A stretch of DNA of 64,000 bases from Physcia stellaris (lineage: Eukaryota > Ascomycota > Lecanoromycetes > Caliciales > Physciaceae): positions 310,001-374,000 of the forward strand of contig JABSSW010000028.1 in NCBI GenBank assembly GCA_018902385.1, read 5' to 3'. This document shows positions 1-64,000 of the stretch, in pieces. A program made the position numbers and the translations under genes. Under the pieces are notes generated by a model, which saw nothing but the letters and a program-made list of their open reading frames with translations, was not told the origin of the DNA and ran no database searches. Numbering within the stretch: the stretch's first letter is position 1; the number at the start of each line of letters is the position of its first letter.

Positions 1-79
1 ATAAAATGTAATGTGCAAAAATATCGAAATGAAAAATGTGAAAAAATCAAAAAAACAAACAAACAGTTTCATTTACATG
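1..79. other. AT-rich left flank of the transposon nest, ending in target-site duplication ACATG
   Basis: Low-complexity AT-rich sequence with no CC, GG or CT dinucleotide that I can see, so it looks mutated like the neighbouring transposon. Its last five bases (75-79, ACATG) match the five bases after the far-right LTR (22371-22375). That makes them the duplicated target site of the outer element. No gene is visible. Confidence 0.7.
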
Positions 80-280
80 TGTCAAGAACAATGTGTGAAA
101 GAATGTAAAAAACTTGATTGTTAATTTTTCGAAAAAGTTTCGAAATATATATTGTAAAATTATGTGACAAATGATTTGTTTTTCAACGACAAGCACGTTT
201 TTATTTCAGATTTCGTCATTGACAATCGTCAAACAGATTTTCGTCTCATAGTCGACAAGCTAGTTTGCAAATTTCTAACA
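80..280 (-). repeat. 3' LTR of outer element A1 (mutated)
   Basis: 201 bp, TGTCAAGA...CTAACA on the plus strand. It aligns without gaps to the right-hand LTR. By hand count about 40 positions differ, nearly all C-to-T or G-to-A relative to the right LTR, and they fall on CpC and CpT steps. Confidence 0.9.
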
Positions 281-997
281 ATTTGTTTCAATCAAAATAA
301 ACGACATCGTTTCGATGTCATGCTTTTTAATCATGTCAAACAATATTCGTGTTGATATTTTTAATTTTTTTTTTAATTATTGAAGTCGATGAAATCGTCG
401 TATCAAAATATCAATTGCAACGACTGATGACGTGACTGAAAATGTGATCAATTCGACTGTGATTGACTTTCGAATCAAAGCAAATGATTCGATGTCAAAA
501 ATTAACGAAAATGTCGTGTTCGATTTACGTAAAATGACAATTGCGAATCGTTGATTTGTTGATGATTGATTGACAAACGTCGACGTCGATATTGTGAAAA
601 GTTTTCTAATCAATGAAATAACGACGAAAAATTTTGACGAAATGACAATTTTGATTAACGAAATGACAAAAGATTTTTGCAAACAATTTGACAAAAAAAT
701 CGTAAAACGTAAAACGTTTTCGTAATTTTGTACAAAATTTTGAACGTCGTCGAATTTTGATAAATTTCGTCATTTATCGTATTGTGATTTTCAATTTTTT
801 TATTTGACAAAATATTCATCGTCACGACGTTTGATTTGACGTTTGTTGATAAATTTTTCAATTTTTCATGATTTGATTCGATTCGTGTTTTTTTCAACGA
901 AAACAAAATCTGATTGATTTGAACGTGAACGATTGAAAAAATCGTTTATTGATGAAAAAACAAATTTCAATTGAATTATGAATAAAACGAAATGTAT
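281..997 (-). other. A1 interior between integrase and 3' LTR
   Basis: Mutated element DNA with only short open stretches (655-906 and 377-694 on the minus strand) shared with A2 at 6632-7366. A degraded C-terminal integrase extension such as a chromodomain would be expected here, but I cannot identify one. Confidence 0.4.
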
Positions 998-2182
998 ACG
1001 TCAATGATTCGAAAATTTCAATCGATATGTCAGATTGTCAATTTTTTCAAAAATTTTGAAAAAATCGATATATTGTTGATTCAACTTTTTATCGAAAATT
1101 TCAGTTGTCGATATGTTGTAATCATGATGCAATTTAATCAATGCATAATCGTCAATTTTCATGAACAAAAATTGATGTTTGCGATCATAATAATATTTGT
1201 TGATCATTTGAACGAATGCAATGACATCAATCACTTCAAAACGAACACGAGTAATTGCATTGAAAAAAATTTTTGCGAAAAATTTTCGATTGTCAGTTGC
1301 GAAAGATTTTTTCAAATCGTCGATAAAATCAAATGTAACGAATTGACGAAACATGTTCAAAAATTGCAACGAAATGAATTCGTAAAATGTTTCATTGAAT
1401 GTTTTGTAAATAATGACAAAATGAAAATTGTTGAAATGACGTTGCAATTTGATCAATATTTTAAATCATTCAATTGAATTTTTCATTGTAATCAAATAAA
1501 ATCGAAAAACAATTTCAATTATTTGATTAATTCGCTCGAATTGATCGTCAATCTGAAAATAATATGCAATTGAATAAAGCAAACGAATTTCGAATTGTTT
1601 GAAAATTGTTGTTCACATATCAAACAGAAATTTGCGATCTCGATTCGAAATTATGATTTTCGATATATTTCAATCAACAACATTTAATTTGTCGATTAAC
1701 GCGATTTTTCATTCAACGACAAATCAAGTTTTTTTGTCGACAATGAATATGAATCGTTTCGTGAATTTGCAAATGACAAATATCGTGATATTCAATTCGT
1801 CACGAGAAACAAATAAAGTCAAAATGAAATTAATGATGATTGTATGAAATGAAATCGACGAAATTAATATAAATTGTAACGAATCATACGATGCGTGTTT
1901 TTTGATTTAATATATTTAACATTTCGAACAATGTTTCAAATAGTCACGCAAATAACGAAACAAATCGCGAATATAATATGAAACGAACATTTTTTCGAAA
2001 CATTTGACATAATTCGCATGTTCGTCGTCATGAATTAATCGCAAAATGTTTGATACAACGAAATGAAAAATGCAAAATCGACGAAATTCGTAAACATGAT
2101 TATCAATGATAAAATCATTCGAACGAAAAATCAAATCATTTTTTTTTATAAAAAAATAGTTTTGCAACGTTTTCGTCGTCAA
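998..2182 (-). pseudogene. A1 integrase remnant
   Basis: The upper part has the zinc-binding HHCC arrangement: a His-x-x-Asp-Glu-His stretch, YYIRDL, then CSKC. It is followed by a C-terminal integrase region with a YDR-H-LFMK-DYAL-L-H pattern and KKLNQQY, as in fungal Ty3/gypsy integrases. The reading frame is the same throughout. It ends at a TGA where the family has Trp before Arg-Ile-His, and a TAA (from a CAA Gln codon) lies just after CSKC. Dead copy. Confidence 0.85.
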
Positions 2183-2212
2183 CGTTCAGTATTTGATTGA
2201 TTTTTTGTCAAT

Positions 2213-2929
2213 TCAAATCAATTTTGTAATCATCGAATATTCGATTGCGAAAATTTTTTTCATTTCGATTAATGAAATTGTGAACAAAACATCAAATTCA
2301 TTTTCATCAAAATTTTTGATCATTGACGCGTTGATATTATCGTTGATTAAACGTGACAAAACATCAAAAACAATGTGTTGTTTGTTTGATTTATGTCGAA
2401 TATCGAAATTGAAACGTTGAATGTAATTTGAAACACGAACAAAACGTAAATTGAATTTGTCGATTGAAATTGTTATCATCGTGATTTGATTAACAATGTC
2501 GAATGCAAATTCATGATCAATATAAACGATTGTTTTGTTTGACGAAATTTCAACAATATGTTTTGTTTTTTTGAATATTCACACAATGTTTGTTATTTTC
2601 AATTCAATCGATCAATATTTTGTTTCGACATCGATAAATAATCGATTAAAAAAAAATATCGATTTTATAACATGACGAAAAAAATATTTGTTTGATTCGA
2701 AAAAAAAAATTTTGACATAATATAGCATGACATCGAATTCGAATTTTTTGTTAACATTTAAATCAATAAATAATTGACGTTTGAAATTCGAATGAATTAA
2801 ATAAAAAAATTTTGTCAAAACGATTTGCAAAATATCGAATGAAATCAATTTTTTTGCTGTAAAATGTTGTACGCGTGTTTTCGAAAAATAAACGCGTTTA
2901 ACATTTTTTGCAATAAATTCGTTACGCAA
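2213..2929 (-). pseudogene. A1 RNase H remnant
   Basis: The N-terminal part has the FIDLN segment that corresponds to the FIDLDAS motif with a catalytic Asp. The C-terminal part has DYIQRFNFDIRHKSNKQHI, which is the family's end of RNase H (VRHKPGKQHIVPDALSR), with the Pro and Gly positions replaced. It lies in frame with RT and integrase and is cut by TGA codons. Confidence 0.8.
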
Positions 2930-2995
2930 AAATTTCGTTTTTTTGTTTTGTAATGATTTGAAAATGTCAACATAATGAACAATGTAATCACGTAA

Positions 2996-3620
2996 TCAGT
3001 CAATCAAGTCAAAATACGTTTCGAATTGTCGAAAAATGCGAAAAAATCGAAATTTGACAATTGTTTTGAATTTTTTTTCGAACGTGATTAAATCGAATGA
3101 ATCAATTTTTTGATCGAAAAGTGAAATTGATAAATAATTCAAAAAGATTTTGATAAATTTGATCGAAATGTTGTTTTTGTTTAACATTGAAAATATTTTG
3201 CGCAAATGAATTTCGTGTTCGATTTTTGTACGAGAAAATATCATTATATCGTTCACATAAGTTTTGACAAAATGACGATATTCGCGAAACAATCGATCAA
3301 TTTGACGTTGCACGTACGTCGATGAATTTTTGTAATTCATGACAATCACGTTGAAATTTTTTTGATTTTTGTGATTGACAACAATAAATTTATGTCGATC
3401 ATTTAAATGAATTCGTCATTGATAAAAAAAAATCGAACAATCAATGATTGATATGTAATCGCAATTTCGCATTACGATTATGATATTTGTTTGCAATGAT
3501 AACGAATATGCGTCAAATTGTGTTATGACATTGAGATTTTTGATGTTTATAATTACACGATTTTTTTTTTCGTCGTCAACGTTTTTTCAAACGCAAAAAC
3601 AAAAATAAAAAAAATGACGT
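2996..3620 (-). pseudogene. A1 reverse transcriptase remnant
   Basis: NYKNSSTYVQRQIDRL followed by TYVNDIMIFS corresponds to the gypsy RT segment ending in the YVDDI catalytic box; the first catalytic Asp reads Asn here. The N-terminal fingers extend towards 3620 with stops. The next in-frame stop downstream (TGA) falls where the family has Trp before LRDY. Confidence 0.85.
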
Positions 3621-4137
3621 TGATTGATTAATTCAAAATATTCGATCGATACGATGCAAATTTTCGAAAATTTTGTTTATCAATTTTTTGTTTTTTGCAT
3701 TCAAAAATACATTTTTATTTTTTTGATACACGTTTTTCTCAGTCATTTTTCAATGATATTTTTAAATTCAATTTTTTTCGACATTTTAACAAAATCGATA
3801 TTTTGTCAAAGCGTCGAAAATTTTTCAACAATTTTGACGAATGAATTTAATTCGTCGAAATTGTAAACGATAACGTCGTTAAACAAAACGATTTCGATCA
3901 ACGAAATAGAAACGTTTGTAAAAAATTTCTCGAAATCGTTATCATCGATTTTGATTGTGAAAATTTTTCGCAATTGACAATTGACATCGAAACTTGTGAC
4001 AAAATGATTACAGACGATATTGATGCTTGTGACAAGATGATTAACGACGATAAAATAGCAAACGTAATCGAAAAATTGTTATCGATTGTAATAACGACGA
4101 CGTAAATCGCGACACAAACGAAAATGAATTTTTTGAA

Positions 4138-4680
4138 TCAATTATTTTTGTGAATGAATTTTGATTTTTTGACGACGAAATATTTGACATTTTCGTCGTC
4201 GATATCGATATGAAAATCATTGAGAAAATCAATTTCAAATATTTTGTTTAATCGAAAATTTTTAAAAATCATAATTGAAAATTTTTTATCGTTGCGTACA
4301 ATAATAAATTTAATAAACACGTCAACGAAATGTGCATACAAAATGAAATTGAAATTGTCATTCGATTCAAACAAAAAATTTTTTGTAATCGACAATTCAA
4401 CATGATGAACGACGACGATTATCTCGACATGTGACGAAATAATTGTAATTTTTTTGAAATGAACAAATTGTTGAATCGTCAATTTGAAAAAACGTATTTT
4501 CAACGATATGATTATGTCGATATTATCAATTATTGCATGTCTTTTGATCATGTCAATAACGAAATTTTCGAATTCAATGATGTCATTGTTTAAAAACATA
4601 TTGATTTTCAAATTGTCAACGAAATGAATTTCACGTTTGAATAACGACGTGATTTTTTGATTATTTTTGATGTCAAACAT
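4138..4680 (-). pseudogene. A1 retropepsin-region remnant
   Basis: The segment REIHFVDNLKINMFLNNDII matches the flap-to-C-terminal part of the fungal gypsy protease (HLVDxLKAxMLIGNDI-like), with Gly replaced. The linker between protease and RT follows. It is out of frame with the RT part, so at least one indel has occurred. Confidence 0.7.
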
Positions 4681-4893
4681 ATGAATATCACATATGACAT
4701 ATTTTCAGTTTTCATGTCGATTAATGTTTAAATCACGAATTTGAAATGACGAAATCATGATACGAATGAAAATATTGAATGTTTGTGTTTTGAAAAAATT
4801 TCGATTCATAAATGAAACGTTAACATCGATGTTCAAACACACGTTTTTTGACACGACGATTACGACAAGTGCGATTTTGACTTTGACGTAATT

Positions 4894-5829
4894 TCAATCA
4901 CGAAATTCGTATTCGATGTCAATATTTGTTGACGAATCGACGTTAAAACGAATAATGATGAATTCAAACGAAATAAATGAATTCGTAAATTCAACAGACG
5001 TGATTGTGTTCAACTGATTAAATTCGTTGATTTTTTTTGTAACATCGATTGTAAACGAATTGAAATTGAAATTTTTGATCGAATATGTTTCGACGTCGTT
5101 AAAAAATTTCGATTTTTTTGAAAAAATCAAATTACAATCATCACGAAAATGACGATGTAATTCGTTATTAAATGTGAAAATTTTTTTACATCGACGACAA
5201 TGAAATAACGACGATTTGATCATTATTATCGACGCAATGAAATTGACGAAAATTTCATTTTTTGATTCGAATTGTAATAATTCAAATTTTCGTTTTCAAT
5301 ATAATAATTTTCATGCTTTTCATTAGAAAAGTTTTTGCAAATGAGTTGTGAAAATTTTTCACAAATTTTTTTTTTTCGTTGTTATTTTGATCGACAACAA
5401 AAATTTTAATTTTGTCGTCACGATTGTCAAATTCGTTTCGATTATTTTGTTTTGTGTCGCTTGTTAATCGACGTTGTGATTGATTTTTGAATTTGAAATT
5501 TGACGCGTTTTCGAAAATCAATTGCAAAAATTGTTTGTCAATTGACAAAACAAAAACGATAAATGTTTTTTGAAATGCGTTTGAAAATTGATATTGAAAT
5601 TTTTGATATTTTTGATAAACATTATTTTGAAACGTCGAATTTTGATATTGATATGAATTGTAATTTGATGATGATCAATATTCATACGAAAAATAAAAAA
5701 ATTGAAAATCGTCGACGTCAAATTGTTGTTGAAAATCGTTTTGTCGTTCACGATTTTGTTTATTGATTTGACGTTGTTTATCGATTTGATCAAAATTAAA
5801 ATTGACATGTTGAATAAATTTATGAACAA
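4894..5829 (-). pseudogene. A1 C2H2-finger/nucleocapsid remnant
   Basis: CRRCKK then ELHRHFRDDC form a Cys-x2-Cys...His-x3-His-like finger found between gag and protease in this group of fungal gypsy elements. The upstream part is Asn/Gln/Lys-rich and broken into two frames. Confidence 0.65.
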
Positions 5830-6190
5830 TCATTTTTTGTCAAATATTGATTTTGACGTCAAATGAATCGAAAAACGAAATAAAAATGATAATCGTGATT
5901 GATTCAAATATTTGCATTTTGAAATTAAAATTCAAATTATTTCACGTCATAATTAATTGATTGTAAATAGAATTGAATTCGACGATTTTAAAATGACGCA
6001 TGATATTTTGTACGTAAATTTTAAACGTTTTATCATTGCGAACATTTTGCATAATGTATTTTTCAATTTGCAAATTTTTGAAAGTTTGTGAATCACGTTT
6101 TTTGAATCGACGAATCAAATCACGACATCATTGATTCATTGATACATCACGAAACATATTTTTTTCAATTTCATTTAATTTCAATGAATG

Positions 6191-6441
6191 TCAAATGAAA
6201 ATATTATCGCGTAAACATTCGACAATGAATTCACGCATTTTGTGATCAAACGAATTTTTTTTCAAATTTTTAAATTTGTCAATAAAAACAAATACATTTT
6301 TGTAATAAATATGTCGATCAACGTTGACAATGACATTTTTGTTCTTGTCATTTTCACGACGAAAATCAAAGAAATCAATATTTTTTGAGTTTCTCAGAAT
6401 TGATTTTTCGTCATTAACATCAATCGCAATTTCATTCGAAA
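6191..6441 (-). pseudogene. A1 gag, 3' half
   Basis: Continues the gag whose 5' half lies at 21041-21612. The two halves were separated by the insertion of A2 with CGAAA duplicated at the break. It matches the end of the intact-length A2 gag frame (FDHKMREF, VECLRDN). Confidence 0.8.
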
Positions 6442-6631
6442 TGTCAAAAACAATGTGTGAAAAGATGTAAAAAACTTGATTGTTAATTTTACGAAAAAGT
6501 TTCGAAATATATATTGTAATGTTATGATGACATATGATTTGTTTTTCAACGACAAACACGTTTTCATTTCAGATTTCGTCATTGACAGTCGTCAGGCAGA
6601 TTTTCGTCTCATAGTCGACAAATTTCTAACA
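6442..6631 (-). repeat. 3' LTR of nested element A2
   Basis: 190 bp. It shares with 20846-21035 a 12-bp deletion near the outer end and one inserted base relative to the 201-bp A1 LTRs. This pairs these two LTRs and excludes pairing with the A1 LTRs. Confidence 0.9.
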
Positions 6632-7366
6632 ATCTGTTTCAATCAAAATAGACGACATCGTCTCGATGTCAACAATGTTTTTTAGTCATATCAAGCAATA
6701 TTCGATATTTCTAATTTTTCTTTTTTAATTTTTGAAGTCGATGAAAACGACGCATCAAAGTATCAATTGCGAGCGTCGACGACGTGATTGAAATCAACGA
6801 AATGACGAAAAACGTGATCAATTCGATTGTGATTGACTTTCGAGTCAGAACAAACGCTTCGATGTCAAAAATTATCGTCGTTGTCGTGTTCGATTTGCGT
6901 GAAATGACAATTGCGAATCGTTGATTTGCTTGAAATTGATTGACAAACGTCGATGAACTAATTGCGAAAAAAAATTAATCAATGAAATGATGGCGAAAAA
7001 TTTTGACGAAATGATAATTTTGATCAACGAAATGATGAAAAACTTTTGCAAACGATTTGACAAGAAAATCGTAACACGTAAAACGTTTTCGTAATTTTGT
7101 ACAAAATTTTGAACGTCGTCGAATTCAAATAAATTTCGTCATTCATCATATTGTGATTTTCAATTTTTTTATTTGACAAGATATTCATCGTCACGACGTT
7201 TGATTTGACGTTTGTTGATAAATTTTTCAATTTTTCATGATTTGATTCGATTCGTGTTTTTTTCAACGAAAACAAAATTTGATTGATTTGAACGCGAACG
7301 ATTGAAAAAATCGTTCATTGATGAAAAAACAAATTTCAATTGAATTATGAATAAAACAAAATGTAT

Positions 7367-8503
7367 ACGTCAATGATTCGAAAATTTCAATCGATATGTC
7401 AGATTGTCAATTTTTTCAAAAATTTTGAAAAAATCGATATATTGTTGATTCAACTTTTTATCGAAAATTTCAGTTGTCGATATGTTGTAATCATGATGCA
7501 ATTTAATCAATGCATAATCGTCAATTTTCATGAACAAAAATTGATGTTTGCGATCATAATAATATTTGTTGATCATTTGAACGAATGCAATGACATCAAT
7601 CACTTCAAAACGAACACGAGTAATTGCATTGAAAAAAATTTTTGCGAAAAATTTTCGATTGTCAGTTGCGAAAGATTTTTTCAAATCGTCGATAAAATCA
7701 AATGTAACGAATTGACGAAACATGTTCAAAAATTGCAACGAAATGAATTCGTAAAACGTTTCATTGAATGTTTTGTGAATAATGACAAAATGAAAATTGT
7801 TGAAATAACGTTGCAATTTGAACAATATTTCAAATCATTCAATTGAATTTTTCATCGTAATCAAATAAAATCGAAAAACAATTTCAATCATTTGATTAAT
7901 TCGTTCGAATTGATCGTCAATTTGAAAATGATATACAATTGAATAAAACAAACGAATTTCGAATTGTTTGAAAATTGTTGTTCACATATCAAACAAAAAT
8001 TTGCGATCTCGATTCGAAATTATGATTTTCGATATATTTCAATCAACAACATTTAATTTGTCGATTAACGCGATTTTTCATTCAACGACAAATCAAATTT
8101 TCTTGTCGACAATGAATGTAAATCGTTTCGTGAATTTGCAAATGACAAACATCGTGATATTCAATTCGTCACGAAAAACAAATAACGTCAAAATGAAATC
8201 AATGATGATTGTATGAAATGAAATCGACGAAATTAATATGAATTGTAACGAATCATACGATGTGTGTTTTTTGATTTGATACATTTGACATTTCGAACAA
8301 TGTTTCAAATAATCACGCAAATAACGAAACAAGTCGCGAATATAATATGAAACGAACATTTTTTCGAAATATTTGACGTAATCGACATGTTCATCGTCAT
8401 GAATCAATCGCAAAATGTCTGATACAACGAAATGAAAAATGCAAAAACGACGCGATTCGTAAACATGATTATCAATAATAAAATCATTTGAACGAAAAAT
8501 CAA
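7367..8503 (-). pseudogene. A2 integrase remnant
   Basis: Counterpart of the A1 integrase and better preserved. HDDEHV, YYIRDLFRYL, HCSKCQMYQ and the start of the catalytic core (FHTIIIDFIL) read through in one frame, followed by the C-terminal part with KKLNQQY. The CAA codon lost in A1 after CSKC is still Gln here. Confidence 0.85.
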
Positions 8504-8578
8504 ATTAATTTTTTTTTTATAAAAAAACAGTTTTGCGACGTTTTCGTCGTCAATGTTTAATATTTGACTGATTTTTTG

Positions 8579-9300
8579 TCAATTCAAATCAATTTTGTAA
8601 TCATCGAATATTCGATTGCGAAAACTTTTTTTCATTTCGATTAATGAAATTGTGAACAAAACATCAAATTCATTTTTATCAGAATTTTTGATCATTGACG
8701 CGTTGATATTATCATTGATTAATCGTGACAAAACGTCAAAAACAATGTGTTGTTTGTTTGATTTATGTCGAATATCGAAATTGAAACGCTGAATATAATC
8801 TGAAACACGAACAAAACGAAAATTGAATTTATCAATTGAAATTGTTGTCATCGTGATTTGATTAACAATGTCGAATGCAAATTCATGATCAATATAAACG
8901 ATTGTTTTGTTTGACGAAATTTCGACAATATGTTTCGTTTTTTTGAATATTCAAACAATGTTTGCTATTTTCAATTCAATCGATCAATATTTTGTTTCGA
9001 CATCGATGAATAATCGATTAAAAAAAAATATCGATTTTATAACATGACGAAAAAAATATTTGTTTGATTCGAAAAAAATTTTTTGACATAATATAGCATG
9101 ACATCGAATTCGAATTTTTTGTTAACATTCAAATCAATGAATAATTGACGTTTGAAATTCGAATGTATTAAATAAAAAAATTTTGTCAAAACGATTTGCA
9201 AAACATCGAACGAAATCAATTTTTTTGTTGTAAAATGTTGTACGCGTGTTTTCGAAAAATAAACGCGTTTAACATTTTTTGCAATAAATTCGTTACGCAA
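8579..9300 (-). pseudogene. A2 RNase H remnant
   Basis: Same two motifs as A1: FIDLNVNK near the start and DYIQRFNFDIRHKSNKQHI near the end. Stops separate the pieces. Confidence 0.8.
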
Positions 9301-9374
9301 AAATTTTGTTTTTTTGTTTTGTAATGATTTGAAAATGTCAACATAATGAACGATGTAATCACGTAATCAATCAA

Positions 9375-9719
9375 TCAAATCAAAATACGTTTCGAATTGT
9401 CGAAAAATACGAGAAAATCGAAATTTGACAATTGTTTTGAATTTTTTTCGAACGTGATTAAATCGAATGAATCAATTTTTTGATCGAAAAATGAAATTGA
9501 TGAATAATTCAAAAAAATTTTGATAAATTTGATCGAAATGTTGTTTTTGTTTAACATTGAAAATATTTTGCGCAAATGAATTTCGTGTTCGATTTTTGTA
9601 CGAAAAAATATTATTATATCGTTCACATAAATTTTGACAAAATGACGATATTCGCGAAACAATCGATCAATTTGACGTTGCACGTACGTCGATGAATTTT
9701 TGTAATTCATGACGATCAC
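9375..9719 (-). pseudogene. A2 reverse transcriptase remnant (palm)
   Basis: YVQRQIDRL and YVNDIIIF are present. About 100 bp upstream on the coding strand the RT is interrupted by element B; the rest of the N-terminal region resumes at 16750. Confidence 0.85.
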
Positions 9720-9825
9720 GTTGAAATTTTTTTGATTTTTGTGATTGACAACAATAAATTTGTGTCGATCACTTGAATGAACTCGTTATTGATAAAAAAA
9801 AATTGAACAATCAATGATTGATATG

Positions 9826-10000
9826 TGATACGAACACAGATAATTGTTTGATGATTGCTAGTTCGCGCTAAATAATTGCTTGATGATTGCTAACTCGCGC
9901 TAAACTGACTAGCTGTACTTAAAGAAATTTCTACTCTAGCTAGCAATCCAATTCACTTACACTCATTGATATCGGTTTTTAGTAACTGACTATTCTAGCA
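9826..10000 (+). repeat. 5' LTR of element B
   Basis: 175 bp, TG...CA ends, with an internal near-repeat around the motif TTCGCGCTAA. It differs from the right LTR at roughly 20 positions, all C/T or G/A transitions in both directions, so both LTRs were mutated independently after insertion. Confidence 0.93.
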
Positions 10001-10002
10001 AA

Positions 10003-10013
10003 TGATAACATCA
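10003..10013 (+). promoter_or_regulatory. Candidate primer-binding site of B
   Basis: TGATAACATCA two bases after the 5' LTR of B, identical to the site in the A family although the LTRs are unrelated. This suggests that both families use the same tRNA primer. Confidence 0.5.
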
Positions 10014-11405
10014 TCGATTCGATTTGTATTACGTATTTGACATCATTGATTGCCGATCGAATACGTCGTTCTACATCAGATCGAACTTGTCAACAGTCAA
10101 ACGCATTGTTTCAGCAATTTCATCAGTTTCATCAACTCTAAATCGCCGACTTAATTGCCGTGAAAAATCAATTTACTCATGAATTCGACACGTCATTCAC
10201 AATCGAATGAATTGACAGAACGCTCGAATCATAGCGTGCGCGTTTATCAATTTCAATATCTCGTTGTCGAAAAGTTTGAGACAAACGAAATCTTCGTCGC
10301 ATCGACTTTACAAAACAACTTAAACGACAAAGTTGTTTTTCAAAAGTCTTTCGCAAATTTCAATTCAGACAATTTTACATCGACAATTTCGTTCTCAAAT
10401 CAGCAATCGATTTTTATCTAATCTGCGACTTTTCATTTTGTCAGCTCTTTTCGAATTTGCTAAGTGACGAATCACGTCAAACGAATTTGTCGTTCGAATA
10501 TTTTTATCTTAACGTCTGCTTCTTTTAGCGTCTGTTTTTTCGAGAAGTTTCGCCATTTGTTTCAGACAGTTTCTGATTTCATTTTGTTTATCTATTCTTG
10601 CTATTTTCATTTCATTGCATTTTGCTGTCATCGTTTGTCGCAATATTTGTTCTAGCTGACAAATCATTGTAATATATCAGCTTGTCATTACATGACAGAC
10701 ATTTTTAGCTAGACAATCAAGTTGACTTCGTTTGATATTTCGATTTCGCGTATTTCAACTCAGTCGATGAGCAGAGAAATCGTCGTCACTGCGTGACATT
10801 TTCATGAATTTGAGCTAACAGATCATTCGTTGACAAAAACTTTATCGAAAAAAATCATTCAAACAATGATAGTTTTTGTAAGCATCAATTTTCGATCAGC
10901 AAAATCGTCAACAATTCGAGAAATCAAAATAACGTCAGTCGAATTTCTAGAATATTCGTCAAAATGAATTATCAACATTGCTATTTTTAAAGCGATCGCT
11001 TCACGATTCTTTAAAAAAATCGAAAAATACAGACAGACATTTGTCTATCAAAATTTTCAATTTAGACAAAAGATCGAAACATCTGACGACAATTCGATAT
11101 TTAATGATACTTCAATCATTCCGAATCGTAAAACAGCGATATCTCAGATTATCGCTTCACGTATAAAAAGTCGATTTCGATACGAAAACGATATTTTCGT
11201 AATCGAACGAAATCAAACTCACGTTAGAATTTCTCGTGCTTCAAGTTACTCATCTATTATCGATTCAAACAATCGTTTTATTATCGATAGTCAACAAATC
11301 AGCAATAATCTGTTTATCGATAACAATTCGACTATTACACGCGAGACGTCAATCGAGAAAATCATATACGATCAGCTCATAAAATTTAATTCAATAATTG
11401 CTCTC

Positions 11406-12758
11406 ATGAATTCAGCTTTTCAAGCAACTATCACGACTGTCGTTAGTGTCGCCGTTATTCAGATTATCGAAAATATTAAAACAGAAATACGTCAAAAAAT
11501 GCAACAGATCAATCAGCGAGATCAGCAAAAATCAGCTGAATCACTCGATTCATTCGACTCATCTGAAGATGACAATGATGACAATGACAATAGTCAATTT
11601 CAGTCGAAACATTTAGACTTTTTCGACTCGTTTCATGACGACAAATTTGTAACTATCGACGCAACTATGAAATTTATTAGCGAGAGCATCGTCTTTCGTG
11701 ACGTTCACTTGTTCATGATTAAAGCAAAAAATTTCGCTGTTACAAAAAACGAAAACATCGTACGTCGCAATCTTTTTCAATGTTTAAAGAATGACGTTTT
11801 GAACTGATATACGTCACTTCTTATCGACATGAAAAAGAATTTCTTGCTACTAAATCAAAATTTAAATCAGTGAAAAAAGTATTTAGTAAAAAAATTTCGA
11901 GAATCGTCAACTAAAGTCATGAAAAAACTCGTCAAAAAATCATACAGTATGACGAATGCACAACATGAACGTGAATTTAGAAAATACGCGCAAAAGATAA
12001 TTCGATTAAACAAATCAGTTGAATTGTCAATATTCAATCAATTATTACAGATTTGAAACGAGTTCGACGTTGACTTTCAATTACACGTCAATAAATTTAT
12101 CAATGACATCAAACTGAATGATTTTTTACGAGATTTGAATGATCGAAAACATTCATGATGAAAACTGACTAACAAACAATTTTTCGAACAGATTGATCGA
12201 CGAAAAATCAATGTCAGGAATAAAAATATTCGCGAGCAACGTGAAAATAAACAATTACAACGTGACACGTCGAAAATAGATTATCGCGATCGCGATCAGC
12301 CAAATGTCGAATATGACGACAATGCTGTTGATAAATATACTCAGAACGATTACTTTCGATTTGACATTCAGTCAACTTTCATTTTTGTTCAATTTTCGAA
12401 TTTCGTATCGCAAAACAATTATGTTTCGCAAAATTATGCTCAAACTTGAAATCAAAATCGTGTTTACATGCAACAACAACAATCAGCAAATCAATTCTCA
12501 AACGTACAGCAACAGCAATCGATTTTGTCAGCTCTTTCAACACGCAAACAATTGATCGCTGATTTCTCGAATCAAAATCAACGAAATCAGCAAAAAGAAA
12601 ACGCGTCAAATTCGAATCGTCGATCATTTGTATTTTTTAACGTCAACGTTCGCTCGTTTCAGTCAATGTATCATAGCGTCAACGTCGACGACGCTAACGT
12701 CAACGATGAAAACGTTTATTATGACGACAAAGCAATAAACGATATTATTTTCGTCTGA
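11406..12758 (+). pseudogene. Element B gag region
   Basis: Part of the long B frame upstream of the finger. It contains a Ser/Asp/Asn-rich acidic stretch around 11520-11600, a basic Arg/Lys-rich region and a Gln-rich stretch around 12460-12600 (QQQQSANQF). Its only stops are TGA. Assigned to gag by position. Confidence 0.6.
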
Positions 12759-12851
12759 CATATTGTCGCGAAACGTTTTGCTGTCATCGAAGAAAATCAA
12801 AATCAATCTGGATCTGTTTTTCTGAACGACTCAATCTTTCATTACGATTCG

Positions 12852-13133
12852 ATGACTATGAATGCGTCGAAATTTTCACTTGACGTTGACGAATCAAACG
12901 TTAATCACGTAATTTTTTTTGATTACACGTGTCGAATGTGCAAAATCGACTTTTATTTCAACAACAAGTTACATCGTCACGTTCGTATTTGTCGCAAGAA
13001 ACGTGTCAATAATTTGCCGACTATTGAGTCAATGAACGTTTTTCACAAACACTCAATCGATGACAAAGTATTATCGATCGTCGAATTTACAATTATCATT
13101 ATTTTCGACGTCGATTTCAACTTTCGTAAATGA
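12852..13133 (+). pseudogene. Element B C2H2-like finger
   Basis: CRMCKIDF, NNKLHRHVRIC: the same finger type as in A1 and A2, between gag and protease, in frame with both. Confidence 0.65.
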
Positions 13134-13163
13134 CACTATGCTAAATTAAAAATCAGTCACAGT

Positions 13164-13892
13164 TTGAATGACAAATTAATCAAGATCTGCGCGAATATCG
13201 ACTGTATTATGTTTTTGATTGACAAAAAATATTTATTGAAAATTAAACTCGATGTCACAATTCACAAAACAAAACAATCAATTCGAGTACATGACATCGA
13301 CGACAAATTACATGACAGCTCAGAGTATACAAAGTTGAACTTTTACGTTGTCGATACGTTATCAAATCAGTCATCAACTATAACTCACTTTCGTCGTGAA
13401 ATTCATTTAGTGAATGATTTGAAAACTCACGTTTTGCTCGATATCGATATTCTAAAACTCGAGCAAATAATACTTGACATGAGCAAGCATATTATCATCT
13501 TTTTCGTTTGTAACAATTTGACAGCTTTCATGAAATTGACTTTCAAAGATCAGCGCATTGTGCGAGCAATAAAATTCGTTAACAAAATCACTATATCGTC
13601 GCATATTTGTTTAACTGTATTTGTCAAAATACGCGATCAAAATCTGTCAGTAGATAGAGACTACAACTTCGAGTCTAAGCAAAATTTTCAACAATTAAAA
13701 TTCGAAGATGATTTTTTCAATCACATTATCGATGCTCATCTCGTCGTCGTACAAATACGAAACGCTATCAATAAATCAGTAATTCTGTCAAAGCATGCAA
13801 AAATTGACATGTTACGCGATTTCGAGAAGAAAGATTGTTATCATGCTTCTTTTGACGATCGACATTTAACAGTCGTTTCGTCACGTAGCTGA
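13164..13892 (+). pseudogene. Element B retropepsin
   Basis: Starts with a segment equivalent to the C-x-DTGCTxSLID active-site strand, here reading NIDCIMFLID, so the catalytic DTG is altered. It continues with FRREIHLVNDLKTHVLLDIDIL, the family's second half. Ends at a TGA. Confidence 0.7.
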
Positions 13893-14340
13893 ACGAAGAC
13901 GTTACGTAATGTGATCATGATGAATCTAATCGACGTTTTCGTTGATTTTACTACGTTTAACATCTTTTCGACTATTATCTCTATGCAAATCAATTCGTCA
14001 GCTAACTCAGTATCTGATGTATCGATATTCGAAACTACTGTGTCATTTATTTCGTTGAAAATCGTCATGTCAAACGAGATCATCGTTTTTGACGATTCGT
14101 TTGTTTACAATCGACTTTTCACGATAGCGAAAATTTATTTTGAAATTTGACGTGACATCGACGACACGATCAATGTGTTCGAAAAACAATGAATGTCTGT
14201 ATCTATTCTATCTGACGCTAAGCCGAAAATCAACAAGATGTATTCATTTAATTCGAAAAATAAGAAAGTAGTCGACAAAAAGTTCGACCGATTACATAAA
14301 AAGAGCAAAATGACGTGAACTAGTCAATCTACTCCGTATG

Positions 14341-15266
14341 ACTATTCAGTTTTCGTAGTATGACGTATTGTCAACGAGCAACGCAAAAATCGCGTTGTAA
14401 TAGATATTCGTGAACTAAATAAAATTTCGATGTTCGACGCTTATTTCATGTCGTTACAATCAGACATTCTGTCAGCAGTTATCGATTGCTCGTACATATC
14501 GATGATAAACTGTGTCGATTTCTTTCATCAATGATTAGTACGAATGATGAATAAACACAAATTGACAGTGATCAGTCATCGAGACAGCGAACAATGAAAC
14601 GTAGCTGTCATGAATTATCGCAATTCTTCTGTTTACGTTCAGCGACAAATCGATTCGATTTTACGAAAATATCGACACTTTGCTAGAGCGTATGTAAACG
14701 ACATAGTAATATTTTCGAACTCGTTAAAGAAGCATTTACGACACTTGAATCAAATTTTCGCTTTTTTCAAGCGCATGAACATAGTTCTCAAAATTAGCAA
14801 AACTTTTTTTGATTATTCGATCATATCACTGCTAAATCAGCGAGTCGATAGTTTGAGATTGACTATCGCAACGAATAAATTTGAAACTATTCTCGTTTTA
14901 GTTTTTTTTCAGATTTTTAAACAGCTGAAAATCTATTTAGACAAAATCGAATGATTGCGTCAATACGTATCATATTATGCTCAAAAAGCTTTGTCATTAC
15001 AAAAGCGTAAAACTCGTCTGTTACGTCATGCATTTAACAAAGAGCGATTTCGTCAGCAACATAGTCGACGTATTTCAATCGATGATTCGTCGTCGATCGA
15101 AATAAACGTTTTTAATCAGCTACAGAGCGCTTTTAGCCGATCAACGTTTCTAATTCACTTCGACAAAACTAGAATTCTGTATATCGACGTGAACGCCAAC
15201 AAGGAGCGCGACTTTGACATTATGATTTATCACGTTAATCAGAACGGCGATTCATATATCTTGTGA
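14341..15266 (+). pseudogene. Element B reverse transcriptase and start of RNase H
   Basis: RVVIDIRELNKI-type fingers (VVIDIRELNKISMFDAYF), then CVDFFHQ, NYRNSSVYVQRQID and ARAYVNDIVIF (catalytic box, first Asp now Asn), then SYYAQKALSLQKRKT and LYIDVNANKE at the start of RNase H. TGA replaces Trp after VFVV, after FFHQ, after EQ before NVAVM, and before LRQY. RNase H is cut short: the family's middle and end are not recognisable. Confidence 0.85.
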
Positions 15267-15281
15267 AAAGATGAAAACGAA

Positions 15282-16421
15282 ATGACATATGATAATCTAT
15301 CGAAAAATCAGCGTGATATCATGACAAGATTGCCAACTGCAATGCAAAATAACAATGATTTTATCGTTGTTGAACTCAACGATGCACTAATCATAAATCT
15401 TGATAACACGTTTGATTTCGACTCAATCAACTTTGTCAATCTCAATATTGTTTTTGTTATCGCCAATATCAGCAAGACAAAGCAAGCATTCTCGATCGCC
15501 AATAACAGCAAAACAAAATCGACATTCTCAATCGTCGTTAGCAAAAACGACGTCGATGATGAAAACTCAATGTCGACGAACAAAGTCGACAAAACTCAAA
15601 AAAAGAAACGAGTTACGAGACGTGTCAATGCATTCAAACGACGCAAACAAATTCATCTATTGATTCGCGATTTGATGAATGACGAAATCGTGAAAAACGA
15701 AATTCTGATAAAAAGATCGACAAACAATCAGAAAAAATCGAAAGAATCGAAAAAGTTTGACAACGACGAGAACGCTGATAACGCGCAAATCAACAGAAAA
15801 ATAATGTTCGAAAAAGACATGAAGTCAATCGACATTGACAAGACAATTGACAAAAGCATCAAAATTGATTTCATCAAGACGCTCAAGTCGAAAAAGAATG
15901 AGAACAACGAGAACAAAACAATTGACAAAACAATTGACAAAAGCATCAAAATTGATTTCAACAAAGCGCTCAAATCGGAAAAAGATGAGAACAGCGATGA
16001 ATTGCTCATTGATATTCAACTGAACAAATTTCGATATCATGATTTTTTGTTCAGCGAAAAACTAAAGAACGTCGAAATTCTTTTGAGTTTCGCACGAAAG
16101 TTCGACAATCAGATTTTTGAGCTATTTCAGCGCATCGAGATCATTCTAACAGATTTCGATGAATGTACGATGTCAATTGCTGAAAAAATCGCAATCGACG
16201 AATTTGTCGAGACGTATCGAATCTGTCGAAATCAAAAAACGAAAATGAAAATCACACTGATCAACAAACGTTTTGATTTAGTCAAATTGATAATTCAACA
16301 TATCGACTCAATCGTCAAAGATGTTGATCGCAATTTTCTAAACGTCTGTTACGTCGTCGTTCGCGAAAAACGCTTTCGATCGAACACTAGCATCGAACAT
16401 GATGTTTTCAAGAAATACTGA
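15282..16421 (+). pseudogene. Element B Lys-rich C-terminal tail (379-residue open stretch) in place of integrase
   Basis: Same frame as RT, separated from it by one TGA. The stretch is rich in Lys, Asp, Asn and Ile. It has a basic patch (KKKRVTRRVNAFKRRK) and an internal duplication around 15835-15985 (DKTIDKSIKIDF twice, followed by K-LKS-K-EN). The last third looks more globular. No HHCC or DDE integrase signature is visible and I do not recognise the family. After it the frame continues through four TGA codons to TAG at 16491. It is the longest stretch in the AT-rich block without any stop. Confidence 0.7.
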
Positions 16422-16569
16422 GCAAAATATGAATGAGCAGAACGTTGACGCTGAAATTTATACATCGCTAACAAAATGATCACGAAAAATTAGAACGCTG
16501 AATATGAAACACAGACAAAATGAACATGAAATCAGCGTGAACGCTGAGCTTTTTCTCGTTGCGAGATGT

Positions 16570-16744
16570 TGATACGAGCACAGATAGTTGCTTGATAATT
16601 GCTAACTCGCGCTAGATAATTGCTTGATGATTGTTAGTTCGCGCTAAACTGATTAGCTGTATTTAAGAAAATTTCTACTCTAGCTAGCAATTCAATTCAC
16701 TTACACTCATTGATATCGATTCTTAGTAGCTGACTACCCTAGCA
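16570..16744 (+). repeat. 3' LTR of element B
   Basis: 175 bp, gap-free match to the left LTR apart from transitions. It is followed by the ATATG target duplication and then by A2 sequence that continues exactly where A2 broke off at 9825. Confidence 0.93.
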
Positions 16745-17437
16745 ATATGTAATCGCAATTTCGTATTGCGATTATGATATTTGTTTGCAATGATAACGAA
16801 TATGCGTCAAATTGCGTTATAACATTGAAATTTTTGATGTTTATAATTACACGATTTTTTTCTCGTCGTCAACGTTTTTTCAAACGCAAAAGCAAAAATA
16901 AAAAAATGACGTTGATTGATTAATTCAGAACATTCGATCAATGCGATGCAAATCGTCGAAAATTTTGTCAATCAATTTTTTGTTTTTTGCATTCAAAAAA
17001 TACATTTTTGTTTTTTTTGATACACGTTTTTTTCAGTCATTTTTCAAAAGTATTTTCATTCAATTTTCTTTCGACATTTCGACAAAATCGATATCTTGTC
17101 AAAGCGTCGAAAATTTTTCAACAATTTTGACGAAAAAGTTTAATTTGTCGAAATTGTAAACGATAACGTCGTTAAACAAAACGATTTCGATCAACGAAAT
17201 AAAAACGTTTGTAAAAAACTTTTCGAAATCATTATCATCGATTTTGATTATGAAAATCTTTCGCAATTCAACAATTGACATCGAAATTTGTGACAAAATG
17301 ATTACAAACGATATAACGATTGATATTTGTGACAAAATGATTAGCGACGATAAAATAACAAACGTAATCGAAAAATTATTATCGATTGCAACAACGACGA
17401 CGTAAATCACGACGTAAACGAAAATGAACTTTTTGAA

Positions 17438-17980
17438 TCAATCATTTTTGTGAATGAATTTTGATTTTTTGACGACGAAATATTTGACATTTTCGTCGTC
17501 GATATCGATATGAAAATTATTGAAAAAATCAATTTCAAATATTTTGTTTAGTCGAAAATTTCTAGAAATCATGATTGGAAATTTTTTATCGTTGCGTACA
17601 ATAATAAACTTAATAAACGCGTCGACGAGATGTGCATACAAAATGAAATTGAAATTGTCATTCGATTCAAACAAAAAATTTTTTGTAATCGACAATTCAA
17701 CATGATGAACGACAACGATCATTTCGACATGTGACGAAATGACGATAATCTTTTTGAAATAAACAAATCGTTGAATCGTCAACTTGAAAAAACGTATTTT
17801 CAATGATATGATTATGTCGATATTATTTATCATTGCGTGTTTTTTAATTATATCGATAACGAAATTTTCGAATTCAATGATGTTATTGTTTAAAAGCATG
17901 TTGATTTTCAAATTGTCAACGAAATGAATTTCGCGTCTGAACAACGACGTGATTTTTTGATCATTTTTTGTGTCAGACAT
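17438..17980 (-). pseudogene. A2 retropepsin-region remnant
   Basis: 180-residue open segment equivalent to A1 4138-4680, with REIHFVDNLKINMLL. Part of the Asp protease; the active-site DTG region lies upstream and is degraded. Confidence 0.7.
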
Positions 17981-18193
17981 GTGAATATCACATATGACAT
18001 ATTTTCAATTTTCATGTCGATTAATGTTTAAATCACGAATTTGAAATGACGAAATCATGATACGAATTGAAATATTGAATGTTTGTGTTTTGAAAAAGTT
18101 TCGATTCATAAATAAAACGTTAACATCGATGTTCAAACACACGTTTTTTGACACGACGATTACGACAAATGAAATCTTGATTTTGACGTAATT

Positions 18194-19113
18194 TCAGTCA
18201 CGAAATTCGTATTTCGTGTCAATATTTGCGAACGAGTCGACGTTAAAGCGAATAATGATAAATTCAAACGAAATAAATGAACTCGTAAATTCAACAAACG
18301 TGACGATATTCGACTGATTAAATTCGTTGATTTTTTTCGTAATATCGATTGTAAATGAGTTGACATTTTTGACAAAATAAATTTCGACGTCGCTAAAAAA
18401 TTTCGATTTTTTTGAAAAAATCAAATTACAGTCAACACGAAAATGACGATGTAATTCGTTGTTAAATGTGAAAGTTTTTTTACATCGACGACAATGAAAT
18501 AACGATGATTTAATCATTATTATTGACGCAATGAAATTGACGAAAATTTCATTTTTTTGATTCGAATTGTAATAATTCAGATTATCGTTTTCAATATAAT
18601 AATTTTTATGTTTTTTTTTCGCAGATGAATTGTGAAAATTTTTCACATTTTTTTTTTTTTCGTTGTTATTTTCGTCGATAACAAAAATTTTAATTTTGTC
18701 ATCACGATTGTCAAATTCGTTTCGATTATTTTGTTTTGTGTCGTTTATTAATCGACGTTGTGATTGATTTTTGAGCTTGAAATTTGACGCGTTTTCGAAA
18801 ATCAATTGCAAAAATTGTTTGTCAATTGACAAAGCAAAAACGACAAATGTTTTTTGAAATACGTTTGAAAATTGATATTGAAATTTTTGATATTTCTGAT
18901 AAACATTATTTTGAAACGTCGAATTCTGATATTGATATGAGTTGTAATTTGATGATAATCAATATTCATACGAAAAATAAAAAAATTGAAAATCGTCGAC
19001 GTCAAATTGTTGTTGAAAATCGTTTTGTCGTTCACGATTTTGTTTATTGATTTGACGTTGTTTATCGATTTGATCAAAATTAAAATTGACATGTTGAATA
19101 AATTTATGAACAA
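18194..19113 (-). pseudogene. A2 C2H2-finger/nucleocapsid remnant
   Basis: CRRCKKTF, NNELHRHFR and VDC give the finger seen in A1. It is preceded by an Asn/Lys/Asp-rich region and, in a second frame, the C-terminal part of gag. Confidence 0.65.
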
Positions 19114-19474
19114 TCATTTTTTGTCAAATATTAATTTTGACGTCAAATGAATCGAAAAATGAAATAAAAATGATAATCGTAATTGATTCAAATATTTGCA
19201 TTTTGAAATTAAAATTCAAATTATTTCACGTCATAATTAATTGATTGTAAATAGAATTGAATTCGACGATTTTAAAATGACGCATGATGTTTTGCACGTA
19301 AATTTTAAACGTTTTATCATTGCGAACATTTTGCATGATGTATTTTTCAATTTGCAAATTTTTGAAAATTTGTGAATCACGTTTTTTGAATCGACGAATC
19401 AAATCACGACATCATTGATTCATCGATGTATCACGAAACATATTTTTTTCAATTTCATTTAATTTCAATGAATG

Positions 19475-20188
19475 TCAAGTGAAAACATTATCGCGTAAAC
19501 ATTCGACAACGAATTCACGCATTTTGTGATCAAACGAATTCTTTTTCAAATTTTTAAATTTGTCAATGAAAACAAATACATTTTTGTAATAAATATGTCG
19601 ATCAACGTTGACAATGACGTTTTTGTTTTTATTATTTTCACGACGAAAATCAAAGAAATCGATATTTTCTGAATTTTTTAGAATTGATTTATCGTCATCA
19701 GCGTCAATCGCAATTTCATTCGAAAAATCAAAATCAAAAAAACGTCGATCATCACGTTCATTGTTGCTTTCGACGTTATCTTGTTGCAAACGTTGAAATT
19801 GTGTTGTAAAATCGACAAATGTTTGAATAACGATTGCAGTTATCGTTGCTGTAATAATTGTTTGAATAGTCGAATCAAGTTGATTTTGATCTTGCTCTTG
19901 ATCAGACATGACAGAATCAATGAATTGTGTGTAAATAGTTTTTTTTGCTGAAATATCACGAGTATTGACAGAATTGAAATCAGAAACAGAATCGATCGAC
20001 GTGTTTGACGTGATAATTGATAAGTAATTAAATGTTATCGATGAAAATGAAAAATTTGAATCGTGAATTTCTGACACGTTATTGCGTCGAAATTTTCTGA
20101 AAGAAAGAGCGTCAAACGATATTGATGAAATCGACGAAATTGACGTTTTTAGTTTGAACAAACGAAAAATCGAAAAAAATCGAGTCAC
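19475..20188 (-). pseudogene. A2 gag remnant
   Basis: 237-residue open segment: Ser/Ile-rich N-terminus, a QEQDQNQ stretch, then acidic DFSNEIAIDADDD and the FDHKMREFVVECLRDN region. It has no homologue outside this family that I recognise. It is assigned to gag by position between 5' LTR and finger/protease, and it is cut off by stops on both sides. Confidence 0.7.
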
Positions 20189-20831
20189 TGAATTCTGAAC
20201 TGATTACAGTTGAAAATTTGATCAGAAAGTTTTGAAAGATTTTCGAGTTACGAAAGCGTTCGATATCGAGACGAAATTGAATCAAAACGTTTTGAAACGA
20301 AACGACGTCGTTGACTCACTGAAATGAATAAGCAAAATCGCTGATTCGAGTTCTAAACGATTTGAAAATTTTGACGATCAGAATTTTCATCGTACGTCGA
20401 TCAGTATCATTGAGTAATGAGCAGAAAACGTGATCGATTTGTAAAAAGTCGTAAATGAATCATGTAAATTGAATGATTTCGTTGAAAATGTTGAAAACTG
20501 ACGTCAGAATGAGTTACAGATGACTTGTCGTGAAAGCTTTTTGATGATTTAAAATTAATTGAAAAAGTCTTTCGAATTATTCGTACAATAAACAAAAAGA
20601 AAATTTTTCACAAACTGATAAAACGAAAAATAAAATAAAATGAAATGAAAGTTTTTCACAGTTAAATGAATAGCATTGACGTCAAGATTCACAACATCAA
20701 CAAACAAAAACGAAAGCGACAAAAAAAATTAGAAAAACTGATAGACTTGCGTGCAATGCAAATTGCAAAATTGACAAAATCTTGATGATGTTGCTGCAGT
20801 AAATAATGCAAGCAACGACTGATATGATAAA

Positions 20832-20842
20832 TGATGTTATCA
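20832..20842 (-). promoter_or_regulatory. Candidate primer-binding site of A2
   Basis: Same 11-mer TGATAACATCA on the coding strand, three bases from the 5' LTR, as in A1 and B. Confidence 0.5.
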
Positions 20843-20845
20843 AAT

Positions 20846-21035
20846 TGTCAAAAACAATGTGTGAAAAGATGTAAAAAACTTGATTGCTAATTTTACGAAA
20901 AAGTTTCGAAATATATATTGTAATGTTATGATGACATATGACTTGTCTTTCAACGACAAGCACGTTTTCATTTCAGATCTCGTCATTGACAGTCGTCAGA
21001 CAGATTTTCGTCTCATAGTCGACAAGTTTTTAACA
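20846..21035 (-). repeat. 5' LTR of nested element A2
   Basis: 190-bp partner of 6442-6631, followed by the CGAAA target duplication and then by the resumed gag of A1. It keeps a few more C at CpT than its partner. Confidence 0.9.
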
Positions 21036-21040
21036 CGAAA

Positions 21041-21612
21041 AGTCAAAATCAAAATCAAAAAAACGTCGATCATCACGTTCGTTGTTATTTTCGATGTTAT
21101 TTTGTTGAAAACATTGAAATTGTGCTGTAAAATCGACAAATGTTTGAATAACGATTGCAATGATCGTTGCTGTAATGATTGTTTGAATAGTCGAATCAAA
21201 TTGATTTTGATTTTGATTTTGTTTTTGATCAAACATAACAAAATCAATAAATTGTGTGTAAATAATTTTTTCAATTGAAATATCACGAATGTTGACAGAA
21301 TTGAAATCAAATGCAAAATCGATCGACGTGTCTGACGTGATAATAAATGAATAATTGAATGTTACAAACGAGAATGTGAAATTGAAAATTTGAATTTTCG
21401 ACACGCTATTGCGTCGAAATTTTTGAAAAGAAAACATCAAACGATATTGATGAAATTGACGAAATTGACGTTTTTAGTTTGAATAAACGAAAAATCGAAA
21501 ATGAAATCGAGTCATTGAATTTTGAATTGATTACAGCTGAAAATTTGATCAGAAAATTTCGAAAAACGTTCGAATTGCGAAAACGTTCGATATCAAAACG
21601 AAATTGAATCAA
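21041..21612 (-). pseudogene. A1 gag, 5' half
   Basis: Matches the first two thirds of the A2 gag, including the SISSISFD, TSDTSID and IIYTQFIDFVM stretches, in two frames. It ends exactly at the A2 target duplication. The leader from 21613 to the primer-binding region also aligns with the A2 leader. Confidence 0.8.
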
Positions 21613-22155
21613 AACGTTTTGAAACGAAACGACGTCGTTGATTCATTGAAATGAATAAACAAAATCGCTGATTCGAATTTTGAAAAATTTGAAAATTTTA
21701 GCGATCAGAATTTTCATCGTACGTCGATCAATATCGTCGAGTAACGAGCAAAAAACGTAATTGATTTGCAAAAAGTCGTAAATGAATCACGCAAATTGAG
21801 TGATTTCGTTGAAAATTGACGTCAAAATGAATTACAAATGATTTATTGTGAAAATCTTTTTGTTGATTTAATTAATTGAGAAAGTTTTTCGAATTATTCG
21901 TACAATAGATTAGAAAAAAACCTTTCGCAAACTGATAATAGAACGAAAAATGAAATAGAATGAGATGAAAATCTTTCACAGTCAAATGAATAAAATTGAC
22001 GTAAGATTTACAGCATCAACGACATCAAGAAAGCGAAAACGACAAAAAGTAAAATTCAAAAAACTGACAGATTTGCGTACAATGCAATGCAAAGTTGACA
22101 AAATCTTGATGATATTGTTGCAATCAATGATGCAAACAACGCTGATATGATAAAA

Positions 22156-22166
22156 TGATGTTATCA
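22156..22166 (-). promoter_or_regulatory. Candidate primer-binding site of A1
   Basis: On the coding strand TGATAACATCA lies three bases inside the 5' LTR. The same 11-mer sits next to the 5' LTR of A2 and of B. A TGG start, usual for tRNA-primed sites, would become TGA under the mutation bias seen here. The role is inferred from position. Confidence 0.5.
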
Positions 22167-22169
22167 AAT

Positions 22170-22370
22170 TGTCAAAAACAATGTGTGAAAGAATGTAAAA
22201 AACTTGATTGCTAATTCTTCGAAAAAGTTCCGGAATATATACTGTAAGGCTATGTGACAAATGGCCTGTCTTTCAACGGCAGGCACGTCTCCACCTCAGA
22301 CCTCGCCATTGGCAGTCGCCAGGCAGGCCTCCGCCCCATAGCCGGCAAGCTAGCCTGCAGGCTCCTAACA
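22170..22370 (-). repeat. 5' LTR of outer element A1 (almost unmutated)
   Basis: 201 bp with normal GC content from about 22,205 onward, unlike any other copy in the window. It serves as the near-ancestral reference for reading the mutation pattern. One G-to-A change near its inner end shows that the mutated tract stops just inside this LTR. Confidence 0.92.
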
Positions 22371-22375
22371 ACATG

Positions 22376-22672
22376 TCAAGCCATTAGCGCCAAACTAACG
22401 GCTTGGCGGCGATGGCTGCAGAGTCAGCGATAGTGGCGTAGGCGGGGCTAAGCTGATTGAGTCCATTACTACGTGTACGTACCCGGCAAAGGAGATCAGT
22501 CACTCTACGGGTTTCTGCTTAAACAGTGCTCTGCATCAAGTGTGTCTAGAAAATAGGAATTGCTTATTGAAGTGATCTTGTAGAAAATTTCCCGTGATGC
22601 GTATACGCAAAATACTCTATTGCTGACGAACGAGCAATTGTTCGCCGTCAATGCCAATTTGACCAACGCTTC
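22376..22672. other. Intergenic: transposon edge to formyltransferase 3' end
   Basis: Normal-composition sequence directly after the mutated block. Apart from the small inverted repeat I see no gene. Confidence 0.5.
22378..22404. repeat. Imperfect inverted repeat just outside the nest
   Basis: Ten-base arms AAGCCATTAG and CTAACGGCTT (nine of ten complementary) around a 7-base loop, immediately right of the outer target duplication. It could be a chance hairpin or a relic of a short inverted-repeat element. Confidence 0.35.
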
Positions 22673-23779
22673 TTAGACTTTTCGGATTGCCATGCTCAAT
22701 ATTCCATCTCGAAATGTTTGCAACACGTTCGAGCCGACCCGCTTCTGGGCCCCATTAACAGTATCACCATTGCCACTGCCGACGTCCTGGAGCCGTGTAG
22801 CCAAGGAGCCGAATTCTTCCCTAGTTACTGGCGTCACACGGAGAACATAGTAAAGCTGGCCATCGTACCTGAAGAGGGCTGAAAAGGGATGATGTACGGC
22901 ACGACAAAGACTCTGCACCTCCTCGAGACTCATATCACTAGTGATGGTACGTTGCTCATCATTTGGATATCCTTCGTACTCCAACGCCTCGGCAGATATC
23001 TTACTTTCATCTTTGAGTAACTCATTTTGATCGATGCCTTGGAACCCATCTTCGACAAGCTGCAAAGCCTGGTCTGCTGAATTCAAGAAAGCTTCGTCGC
23101 CTGCCTCCTTGGTTCGTAGCCAGTCCAGCTGATTGACAGCAAGTGGGGCAGATTTTGTCAGGATGATCCTCCCCTGATCAAGTTCTTTGCTCATATAATG
23201 CCATGTCACCGCGTGTTCTGAAGGAGGGTACAGATCGGGGCGAAGGACTACCCGGTAGAAGGGGTCCGGACCTCTTATGTAGGGTAGCCGTGCACAATGC
23301 AGGTTAACGAAAGGCGCTCGGTGAGAGAGCAATCGGGGGGTGATTTGGTAGGAAAAGTGCCAGATCAACGCAAGATCGGGGTCCAATGCCTCAAACAAAG
23401 TTTCCACCTGCTTCAATTTGCTGATGCAAAGGACAGCAGGTGGATTGTCGATTTCATCGATGATTGCGCCAGCATTGTGGCCCATGTTCGTAAACGCTCC
23501 TCGATCGAGATACTATGAAAGGTTTGGATTCAGCAGTGGTCAACCAAAGTGTCCTCGGGAGCTTCTTATTTTTCTGTCTGTGCTGCACACAAGAACTAAA
23601 ATTCGACGGAATTCCCAGAAGGGCAGAGAAGGGCTCCAAGATTGGCATACATAGTTTCCACCTGGACAGGAGACAACGAGAGGGATTTCATATTCACGTC
23701 GGCGCAATATCCGAATGAGTCGCTTTATGATGCTTGCGGGCTGACGACTAAAGATGATCACTGTCCGTTTGCTCGTCAT
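22673..23779 (-). CDS. Formyltransferase-fold protein, methionyl-tRNA formyltransferase-like
   Basis: Two exons, 23779-23651 and 23512-22673, give 322 residues. The intron (GTATGC...CATAG, 138 nt) removes in-frame stops. The formyltransferase N-terminal domain is clear: VNLHCARLPYIRG matches the INxHxSLLPxYRG signature with catalytic Asn and His, and ELDQGRI carries the Asp of the LDxGD motif. The last third (EVQSLCRAVHHPFSALF) matches the C-terminal domain of Fmt-type enzymes. In mitochondria Fmt formylates initiator Met-tRNA. This copy is shorter than yeast Fmt1 and starts directly in the Rossmann fold with no obvious presequence, so a different formyl acceptor is possible. It is the first intact gene right of the transposon nest. 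Confidence 0.75.
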
Positions 23780-23859
23780 TGTGTCTTTGATATCGGAAGA
23801 AAATTTACACTTTAGTTGATTGAGGTATCAGGGAAAAGCCAGACTTATATTAATTCATG

Positions 23860-23911
23860 TCAAATGCGAGATGGCTGCGGCATTATCAAATGCGAGATGG
23901 CTGCGGCATTA
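23860..23911. repeat. Tandem duplication of a 26-bp unit
   Basis: Two identical 26-bp copies head to tail, beginning TCAAATGCGAGATGG and ending GGCATTA, in the region upstream of the formyltransferase. Confidence 0.95.
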
Positions 23912-24024
23912 TCCCAACGATCGGCGTGCAAATAACTATACCCTTTCGGTCTGTAGATGAATCCAGTCCTCCTGGGGGACTTGTATTGCTGTCATGCGAG
24001 CATTGATCTTTCTTTATTCTCCAA

Positions 24025-24720
24025 TCACGAGGCAAACTTCTCGACGGCATCGAAGTAGTTAAGATCGGGGCTTCTCGGTTGCGTCAGTACTTGAGGCACC
24101 GGGTGAGCGAGCATCTCCGTTATCAGTCAGAACAGTCGGTCATCTTCAAGAGCAAGAACGACCGACGGATCAACGTTCTGTGAAATGATGTAAGCCATGG
24201 TCAAAGCTGCATCAAGGTCTATGGGAATTTTGGAGTTCCTATTCTGTAACCAGGATAGTCTTCTGTCATGTTGCGCATGTTGCGCATAAGCTCTGGAAAC
24301 TACGCCTCTTGCACCAAGTCAATTGGTGCTCTGATTTTAGCTTCTGCCACACCATCCATCGCCGTGCATGAAGATCAATTATCGATCTACTGATCTCCGA
24401 ATGTCGGGATGGCGACCTCTGAAGCTATTTTGTTGGCGATTGAGATTGAGTGTTCTGGACTCGGATCCCGCAGAGAACTCAAAGCTCACTATGATGATTC
24501 AAAACCACAGCTGGCCATGTTGCATTATCTGCATAGTAGATACCCGTAAACATCAAAAGTGCAGAGGCGAGGTGTAACACCATTGTTGTCTTCAACGAAG
24601 TTCGATATCTGAAAGTAAAATCCGAGTGCCAAGCCCCCAACCCAACCCTGAAGGTCGTCAGCAGCTTGTACTCTAAAAGACACCTAAAATATCTTGAACA
24701 TCATGACCTTGAGCTTGTAT
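24025..24720 (-). pseudogene. Possible decayed protein-coding gene, family not recognised
   Basis: Minus-strand stretches read like protein but cannot be joined. One, from about 24255 to 24025, gives NSKIPIDLDAALTMAYII and continues acidic, with one TGA, to LNYFDAVEKFAS. Another, near 24690-24560, gives GWVGGLALGFYF then NFVEDNNGV. Stops and frame changes separate them, and no start or consistent intron chain was found. It may be a relic exon set or chance. Confidence 0.3.
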
Positions 24721-24907
24721 AATTATGGACGATATGTTAAGCTGGGATTCTGAAGGTAATTGAAGTCTTGGCGCACGACTGCCATTGGACTTTTCAATAT
24801 GCTGTACTTATTTATTGTACAGACTTATTATTGGGTTGGTCTACTTAGTCAATATAACACAGATCTTCATGCACGGTCCATGATACTCAGCTATGTGGTC
24901 GGACCAC

Positions 24908-26385
24908 TTATCGCACGTCCAGTGATACCGTCTTCAAGATATGCTTATCGTGCAGTGGGCGACTTGCTGTTGGATTACCCGACCTGCTATCGCCCTCCTG
25001 GTACACTCCCTCAGGTATATGCCACGCTCCTGCCACGGTCCCGTTATGTGGTGCAACGTCACGCTCGCTACTGTTATTGCTTATCTCTTCAGCGGCGCCC
25101 TCGGGGCTTGGTCTTTGCTCCTTGAGCTCTGTCCCGGGTTGGCTTTCCAAATCCTCGTAGTCGTCCTTTCCCAACGTACCGCTAAGATTGCTAAAGAGAC
25201 TATAGACACATAAGCATCAGTATTCAAGATTTAACGCGATGCAGGTACTCCTGCAATACTCACCCTCGCTTGTGGGATTTCTTCGAGCTATCGTTCGCCC
25301 CTGACCTTCCACCTCCGCTGACCTTGGTATTGTAGCTACTTTTAGATCGAGGACCAGAAGGACCGTCATAATATAGGCCCTCTCCGCCAGCAGGTGTTTC
25401 GCCTGTGCGGCGGCTCCTAGTCCCCAAGAGGATTGGAAGGTGGCGTCGGAAGAAAGGGCGTAGCACCATGAGGCAGGCACAGATAATGGAAAGATTGTAT
25501 TCGACAATTGACAGTGAAATTGACAGCATCGTGGTCCAGGTCGTATCGGCCGTTCCCTAACATTGATGGTTGAATGGTCAGTGTTTCACACTCAATCCAT
25601 GGCCGTAGCCGATTAAATTCACGTACCTGGAGCGCCGCAGTCTGCCAAAGGCGCATAATGCCCGTGACAATTGTGCAGCCGCTAAGAGCAAAGATACCCA
25701 TCAAAAGAAGCTTGGTCCGTCTGCTGACTTGGAGGTGGTAGACCATCGGTATTGGGAGGGCGAGTATGAGAAGATCGAGCGTCACGCTGACGATGGGTAT
25801 GGAGAGGTAAACCGGGTTGAGCACGAGGCACGTGCCTGGAGTCAATGGGAACCACAGCTTTTTGACCGGATGACATTGAAATAAGATGATGCAGACATAG
25901 ATTAACATGCTGGCAGTTGTCATCCAGATAACCGCGAACGTGCCATAGCGGAAGGATTTTGCCGGGTTAATACGTAGATAGAAAAGTAGGATGGCGATAC
26001 GGGGGAGGTTGGACGCGAGATTTGAAAGAACAACGGCGCTGACGAGGGTTTTTGTGTACTCCTCGAGGTTATCTAGCCTCAGGTTCCAAATGTGCGCTCC
26101 GCTGCCGAGTTTCAAGCCCTTGCCGAACAGTCCAACAAGAGTAACTACAGTCCCCCAGGCCAATGTAATAACAGCGTCATCCCAGCCCAGCAGTCTTATG
26201 ATTCGCCCTTTGGTGTACAGTCGAAGAGCTAAAGAGAAAGTTGAAAGGGTTGTAAAGACAGCAGACAAGGGAACAAAACCGAAGCTCCTGACCTCTGGAT
26301 GTATGTAATCTGGGGTGATTCCTGGGGGAGCAGGGAAGATACCTGGCGGAGCTACTGGTCCTGTCGGGTCGGATGATGAGGCCAT
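24908..26385 (-). CDS. PTH11-like rhodopsin-domain integral membrane protein 1
   Basis: Three exons (26385-25627, 25556-25264, 25199-24908) give 447 residues; introns of 70 and 64 nt restore one frame. The first 300 residues carry seven hydrophobic helices of the fungal rhodopsin/SAT-like domain. Family marks are LLGWDDAVITLAW after helix 2, LPRIAILLFYLRI, FQCHPVKKLW with GTCL, PIPMVYHLQVSRRTKLLL, and IMRLWQTA. The C-terminus is long, hydrophilic and Ser/Gly-rich (SGGGRSGANDSSKKSHK) and probably cytosolic. Such proteins include Magnaporthe Pth11, a surface-sensing receptor; most paralogues have no known ligand. ATG at 26385 is chosen because the open frame upstream has only a TTG. A second gene of this family follows 1.6 kb away on the same strand. 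Confidence 0.85.
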
Positions 26386-28007
26386 GATATACAAAGCAGG
26401 ATTAATAAGTTGATCATCGGGAAGCTCAGCTCAACTAAGTATCGACCAGCAAAGAGGAAAATGGACATAATATTGACATATAATATAGAAAGGAGACAGA
26501 GGACCTACTTATGAACAGAGCATATCTAGATCTTCTGGCCTAAATTCTTGGTGCCGGAGTTGGCTCATGAGTAGCCTGACCTTAGTCTAGTAATCTGTTC
26601 TAGTTTCCCGTCTCTGGCTTACACTTCATCGTGATGCACCCGTCGTGTATACACTGGCAAGGGATAGCCGAGTTCATGAGCTGGGGACTGAGCTTTTTTG
26701 TGTTGATAGTACTGTAGATAAGCTTTGCTGCAGCCCACAGCAAGCTGCTAAGATGACCCAGCGGTCTGGTACTGGTTTTCAATGCAAAGAAAAATATTCT
26801 CCGATCGCGCGGATGTGGGGATGGCGCATCAACAAGGGAAACCCTGTCGAGACATGGTTAGTTGTAACTGCTTAGTTGTGAGACAACCGCGCCAATTAGG
26901 AGGCGTAGCCAAAGATCGTAGAGCGGCTCTGACGTTCGAGAAGAGCTGGGCTGAGATTAACGGATTTAGTTACGAGCGATGCAGACGCTTGGAGTATTTA
27001 GTAAGGATACCCCGCAACACTGATGATTCCATTCCACTACTCCATGTACTGTCATACATACAATTCAGGGAATTCTCATTGAATCCTTGCTGCGAATTTG
27101 GACCCGTTGAGAAACTGTTCAATATGCGACAACCGCAGAATTTGTTCAGTATACAACAATGTTCGCCTGTTTTCTTTCTCAGCCACGATCCGTAGAGGAC
27201 GAGGTTGGTGACTCAAGTTTGATGCAGGTTTGCAAGGATGACAGATCTGATCACGGACAACAAGGGACGTTAGAGTAGACGACGTCGCACTGATATTCTA
27301 GATGAATCTAGATCAGACTAGAATGTTGAGAGGGTAACCCTCAATTCTAGGAAAGCTCTCTTTGAAAGACATAGGAAATAATAGGACGCGTTGCGGATCC
27401 GGGATGAGAGATTACTCTTGAGTGGAGTTCGAATAGTGTGTGAATGGCCTTCTTCTGCGATGGTTGAGCGAGGAAAAAGCAACCGTTTCCAAAGAAAAAG
27501 CAGAAATGAACAGGAGATAGTACTGAGAGATTTTTGCCGAATCTAGGAAACCTGTGATTATGACGGTTGGTATTGAATTGATATTGAAATCATCTTTTCG
27601 ATAGATTGATCCTCCGCGATTTCGACCTCTGTTGAATTTGCTCGGTCTTTTTTTGGCTATCTTGTAACTCAAATCTGATTCTGTCTTTTTGTCGAGCTAG
27701 ATCTGTCGAGCAATACCCGTGTAGACAGGATATCCAAGCACAACGAAGTAGGTAGCTCAGTATATCGTCATCAGAGAAGATTGAGGTACCTTGAATTCGG
27801 ACTTTATTAGCTCGGATCCCGTCCCGCTGTGGCACCACCAGATGCACGTGACATCAAAGCAACGATAGTTCGAGAGTGATAAGGTACCAAGATGGTCGGA
27901 TTCTATGTAAATTTGATTGTCTTGTAGGTCAATATGGACAACAGTGCAATAACCTGACAGAAGCTCCGTCAGCCTAAAAGGTCTATCTACCGATCGCAAG
28001 TCGAATC
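26386..28007. other. Intergenic between the two rhodopsin-domain genes
   Basis: Only short scattered open frames without family resemblance. Around 27295-27355 there is a cluster of TCTAGA-type palindromes and a small hairpin (GAGGGTAACCCTC). I see no gene. Confidence 0.5.
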
Positions 28008-29472
28008 TTAGACCACAAACTCCTTGTCAGCCACCTGCACGACGTTATCCCCAGAAAGCTGTATCACGCGTAACGACACCGTATTGCTATTCTCACCAGA
28101 TACCGGCAAACGGCCATTCGCCGGCACTCGAATTTGCAGGGGTGCAGGTATTAAGGCAGAGTCTGCTTCGAAACTCGAGAAGAGACGCGTAGGCTCGGGT
28201 TGCCTGGGGAGAGTAGCGTTGAATTTGCCCGGTGCTGCGCTTCTGCTACTGGATTCAGAGGTGCAGAATGCCCTTGATATGGCTTGAGCTAAGGGGACCG
28301 TGGCTGGGAGATTAGCACACACCACGGCGAGGTTGATCTCTAGGAAACTCCAGAAGAGGGTCGGGAGATAACCCCAGCTGGGATCGGCTCTATCCATTCT
28401 CATGATGGCGACTGTGCGGAGAACGCTTGCGGCACAGGTACTGGTAGCTATTAGTGACTGCGACAATGAACAAAAAATGTGGAAAGCAGGTACTGACAAT
28501 GTTCCTATTAAATATATGGCGCTAATGGCTATCTTTCGTTTTATAGAGTGACCTTTCAAGTGGCCTACCATCACCAGCGGTAGGATTAGGACTGCAATGT
28601 CAAGAACGTTGTTGGTGATTGCAGTGCTTAAAGAATATTTCGGTAAATTGATACAATACTCATGATGTACTTCAGGTTTCCAAGCTGCTTCGATGGGACT
28701 GCATTGAAAGACTGCCGTAACCAGGAAGCCTGCACCTCCAGCGATAGTTATTGCAAGCAGCGTATAGGCAGCGATGGTGAAGCCTTTGTTGGCGCCAAAC
28801 ATGCGTGTGTAAAGGCATATTATTGAGCTTCTGATCAGAGTCTATATGCTGGCAACGTCAACGTTGCTCATACACTAATGTTCATAGAAATGGACGACAA
28901 AAATCCGTTAAAGAGACTCGTAGCTTAAGGGGTTCGCTAAGGAACCACGCGCTATATCTCGCACTGCTGCAAAATTCTCGAAAAAGGATAAGAGATCCCT
29001 TACCATGAGAGCCGGATAGAATAGCATGTTGGCATACAACATCTGTAAACGTCTATGTAAGTATTTCTCCAACTGTGCAGAGGTCTCATGGAAATCGCGT
29101 ACTCGGAAGTGTGCATCTAGCTCCTCTGGCTTGTTCTCTTGTAGATGTTGCCCTGCACCGTTTTTCACGCCTAACAAAGTCAACAAGATCTTCTCCAATT
29201 CCAGCTGCGAGCAATACCAAGCGTATCGATAGTGAAGGCCGCAATGAGCAGAGACTGGAGAGGGCATGAGTCTCATATCTCCAAATGTGGCTTGCGAACA
29301 AAATAACCTCGCTGAACAATATCAGGTAATCATCCCACCACAACCCAACTTTTGCGATCCATCTTGAGAGTAGTCGCAACATGATCGCGATCAATGTCAC
29401 AATTAGAAGGCCTATAACCGCAGCGACGAAGATGGTTCCCTGGTCATGTTCCGGTCTTATAAGACCTATCAT
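28008..29472 (-). CDS. PTH11-like rhodopsin-domain integral membrane protein 2
   Basis: Four exons (29472-29308, 29204-29004, 28841-28498, 28440-28008) give 380 residues. Exon joins rebuild family blocks: GLWWDDYLILFSE, GVKNGAGQHLQ, a helix ending LFYPALM joined to a segment ending SIICLYTRMF, AVFQCSPIEAAWKP, and a helix with TCAASVLRTVA followed by EINLAVVCANLP. The third intron (57 nt, GTCAGT donor, CTAAT branch) is needed to give a normal helix length; reading through adds about 19 residues. The loop after LQENKPEEL is longer than usual, so another small intron there is possible. The Ser/Pro-rich tail is cytosolic by topology. The function is probably sensory; the ligand is unknown. Confidence 0.75.
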
Positions 29473-30960
29473 CTTGAGGGGCTCCACGTGTGACGGTAGG
29501 GTCTGAATTCCCCCTTTCTGATGCGCTCTTACAGATCACTTAAACAAAAGCCGATGAAATACAAGCAGATGGATAAACCCCAGAGAGTGACGTGGAGGCG
29601 ACATCAAGCAAGATATGCAAGGAGGAGGTCTTCGGAATCCTTAGGGCCAATGTCACTCCCGCATGATGCAGCCTGCAGAGTAGCTCTTCGCCATTGTCAA
29701 ATTCCCTAGTTTGGCGTTGATTATTGCCCGAGGATTTTGGTGTTGTCATTGGTCGCCACTTATGATCGAGTATACCGGATTGGATAGCGATTGGTAGGCA
29801 TCTCTTGAGGGGCTTACCAGGCGGCAAATACCGCGCATCTGGCGGCTCAGTCGATCAATTGCCTGGGTGAGTGACGCATGTGGATTTGCTTTGTCGCCTC
29901 TACCCGGTATGCTCAGCCCAGTACGCGACGCGCTTACCTGATCTTGAGGTGAAGAGCGCTGTAGGAAAAGATGTGCGGAATGTTTATGATTACTTCCACC
30001 ATGCAAGAAATCACATTCCGTCCTACGAGCGGATTGGCTAGATTGGGTACATCCTGCACCAGATGTAGAAGGGTTTGTGTAGATTCTCAAATGTTTCGAA
30101 AAATGGTGTGACAACACCTGAGGCCCCGAATTTTGGTGCGGTCCTGACCCACGATTATTGCATAATGCAAAAGTCTTGACGGCATGTGCTCCGGCTTTTG
30201 TAGGCTCAAGATGTAATAATAAACCCGCAATTTCGAATCCAAGACAAATTGCTCATAGGGACGACAAAACCACTGGACTACCAATCAGATTCTGCAATGT
30301 GATTTTTCTACGTGTCGACTCGCTTTCCTGCCAGAATCAGCTAGCAATCTGCCGTTCTTAGCATCGCCCAGAGCGAGGTACAAGACGATGACAGATTGAT
30401 TGTAATGAAGAACCGGAACGACGCGGCAGTTACATCTACAGAGGTTAGAAAGGGATCAGGGCAAGAGACTCATGGGGGATCAACCGATGAACAAACTGCA
30501 CAAGCACGGAAAGTTCCGTAAATCTCTGAGAGCCAAGTACGTCTCGTTAGCCCTCCAATTAAGTAGATTTGTTCCTCGTATGGCGTTAGAACTTGGAACA
30601 CCTTGGATAGATTTAAGGAACAGGTCTACCATGTCAAATTGTCTTTGTTCTGTTGGTCGAATGTACCGGGGTGAATCTTGATTAAAGACATAAGCCAGGT
30701 AGGCCTTAATCATTGGGATTGAAATATCGGCCTCTCAAGGCGTGTTTCTGCCGTCACTGGGAATGGATCATTGCTCGGAGAGGAACACATCACCGAATAT
30801 CCATGTTAGCTGCACCCTGGCAGTACTTCATGAAGGACCATAACTAGATAGGCGTGTACCCACCCAACATCCATGCGTCGCTCATGCTCGCTAAGCAAAA
30901 TACACGACTAGTAAACAAGCACTGTTTTATGCTGTATTCTGCTCATGGACTAAGTCATGA
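29473..30960. other. Intergenic, 1.5 kb
   Basis: Short frames on both strands, none with recognisable motifs or splice continuity. Probably the promoter of the membrane-protein gene and the 3' side of the secreted-protein gene. Confidence 0.5.
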
Positions 30961-31944
30961 TCACGAGCTGGCCGCATTCCGTTCTCCCCTTGGCGGCGAC
31001 CCTAGTGCGAGGTAGCCGCCTCGTGCAATCTCTTGCCCATTATTGTTCTTAACTAAAACGGCCAGCCCATGAAAGTCTCCCTTTCCCAGGCCGTAAGTCA
31101 CCGCGGCTACCATCGACTCCGCTATGACAAATTTTGTCAATGCCAATGGATGATGTAAGTAAGCATTGGTCCAGTATATTTGGGCGTTATACGTCGGGAA
31201 TACACCAGGTTCTCCCGGGAAAACACCTGCAAATCTGGTGAACGCTCTATGGGGGGTTTGAGCTAATTGAATCAAAGCCCCGATAGTCCCCATAAACACA
31301 TCTCGCCCAATCAAGAGTTGCTCAGTGACCAAGGTGTATTCAAAAGATAGGCCCTCCGGCCCAGTCGAGCCCATCATGACATTGGAATGGTCCATCGCAG
31401 AGCGAGTTCGGGTCTTATTGATATGGTTTGATTCCAATTGGGCTCGAGCAGGAACAGCGTTGAATAAGATTTCCCCAACAGGGCTTCCTTGCCATGTAAG
31501 CTCGTACCAAGAGTCGACAAAGCTGTTATCGATCGTCATCTGATGCATTATCCTTGCCAGACCCCAGAAGAGAAATTTTCGGGGGACTAGTCTGCCGAAT
31601 CTGAGAGAGGACATTTCAATTGTGAGGTCAGGATATTGTGGATCAGTATATTCGGCCTTCTGCACTGGCACAAGGCCCTCGAAATCCTCGTTGATTTGTG
31701 TGGCCAGCAAACGCACTGCAGACATATAGCAGGCTTCACGTCGGAGTGGGCGGTACCCATGAAGAGTGGTCATGTCAAATTCGGCGGGGCCTCGAGGGTT
31801 CGTTGAATGGAGAAGGCTATCGTTTGAAGCAGTTATACTACTCGTGACATCAAAGTCCGGCCTCGGCAGAGTTGTAGGCCTTGCAGATACGAAACATTCC
31901 AAAACAAGATTTGAAAGAAGCAACGATTGCAGAAGGAATTGCAT
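30961..31944 (-). CDS. Secreted hypothetical protein
   Basis: Intronless, 327 residues. The N-terminus MQFLLQSLLLSNLVLECFVS is a clear signal peptide, with likely cleavage around ARP. The mature part has Tyr/Pro-rich segments (LHGYRPLRREACYMSAVRLL near residues 60-80, TIEMSSLRFGRLVPRKFLFWGL near 110-130). It ends with an Ala/Thr-rich, partly hydrophobic stretch and a hydrophilic tail. Only one or two Cys remain after cleavage, so it is not a typical small Cys-rich effector. I recognise no family. A two-layer fold in fungal-only hypotheticals is plausible but not shown. Confidence 0.65.
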   Translation of the reverse strand: MQFLLQSLLLSNLVLECFVSARPTTLPRPDFDVTSSITASNDSLLHSTNPRGPAEFDMTTLHGYRPLRREACYMSAVRLLATQINEDFEGLVPVQKAEYTDPQYPDLTIEMSSLRFGRLVPRKFLFWGLARIMHQMTIDNSFVDSWYELTWQGSPVGEILFNAVPARAQLESNHINKTRTRSAMDHSNVMMGSTGPEGLSFEYTLVTEQLLIGRDVFMGTIGALIQLAQTPHRAFTRFAGVFPGEPGVFPTYNAQIYWTNAYLHHPLALTKFVIAESMVAAVTYGLGKGDFHGLAVLVKNNNGQEIARGGYLALGSPPRGERNAASS

Positions 31945-32932
31945 GATGAAAGATGTTCAGGAAGCCACCCACCCAACCGTAAAGAATGATATAACAACAA
32001 ATGACAGATGAAAAAAAGCAAGCTAGCTCATGAAAAGGTCAGTGCAGATCGCAGCATGCACGGTCGGCTAGGTCGCCTCTTCCACGGACGTAGTCGTATG
32101 TGCACGTAAGTATGCGAAGACGCGCATAGAATTCAAGGCCCATACATTGCAGGGTTACTAGACCGCTATATGGACAGTTTGGACACACGCTCCGTCTCAA
32201 AGCCTGGCTGGGATTTCAGCAGCAGCAATTCTGGGAGTGGAAGAGAGCTTAAGATGACCGTTAAGTCGTACGACCGAGGCTGCTGTTCACCAGGTTCGAG
32301 GAGAAGACATCAATATTCAGTGGAGGTTGAAAGCTTCGTTGCGGAAGTGGATGCCGAAGAAGCTCTTCAAAACTCCTCCCAAGCTTCCATATCCACGGAG
32401 ATGGCCTAAAATCTTGACATCACCGCTCCAGCAAAATGGTCAATCATGCTTTAGTTCCGAGAAAGATGAGCCTTCCGACTGTGTCGACTAACGAAACGAT
32501 CCAATTGCAATAGATTCTTTCAAGCCACTGCGGGCTGAAAGTGTAGCTTGTTTGTGCTTCGGAGTGAAGCGTAGCAAGGGTGACATAGACTGACTTATGC
32601 ACGACTGCTTTGTCACAGGTCGAAGAATATCCCCAGAGGAGCTCCAGATGATAAAAAGCTATTCTAGGCTAACCCGTAGGACTTGGTCTGGAAAGCCTTA
32701 AGCCCTTAGTTTTCATACAACTGAAACTTCCTCCTCGGAGATCGAGGGACATTGCTCGTTTGTTCCCCCTTAATGAGAACAGCTTAGCTGGTTTGAATGC
32801 GATTCAGTTGCTATGAAAGGTCTAATTTTGTAGAGGCGCGGCTTGTTGTTGACGAATGCTGATCTTGTTCTTGCACTCTAGCGTCATAGATGTCTTCATG
32901 ATCCTTTGATGTGGTGGAAACGGTGTGTATGT
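31945..32932. other. Intergenic, about 1 kb
   Basis: No convincing gene. A 79-residue plus-strand frame at 32170-32409 has low-complexity Ser content and no motif, so it was not called. Confidence 0.5.
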
Positions 32933-34669
32933 CTATAGATGTTTATGATTTCTTCTTTCTGCTTCTCCATGAAGTCTAAGACCACAATGATCACAGATGT
33001 AGGAATCGACAACATCGTCCGGAGTACTGAATCCGTGCTGAGATGATGCTCGCGGTGAATGCTTTGGCGGATGATAGGCGGTATCTGCACTGAAGCTATG
33101 GCTGTTTCGCTGAGGTGACTTTGATGGCGAAAGAGGCAGTGGCGCCATATTGGGGTCAATTTCTTCGACTTCATGAGAATGAAGAGAAGACGTGGTACTT
33201 GAGGAGTTGTCATGTCCTCCTCGCAAACTACGCGCTTGTGTTCGTCCACGTGGTGTTTCTGTGCCTGTATGAAAGTGTGACGAACGCCACCGTTCAAGGT
33301 CGGATGAAGACGATGAGGCTGTCTGGCCTGGAGGCTTACTGACCCCGTCGTTCTGATGATTGGAAAAGTCTCTACGCGAGACATCACCAACATTCCAAGG
33401 CTGTCCGTGCGTGTTCGTCAGAGGATTAGACACACCAGCGTGGCCAGGACCACGTTCTGGATCTTCCCATGTTGCTTGTCCACTGACTCGCGACAGCTCT
33501 AATGGACTGTGATCTCTGGGCATTTCCTGGTAATCTTGACGTGGTACTTTCGGCTCTGTACCCCAAGATCGTATTGGATAAGCGCGCCCTTTATGCCACG
33601 GCTCGCTGACAGGAGGGAAGTACTGCCGGTAAGCACACCACGCTACAACGATTCCTAGCAAACTACCAGAAATAACATCGAACGGGTGATGGCGAGCATC
33701 CATGATGCGTGAGCCGGCAATCAGAGCTGCCGCAAGAGTGGGTACTAATACCACAAATGTCTTCCAGACTTCGCCTCTATTGTCAAGAACATGCAGCTTT
33801 CCGGCAAGATATAGGGAGAGGTAGAACAGACCTGCAAACGCAGCTTTTGGGATTCTTATTAGTCACACAGTTTCTTGGTCTGGAAAGAAAACTTACAGCT
33901 GCTATGTCCCGATGGGAAGGACCTGAATCCATCTTTCAATATGCCGTGATCTTTTTGGGTGCATATAGAGCTGGTGGATAATCCGAACGTGGTCGGATCG
34001 ACACTCCCTTCTTTCGGTCTGCACCTGTCAATCAGATCGGGGCGTGGCTTGCCAATCTCATTTTTCAAGGCTCCGGTAATGACAAATGCAACTCCTTCTG
34101 AGAGTAGCAAGCCCAGTATGCCGCAGTTGAGTTCCCACAGACGCTCCTGAAAAGTATAGCGCGCTCTACCGCCCCCACGACGAGTTGGGCCCTGAGTCTG
34201 ATGGGAGAAAATACCATCGATGACGAGGGTGTAGAAGGCTATGATGAGGACTGGTAGGACGACCGCGACAGTAAAAGCCAGAGCGATTGGGACGCGCTCA
34301 TGTCGGGCAAAAGGGTATTGTAAGGTGTAGTTTTGGAGAGCGAAGTGCTGGTGGTATGGTCTTTACTCGAGTCAGTGGATGTTCTGCCATTTGGTGTGCC
34401 GAAGACTCTTACTCAACGGCATCGAGGGCCTGGAACGTAACGAAAAGGATCCTTCAATGGGTCAGCGTGCGCATTATCCTGCACCTTGGCAATGCATTGT
34501 TCCACCCACACGAGTATGACATAGTCAAGTATGTATCTGAGAATAGTCAGTGGAAATATAGCCTACGCAACAATAGTGTCATTGCCTACGAAATCAAGAC
34601 TCTCCTCGGCAGACTGCTTTTCGTGGTCCAGGACAGATCTGGAAGTCTATCGCGTGCCCAATCCATCAT
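32933..34669 (-). CDS. PAP2-family lipid phosphate phosphatase (DPP1/LPP1-like) with long Ser-rich tail
   Basis: Five exons (34669-34590, 34536-34510, 34451-34413, 34360-33897, 33843-32933) give 506 residues. The three phosphatase motifs are complete: KNEIGKPRPD, SFPSGHSS, and SRIMDARHHPFDV with catalytic His residues. About six membrane helices surround them, and VEPYHQHF...YPFARHERVP is the usual first lumenal loop. The family dephosphorylates phosphatidate and diacylglycerol pyrophosphate in vacuole or Golgi membranes. Exons 2 and 3 are only 27 and 39 nt and encode the first helix. After the catalytic domain comes a roughly 230-residue Ser/Pro-rich tail ending in YICDHCGLRLHGEAERRNH, a Cys/His group that could bind zinc. 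Such a tail is much longer than yeast Dpp1 (289 residues). Confidence 0.88.
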
Positions 34670-35847
34670 TTGAACGATTAACGGCTAGAGTAATGAGTCG
34701 AGTGTAAATTCAGAAGCAGAGAAAGCATGAATGGAGTACGGTGTACTCTGATCTGCATCCATTGTCTCTCGATAAGTCAAAAGTCCGGAAACAAAGCTGG
34801 TCTCAAGGAATGTCTTTCTGTGCTTATTTTGCGAGGGTCTGAAAATCCTAGGCGCCTGCTGCTGCGGCGGAAGGACGACTCAGCGGTCGCTGCGGCTTAC
34901 AGTTCCTAATTCGGTGCCATGCCAGCAAATGGCTTGGTTAAGTATTGCGTGTGACAAGAGCGTTTCAGACACAAATTCCCAGGCTTTGTCGAATTATACA
35001 ATAGGGTGATATTAGTTATTCACGATGCGAGATTTGAAACCCATCAATTCACTCGTAACGTTACAGCTTTTCTTCTCGTGATCGTATCTATTATTGACTC
35101 TGGTGAGAGGCACAGATAGATTGTATCTAAACAAATGCAATATACACAATAGAGGAATCAAAGTAGGCATGCCTTGTGGCGTGCCATGTCCTTTCGGCTT
35201 GCGATTTCGCCTAAGATTTATCCAAAAGTGTCCAGATGAAGGCCATCATAGACAGCTGAACTTCTGATAATGCTAAGCTGACAAGCCAGGACTAACATCT
35301 TTTAGATCTTTTTAGGTAGCTGCTCCGTGAAATACTGACAAAGATAGTCTTTAGATGATACCAGGGTACAATGCGAACCAACATCTATCGTGATGTCTCG
35401 TGAGCTGATCCAAACTCAATCATCGAGCAAAGTACTTGTCGAGGCAGGTACTCTGAAAGAATGGCTCAAGATGATGGGTAATGGTAGGGATCACAAGGAT
35501 TACGTGTTATTTGTTCTGACGAAAATGTGAGATGTTGGAAACTTGAAAGGAAATCTACGTCCGAATATCTAATAATATGGGGAGCTGCCCGAATCCGCCA
35601 TTCGTTTCATTGGCTACCATAATCACGTGCATTCATTGAACCTCGGCGATTCGCTTAAAGCGCGATACGAATCTCAGAAGTGAGATCTAGCACTCAAGCA
35701 GAGAGGTGCCAGCCGTATGTCCCAAATGGCTTTGGTCTTTTTCTTTGTCAACACCTTTGTACGAGGCCCTCTTGCCCTTCTACTGGCCGAAGCCTGCCAC
35801 TTTGAAGGAGCCACATCCAGTAACCCCACCGGATGCAGGGGGATTCC
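34670..35847. other. Divergent promoter region between PAP2 gene and FAT1-type gene
   Basis: About 1.2 kb without coding signal except a 56-codon frame at 35717-35887 (ATGTCCCAAATGG...), which overlaps the likely FAT1 start. It may act as an upstream open reading frame. Confidence 0.45.
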
Positions 35848-37857
35848 ATGGCAGGTTGGTTCCGCGGAAAGAGAAATGATTGCATAGATTCATTAAGCTG
35901 ATCATTCACTACAAAGCAATCCCACTAGCCATAGCAGGCTCAGCGGCCTATCTCTACGCAAAGACCAATATTGGCTATGATGTCCGGATAAGTTCGGCTT
36001 TATTTAGAGGTGTAGCGAATGCTACGCTGGCAGAAAAGCGTGACAGGCTCAGTCCATTCTATCTTCTTGAGGAACACGCCAACTCTCGCGCATCTGCTTC
36101 AAGGGCCTTCATAGCTTATGAGGGAAGGGAGTGGACTTACAAGGAGGTCTACGAGGTTGTGCTGCAGTACGGATCATGGCTCAAGTCAAAGTATTGCATT
36201 GCGCCTGGGGAGGTGATTGCTATGGACTTCATGAATTGCCCACAATTCATTTTTCTCTCGATGGCTATATGGAGTCTAGGAGCCCGGCCAGCGTTTATTA
36301 ACTATAATCTCACTGGAGATCCTCTACTGCACTGCATCAAGACTTCGACGAGTCGTATTGTCTTTGTGGATGACGAGATCAGATCCAATTTTGAATCCGA
36401 TGTAGCAGAACGACTCGCGAGCTCGGATTTCTGGGAGGGTAGCGCTTCAGTCGAGGTCGTATTCTTCGATCAGGCTATCCAGCAAGATATTGCGAGCACG
36501 AAAGCCGTCCGGGAATCCGATTCTTCAAGATCCGGAGTTAAATCGCACGAGATGGCTGCTCTCATCTTCACCAGTGGCACAACGGGATTGCCAAAAGCAG
36601 GCATTGTTCCCTGGGGTAAGGGTCATGTAGGCGGAACTTTTTGTTCGCGCTGGCTAGGGATGAAAAAGACTGACAGATACTATACGGTACCTTGGTCCCA
36701 ATGTGGTGTTCACATCTAACGAGTTGCTGATTTCACAACAGTGTATGCCACTATACCACTCATCGGCTATGCTTTTAGGGTTCTTCGTGTGCCTAAAACG
36801 AGGTAGCACCTTGGTGCTTGGCCACAAGTTCAGCACAAAGACGTTCTGGTCTGATGTTCGCTCTCAGAATGCGACTATGATCCAGTACGTTGGAGAGACT
36901 TGCAGATACCTCCTCGCGGCTCCCCCGCAAAAAGACCCTGTGACCGGAGAGAATCTCGACCGAAAGCACAATGTCCGGATAGCTTTCGGCAACGGCATGA
37001 GACCAGATGTATGGAATCGATTCAAGGAACGCTTCGGTATCGAGACAATTGGCGAATTCTATGGAGCGACTGAAGCTCCGGCGGCATGTTGGAACCTGTC
37101 TTCCAACGACTATGCAGCTGGAGCTATAGGCCGTAATGGGACGCTCGCCTCAATATTTCTTAGCTATAAAAATAAAATTGTAAAAGTCGATTGGGCGACT
37201 GAGCAACCTCTTCGCTCCGGTCCCAATAGTTTCTGCACCCAAGTTCCTCCTGGCGAGCCGGGCGAGCTCCTCATGAAGGTAGACGCTGCTGAAATTGAGA
37301 AGCAGTACCAAGGATACTACAACAACAAGACAGCTACCGAAAGCAAACTCATGCGGGATGTGTTGGTAAAAGGTGATGCATACTTTCGGACCGGCGATAT
37401 CTTACGATGGGATCAGGAGGGGAGATGGTGGTTCGTGGATCGTATTGGCGACACATTCAGGTGGAAATCCGAAAACGTCAGTACCGCTGAAGTAAGCGAG
37501 GCTCTCGGTGGGCACCCTGCGGTCAACGAAGCCAATGTCTACGGAGTGGAAATTCCACACCATGACGGTCGAGCTGGCTGTGCGGCAGTGCTTTTTGAGC
37601 AGGATGTTGACCAGAAGCTATTGGATGGCGTGGCAGCCCACGTCAAGACCAGACTACCCAAGTATGCAGTCCCTATCTTTTTAAGAGTGACGAAGCAAAT
37701 GGCGTCAACCGGAAACAACAAACAGCAGAAACATCTCCTTAGGGCGCAGGGAGTGGAGCCAGGAGATGACAAAATGTTCTGGCTCAGAGACGGGACTTAC
37801 CTCGAGATGGGGGATAAGGAAAGGGAGGAATTAAGAGCAGGCAGAGTCAAGCTCTAG
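35848..37857 (+). CDS. Very-long-chain fatty acyl-CoA synthetase / fatty acid transport protein (FAT1 type)
   Basis: Activates long fatty acids with ATP and CoA at peroxisome, ER or lipid-droplet membranes. Two large exons (35935-36686, 36742-37857) are certain; the 55-nt intron joins DRYYT to CMPLYHSSAM. The P-loop-like AMP-binding motif is IFTSGTTGLPKAG. The FATP/VLACS signature covers FYGATEAPA and [33 protein letters not shown]. The C-terminus VKL resembles the IKL-type end of yeast Fat1. The large open frame has no ATG before AMP-domain sequence. A 7-nt first exon (ATGGCAG, 35848-35854) spliced over an 80-nt intron gives MAAGSAAYLYAK, the expected membrane-anchor start, and 624 residues in total. 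That first exon is inference. Confidence 0.88.
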
Positions 37858-38128
37858 CTTCAGCCAACCTCCCATTCGTGTCATTACAGTTGTTATAAAC
37901 GTGCGTGCATACCTTTGGGGCTTGGATATTGTCCTAACACGCACAATTCTATTCACTATAAAGAGAATCAACCTTTTCAAGTCTGCATGACCGCAATGAT
38001 AAGCTTCATGCAGTGTAAGGCACTTGGTTTTTTTTTGAGACTATATACAACGAACCGCTTGATAAAACCCCCTACCATAAGTATGGTCGAGAGTATCAGA
38101 GAGATCTCAGGCGAGACCAATACTGCAT

Positions 38129-39004
38129 CTATATTAAATTTCCTAGTCTATGGCGTCTGCTTTGAGCCCCTCCCTTCCGTAACGCCCTCCAACGCACTCT
38201 AGCCCCCTTCCCCGCCCTCTCGGTCCCTTCGATCCCCTCCGCGAACCCGCTCCCCAGCACCTCCCTCGCCCTTTCCTCGAAAGCCCCAATCATCATCCCC
38301 GCAACCTTGGGCGCCGCCGCCTGGCCCAGTGCCGCATACACCGCGCTCGCAAACCGGACTTCAATCACCAAATCTACCTCTGTCCTTGGCCCGCTCTCTT
38401 CTTGGTGGCCAGCGTCATGTATGCGCTTCCCATCAGTTGGCGGGGACTTGAAGGGAAACTCTCTAAAAGTCCACCGTGTCAGGAGAGAGGAGAAGATCTT
38501 TCTTGTTGCATCTTCTGAGCTGGACTGCGAGTCGGTCTGCTCGGAGCCGCCGTCTTCGTAATAATGTGGTAAGCCGTCTCTCGGGATCGTGCTCACTGCT
38601 TCCCCTGCCACGGCTTCGAGGATTTGGTTTGGTTGGCAGTATACCCGTGATCGGAAAACCTCGTTGAAGGAATCCCAGCCCACACGCAGATCTGCGACTC
38701 GTGGCCATCGCTTTTTGTGGGTGCTATCTGGAGCTGATTGTGAGATTACGGTGCTGGATGTGCAATATGGGACGAAGGAGGAGTATGATGATATGTCGGC
38801 TGTTAGAGCGTAGAGGTCCGAGGCGTGGTATGGGAGGATGCGGGAGGCTGTAAGAGTTTGTAGTGGTGTGAGGGCGTTGTTAAGGAAGGACCGAGAACGA
38901 TTGTTGTAGTATGATAGTGGTATGTCGCGGTGAGACTGCACGAATTGGGGGCGTATAGCGGAAGCTGCACGAAGGGCGAGGAGGCTGGAGGGGGACGACT
39001 TCAT
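38129..39004 (-). CDS. COQ10: COQ10-like coenzyme Q-binding START-domain protein, mitochondrial
   Basis: Intronless, 291 residues. The first 45 residues are basic and Ser-rich, as in a mitochondrial presequence. LPYHASDLYALTADISSYSSFVPYC is the conserved opening of the Coq10/polyketide-cyclase START fold. RVADLRVGWDSFNEVFRSRVYC, WTFREFPF and VDLVIEVRFASAVYAALGQ follow as the beta-sheet and final helix. Coq10 binds ubiquinone and is needed for efficient respiration. An acidic Ser-rich insert of about 40 residues (EDGGSEQTDSQSSSEDATRK) interrupts the sheet. The gene is divergent from the tRNA methyltransferase gene, with 265 bp between starts, so a shared promoter is likely. Confidence 0.88.
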   Translation of the reverse strand: MKSSPSSLLALRAASAIRPQFVQSHRDIPLSYYNNRSRSFLNNALTPLQTLTASRILPYHASDLYALTADISSYSSFVPYCTSSTVISQSAPDSTHKKRWPRVADLRVGWDSFNEVFRSRVYCQPNQILEAVAGEAVSTIPRDGLPHYYEDGGSEQTDSQSSSEDATRKIFSSLLTRWTFREFPFKSPPTDGKRIHDAGHQEESGPRTEVDLVIEVRFASAVYAALGQAAAPKVAGMMIGAFEERAREVLGSGFAEGIEGTERAGKGARVRWRALRKGGAQSRRHRLGNLI

Positions 39005-39269
39005 GCTGCAGATACCCAGATGGTAAAATGAGAGAATAGAAGAAAATAAATGCTCAATTCATGGCAAATCATTAACAAAAGTTGAAACCCAAACGCCAAA
39101 ATCTCCCCTAGAACGCAATTATGACGCTGAGATCACGAAGGAGAATTTGACTCCTGCAGGGGTTCAACTGCCGAGGTTGTTTCGCCGGAAATACTTCCGA
39201 AAGTCCTGGCACATCAATGCTTGGCGGCAATAACTTTCAGTGACTCGAAATCTGCAAGACATATATATC

Positions 39270-40553
39270 ATGGATGATCAGAATGATAAAGAGTCGGGCA
39301 TCTCAGCTGTACAATGTCTCTCACTCAATCCATCCACGCCAGGGCAACCACTCGATAGTACGCTCTGCTCTCCACCATCCGAGCAGCCCTCAACTCCACC
39401 CCACCGCTCTCACGACCCGTCCAATAATCTAAAACGCTCTGACCCCTTCCAATTCGGCTCACGATACCTCCTCCCCACTGACGACGTTTTCGAGTTCAAC
39501 GCGTGGGATCACGTCGAAACAGACGAAACCTACAATCTCCACGCCGAAACCCAATACACGAACCAGCGTCAAAACCCAGTCTCTACCTATGACAAACATC
39601 GTTTCAACGCCGACCCAGAGAAGTGGTGGAATCGATTCTACACCAACAATACTAGTAACTTCTTCAAAGATCGCAAATGGCTGCATCAGGAATTTCCCAT
39701 TCTGAGAGGAGTAACCGCGCAGGATGCCGGTCCCAAGGTGGTCCTGGAGATCGGCGCCGGAGCGGGCAATACGGCGTTTCCGATTATGAAGGCGAACGAG
39801 AATGAGGACTTGTTGCTTCATGCTTGTGACTTCTCAAGGAAGGCCGTAGAGCTGATCCGATCGTCGCCGCTCTATAACGCGCCTTCGAGTAAAGGTCGCA
39901 TAGAAGCCACGGTATGGGATGTCTCTTCAGCAGAGCTTCCTGAAGGCTTGAACGAGAACGGCGTGGATGTGGTGCTTTTGATCTTTATCTTTAGTGCGCT
40001 GAGCCCACAGCAGTGGGAGGCCGCCGTGAGAAACGTGTACCGCTTGTTGAAGCCTGGGGGTGAGGTCTGCTTTCGAGATTACGGACGAGGCGACTTGGCC
40101 CAGGTCCGATTCAAGAAGGGAAGATGGATGGAAGAAAATTTCTATGTCAGAGGAGATGGTACAAGAGTCTATTTCTTCGGACAGGATGAGCTGAGGGATA
40201 TATGGATACAAAAGAAGAGTGCGGGTACGGCTACTACAGATATCGAAATTCAAGAGCCGCACGAAGCGTCGAAACTTGCATCAAACGATTCAACGAATTC
40301 CGATACCATCGGTGAAGATGAAGTTTCAGTCCGAGAAGATGGTGAAGAACATATCCAAGTGCCTGCTTTTGAGATCGTGAGCTTGGGTGTTGACCGCAGG
40401 CTACTTATCAATCGACAGAGGCAGTTGAAAATGTATAGATGCTGGATGCAAGGGCGCTTCCGCAAACCAAGCTTACCACTCTCGAGTCATAGTCCATGGA
40501 GCTGCGATGAGATGCATCCTCTAGCTAAGTCACGGAAGAACGACAGCCCGTAA
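39270..40553 (+). CDS. tRNA (cytosine-32-N3)-methyltransferase, METTL2/TRM140 family
   Basis: Intronless, 427 residues from the ATG at 39270; the open frame reaches 10 codons further to a GTG only. DPFQFGSRYL, VFEFNAWDHV, WWNRFYTNN and FFKDRKWLHQEFP are the family's N-terminal signature. SAM motif I is VVLEIGAGAGNTAFP, and ACDFSRKAVELI follows. RDYGRGDLAQVRFKKG and ENFYVRGDGTRVYFF are diagnostic for the METTL2/6/8 group. These enzymes methylate C32 of tRNA-Thr (and tRNA-Arg in animals). Yeast Trm140 is fused to an actin-binding part; here the N-terminus is a short Ser/Pro-rich stretch. A 55-residue acidic insert lies between the methyltransferase core and the final helix. Confidence 0.92.
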   Translation: MDDQNDKESGISAVQCLSLNPSTPGQPLDSTLCSPPSEQPSTPPHRSHDPSNNLKRSDPFQFGSRYLLPTDDVFEFNAWDHVETDETYNLHAETQYTNQRQNPVSTYDKHRFNADPEKWWNRFYTNNTSNFFKDRKWLHQEFPILRGVTAQDAGPKVVLEIGAGAGNTAFPIMKANENEDLLLHACDFSRKAVELIRSSPLYNAPSSKGRIEATVWDVSSAELPEGLNENGVDVVLLIFIFSALSPQQWEAAVRNVYRLLKPGGEVCFRDYGRGDLAQVRFKKGRWMEENFYVRGDGTRVYFFGQDELRDIWIQKKSAGTATTDIEIQEPHEASKLASNDSTNSDTIGEDEVSVREDGEEHIQVPAFEIVSLGVDRRLLINRQRQLKMYRCWMQGRFRKPSLPLSSHSPWSCDEMHPLAKSRKNDSP

Positions 40554-40722
40554 AAGAATATACAACAGAGGAAACTAGATCAATATAGTAATGGTTCGCA
40601 ATAATCTAGGGAGATCGTCCAAAACGTCTGGATTCAGCCATATCATCGGGACTGTTCCAAAGTCTTCCTGGGTAGAATCGTCGGTTGATACACGAACAAC
40701 GTCCTTCCTCCACAGCTACTGT

Positions 40723-42708
40723 TCAGTAATGTCTTCTTACTCGCTGACTAACAGGAACCGTTACATTGGGAGTCTGCATGCCAACCACATTGACGAGCTC
40801 TGTTGTTGGAACAAGATACGGCTGCACTAGATTCCTGACCATTGTCCTTTGCTCGAAGGCATAAGCATAGCCGATTAGGTCAGCTTCACTCCATGCTCGA
40901 CCAATGAAGCTGAGACCAAATCTAAAAAAAGAGCAGCATCGGTTAGCAAGCCTTGTCAACGTGACCCAAGTCCCTCGGTGTGAATGTACAATGAGTGTAC
41001 TCACGGGACATTCGGTCCAACCTCTACAAGTGTATTCCGTCTATTCCTTTGGACTGTCGTATTAGGTGGATAGAAACCTAGCGGCACGGTTACAACAGGA
41101 GTCCTTCATGGCTGTGAGCTTCGATAATCCGGCAGGAGAGTTAAGCTTTTACTTACCCTACAAGGGCTGGTAAGCCTGGCGAAAAATCTGTAGGTACAAT
41201 CAAAGCGTCGAGAGTGTAATTTGCTAATAGGCCGAGGATGCCTTGAGGCCCTGCAGTCTCTAGATTGATCTGATAGGCGGCCCAGAACCTTGGATCAGTG
41301 TTGCCATATCCCAGTGCTAATGATTCGTCCCAGACCGCAGTGTTACGGTCCGGGTAGTCTTCTGGCGCATATTCGTGTGTAAAGTTACTGAGATCAGCAA
41401 GATCTTGCACATTTTGAGGATTATAAGTCAGTTTGGAGAGGTACTCTCCAGGAAGGTCGCTGACAAAATCAGCATCGAGGACGATTGACGAGGCATTGCC
41501 GTTGAAATATTGATCCAGAGCGTATGCAGTGATATTTGTATTATCGATGATTATGCCTCCTGCACGCTTTATCAACTGAACTGCAGCTTCAAAAGCCGCC
41601 AGAACCGGCTCATCTCCAGGCTCATCGTAGATTATGTTCCTCGGTATCCCAAACCTTTTGCCTCTGAGACTAGAGTAGTTGCAAGCCCCTACATAGTCTG
41701 GCAAAACATCAAATGGTATGGCGGATGTGTAATTATCGTCGGGATCCCTTCCTGCTATAGCTTGAAGTAAGTAGGCAGCATCTCGGACCGTCCTCGCCAT
41801 GGGCCCAACGGTATCCTGCCGCTGGCTTATCGGAATGACAAGCGCCCGCGAGGTCAGTCCCACGGTGGGTTTAATGCCCACCAAATTGCTGACTTCGCTC
41901 GGACTGAGGATACTCCCACTAGTCTCTGTCCCCAGTGAAGCAAGAGCAAGCCCCAAAGCTGACGAGACACCACTGCCACTGGAGCTCCCACTCGGATCCT
42001 GTTGCGGGAAATATACGCCAAGCGTCTGGCCACCGTAGGCACTCCAGCCATTCGTGCTGTTGCTCGACCTAAAGTTTGCCCACTGACTGAGGTTTGCCTT
42101 ACCCAAGATGATCGCCCCAGCAGCTCTCAACTTTGCAGCTACACCTGCATCCTTCGGCACTTTAGCCCCAAGTAACGCGAATGATCCCGCAGTATTGTTC
42201 ATTTTGTCCATGTTTGCTATGTTGTTCTTGATTATAATGGGCATGCCATCTATCGTTCAGCTTAGAGTCAGCTTTAACAATTCTGGAAAACCGTGACGCC
42301 GTGAATATGTCTTCTTTCTTGCACAATTCAATTTGTATTACACGGTGGCAATCGCAATATTCTAGAGGTAGGTAACATGTCTCTCTGATGTTACATACGT
42401 AAAGGACCTCGCGTGGTACCATTAGCTCGCTCTGCGTCAAGCTCCGCAGCGATGCTGAGAGCATCCGGATTCAATTCGGTGACCACGTGGAGCGTGGCAT
42501 TGACCTCTAATATCCTTGCGACGTAGGCATTGACCAGGTCGATGCTAGTAAACAGACCTTTTTCCAACCCAGTTCCTAGGGATTCCGTTGTCGCGTCGAT
42601 CAGGATTGGATACTTGCTTGAGGTGAAGTTACATGTGGACTGCGCGTCGATAGCACCGTGGAAGAGCAAGGAAAGTGAACAGAACACAACGAACTTGAGA
42701 ACGATCAT
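40723..42708 (-). CDS. Secreted amidase-signature hydrolase
   Basis: Four exons (42708-42399, 42249-41157, 41103-41005, 40921-40723) give 566 residues. Signal peptide MIVLKFVVFCSLSLLFHGA. The amidase signature triad is complete: Lys in PIIIKNNI, Ser in DPSGSSSGSG, and Ser in GTETSGSIL. KPTVGLTSR and DTVGPMARTVRDAA are further family blocks. Splicing restores PLHGMPII and GTPVVTVPLGF. Many N-x-S/T sites fit secretion. The substrate cannot be told from the sequence; fungal relatives act on amides, or the family includes glutamyl-tRNA amidotransferase-like folds. The stop lies 169 bp from the convergent tRNA methyltransferase stop. Confidence 0.88.
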
Positions 42709-43687
42709 AACGAAAGATTTGAGTGCGAAACACTTTTAGGACGCAATTTTATAACAGAGGGCGGCAACATTCATACTTATACATACATATCGCTACTACT
42801 AAGGGAAAATCGGTACATCGAGCTTCTTCATAAGGCTAGCGAAACCAATTCTTGAAGCTAGTAATGCGAGCTCTTTGTTAGAACAGATATCATGTCGTCA
42901 AGGTTTCGCCTCAGTATCAGGCATAAGAAGAAAGTAAAACGTCATGAGGATGAGCGGAGCCAGAGAAGGATGAAAGTCCACCAATCGTAAAGCATTGCGG
43001 GCAAGATTAGCATGAAGCGCGATCTTTTGTTCAGATATCAAGGGTGGTAGGGCAATAGTATGTGCTCTGCTTGCACTTGATAAGCAGGCATGTTAACCTC
43101 TTAGCGGTGATATTCCATCCAAGAGAGGAAGGTCGTCGACCAGTCGGCAAATCTTCTACCCTCGGAGCGTAACTTCATGAATACTCCAAACAAATAAGGT
43201 TCTGATGGTATATGGATAAGAAGTATTATCCGTGTCAATGTTCTGATATGCTGTTGACCTTGAGCAGCACTTTTGGCTCACATAGTGTCCTACTGCGGAT
43301 CCGTCCTTGCCTCGCGCGGGAGTTAGAGGATTTGAAAAGCGGCTGAGTTACTGGCGAGTCGAAGCTCTCTGTCTGATCGTTCTCGGTAGCTGACGAATAT
43401 TCTCGAGTCACAGCTCAGTCGAATGTTCGGAGTAGTACTTACGGAGTAGATCGGAACATTTGTCAGTGCACGGACCACACAACGGCCCGCGACAACCGAA
43501 ATACCAAGCCACGTGACGGTACGTTTCGAGCGTCCACGGGTGTACCTTATGAGCTTACCTAGGGTAGCGAGGGTAGGTATTGTATGTACCAAGGGGGCAA
43601 CCTACTAGTGATCGACCGAAAGTTTTCTTGCACCACGAAACCTGGAGTTTGTAATCTCAAGGCGTTGGTCGAGGGAGCAGACTTCGA
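42709..43687. other. Divergent intergenic region between amidase and PIG-S genes
   Basis: About 1 kb of non-coding sequence, presumably both promoters. I see no further gene. Confidence 0.5.
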
Positions 43688-45520
43688 ATGGAGAAGCAAG
43701 ACGATTCAGATGTCGAGAATGAATCCCTTCCGGAGACTAACAACGTCTCAGCACCTTCGCGACTGATTGGAACTTCCACGAGGAAGCAGCCACCTCCAGA
43801 GTCAGCTCAAAGCGTCCGGCTGCGAACCTTCGTTATCTCTTCATTCTGGGTGGTAGTTCTTCTCCTTGGTCTTCCAACATGGTGGTGGACGACCTCGATC
43901 CATCGAGCACGGCTGCCCTTAGAGGAGATGCTGGAATGGGCTGATGGGAAGGTATTTAGTCAGGCCCCTGCAATCGCCGGAATCATTGTTAACCTTTGCT
44001 AGGCTTGCAGACCTTCTTTTCCGCTAAAAATCGTTGTCGAAGCTCCCTTCTTATCCAGCAATGAAGCTCGGCATCTTGTGCGGACCACTCAACATGCCCT
44101 TGATGACTTGAATGAATTCTCTGCTCATCATCTGCGTCTCCAACTAGCCGATATCGACCTTCTGTCGAACGACTCTCGACCAGTTTCTAAGCATAAGAAG
44201 TCGGATACACAACAATCGGAATCCGAGGATGTGGCCTTGTGGGTCAAGCTTCTCCCTCAAGATGCGACTGGCTCCCCAAAAGCTGTCTTGCAGTCTCATT
44301 CAACGACAATGGATATTTCCTATACTCCAAGTCAGGTGCCCTCCACATCGTCGAGCTCGTCCCCTTTAGCCAATTTCATTGCGTCACGGCTACAAGGCCT
44401 ATTTGCAGAAGAGCAAGCGATCATCGCATACATCTTGACGAGCCAGTCGATTGGCCATCAGTCTACAATGGCATCAACGCCTCAGCAGACGTCAGCTACA
44501 CGTGATCATCGGGCCGGTGTGCGGAGAACCGTACACCCCGAGCTTGCAGCGCGGTTAGAGCGCCGGATGACGAGATCTTTGAAATATGCGCCTACATACC
44601 ATATCACAATGTCATTATTTACCCCTTTGGCATCGCCTTCTACCTGGGAGATTGAAGAGGCTTTTCGGGAATACTTTGAGCCTTTGTTATCGTCGATCTC
44701 AAAAATCAGTAATTTTACCGTGGACACCCAGGTTCAATTACACGCTACCTTTTCACATTCTGTGCAGCAGCCGGAGTATGATGAAGACATTCAGAAATGG
44801 ACACTGAGAGAAGAGGATCTGAGCGGCTTCATCAATGCAGCAGAGTGGCCATTAAGCCCAAGCATTGGTGCAGGTCCAACTTTAAATTTTGTAGTCTATG
44901 TTCCAGATCCAGCTAACACCCCGTTGGTAGTCAAAGGCAGCCAAGCTACAAGCTGGCTGATTCCTCAATGGGGTGGAATCTCCATTCTTAACTCCCCAAA
45001 CACTGTTCATGACGATGCCAAACTTTCTTCAAGGCTCTCGAAGACAGCTATCCAGCCGGCCCTGCTCACCTTTTCCCAGCAGTTGTTATCGTTTCTGGGC
45101 GCACCACAATCTCCAGCCTCACTCCCGCTACAGTTGAGAACATTGACGCGGATCCGGGCCGCTTCCTTATTGCTTTCAGCATCTGCAACAATGGGTTCTC
45201 TGGCTCGGTTGACAGTTGCTCTACCGTCTATCGCCATTCCGGAAACTGTTTCAAGTGGCGTGGAAAAGAGTCTTTTACATCTACGAGGGACTTGTGACGC
45301 ACTGAGAGAGGGCAACTTCCGTGAAGCACTGAGCAAAGCTAGGATAGCCGAAGCGGAGGCAGAAAAGGGCTTCTTTGAGAAAAGCATGGTGGGGCAGGTT
45401 TACTTCCCTGACGAGCACAAGGTTGCAGTCTACCTGCCTTTGCTTGGTCCTGTGGGCGTTCCGCTAATCATGAGCGCTCTCAAGGAATTGAAAAGACTTC
45501 GGCCAAAGTTGACAGGTTAA
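43688..45520 (+). CDS. GPI17: GPI transamidase subunit PIG-S / Gpi17
   Basis: Two exons (43688-43951, 44003-45520; 51-nt intron) give 593 residues. An N-terminal cytosolic tail is followed by one membrane helix (FVISSFWVVVLLLGLPTWWW) and the PIG-S hallmark TSIHRARLPLEEMLEW. The lumenal domain has KYAPTYHITMSLFTP, EWPLSPSIGAGPTLNFVVYVP and SWLIPQWGGISILN. A second hydrophobic helix lies near the C-terminus (YLPLLGPVGVPLIMSAL). PIG-S is a structural subunit of the ER complex that attaches GPI anchors. Length and topology are normal for the family. Confidence 0.93.
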
Positions 45521-48118
45521 AAGCAGCTGACTCAGAACTCGTTGCTCTCGACATGTAGCATTGCAATCTGGAGTTGCTGATATCTAAAGTAGAAAGTATT
45601 GACGACTTTCCCAAAGTAAAAGGAAACAATTCGACCTGCGTCGAAATGCGTTTGGCCGCGTTCGAAGGCTTGCAGCTCGTCAGCTTAGTCGTGTCTCTAC
45701 GAGAACTAGGATCTCATCAGAATCTATTGGCCTGAGAGGCAACATTGGATGGCACGAAATTGCCGGAAGAGCGGTCAATCAATCAACTTTGGGCCCTTCT
45801 TACAACATCCATGGTAGATCGATGGGTTCATCGAGCGGATAGATGACTCTATTTGGAAATACATCTGTAAGGCATGCTGCAAGTTGTCACGTCAGAGAAA
45901 GCAAGCACTAGCTCCAGACTTTACATATCAGCCTCGGCCAGGGAACGATACCAGCAGAGAACCATGGCGGTTTCAGTAAGCCTAGAATCGGAGAAATCAG
46001 GGTATCAGAAGGTGTTGTGGTGGGGCCATATTGCATGGAGATACCATTGCAACAAATAAAGATTTTCCTCGATGTATATCAGAGGGAACTCAACCCCCTT
46101 GTGGCACAGCGGCAATAGTGACGCTGATATCTACAGTATGTAACCACATAATGGCTTACTGAAAGGGTTTCGTGGTGATCAGTGGCGGTCACGGGCTAGA
46201 CACAGTATGTGCTCAATTGTGGCTTGGCTCACTATCTAGGGGCTGCCTTATCTAGTCGAGGGACAAGTCAGATCCCCCAGCAAGCGAGGTGCGCCCACAG
46301 ACAACAAAGTTTCTTGACAGCTGCTGCGGTCATCCCTGCGGATGCCGACATGTGTGACTGACATCGGCCCCACTATTTGGATGAGAAGCACGAAGTGGTT
46401 GACACGAATGCCAAATAATTCTTGCACCGGGCATCATGTTGCTGTTCAGCTCAGGGGAAGTGAAGTGGCGCCTGTGAAGGGCGCCCAGACCTCGTCAAGA
46501 AGGAGGAAACATAATTTCGGACGACAAAACATGTAAATGAAGTCTTACTACAGGCTTAACCAGTGCTGAAATTTTACGGGACATCACGATACATTTCGCA
46601 ACCGACATCTCGGGTAAGTCTGATACAAGCAGCAGAGATATGGAAAGATGGCCATGATATTCGTAGCTGCAAGGGGCCAAAATCTCCGCCATGCTTCAAG
46701 AGATCCAGGGAATTGAACAGAGACCTACATCAAAATTCCTGATGTGCCAAGATCATTGGAATTTTTAGGGTTAGAAAACGAGCAGCTGCCCCCAGCAGCC
46801 CACCTTTGGCAGCTCAGGCATACACCCCCACATCATTTCTGGGTGCTTACTTCTGCCCCCTCTGATTACTCCCTGTCTCTAGCGCACATCAGGACTTTAG
46901 GTGCGGGTCTCCGTACAGACGTCTAGCTGCCAGTCGATCGTTTTATGTTGGCGTATCTCGGGCATAGAGGCGTCCTGCAAGCTGCGCCTGCAATCACTCC
47001 GAAACATCAAAAAGACCAGTCTAAGCTAACCAATTCCGCTCTCCCGTTTTCACACACATTGAAACAAGCTCCTTTTGCAGAGACGGCACACCATAAACGC
47101 GCAAACCCGATGGCTGCATGTTGGGACTGATCAAACAGACCAACCCTTCTTGGAGCGCCTGTTCCTGCCAGGTGATGCTTATGAGGCCAGGCATGCACCA
47201 CGCTGCCGATGATATTGGTTGGTAGTAGTGTACTACTACTGAGTACTGACTGGATTTTTACCCTAGCGAGCTGGATTACCTCTGATCGCCAACCCTCACT
47301 CCAATAGTAGCCGCGCGCCGTCTCTTCAGAGACCTCGGACACGGCATTCATGGCATCATTGCTTCTGGAAAGAACACGGCATTCATGGCATCATTATTGC
47401 TTCTGGAAAGAACACGGCTTGCTTGTGGTCTTCAGGGGCTGGCGGATGTGACGGAGAAAATAATGAGTCCTGTCCAAAGCAGCTGCGCTAAATTTCTCTA
47501 CCAGGTCAATCCGGAGGTGAGCTTGGACTGCATCGTGAAGTCAGGGATCATTTCCCTCGCATATCGGATGGAGCTTAGTAAACGCTCTTCCGTACTCGTT
47601 CTTCACCTTTTAATTTAGCTACCCATTCTTTTCTGCTGTAGTGAGCTCGTAAGTCATAACATCTTCACTCTCCGCACCCGGCCATACTTCCTTGCATAAA
47701 ACTACAACGCCGTCTTGTTGTCTACATGATCTCGGCCCGCTCCTTTCGCAGCTAGACCTTAAGACTGAAACCTTCCGATAACATCTACAGTCCAGCCATC
47801 TCCTGGCCTCGCCTGATCGATGACAACAACTATTACTACTATGAGAAGTAGAACAAGAGCATGCTGTAACCCCTTGATCGGACAGATCTGCTAGCCCACA
47901 GCTAAGGTCTCGAAGTATCACTAGTCTATTGGATTGGGAGGTACAGTCACGGTAAAGTGCGGGAGAATTAGGGTCTCGTGTTGTCTTGCGATTTTCGTAA
48001 TTTTGCCAAATACCGGCGCGTCACTGGCCCATGGCGGGCAATTTCTGAGCACTCAGAGACTTTGGAGCTTATTGCAATAATATCGCTTTGAAATCCTTGC
48101 ATGGCTTGAGCGCTCAAG
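45521..48118. other. Intergenic, 2.6 kb
   Basis: The largest gene-free stretch outside the transposon nest. Open frames are short and without motifs or splice continuity. It holds a 35/38-bp tandem duplication near 47340-47411. Probably long 5' regulatory sequence of the DUF8004-like gene. Confidence 0.5.
47339..47411. repeat. Tandem duplication, units of 35 and 38 bp
   Basis: ACACGGCATTCATGGCATCATT followed by GCTTCTGGAAAGA appears twice in direct succession. The second copy has three extra bases (ATT), and a 7-bp start of a third unit follows. Confidence 0.92.
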
Positions 48119-50910
48119 ATGTCGGGCAGAAGCGCCTTTGTGCGCGCCAAAAACACGCAACAGTCAGATCGGAGAGCATTTAGAGACTATCCAGAGTATG
48201 AAGATGAGGACCAATTCTCTCGCACACCAGTTTCCTTGTCGAAGCCTGCCTTCTCCAACAATGCCTCATACGTCTCGGGCAATCGCACACGGCGTCGACA
48301 GTCTGTTTCTTCGGCCGGTAGCACGTATGGATACCCACAACCCATGCGCAAGCCCCGCCCCATCATTATTGCGTCAGCGATTGAGAAAAGTGATTTTAGG
48401 ACACATCTGGATGGTATGAGCTCGACCCTGCGAGGCAAGCTCGGGAAACTATTGGGCCGCGGTGACCAGACTCTTTCGAATACGGACAAGCTACACCCGG
48501 GTACTGCGACCGTCTACTCAGACTCCGAATCCCGTAGCACAGGATGGACACCATCCCTCAACGCCGTTCCATCCTTGTCACCCAGTACATCGCCGTCCGA
48601 AGTGCCCTCTACATATCCATCCGTTCGAACACCTACATCCGCTGCGTCGAAGCGTAAGCAACAGCAAGAGTCTGTTATACATAAGATTAGAAGATTTGAA
48701 GGTGGTGGGAAGTTACCGCAGCTCGGCTGGAAGTCTCTGTCAAATGTAAGATGAGATCCAACGGCTCAATGAAGTTGTTCTCTAATACCGAACAGAACCC
48801 CGAACTCTGGGACGAAGAAGGTGACACTTTTGTGTACATGTATATGCGAGGTTCTCGGACCAAACCACCCCCTTCGTTTCGTATTAACTCCAAAATCATC
48901 AAGGACTCTAGATCTCCGTTATTCATCAATCAATTGTACAATACCGTAGAACCTGAGGGCTGGCCCAGATTCTATCCTCACAGTGAGTCCGACCGAAGCT
49001 CTTCGTCAGACGACTCAGGCTTGCCTTACAAATCCCATCTCAGGAGGCGTGTGGTGTCTGGAAAATACACCGAAGCTGGCGATAGTGGCTCTCTGCGACC
49101 ACCTAATGTTTCCAAGCGGTTTATGGAGACAGCACCGCGTGGAATACAGCACGAGATATACGTTGCCTGGCCAGGAGCGGAGACTGGCACGCATTCGACC
49201 ATCTGGCATATCACCACTCGGAACTTCTTCGCGGTCATGTACGACGCAAGTGCGCTGGTTGGGACAACTCTCCTTGAAGCCATGATTCAGCTTTTTGAAC
49301 GCGTCACAATGTACCCGGAATATTTAGATGGAAATATCAGCAGAGTTGCTTGGATCACGGATTATATAATACGCCACCAGTTTGACGATGTACGGAATAA
49401 TCCCTCGTATGCGGCATCACTCCTCGCTTTCAGTGAGACACCGGGTGTGCGATGGAGAGAAGGTTACATCGAGGCATTCGTACACTGTACTGGTATGCTC
49501 AGTATGGGTCTCCAAACTATTCCGGAATGGCGTAGTATCACTCCGCACACGAAAATGTTCCTGCATAATGCAAGTATGGAGATCGAAGAGCGCATACATC
49601 GTGCACAGCACTGGCTTATCAACTTTGATTTCTCTGAGATGTGGCCTGCAAGCAGTGCACCTCCCATGGTTCAACGCGGGTGCTTTGACCGGCTGAGAAA
49701 ATGGCTATGTAAATACTATGAGCAAGCTTTTCTACACTGGCCACCTACCAATGACGAGACTTGGCTCACTCGAGATATTGTCCTACGGTTAAGGGATGAC
49801 TTCTACGGTTTATACGACTACCTTGTTGACCGCGACATCATCTTCGACGGCTCCACGTACCGTCCTGGTCAAAAGTGGGTTATCACGAGCAACTCCGGTC
49901 AAGCCTTCCGTGCAGACACCCAAGACCTTCCCTTCACCGACATCCTCATCGCCTTCGATAACCGCAACAAGTTCCCCCATATCCCTCACCCCTACCCGAT
50001 TCTCCCTCCTTCCTCCCCTGTCAACCCTCCGAAACATAAATCCACATTCAGCCTCAAGAAAACCACCTCGCCTGCCGACTTCAGTGCTCAATCCCGGCGC
50101 AAAGCCCTCACCTACTCCGAAGCCAGCAACGTCTACACGCTCCGAGACCAGTACATGCACACCGACCTCGTCACAAACTTCATCCGCTTCGAGCAATCCG
50201 ACATGGTCGACGCCGTGGACCCCTACGAAGCCCGCCGCAGCCGCTGGCTCCTCATCTACGGCGTCCTGCAAGTCCTCGCCACCATTTCTGTCGACAGCCC
50301 GAACCTCCGCTACAAGGAAGGCGCGCAATACCACCTCTCCCCACAAATGAAAGGCGTCGTCCCCTGGGCTGACCGTGGCGCTCCGCCAGAAGATGAGGCC
50401 GAGCACACCCGTTCACACTGCTGGGTCGTCCCCCGGACCTGGACGCCCATGGCGCCTAAAGCCCGTACGGGGGGGCACAAGCCGATTATCTGGGGCCAGT
50501 ACGGCGATGGGCGTGCGAGGGGGGACTCGGGCGAGAAGGTTCCGCAGCTGTACTCCAGAAACCAGGATCCGAATCCGAGTCAACGTGAGCTTTCCCTGGG
50601 CCACAAACGCGCTGCGGAATGGGTTGCTGCTAATGGGCACCATGCCACTGCTTCCAGCGGCACGGACCTTCGCTCAGAGATGGGGACTTCGACCGCCGAG
50701 ACTGGCCTGGGGAATAGTCACGCGGCGTTGGAGAGCAGTGTGGGCAACCGGATGGGCAGCGGGAGGACAGAAAGTGGGAGCCGGACGGGCATGACGCCGA
50801 GTCAGGGAGGCAGCAGTGGGAGTGGAGGCGAGGAGAGCGCGATGGCTGCCAGGAGGCGGAGGGCGATGATCCACGGCTTCACGGATTTCAAGCCGCCGAG
50901 CGATTGGTGA
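48119..50910 (+). CDS. DUF8004-like fungal protein of unknown function
   Basis: Two exons (48119-48745, 48796-50910) give 913 residues. The 50-nt intron (GTAAGA donor, CTAAT branch) joins LSN to NPELWDEEGDTFVYMY. The N-terminal 200 residues are Ser/Arg/Pro-rich and probably disordered. Residues of about 215-600 form a globular domain with conserved-looking Trp and Tyr: PELWDEEGDT, LPYKSHLRRR, EIYVAWPGAE, WHITTRNFFAVMY, LVGTTLLEAMIQLFERV, PVRWREGYIEAF-like, and later RRSRWLLIYGVLQVL. This order is what I know from large fungal proteins annotated DUF8004; the function is unknown. The C-terminal 200 residues are Gly/Ser-rich. Assignment to that domain name is from memory of the pattern. Confidence 0.8.
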
Positions 50911-51827
50911 TCGGCCTTGGATCTCTCTAACCTCTTTTTCGGCTTCACCGCTCCCCTGTCTTCGGTGTCGAGCGAGTGGGAAGCTTGCGTCGTCGCGGGC
51001 CTCTACGACGGCAATCGCCAGCCTGCTCCTGGTCTTTTCGTCTTCGACGATACCATTCGTGATCACGGCCTTTCCGGACAGGTTCCTTCTGCTGATCGGG
51101 GACGGCCAATCCCGGTCCTATATCACACTTCTTCGGTTTACTACTTATTTACCAGTAATAAAGGCTGACCCTCCGGCCCTCTCTACACACACTTCTTCAA
51201 GTTCATTTCCCTTTACTAATGGGCAATGGCGTTTGGGGACGACATATAAAAAGGGGTATCTTATTACGGGGCATTTTCACAGGGTTTCAGCGAATGGGGA
51301 TTTCCGCGGGATGATTTAGCTGGGAATTGCTTCTCGTTTCTATGAAAAAGAAGGGGCCGTTTGAAGCGAGGTTGGATGATGCTGGAGATGTGGAGATGAG
51401 ATGGGACGAGATGAGAAGGAGCCTTTTAATTTTCGTTGAGATACCACTACCCATGGCTATGTGAGAATAGCCTGGATAGACTTTTAGTTGTTTGACAGTA
51501 GGTAGAGTAATTATTAAGTGTATGGTTTCAATAATGCATTTTTCACCATCGCCTCGCAAGAATAATAGTAGTTGAGATTCTTAACGAGAGCGGGTAGCCT
51601 GGAGGCATCACTTTTGAGGCATGTTGCAAGAAAGATATTTCCGAGCATGTAGTACATTAATGGAATTAAAATTGAGAATTATCGTCAAAAGGCGTTCATT
51701 CGTAACAAAGACATTCAGCACGCTGATTCACCGTAAAACCCGCTTCAAGGACCAATACACTCGCTTGCTAAACTGGATGTGCTTATGCAAAATTTTCCTT
51801 ACTTTTCTCCCTTTACTATCACTTGCC
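50911..51827. other. Convergent intergenic region
   Basis: 3' flanks of the DUF8004-like gene and the Cys-rich membrane protein gene. AT-rich stretches from about 51,400 resemble transcript ends. No gene seen. Confidence 0.5.
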
Positions 51828-53009
51828 TCAACGATCCCCACCCCTGCTTCGTGGATCTGGTGCTCTCCCTGGGGAACCCAAGAACGTCAAGTTCGGCGGC
51901 AGATCCGCCTCGCGGATCATTCCCGAGAAGGTTGTGCCGGGCCGCTGACTCGCGTTGTCCCTCAGATATCCAGCATTCGGCGGGCTGTAGATCTTGATGC
52001 TCTCCGTACTCGGCTCCCTCCTCAACGCATTACGGTTGGGCGTCTGCATCGGTGTCTGCAAAGTCCGCCCTATATTGTCTAACGGAGCGAGATGCCCTCC
52101 ATGGCCGGGCGACTTTTGGAAGTTGGGCGAGCGGGGCGAGCGGTTGAAGAGACTCCGGACGCGAGAGGAGGCGCGGGGCCGACCATAGGCTGCTGCGTTC
52201 GGGCTTGTCGGCTCGGGACCGCGGCGGAGAAAGTCGTTGCGGAGTTCGCCGTTTTGTGGGTATTGAGGCATGGGATCTGAGATGGAGGGTTGGCCGGCGG
52301 AACTGTAGACTGAGGCGTTGGATTTTCCGGGCGGGTGGTTCTTGCGGTGCCGCCCGAGGATCAGGATCGCTGCGATGACTGTGATGATGCCGATGATGAA
52401 GCCAACTGCTACGCCTATCCCGACGGCTAAACCGGGGAATTTATTGCAGTGTGGATTCAAGCTTCCAGGGAGAGCGGTGTGAGTAGATGATGTTGATGCT
52501 GACGTAGATGTAGTGGATTTTGTTGCACTACCTGTGCTTGTAGGGGTTGTGGTGCTGGAAGCTTTTGATGTGGACGAGGAGGACTGCATAGCACAGTGGT
52601 TGGTCTCGCAAGAGTAGCCTTTAGGGCAGCAGTTGCTACCGCACTTTTCGAGTGATCCGGTCAAGTCCGTGGTATGTAGCCCGCTCGCAGGGAATTTACC
52701 CGCATCTTGTTTTGATATGTCGCAAGTGACGGGTTCTATGGTCTTGCAATCCTTGCCTGAGGGACAGCATATTGCTGATTTGTTGTTATTGAAGGCTATG
52801 CACTGCTGATTCGAAGCGCAGCAGAAGTTTCCTGGCAAGCCTGGCTTGTTGCAGGACGAGTAATTGGGTGTGGCGCACTGGTTGTTCTGTCTTGATAGTA
52901 ATTGAAGGGCTTGTTCCGGGTTAAGTGCCGTATGTAATGCGACGACGGATGGCGTTCTGTGAGAGAGAAGGCACACGGCCAGTAGGTTCAGAAGGCTTGT
53001 TGGGAGCAT
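51828..53009 (-). CDS. Cys-rich single-pass membrane protein, wall-sensor-like architecture
   Basis: Intronless, 393 residues from the ATG at 53009; upstream only a TTG extends the frame. Order: signal peptide (MLPTSLLNLLAVCLL), a Cys-rich ectodomain with two CC pairs of the form GNFCCASNQQC and SAICCPSGKDC plus SNCCPKGYSC, a Ser/Thr-rich stalk near residues 140-180 suited to O-mannosylation, one membrane helix (VGIGVAVGFIIGIITVIAAILIL), and a basic Pro/Ser/Arg-rich cytosolic tail. This is the layout of fungal Wsc/Mid2-like sensors, although the Cys pattern is not a WSC domain. Function as a surface sensor is inference. Confidence 0.75.
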   Translation of the reverse strand: MLPTSLLNLLAVCLLSHRTPSVVALHTALNPEQALQLLSRQNNQCATPNYSSCNKPGLPGNFCCASNQQCIAFNNNKSAICCPSGKDCKTIEPVTCDISKQDAGKFPASGLHTTDLTGSLEKCGSNCCPKGYSCETNHCAMQSSSSTSKASSTTTPTSTGSATKSTTSTSASTSSTHTALPGSLNPHCNKFPGLAVGIGVAVGFIIGIITVIAAILILGRHRKNHPPGKSNASVYSSAGQPSISDPMPQYPQNGELRNDFLRRGPEPTSPNAAAYGRPRASSRVRSLFNRSPRSPNFQKSPGHGGHLAPLDNIGRTLQTPMQTPNRNALRREPSTESIKIYSPPNAGYLRDNASQRPGTTFSGMIREADLPPNLTFLGSPGRAPDPRSRGGDR

Positions 53010-53670
53010 GTGTGCTGCTGGATTGTGAGACTTGTTTGATCTACCAGAGATCTGCAATAATGGAGAGCAAAGATATTAAGATTGCCGGAAACAGATCTAA
53101 GCTCGAGCGAAGGATAAGACCTTGGTGAAGACAAGAACAGAGAGACAAAGGAACGTTGTCTAAACGAGATGGACAAAGGAGAATACGACAAAGACCAGCT
53201 TTGTGGTTAATACACAAACACTGGGACAAGAATAGGTATGACGAAGGAGAGCAAAAGAGGAGTCGGGCCTGATTTTGATAACCCATTCATGAGGTATCAA
53301 CAGACGGGATATTCATTGAGTTTCTCGTTCGCGGTCACGCTGGAAGAACGAGCGTGCCACGCGCCTGAGGCGCGCTGATTGGGCGTCAGATAGATGAGGC
53401 TCCTTCACAGCAAGTGAGTATGACTCGAGGCAATGAGAGGTTCTCTGACATCGAAAGCATCTTGGGTGATGGAGTTGAAACCGAAGAGCCAGCGGCAGCG
53501 TGTGACAAGTTGAAGTCCCCCGAGGGTGGACGCGCTTTATGATTGGTTGTTTCAGATCAATCCCGCCAAGCCCAGTACATATGTCTGCTTACATAATGAC
53601 ATCCGGAAAAAAGATGCAAAAGCGCATCACCAATTGCCCATGGCCTTTCTAGCTTCACCGTCTTCTGTCT
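53010..53670. other. Divergent promoter region
   Basis: 661 bp between the starts of the Cys-rich membrane protein and the mitoribosomal protein. No gene seen. Confidence 0.5.
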
Positions 53671-54684
53671 ATGATATCCCCGTTGCTAATACGGCAGCAG
53701 TCGGCTCTGCTTGCTCGTAAGCCACTCTCTGTACGTCACTGCAGGCCTCCCAAGGCCACCGCCTTGCTAATTCCGGTATCTAGTCAAAATGTTTATACGC
53801 ACCTAGAACTCAAGTTCGATATCGGCATTTCACGCCTGCGCTGACGCACGGCCACATCTTTGCTGAACATGGGGTGAACGCCATGATGTCGCCGGCTGGC
53901 TTCGACCTAGCATGGACACAGTATCAAGAATACCTCGTCACCAATCTCAACCAGATGACTTACGGTACACCCCATCCCCTCTTCCCTTCACAACAGCTAA
54001 CTCACGTCTCCTCCAGGCACCCCTGACGACAGCTCCACGGTCAAAAACCTAGCCATCAAATACGCTCGCGACGCCCACAAAGCAAGCCTCTTCAACTACG
54101 CCTCCATGGCGTACAACAACCACTTCATGTTCAGCACTCTAACCTCCAACCCCACCCCTCCATCAAGCGCGCTCGAATCCCACATCTTGGGATCCGACTT
54201 CTCCTCCCTGGCCTCCTTGCGAGAAACCTTCATCGCGACCGCCGACTCCATGTTCGGCCCCGGCTACACCTGGCTCATCAAGCGCAATCCCAGCCAGAAA
54301 TTCAGTATCCTAAACACCTACCTCGCCGGATCTCCCTTTCCCGGTGCACACTACCGTCGGCAGCCCATCGACGTGGCCACTCTGCCCAGCAGCTCAGTCC
54401 CTGGCTATTCGACTGCCCTAGCCGAACTCCTTGGACGGGGGAGAACAGGGAACATGGCAGCTGGGGCGATGGGGCCACACGCAGAGAGCGGAGATATAGC
54501 GCCTGGGGGGGTGCACCTGGATGTGCTAATGTGTGTCAATACGTGGCAGCATTGTTGGTTAATGGATTGGGGGATTGGCGGCAAGAGGGGATATCTGGAG
54601 GCGTGGTGGGACAGCATCAATTGGGATGTTGTAGAGGGGAATGCGGGTCTGGGAAACAGGGCGGTGAGAGTGAAGCAAAATTAA
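53671..54684 (+). CDS. Mitochondrial small-subunit ribosomal protein with Fe/Mn-SOD fold (mS42/mS43, RSM26/MRP1-like)
   Basis: Three exons (53671-53730, 53784-53964, 54017-54684; introns of 53 and 52 nt) give 302 residues. The N-terminus (MISPLLIRQQSALLARKPLS) is a mitochondrial presequence. GFDLAWTQYQEYL, FNYASMAYNNHFMF, MFGPGYTWLIK and DVLMCVNTWQHCWLMDW-GIGGKRGYLEAWW follow the SOD helix-sheet order. The metal ligands of true SOD are not all retained (the second-domain D-x-W-E-H motif reads NTWQHCWLMDWG), as in the ribosomal relatives. It therefore probably has a structural role in the mitoribosome head rather than SOD activity. Confidence 0.85.
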
Positions 54685-55127
54685 AGTAGGAATTGAAGTG
54701 GCAGTCGTACATTTGGGGGATGGCAGTAGACATTCTGTATCTATATTGTGTACGCGTTCTGCTTGAGATACCTACTCGCTATCAGTTGATGACTCCCCTG
54801 CTTTCACACTTGCATCGCCTTCCCACTGTAGCAATTGGGATCAATTTCACGGCTTTGGTTGGACCAAGGGCTTTGATATGTAATAGTCGAAATTCGGAAG
54901 GCAACAAAGCAGAGAGACGGAGCGAAAGGAGGATCACCACGCTCTAAAGCATCAATTTGTCATCTGTCTGTAAAGCAATTGCTAGTCTAATCTCAATCTA
55001 TCGAAGAAGCAAATCGTCAATCTACCCGCCAGCAAGTTATCAGAAACCGAAATCCTTGTCATTTAGTAATTAATGAATGTGTTGCCGAAAGTCAATCTCC
55101 CACGGTTTGAACCCTCACAGCAGTAAT
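54685..55127. other. Convergent intergenic region
   Basis: 3' flanks of the mitoribosomal and ornithine decarboxylase genes; AT-rich, no gene seen. Confidence 0.5.
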
Positions 55128-56477
55128 TCAATAACCTAGAAGCGCGGAAGCGCCAGGCTCGCTGGAAACGTACAGAACTTGATGATCGTCGGAGAAGCCG
55201 TTGAACCTGGTGGCGGAGCATCTGGTGTATGCTCCCATCTCCTCAAAATAAAGCCAATCCCCAACGTCGAGCAAGCCTCGGAGGGTGCATATATTCGTGA
55301 TAAGGTCGATTCCATCACAAGTAGGACCCCAGATAGAGTAATCCGTGGCTTTGATATTGTCCTCACCGCCTTGCTTCCGTAGTACACGAGCGGACGGATG
55401 CTGGTGGTCGAATATAATGCTGGAAAAATTGCCGTATGCACCGTCATTGAGGTAAAGCATATAGGACAAGGCCTTAGTGACCGGATCTTGGATTTCACGG
55501 CGTGCTATGACGTTGCAAGCCAATGTGAAAGCAGAGGCCACGTAGTATCGACCAGGCTCACCGATGATACGGACGCTGGGTGGGAAATACTCGTCTAAAG
55601 CCTGACTAAGGACATGTGCCATGGCTTCGAACGTATCTCCGGTAAAGCCGCCCCCAACGTCGAGGGTTTTGAGCTCATAGCCAATGTCTGCTGCCCGATC
55701 GAAAACAGATCGAGAGTCTCGCACGGCTTTAATGAAGGATTCAGGATCCGAGGCCCCAGATCCGACATGGAAGCTGACTCCCACCACATTCAGATTCAGA
55801 GTCTTTGCAAGCTCTAAAAGCTCCTTAGTAGAGTCCAGTGATGTCCCAAATTTCTGGCTGAGACGACACAAGCTTGAAGAATCATCAGTAAGGATTCGAA
55901 GGAAGAGCTCAGCCTGAGGGTATAAAGCATGGATTTTGTAGAGCTCATCGGCGTTGTCAAATGTCATTTGCTTGACGCCATGCTGAGCGGCATATCGCAC
56001 ATAAGACTTGGTCTTGCACGGTTGAGCGTAGATGATCCGAGTTGGATGAACACCAAGTTTGAGGACTTGCTCGATTTCGGCTTTGGATGCGCAGTCGAAC
56101 CCGGTACCCAGTGCTGACAACAGGCGTAGAACTTCGGGATCTGGATTGCACTTGACGGCTGTAAACTGTCAGAAGACCCTCAGTACACTCAAATTCCGCT
56201 GGCGTTTACCATAGTGCGGCTTGACTCTTCCCAAGTTTAGCTTCCAGCGGAGATGCTGACGATACACTTCACCAACGTCAGCGACGAAGAAAGCATCCTC
56301 CTCCCCTGGCTCGCAAATGTCCGTGTCGATGGTATCCACTCGTTGCTTCAGAGTATTCCGTACCAGGTCTTTCTGATCATCCGTGTCAAAGCGGCGAAGG
56401 CAATCTACAGTCAATGACTGATGATTAAGATAGGCTGATTCATATTCTTGGGCAGTTGTTGTTGCCGATGGTGCCAT
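55128..56477 (-). CDS. Ornithine decarboxylase
   Basis: Two exons (56477-56210, 56158-55128; 51-nt intron) give 432 residues, the normal length. It makes putrescine from ornithine with PLP, the first step of polyamine synthesis. The intron splits the PLP-lysine motif; joining restores YAVKCNPDP. FHVGSGA, LDVGGGFTG and IIGEPGRYYV bind the PLP phosphate. WGPTCDGIDLI carries the catalytic Cys that acts across the dimer, and EEMGAYT closes the barrel region. Fungal ODC is controlled by antizyme; no antizyme is in this window. I see no ATG in the roughly 240 bp upstream of the start that would make an upstream frame. Confidence 0.95.
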
Positions 56478-57519
56478 GCCCTCGCGGAGCTTTCAAAGTG
56501 TTTGATTTTGGGACGGTTGTGGTTGTTCCTGTTAGGGAGGCTTGTAGGCGTCAGAGCCTGCAGTGGGTGAACGCGGCCTTTTCGACTCTTCCTCGATGAG
56601 AGGAAGAACCTGTGAGGGCGACCTATGCGGCAGCTGGAGGGTTGACTCAGACACGAGGGCGTTGGGTAGAATCTCAAGCAAATGAATCTTAGGCGAGTGA
56701 TTTGCCCTCAGCTGGAGGAGGAAGGTCGTTGAGAATGTGGGGGTGAGGGCAAGTGGCGGGATCTTGAAGGGAGAATCGAGTCAAAGCCGGTAAGGCCGTA
56801 TTGGTGACAGAGCCTTTGATATGACCAAAGGCAGTCGAGCAGAGATGAATGGATCAAGACGTCCTATTGTGCCCTTTGGAAAGGCTGCAAGGTGAACCTT
56901 CAGCTGTTTCTCGAGGAGGCAGCAGTGAAAGTTGTGTGAGTGACTGCCGACCGTGAGCGGTAATGGACGAAGTTTTGCGAGCTCCACAGGGAAGGGATAT
57001 CGGGTAGAATCTAATGAAGACTGTAAAGCCCGAGTGGAGAATCAATTGTACTACTAAGAGGTAAGGCAAGGGAAGAAGGGGAGGTGTACATACTGATAAT
57101 GTAGTGATGTAGGGTTTATGCGAAGAGAAAGTTTTTGTGGTGCGCGAATTTAGAGTTCACCGCAACTTAGCCGATGACACAACTCTGGAGCTAAAACTGT
57201 CAAAACATGGAGAAACTGCTAGACTAAAGTACGAGACTGCCTTGTCCCCTACATCAACCCCGGCCGGCTGAAAACAAGCTGAGTCAGGGGCGTGATAATA
57301 ATCAAAGAGCAACACGAAGCTAAAAGATCCAAGATCCTACTCTCGATGCTCTGCTACCGTCGCAGGCTGGAAAATCATACGTCAGTAGGTGTGAAGACCT
57401 CGACCTTGTTCAGGCCATCGAACATGATCATCATTCAACGAATCGGTAAACTTCTGAACGGGAGAACCTTTATCTTTATCTCAGCTGAGAGGTCGCCATC
57501 GGCCCTACCTTTCCTTCTG
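56478..57519. other. ODC promoter and leader region
   Basis: About 1 kb between ODC and the METTL21-like gene. On the coding strand the sequence upstream of ODC is pyrimidine-rich, fitting a long leader. No gene seen. Confidence 0.5.
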
Positions 57520-58670
57520 TTAATTTCCGCGTTTCGATGCTACTTCTCCTTCCACCAACCGATACTCATATATCTCGATCATGTCATAGGCTTCATCTGT
57601 CGTAAACCTACCACGATTGGGCAAGCGAAGAATGGTATGGCTCAATTCCCCAAAGTCGGCTGCCGACAAGAGCTGGAAGAGGATTTCCTCGGAAGGATGA
57701 CGAACTTTCAAGGAAATAAGTATAACCACGCTGGGCGAAGTAGTTGCTATTGCTGAAAGCGTCTTGACAAGCATTGGTAGGCTGTCTGGGTTGTAGGTGC
57801 AATCGGAGATTAAGATCAAGTCGAAGGTGACATCCCTAATGGCAATAGGAATCTCCTCTGCCCAATCCATCATAGCCGTGATAAGTCTAGTTCCTGGAGC
57901 AGGAACCGCTCTTGCGACGTTCACGTGGAGGATGTCCATGGCTTCGGTGAGGTCGGTAAGGAAGACCTGGCAACGAGACCAGAGCTGCGCAAACGCGATT
58001 CCAGCGATTCCACAACCACTCCCTAGCTCAAGGACGTTGAGACCATATGAGCTCGAGTTCAAGAGCTTGCTCTTCAAGGTCTCGTTTGACCCGCAGGTTT
58101 GGCTTTGCCGTAGATTCACGAGGTACGCAGCCATTGCAATACCGGCATCCCTATAATGGTGAGTGACTCGCTGCTAGTCTTATGACTTACCTACCACACA
58201 TGGCGAGCAATGCTGTCACCAATATCCTCTTCGATCCACAAGGGGTTACCTGGCTGCAGCTGTAGACTTCTTTCACTTCTTAAGTCCGCTCCAACATCGT
58301 GCAGTGCTAAGATGCTGCCAGTACAGCCAATCACAAGCGGCATTTGTTCGAGAACGATGGTATCGTTGAGTTGTTCTTTTGCGTTCGGTCTGGCGTCGAC
58401 GACTCGTAACTTCGTTTCAGGCGTTATCTGCTCGCCAACAACTTCAACCCACAGCACTCTCATGCCATCTCTCCACAGTATGTCGCAACACCGGATCAGT
58501 CCAGAGCGGGTAGCATCGTTTGGAACGAAGGCCGCCTTTAGAGCTAGATCGCATGGGAGGAAGTCATCGCCGAGATCCGTCGTGATGGTGATCAACGCCT
58601 TGACCACAGCGCTAGATCCACGGACTTCTTGCAGTCTCGGAGCCTTGAGGAAGCGAATATAATGAACCAT
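57520..58670 (-). CDS. METTL21-like S-adenosylmethionine-dependent lysine methyltransferase
   Basis: Two exons (58670-58195, 58150-57520) give 368 residues. The intron is only 44 nt with a GTAGGT donor, and a better-looking GTAAGT three bases downstream would leave a stop in frame. Splicing restores the family block WIEEDIGDSIARHVW-DAGIA. Motif I is VLELGSGCGIAGIAFA, then FLTDL; LISDCTYNPDSLP is the DxTY-like motif of Efm/METTL21 protein methyltransferases. The start is placed at MVHYIRFLKAPRL, typical of fungal members, rather than further upstream. The substrate is unknown; relatives modify translation elongation factors or chaperones. Confidence 0.85.
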
Positions 58671-58933
58671 TCCGCTACCACAATATGTGTTACCAGAAAC
58701 TATCAGTCTTGGTAAGCATTTATGAGCACATCTCGGGCTTGATTTTAGGGGTCGATGAAAAGTACTGGAGACAGATCCGGTAGTGCCGTGAATCGCCCCA
58801 TACACAAGTTGCTTACATAATGAACCTGAAAATGCTCGATCCAACCGGAACTACAATATAGCCATACTAGCCAACCTTCATATTTCGAGACGAAAAGTAG
58901 ATTCTAAGGCGAATCGATTGATAGGGCAAAGCA

Positions 58934-61016
58934 CTAAAAGAAGCTGCTTGTGGGCGGGAATAGCACGCCTTCGTGGCCTTTTCCGACCGGTATCAGTGGC
59001 GTTCCAAAGGTTCTGTCCGCCCCAAACTCTACATCCTGGAATGACCTTTTCTCGGGATTCACCCCTAGCAGATCGAGCAACTGTTGCATTTTCGTAGGCA
59101 TGTATGGCTGTAGTAGGATTCCGCAAATGCGCAAAGACTCTGCGATTAGATATACGATCCCGTTAACCCTTTCTTCGTCTTTCACATCCCATGGGGCTGC
59201 GTCTTGCATATAGCTGTTCATCTGCGATATTCACCAGTGTCAATATAGACCGTCTGAATGATGAAACGTTCAAAATAGAGAGAGATACCTTGAAGATGGT
59301 ATTCATGATGTGCCTCAGCGCAGCACCAGAATCTAAATTTTCCATCAACTCCGAAACCTCAGTCGGTAAGTTTATCAGACGGGTACGGCGAGCTTGTGCG
59401 AGAGCATTGTGCTCGTCAATTTTCCCATACTTCACTGCTCGGAGAACGTTCCAGCCCTTTCCCCGCACGATGCGACTGAGTAGATTGCCCAATCCGCCTT
59501 GCAGGCCCTTTAAATATCTCTCGATGATGTATGAGTTCTCGTATGCTGCATCGTCCTTAATACCACCATCGAAGGCGAGATAATACCGCATCGTGTCTAC
59601 GCCGAAGCGATCCAGGGCAAAGAAGGGATTTACCACATTTCCCCTAGATTTAGACATTTTCGAGCGCCCAAGAGTCCAATGGGCGTGGGTCAGAATCTGG
59701 CGCGGCAGCGGAAGGTCAAGCGCCATAAGGAAGGCCGGCCAGTAGACACAATGGAAACTTGGACCATCAGGAATGCGCTCGGATATGAGGGCGAAGCAAG
59801 GACTTACCGAACGATATCCTTACCAATAACATGACAGTCTGCGGGCCATCCTCCAGCATACTCTTTACCCGGGATCTGGAAGGGGTAATCGGCCTTGGTC
59901 AAGTAATTGATTAATGCATCGAGCCAAACGTATATGGTCTGAGAATTGTCGTCCGGTACCGGGATACCCCAGCCAAGTCTTTCGACGGGGCGAGATACGG
60001 AAAGATCTGCCAGACCTGCGCTCACATGTTGTATTACATCTCTCATGCGAGTTTCAGGCACGACGAAGGTCGGATTCTGTTCATAAAAATCCAACAATCG
60101 GTCTTTGAAAGCGGACAAGCGGAAATGGTAATTTTTTTCAGAGGCCCACTCAACTTCCGTCCCAGTTTCCTCAGATGCCTGTTTATATATTAGCTACTCA
60201 TGCCAATCCATTCCGAGATAAGAACCCACCATGAATTTTCGGCCTGTTGTAGGATCAAGTGCAAGCTGGACAGCCGTAGGTGGATAGAACGTTTCGTCGC
60301 TAACCGAGTACCAGCCTTCGTGCTTAGAGACATATATGTACCCTCGTTCTTTGAGCATGAGCTTCGGAAAGTCAGCGCCCATTGCGATGAAGCCCTTGAC
60401 GCTACATACAGACCCAAAAGTGCTGAACGGCGAATCTGTGATCCGGCTCGGTAGTCCGGACAAAGTGATCCCTCTCGACGTTGGCTTTTCGTGCAAGTGC
60501 CTAACATCCTTCAGCACTATCCTTGTAAGAGCCAAGTTGACATACGTCGAATGGCCTGTACATCTCATCGCAGAAAGATTTCGTATCCTGGCCAGCTTTT
60601 GCAGCTGCTCGTTGAATCTGACATCGAACACACGTTTCAGCTGGGGGCCGCCAATGAGCGTCTGAAAAGACTGACTTTCATGCCGTGTTCGTCAGTGCCT
60701 GTGCAAAGTATAGCTTTTTTCCCTCGAAGAATCTGCCATCTTTTGAAAATGTCCGTCAGAACCAAGGTGTAGAGATGACCAATGTGAGGAGCTTGGGGCG
60801 TCAGTCTTTGCAAACGTTGGCATGATCGGTGATAGTGGTACCAGCATTAACGTAGAATATGGGGCTTGTGACATAATAAGGCTTGTCTGCGACCGCGGGT
60901 GGAGCCTGTGAGAAGAGTCGTTGATTGTTGCGGCGCCATTGACATCTTTGACATATCCAACCTTGCTGAACCTTCGGAAGGACAGGTGTGAGTCCTGATG
61001 CTGCTCGCGACTTCAT
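58934..61016 (-). CDS. MSM1: Mitochondrial methionyl-tRNA synthetase
   Basis: Eight exons: 61016-60842, 60791-60676, 60617-60546, 60500-60414, 60361-60230, 60178-59808, 59757-59289, 59221-58934. They total 569 residues, close to yeast Msm1 (575). It charges mitochondrial tRNA-Met. A basic presequence precedes [13 protein letters not shown]. Splicing restores [10 protein letters not shown] (HIGH motif), TDEHGMKIQRAA and [71 protein letters not shown] and SKMSKSRGN (KMSKS) are all present. There is no zinc-knuckle insert, as in the one-lobe mitochondrial type. Seven introns of 45-67 nt. The start is 277 bp from the divergent NTF2-like gene. Confidence 0.95.
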
Positions 61017-61293
61017 CACAAGTATTTGATATCAGTGAGCTTGTGCTCTTCGACAAGATGCACGACCGAAGCTAGTGCAATGCCAAGGCCGCTGCTGTTT
61101 GCACCAGGAATGCTGAGGTCCAAAAGCTCTTTGATGCTAAAATTCACGTCCTCTCTTCACACACAAATGGGTACATAAAAATGAGACTGCTAATGGTGTG
61201 TATTCTAAATGCACAGAAAACACCCACAGTTAGTCGAAGCCGGAATCTAACAGCACTTTCGACTATTTCACATTGATACCCTGAGCATCAGCA

Positions 61294-61858
61294 ATGTCGG
61301 AATTAGATAATGAAACAGAGACAGCAGTCTCTACGGAAGGTAGTCTTTGACCAATTCGTGAAACAGCCACAGCTAACTCTCTGTTGGATTACAGCTGCGC
61401 TGAACTTTGTTGAGCACTATTATAGAGCGCTGGAGTCGCATCGAGCAACCATTGCAACATACTATATGGAGCCAACCACGTCGTCTGATGGCAAAGCTCT
61501 CCCGACCATCGTGTACAATGGGCGCATCTATGCAGACGGGCATGCCTTTCAGAAGGCCTTTCTAGAGGAGATGCCGCCGACCCATTTTGACCTTCAATCT
61601 GTCGACAGCCATTGTTTGAATCCCAACTACGTCCCAGAGGGTACCCAGGGTAGCAATCCGGTAGCAGATATCAATATGAGCGTGCTGGTTACTGTAAGCG
61701 GATCAGTCAGATTGGAGGCTAGTCGCTCAGCACCACTTCAAGGATTCAGTGAGAGCCTAATTCTGGTTCCCAATATTGCTGCTACCCGTCGAAATACCAG
61801 GGGAAAACCAGTTAAGGGGTACCTAGTCCAGAGCCAGACGTTTAGGCTTGTGAGCTGA
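61294..61858 (+). CDS. NTF2-like mRNA export factor, MTR2/p15-type
   Basis: Two exons (61294-61339, 61395-61858; 55-nt intron) give 169 residues. The small first exon MSELDNETETAVSTE splices into AALNFVEHYYRAL, the opening helix of the NTF2-like fold. VYNGRIYADGHAFQKAF, PPTHFDLQSVDSHCLN, NMSVLVTVSGSVRL and FSESLILVPN follow as the curved sheet, with the Mtr2-type long loop (residues about 90-115). Mtr2 pairs with Mex67 to carry mRNA through the nuclear pore. Shared NTF2 fold members such as Nxt are the alternative. Without the first exon the frame would lack its start helix. Confidence 0.8.
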
Positions 61859-63545
61859 GTTGAAATTCACGCTTGACGACATGGCATGGATTATCTGCAG
61901 AAAGTCTCTCATCAGCCAGTAGCATGAACGTTGGCCGAGCTTTTTACCAAAGTCTTGCAAGAATGGGCACACTAGCCTTGAGCTACTCAGAAGGGTCGTA
62001 AACTGGATTGTGCTAAGTACAACCACCGAGCTGTTATCGAAGGTAACATGTGTACTTCCTACAGTACTCACAGCAAGAGGCCGTATCGACTGACTCCATT
62101 ATTTATTAGGCATTTTCTGTGATAGACTATGGAGAGAAAACAGAAGTCTACTACCCGAAGTTGCGCCGGAAATCTTGAGCTTTGACAACCTCAAGAAGGC
62201 CAAGAGAAGAACTTTGACCGTCTCTCGATCATAGTGTTCCTGTGAAACATTCCCTATCAAGGACATCGAGAAGTAAAGTACTCGTATGCCAGGAACAGGT
62301 CGCACTCAACTAAGTTAAGATTTTACATCGTTCAAGCTCACGGTAAAAGGAGAGCTCGTTTTTGTAATAAGTCTACTATAACATTGTCTCCCCGCATTCT
62401 TGTCCACTCACTGTAACTGCATTCACTGGTTGCCGTGAAGCCTTGCTTGACTTGCAGGCAAACGCTCTCCTTCCCTGAAGTACGTTACGAAACACCACCT
62501 CGTCCCGCTACAAAGAACCACCACACTCCAACTCCTTTGCAGCCAGCGACCTCAACTTCTACTTCTCAGCTTCTGTCACTGCTGGCTTGTTGTCCTGCTG
62601 GATATTGCTAGAACCCTAACACCCGGGAACGTGAATGCTGGTGTGAAGGAAGCAGTGATTTCAGCAAAAGCAATGTCGTCGAGGCAATCTGAGAACGATC
62701 TCTAATACAGCTGCAAGTCTTTGCTCTGCTTTAACGGCGTCCACAGTAAGGTCCACTCCATTCCAAAGCGGAATAATATCAAAGGTTCATCTCTATCATG
62801 TGATAGATGAGGAGTCTCGGCTTCACGATTCACCCATTTCGGATACAAATTACTAGCTTTTCCCCCTACCATTCTCTTCCCTTCACCTATTTCGCTAGAC
62901 ACAACTATCTTCGGTAGATACCAAGATCCCTACCTGATTTTCCCGAGTCAAAGCCAACCAGAACTATACTGCTTTGCAAAAATTAGCTTTCCTGAGGCTG
63001 GGAGCCATTCTGGACATCTTTCGCAAGTTTTTGGTCAGTCCAATCTCTACAGAATCTGTAAGTGCGCAGGTTCTTCCTAGCTGACAACTTTTATTTCCCC
63101 CATCCTGGGTAAGCGTGACTCCACACTACTCCACTGTCAAATCCCAGAATCACGTCACAATTCCCCATCTACAACAGATCTTCAACACCGCAATCACGGT
63201 CACGGAACTCGGCTTCTCGTGTTCCGGGGCCAAGTCCCCACGGTTTTCTGTGTCTCGGAAACCGGAGCTTGTGTTTGTTGTTTGCACCTTCTCAATGGTT
63301 CAGCAGATTGTCGATCAGGGACACTTCCATTTCCCATTCTCGTGAAGTAGTCTACACATCATATCATCAAGTAGTCATTTCAGCAGATTAGAAATTGATT
63401 CATCATCTGCTGACTTCCCGATTTAGGTCGCGTCAGAAATCTCTTGCCTGGAAAGTCGCTTAAACCTGTGAGTGCTTCCCTTGGAAGGATGGATCCTTCT
63501 CTTTACGTCCTTGGATAAGCTCACAACGTTCCAGGAATAGCAACT
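61859..63545. other. Intergenic and probable promoter/leader, 1.7 kb
   Basis: No convincing gene. From about 62,400 the plus strand is pyrimidine-rich, fitting a long promoter and leader for the gene at the right edge. A candidate leader intron runs from a GTGAGT at 63468 to CCAG at 63534 (67 nt). Confidence 0.4.
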
Positions 63546-64000
63546 ATGCGTTACACCAATGGTACCAAGAATAACGATGTCACGGCCGTCGTTCGCGCCG
63601 ACGGTCTTGACTGCCCTGAATTGCGCCGCTCGAGCGCAGGATCCAGCGGCCAGTGCTGGATCGCGGTGAAGTCTGGACAAGCTATATCTGTCTTCTGTGA
63701 CCTCAAGCTAGAGGCTAGTCAGTACCAAGTTGATCTGGTCGTTGACGGCGTGCTCCGAAATATCGTTGTGTCAACCGTTTGCCCAAGAAACGAAGATCGT
63801 GAAGAGATTGTCGAATTCTTTGAAGGCAACCACAAACATTTTCGTTCGCTCTTTAGGAGCCCTATGATTACCTCTAGAATCCCAGGTGCTTACATGTTCC
63901 CACCGGTAGAGCGCTTGCACTTACTGACGTCTATTATAGAACCGAAGAAAGGGGAAGAGCCCATCGTCTACGATGATTCGGACAACACCCGTGTCGGCAC
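63546..64000 (+). CDS. Hypothetical fungal protein, truncated by the window edge
   Basis: ATG at 63546 opens a frame that stays free of stops for 151 codons to the end of the window. The N-terminal domain looks like a beta-rich fold: VVRADGLDCPEL, SGQCWIAVKSGQAISVFCDL, YQVDLVVDGVLRNIVV, then REEIVEFFEGNHKHFRSLF. This resembles the N-terminal part of fungal proteins annotated DUF7918 (variations on CYI-VKSGQ-F-I...VDG), but I am not certain. Codon use is normal for the gene-rich block. The 3' end and any introns lie outside. Confidence 0.6.
   Translation, partial: MRYTNGTKNNDVTAVVRADGLDCPELRRSSAGSSGQCWIAVKSGQAISVFCDLKLEASQYQVDLVVDGVLRNIVVSTVCPRNEDREEIVEFFEGNHKHFRSLFRSPMITSRIPGAYMFPPVERLHLLTSIIEPKKGEEPIVYDDSDNTRVG

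Follow-up and report, generated by a model that had tools for sequence, protein, structure and literature searches.

A RIP-like mutation pattern with inverted context preference in repeats of the lichen fungus Physcia stellaris

Nested retroelements and composition of the window

The DNA examined comes from the lichen fungus Physcia stellaris (contig JABSSW010000028.1, positions 310,001–374,000 of the forward strand), a stretch of 64,000 nucleotides referred to here as the window. The block at 80–22370 had been treated as one simple element, A1, in a preliminary description made from the sequence. It proved to be a nest of three LTR retroelements, each flanked by an intact target-site duplication (TSD), with A1 outermost. 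The features are as follows.

80–22370: LTR retroelement A1, outermost, with the 5-bp TSD ACATG at 75–79 and 22371–22375
80–280: left LTR of A1, mutated, aligned to the right LTR
6442–21035: A2, a second copy of A1's element, inserted in A1 (TSD CGAAA at 6437–6441 and 21036–21040)
9826–16744: element B, inserted in A2, with 176-nt LTRs (TSD ATATG at 9821–9825 and 16745–16749)
14610–14951, + strand: reverse-transcriptase fragment in element B (PF00078, RVT_1, E 5.4e-8, above the curated cut-off)
22170–22370: right LTR of A1, unmutated beyond about 22230 and adjoining unique DNA at its end, as judged from CC/GG positions and the LTR alignment
22376–64000: gene-bearing DNA of normal CpC frequency, the control region

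RVT_1 was the only Pfam match above cut-off among ten ORFs of the block, the other nine giving none, and an Rfam search of the window returned no match.

Positions 1–22170 contain only 19 CC and 9 GG dinucleotides. The odds ratios there (CC 0.03, CT 0.37, CA 1.30, CG 2.77, TA 0.41) agree with the scarcity of CC and GG, the abundance of CA and CG and the lack of TA enrichment first described; TpA is in fact depressed. For comparison, CC is 0.95 and TA 0.74 over 22171–64000. CpC is nearly missing throughout A1 except in the last ~140 bp. Element B is less mutated (GC 0.34, CC odds 0.06 and CT odds 0.66 over 10001–17000). It should be mentioned that the last 140 bp of the A1 right LTR carry no mutation despite being repeat, an observation that counts against the explanation favored below.

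When the standard cut-offs for RIP are applied (product index >1.15, substrate index <=0.75, composite index >0; PMC7882544), none of the block's 43 overlapping 1-kb windows is flagged, and the expectation that these indices would be blind to it is borne out. In the unique part, a single window out of 82 has a composite index above 0.

A CC odds ratio below 0.2 was found in 123 of the 125 one-kb windows with GC<0.32, in 34/42 of intermediate GC and in 0/104 with GC>=0.40. Some Physcia windows are as low as 21% GC. The CC odds of these one-kb windows and the boundary at about 22230 indicate that the mutation is confined to repeated DNA, the repeats examined being a non-random sample of the genome: loci were chosen by element matches, and copy number was checked for families A, F1 and F2 only.

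Mutation context in LTRs and repeat families

The left LTR (80–280) and right LTR (22170–22370) of A1 align over 201 columns without gaps. Among the 42 mismatches, 41 are C>T or G>A and one is A>G. Sorted by the 3' neighbor, with both strands counted, C is changed at 23/25 CpC, 17/27 CpT, 1/30 CpA and 0/16 CpG sites, which is within one site of the earlier hand count (17/26 for CpT).

The pattern extends beyond the window. Two further families were analyzed by comparing a clean reference with 23 of 39 other scored matches (F2) and with 21 of 34 other matches (F1). The C>T counts in F2 are CpC 2417/2685, CpT 2685/3621, CpA 174/3162 and CpG 42/2651; those in F1 are CpC 868/1007, CpT 1328/1765, CpA 253/1859 and CpG 125/1428. 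CpC is the most-hit context in all 41 mutated copies (19/19 and 22/22 in the two families). CpA, whose dominance would speak against the proposed context, is dominant in none of the 41, with the caveat that the repeats were not randomly sampled. In each mutated copy C>T and G>A are about equal and other changes few, as expected for C:G to T:A change on both strands. By the same counts, the CpA preference of canonical Neurospora-type RIP is absent, as is its TpA enrichment (TpA odds about 0.4), and CpG, the target in MIP or CpG methylation decay, is nearly untouched. In the copies with most change, the fraction of altered CpA and CpG sites goes up to.247 and.162 for F1 and to.13 and.07 for F2, which is equally compatible with weak action of the process and with ordinary ageing.

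Most examined copies of each family are CC-poor, as would be expected if the elements had been CC/GG-poor at their origin. The clean copies of the two families are not, with CC odds of 0.75 and 0.92, and of the 25 CpC sites present in the A1 right LTR, the left partner has lost 23. An inherited composition, and with it the possibility of a clean copy already poor in CC and GG, can practically be dismissed.

The base 5' of the cytosine has little effect in F2 (ACC.88, CCC.92, GCC.89, TCC.91). This bears on damage by UV light at dipyrimidines and on AID/APOBEC-like deaminases. Lichens are exposed to the sun, and both CC and CT are dipyrimidines. UV would also strike a C that has a pyrimidine on its 5' side, however, and in F2 such sites are nearly spared when followed by a purine (TCA 53/1218, CCA 45/729, TCG 17/1101) compared with TCT (691/982). 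AID/APOBEC enzymes read the 5' side, which hardly matters here, and either agent would also hit non-repeat DNA. We regard both as extremely improbable.

The partly hit copy L044 (CpC 90/116, CpT 70/158, CpA 3/138, CpG 0/116) carries 163 C>T/G>A changes compared with 4 transversions and 10 opposite transitions; in L047 the numbers are 241 compared with 6 and 8. In partly hit copies the rate at CpC is about 2.5 times that at CpT. Six F2 copies show no significant clustering of hits (12 tests, p 0.06–0.98). A one-strand tract (33/43 vs 5/45 sites) was chosen post hoc in L044, one of six copies inspected, and outside the tract L044 has no strand bias (p 0.23).

These copies also bear on MIP-like ageing, in which cytosines methylated at CpC/CpT of repeats would be lost by slow spontaneous deamination with no active mutagenesis. 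The genome holds a DIM-2 match, Neurospora DIM-2 is reported to prefer CpT (PMC13297926), and slow loss could likewise spare non-repeat DNA. However, L044 and L047 are young by their transversions and opposite transitions, and the CpC/CpT rate is estimated at hundredfold or more above background; the one-strand tract, as a post hoc pick, hints at an episode. Slow ageing is thus an unlikely account.

Saturating CpC and CpT change in the clean fragments predicts GC of.242/.233, CC 0, CA 1.50/1.42, CG 3.54/3.90 and TA.48/.30. This endpoint is close to the most heavily mutated copies (GC.23–.25) and to the low-GC windows. Clean copies survive beside partners of 96–99% identity (L042/L043 and L036/L037), which indicates that duplication alone does not always suffice as a trigger.

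Coding consequences and related proteins

Tryptophan TGG became TGA at 135/141 sites (F1 70/75, F2 65/66), and CAA or CAG became a stop at 14/464 (11/209 and 3/255 in the two families). The F1 stops also include 14 TAA and one TAG next to the 70 TGA. Eleven of the 41 hit fragments are open under code 4, and none under the standard code.

In 37 database proteins related to F2, proline stands at 0/619 CCN and glycine at 0/336 GGN codons, with histidine or glutamine at 483/612 CAN and arginine at 388/459 CGN codons. These records are from another source, and the context there is read from protein spectra alone; the search was biased to relatives sharing words with the mutated query, so that it attests existence, not frequency. 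Some of these proteins retain few CAN codons (P0213 6/17, P0220 2/10, P0221 3/10). No DNA of the relatives was found in viral contigs. In a more distant group with 40–45% identity (P0230, P0249 and others), Gly and Pro are missing in many members. Visual comparison places Trp of P0250 and P0302 opposite Arg of P0241, which would imply that CpG was hit too, and this group was therefore left out of the same-context count.

The 37 proteins also bear on a sequencing artefact in which Nanopore calls of T at methylated C would have escaped polishing. The assembly was indeed based on Nanopore/Canu, but two rounds of Illumina polishing followed (both PMC7513301). Both strands are changed, at 86–90% of pooled CpC sites, CpC is normal in non-repeat DNA, and in the 37 proteins, which come from another source, Pro and Gly are likewise lost and His/Gln and Arg mostly retained. 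Such an artefact is very improbable.

Candidate enzymes, known systems and implications

The preliminary proposal of RIP-like mutation with an inverted context is upheld by the family A LTR pair, the 41 mutated F1/F2 copies and the AT-rich windows. We consider it highly probable that RIP or a RIP-like process with an inverted +1-base preference, CpC>CpT>>CpA, CpG, has acted here. What the data show is the base context, the agreement with the calculated endpoint, the stop-codon signature and, within the stretches covered, non-repeat DNA that is untouched. Repeats would be recognized, presumably by sequence homology, and cytosines on both strands converted to thymine where the next base is a pyrimidine, with CpA and CpG nearly spared. 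It would presumably act in the sexual cycle, for RIP in the premeiotic phase; P. stellaris bears abundant apothecia (PMC7513301). The +1 preference would most likely be set by a RID-class C5-methyltransferase, one possible route being methylation and then deamination.

The search for RID/DIM-2-type genes found three C5-methyltransferase genes in the genome, DIM-2 and two of RID class, one of a divergent clade. The gene on contig C3 matches PDB 9bap (E 1.9e-188), which we take to be Neurospora DIM-2. The C5 gene (P0075, 932 aa, PF00145) is an intact RID/Masc1-class gene. Its paralog on contig C6 has two in-match TGA codons, both in intron-like stretches, and has relatives in Heterodermia aff. 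obscurata and among 31 database proteins of the same clade. The predicted model of the Heterodermia relative, P0008, has a mean pLDDT of 78 and pTM of 0.81, with the target-recognition stretch at about 429–460 poorly predicted, so that the model is uninformative on specificity. An enzyme differing from RID as described, suggested earlier, fits the second, divergent RID-class gene and changes in the target-recognition stretch; all three genes are candidates for the acting enzyme. The C6 paralog is a reasonable though tentative choice, the C5 RID ortholog is less likely, and DIM-2 is doubtful.

Neurospora crassa RIP, through RID and the DIM-2 pathway, shares with Physcia C>T change on both strands of repeats and RID- and DIM-2-class genes. 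However, its preference is CpA>CpT>CpG>CpC (PMC5496416), and TpA is not a product in Physcia. A strong CpT share was reported by RIPCAL for Neurospora Tad1 (PMC2621366), and alignment-based work on RIP-capable fungi also names CpT to TpT as a dominant form (PMC7882544). Trichoderma reesei also shows C>T in repeats, with CpA ~ CpG, then CpT>CpC (PMC5496416; one sign of the ranking is missing from the source text), so that CpC is last there and first in Physcia. In Magnaporthe oryzae, Botrytis cinerea and Sclerotinia, CpT serves as a primary or secondary target, CpA is targeted too, and the printed signatures are CpA, CpT and CpG, not CpC (PMC4352252), whereas in Physcia CpC leads and CpA is nearly spared. 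The CpG signatures of Microbotryum, rusts and Tuber (PMC4352252) and of Rhizoctonia solani AG8 (PMC4014442) share a non-CpA context, but CpG is spared in Physcia. R. solani AG8 is the nearest published case found of frequent CpC change: among the four CpN classes mean spacing is shortest for CpC, and changes lie farther apart in repeats (301 bp for CpC) than they do in genes (185 bp). The lichen fungus Cladonia rangiformis likewise has RID and DIM-2 homologs and AT-rich retroelements, most of its hit sequence falling to 10–20% GC (PMC12542154). Since this lies below the 23–24% predicted for CpC/CpT-only change in F1/F2, although some Physcia windows are as low as 21%, the context in Cladonia is probably wider. 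The literature passages and listings searched contain no CpC-first preference for repeats.

Because the context is reversed, mutated repeats of this kind are missed by standard detection indices: DNA that has been heavily hit can escape CpA-based indices, and can be overlooked under the claim that fungi share a CpA preference (PMC12543289). Gene annotation is also affected, as hit fragments can read open under code 4. For the question of whether RID itself picks the mutated base, a natural case of RIP that puts CpC first and spares CpA provides a clean comparison pair; in vitro catalysis by RID is recorded as not detected (PMC13297926). One possible, still tentative reading is that CpY-targeting RIP arose in a lichen-fungus lineage when the divergent C6 paralog shifted +1 reading from CpA to pyrimidine. 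If so, RIP specificity would be set by the RID-class enzyme and be switchable in evolution, and the resulting pseudogenes would lose Gly, Pro and Trp codons and resemble genes of a TGA=Trp code.

Mutation context in the nested elements and in other repeats

The repeat block consists of three nested LTR retroelements, each with a 5-bp target-site duplication:

A1, 80-22370, duplication ACATG: outermost LTR element
A2, 6442-21035, duplication CGAAA: within A1
B, 9826-16744, duplication ATATG: within A2, the most recent arrival

Comparison of the left with the right LTR of A1 gives C>T changes, counted on both strands, at 23 of 25 CpC, 17 of 27 CpT, 1 of 30 CpA and 0 of 16 CpG sites, and 41 of the 42 mismatches are C>T or G>A. 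The hand counts of the preliminary description are thus reproduced, except that it had 26 CpT sites. Its statements that CC and GG are nearly missing from the block and that TA is not enriched hold as well. CC and GG together occur 28 times within 22170 bases, and the CC odds ratio is 0.95 over the remaining window. In one-kb windows from loci picked via element or gene matches, not randomly, this ratio is below 0.2 in 123/125 windows with GC <0.32, in 34/42 with GC 0.32-0.40 and in 0/104 with GC ≥0.40. The TpA odds ratio exceeds 1 in none of the 125 low-GC windows, and that of CpA is below 0.9 in one. Fifteen of these 125 lie in the window, 94 near LTR matches and 16 near copies of the retroelement families F1 and F2; the count leaves out loci L001-L012, L033-L035 and L048-L081.

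The region of B (10001-17000), which contains a reverse-transcriptase fragment, has a GC content of 0.34 and CC and CT odds ratios of 0.06 and 0.66. The outer elements (1-10000) are more mutated, with values of 0.27, 0.01 and 0.16. The lighter mutation of the late-arriving B is expected if CpC is lost first and CpT afterwards. The right LTR of A1 is unmutated from ~22230 to 22370 (~140 bp), where it adjoins non-repeat DNA, with the remaining block near-saturated at CpC; this unmutated end is probably an edge effect.

The genome analysed comprises 43,974,083 bases in 147 contigs; the published P. stellaris assembly, of 46.57 Mb in 196 contigs, came from a culture of ascospore origin and was built from Nanopore data followed by two Illumina polishing rounds (PMC7513301). 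Clean copies with open frames are present for both F1 (copia-type, RVT_2; 35 matches, reference and 21 others compared) and F2 (RVT_1-type; 40 of 218 candidates scored, reference and 23 others compared). The claimed sparing of CpA recurs when C>T is fitted by 3' neighbour in these non-randomly chosen repeats: CpC leads and CpA is not dominant. The pooled C>T fractions, which take in the clean partners L037, L038 and L043, are.900 (CpC),.742 (CpT),.055 (CpA) and.016 (CpG) for F2, and.862,.752,.136 and.088 for F1. CpC is the most mutated context in 19/19 and 22/22 mutated copies of the two families, and the base 5' to the C has little influence. CpC mutates faster than CpT: in copies L044, L045 and L046, CpC has -ln(unhit) values of 1.50, 1.92 and 2.83, against 0.59, 0.73 and 1.18 for CpT, 0.022 in every copy for CpA and 0 for CpG. 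In the copies that carry most changes, those at CpA and CpG climb in parallel with the others, in F1 to.247 and.162, so that a weak true rate at these sites is possible.

Methyltransferase genes and the proposed mechanism

The preliminary description had suggested looking for RID/DIM-2-type methyltransferase genes, and a family search of the genome (PF00145) yielded three genes and no fourth: a DIM-2 match on contig C3 and RID-class genes on C5 and C6. The C3 gene matches PDB 9bap/9baq (E ~1e-188), presumably the DIM2 structures described in PMC11315935. The C5 gene has relatives in Usnea and Alectoria among other named lichens (best 120 of 550). The C6 gene (L013, 2407-4060) is additional to the RID ortholog, with relatives including Heterodermia aff. 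obscurata (P0008). In its 401-aa frame, PCQ and EET stand in place of the EN of the DIM-2 row, a difference that presumably marks the RID class; two TGA codons inside the Pfam match both fall within intron-like stretches. A 169-column tree places the C6 gene in a clade of 33 rows (100/95), separate from the C5 clade and grouped, at 38 rows (100/90), with proteins from Aspergillus candidus and Talaromyces islandicus; long branches leave the deeper position of the gene unsure.

Over 12 rows of adequate length, the target-recognition stretch reads ITTQGG in C5, ITTSGG in Usnea, VTTSGG in Alectoria, and IATGGG in the C6 type of Physcia and Heterodermia. DIM2 depends for activity on threonines in its target-recognition domain, and which substrates it prefers is described as a matter for future study (PMC11315935). 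Residues of the Physcia stretch may correspond to these threonines.

We attribute the changes to RIP or a RIP-like process, in which a RID-class enzyme with a CpY preference would act on C before a pyrimidine (+1, 3' side); homology would be the trigger, and we infer trigger, timing and enzyme. Deaminases and UV read the 5' side, or both sides. The +1 pyrimidine rule fits a C5-methyltransferase and neither of these, and TCA, CCA and TCG are almost untouched, on which UV or a deaminase was rejected. The 163 C>T/G>A changes in L044 versus 4 transversions point to fast, directed change. In the last ~370 bp of its F2 match, 33/43 sites are hit on one strand and 5/45 on the other, which hints, post hoc and in one of six copies, at mutation in bursts; clustering tests on the six copies gave nothing significant.

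Relation to described RIP preferences

In the accessible text of the sources, printed RIP preferences are CpA, CpT or CpG (PMC4352252), CpT is a dominant form by alignment (PMC7882544), and the Neurospora order is CpA>CpT>CpG>CpC (PMC5496416). Neurospora ranks CpC last, whereas the P. stellaris repeats compared here rank it first. A CpA preference is claimed to be shared throughout the kingdom, with 130 strong species in four classes, Lecanoromycetes not among them, and Physcia is absent from that main text (PMC12543289). In Rhizoctonia AG8, CpC changes are densely spaced but sparser in repeats (PMC4014442); in P. stellaris they are heavy in repeats. CpC is also mentioned in portions of PMC2621366, PMC5496416, PMC4522978 and PMC5555474, and the main text of PMC7493409 has no CpC passage. 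'CpC to TpC' together with repeat-induced point mutation was not found in the open literature searched. Listings on Physcia, lichens and its order gave no such report, subscription papers lying outside (notably the Clutterbuck 2011 survey, cited in PMC4352252); the lichen-fungus papers behind this are the accessible portions of PMC7513301, where no RIP analysis of P. stellaris was found, and PMC12542154.

Coding consequences

Changing all CpC and CpT of clean fragments in silico gives, for the two families, GC.242/.233, CC 0, CT 0, CA 1.50/1.42, CG 3.54/3.90 and TA.48/.30; CpA-only change gives TA ~1.7 with CC retained. GC is.23-.25 in the copies hit hardest and goes down to.21 in a few windows elsewhere. 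Because CpA is spared and GG hit, TGG>TGA is expected to be the sole common new stop. It was found at 70/75 and 65/66 codons in the two families, with TGG>TAA at 4 and 1 and CAA/CAG>stop at 11/209 and 3/255. Fifteen of 19 stop-to-stop frames of at least 200 aa have no Gly, Pro or Trp, which is partly true by selection, the frames having been pre-filtered for few CC/GG.

With a 264-aa hit frame of F2 as query, 215 database proteins were found (best 120 of 215 listed). Against clean codons, the 37 closest by identity (≥64%) among the matches listed, whose source organisms may include P. stellaris itself, keep Pro (CCN) at 0/619, Gly (GGN) at 0/336, His or Gln (CAN) at 483/612, Arg (CGN) at 388/459, Met at 145/175, Leu (CTY) at 215/380 and Trp at 49/50; fewer than half of CAN codons are kept in four (P0213, P0215, P0220, P0221). 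That Trp is kept though all Gly is lost is understandable if TGA was read as Trp in prediction, as was probably the case for these proteins. The search is biased to query-like relatives and so demonstrates the existence of such proteins, not their frequency. Among distant RT proteins (P0230-P0314), excluded from the count, many lack Gly and Pro and some seem to carry Trp where Arg is expected, which suggests a possible CpC and CpG context in other organisms.

Of 41 hit fragments, 11 are open under code 4 and none under the standard code. In the F1/F2 copies (L036-L081), CpC/CpT-hit fragments are open or near-open with TGA as Trp, and gene finders may annotate such fragments as code 4 genes.
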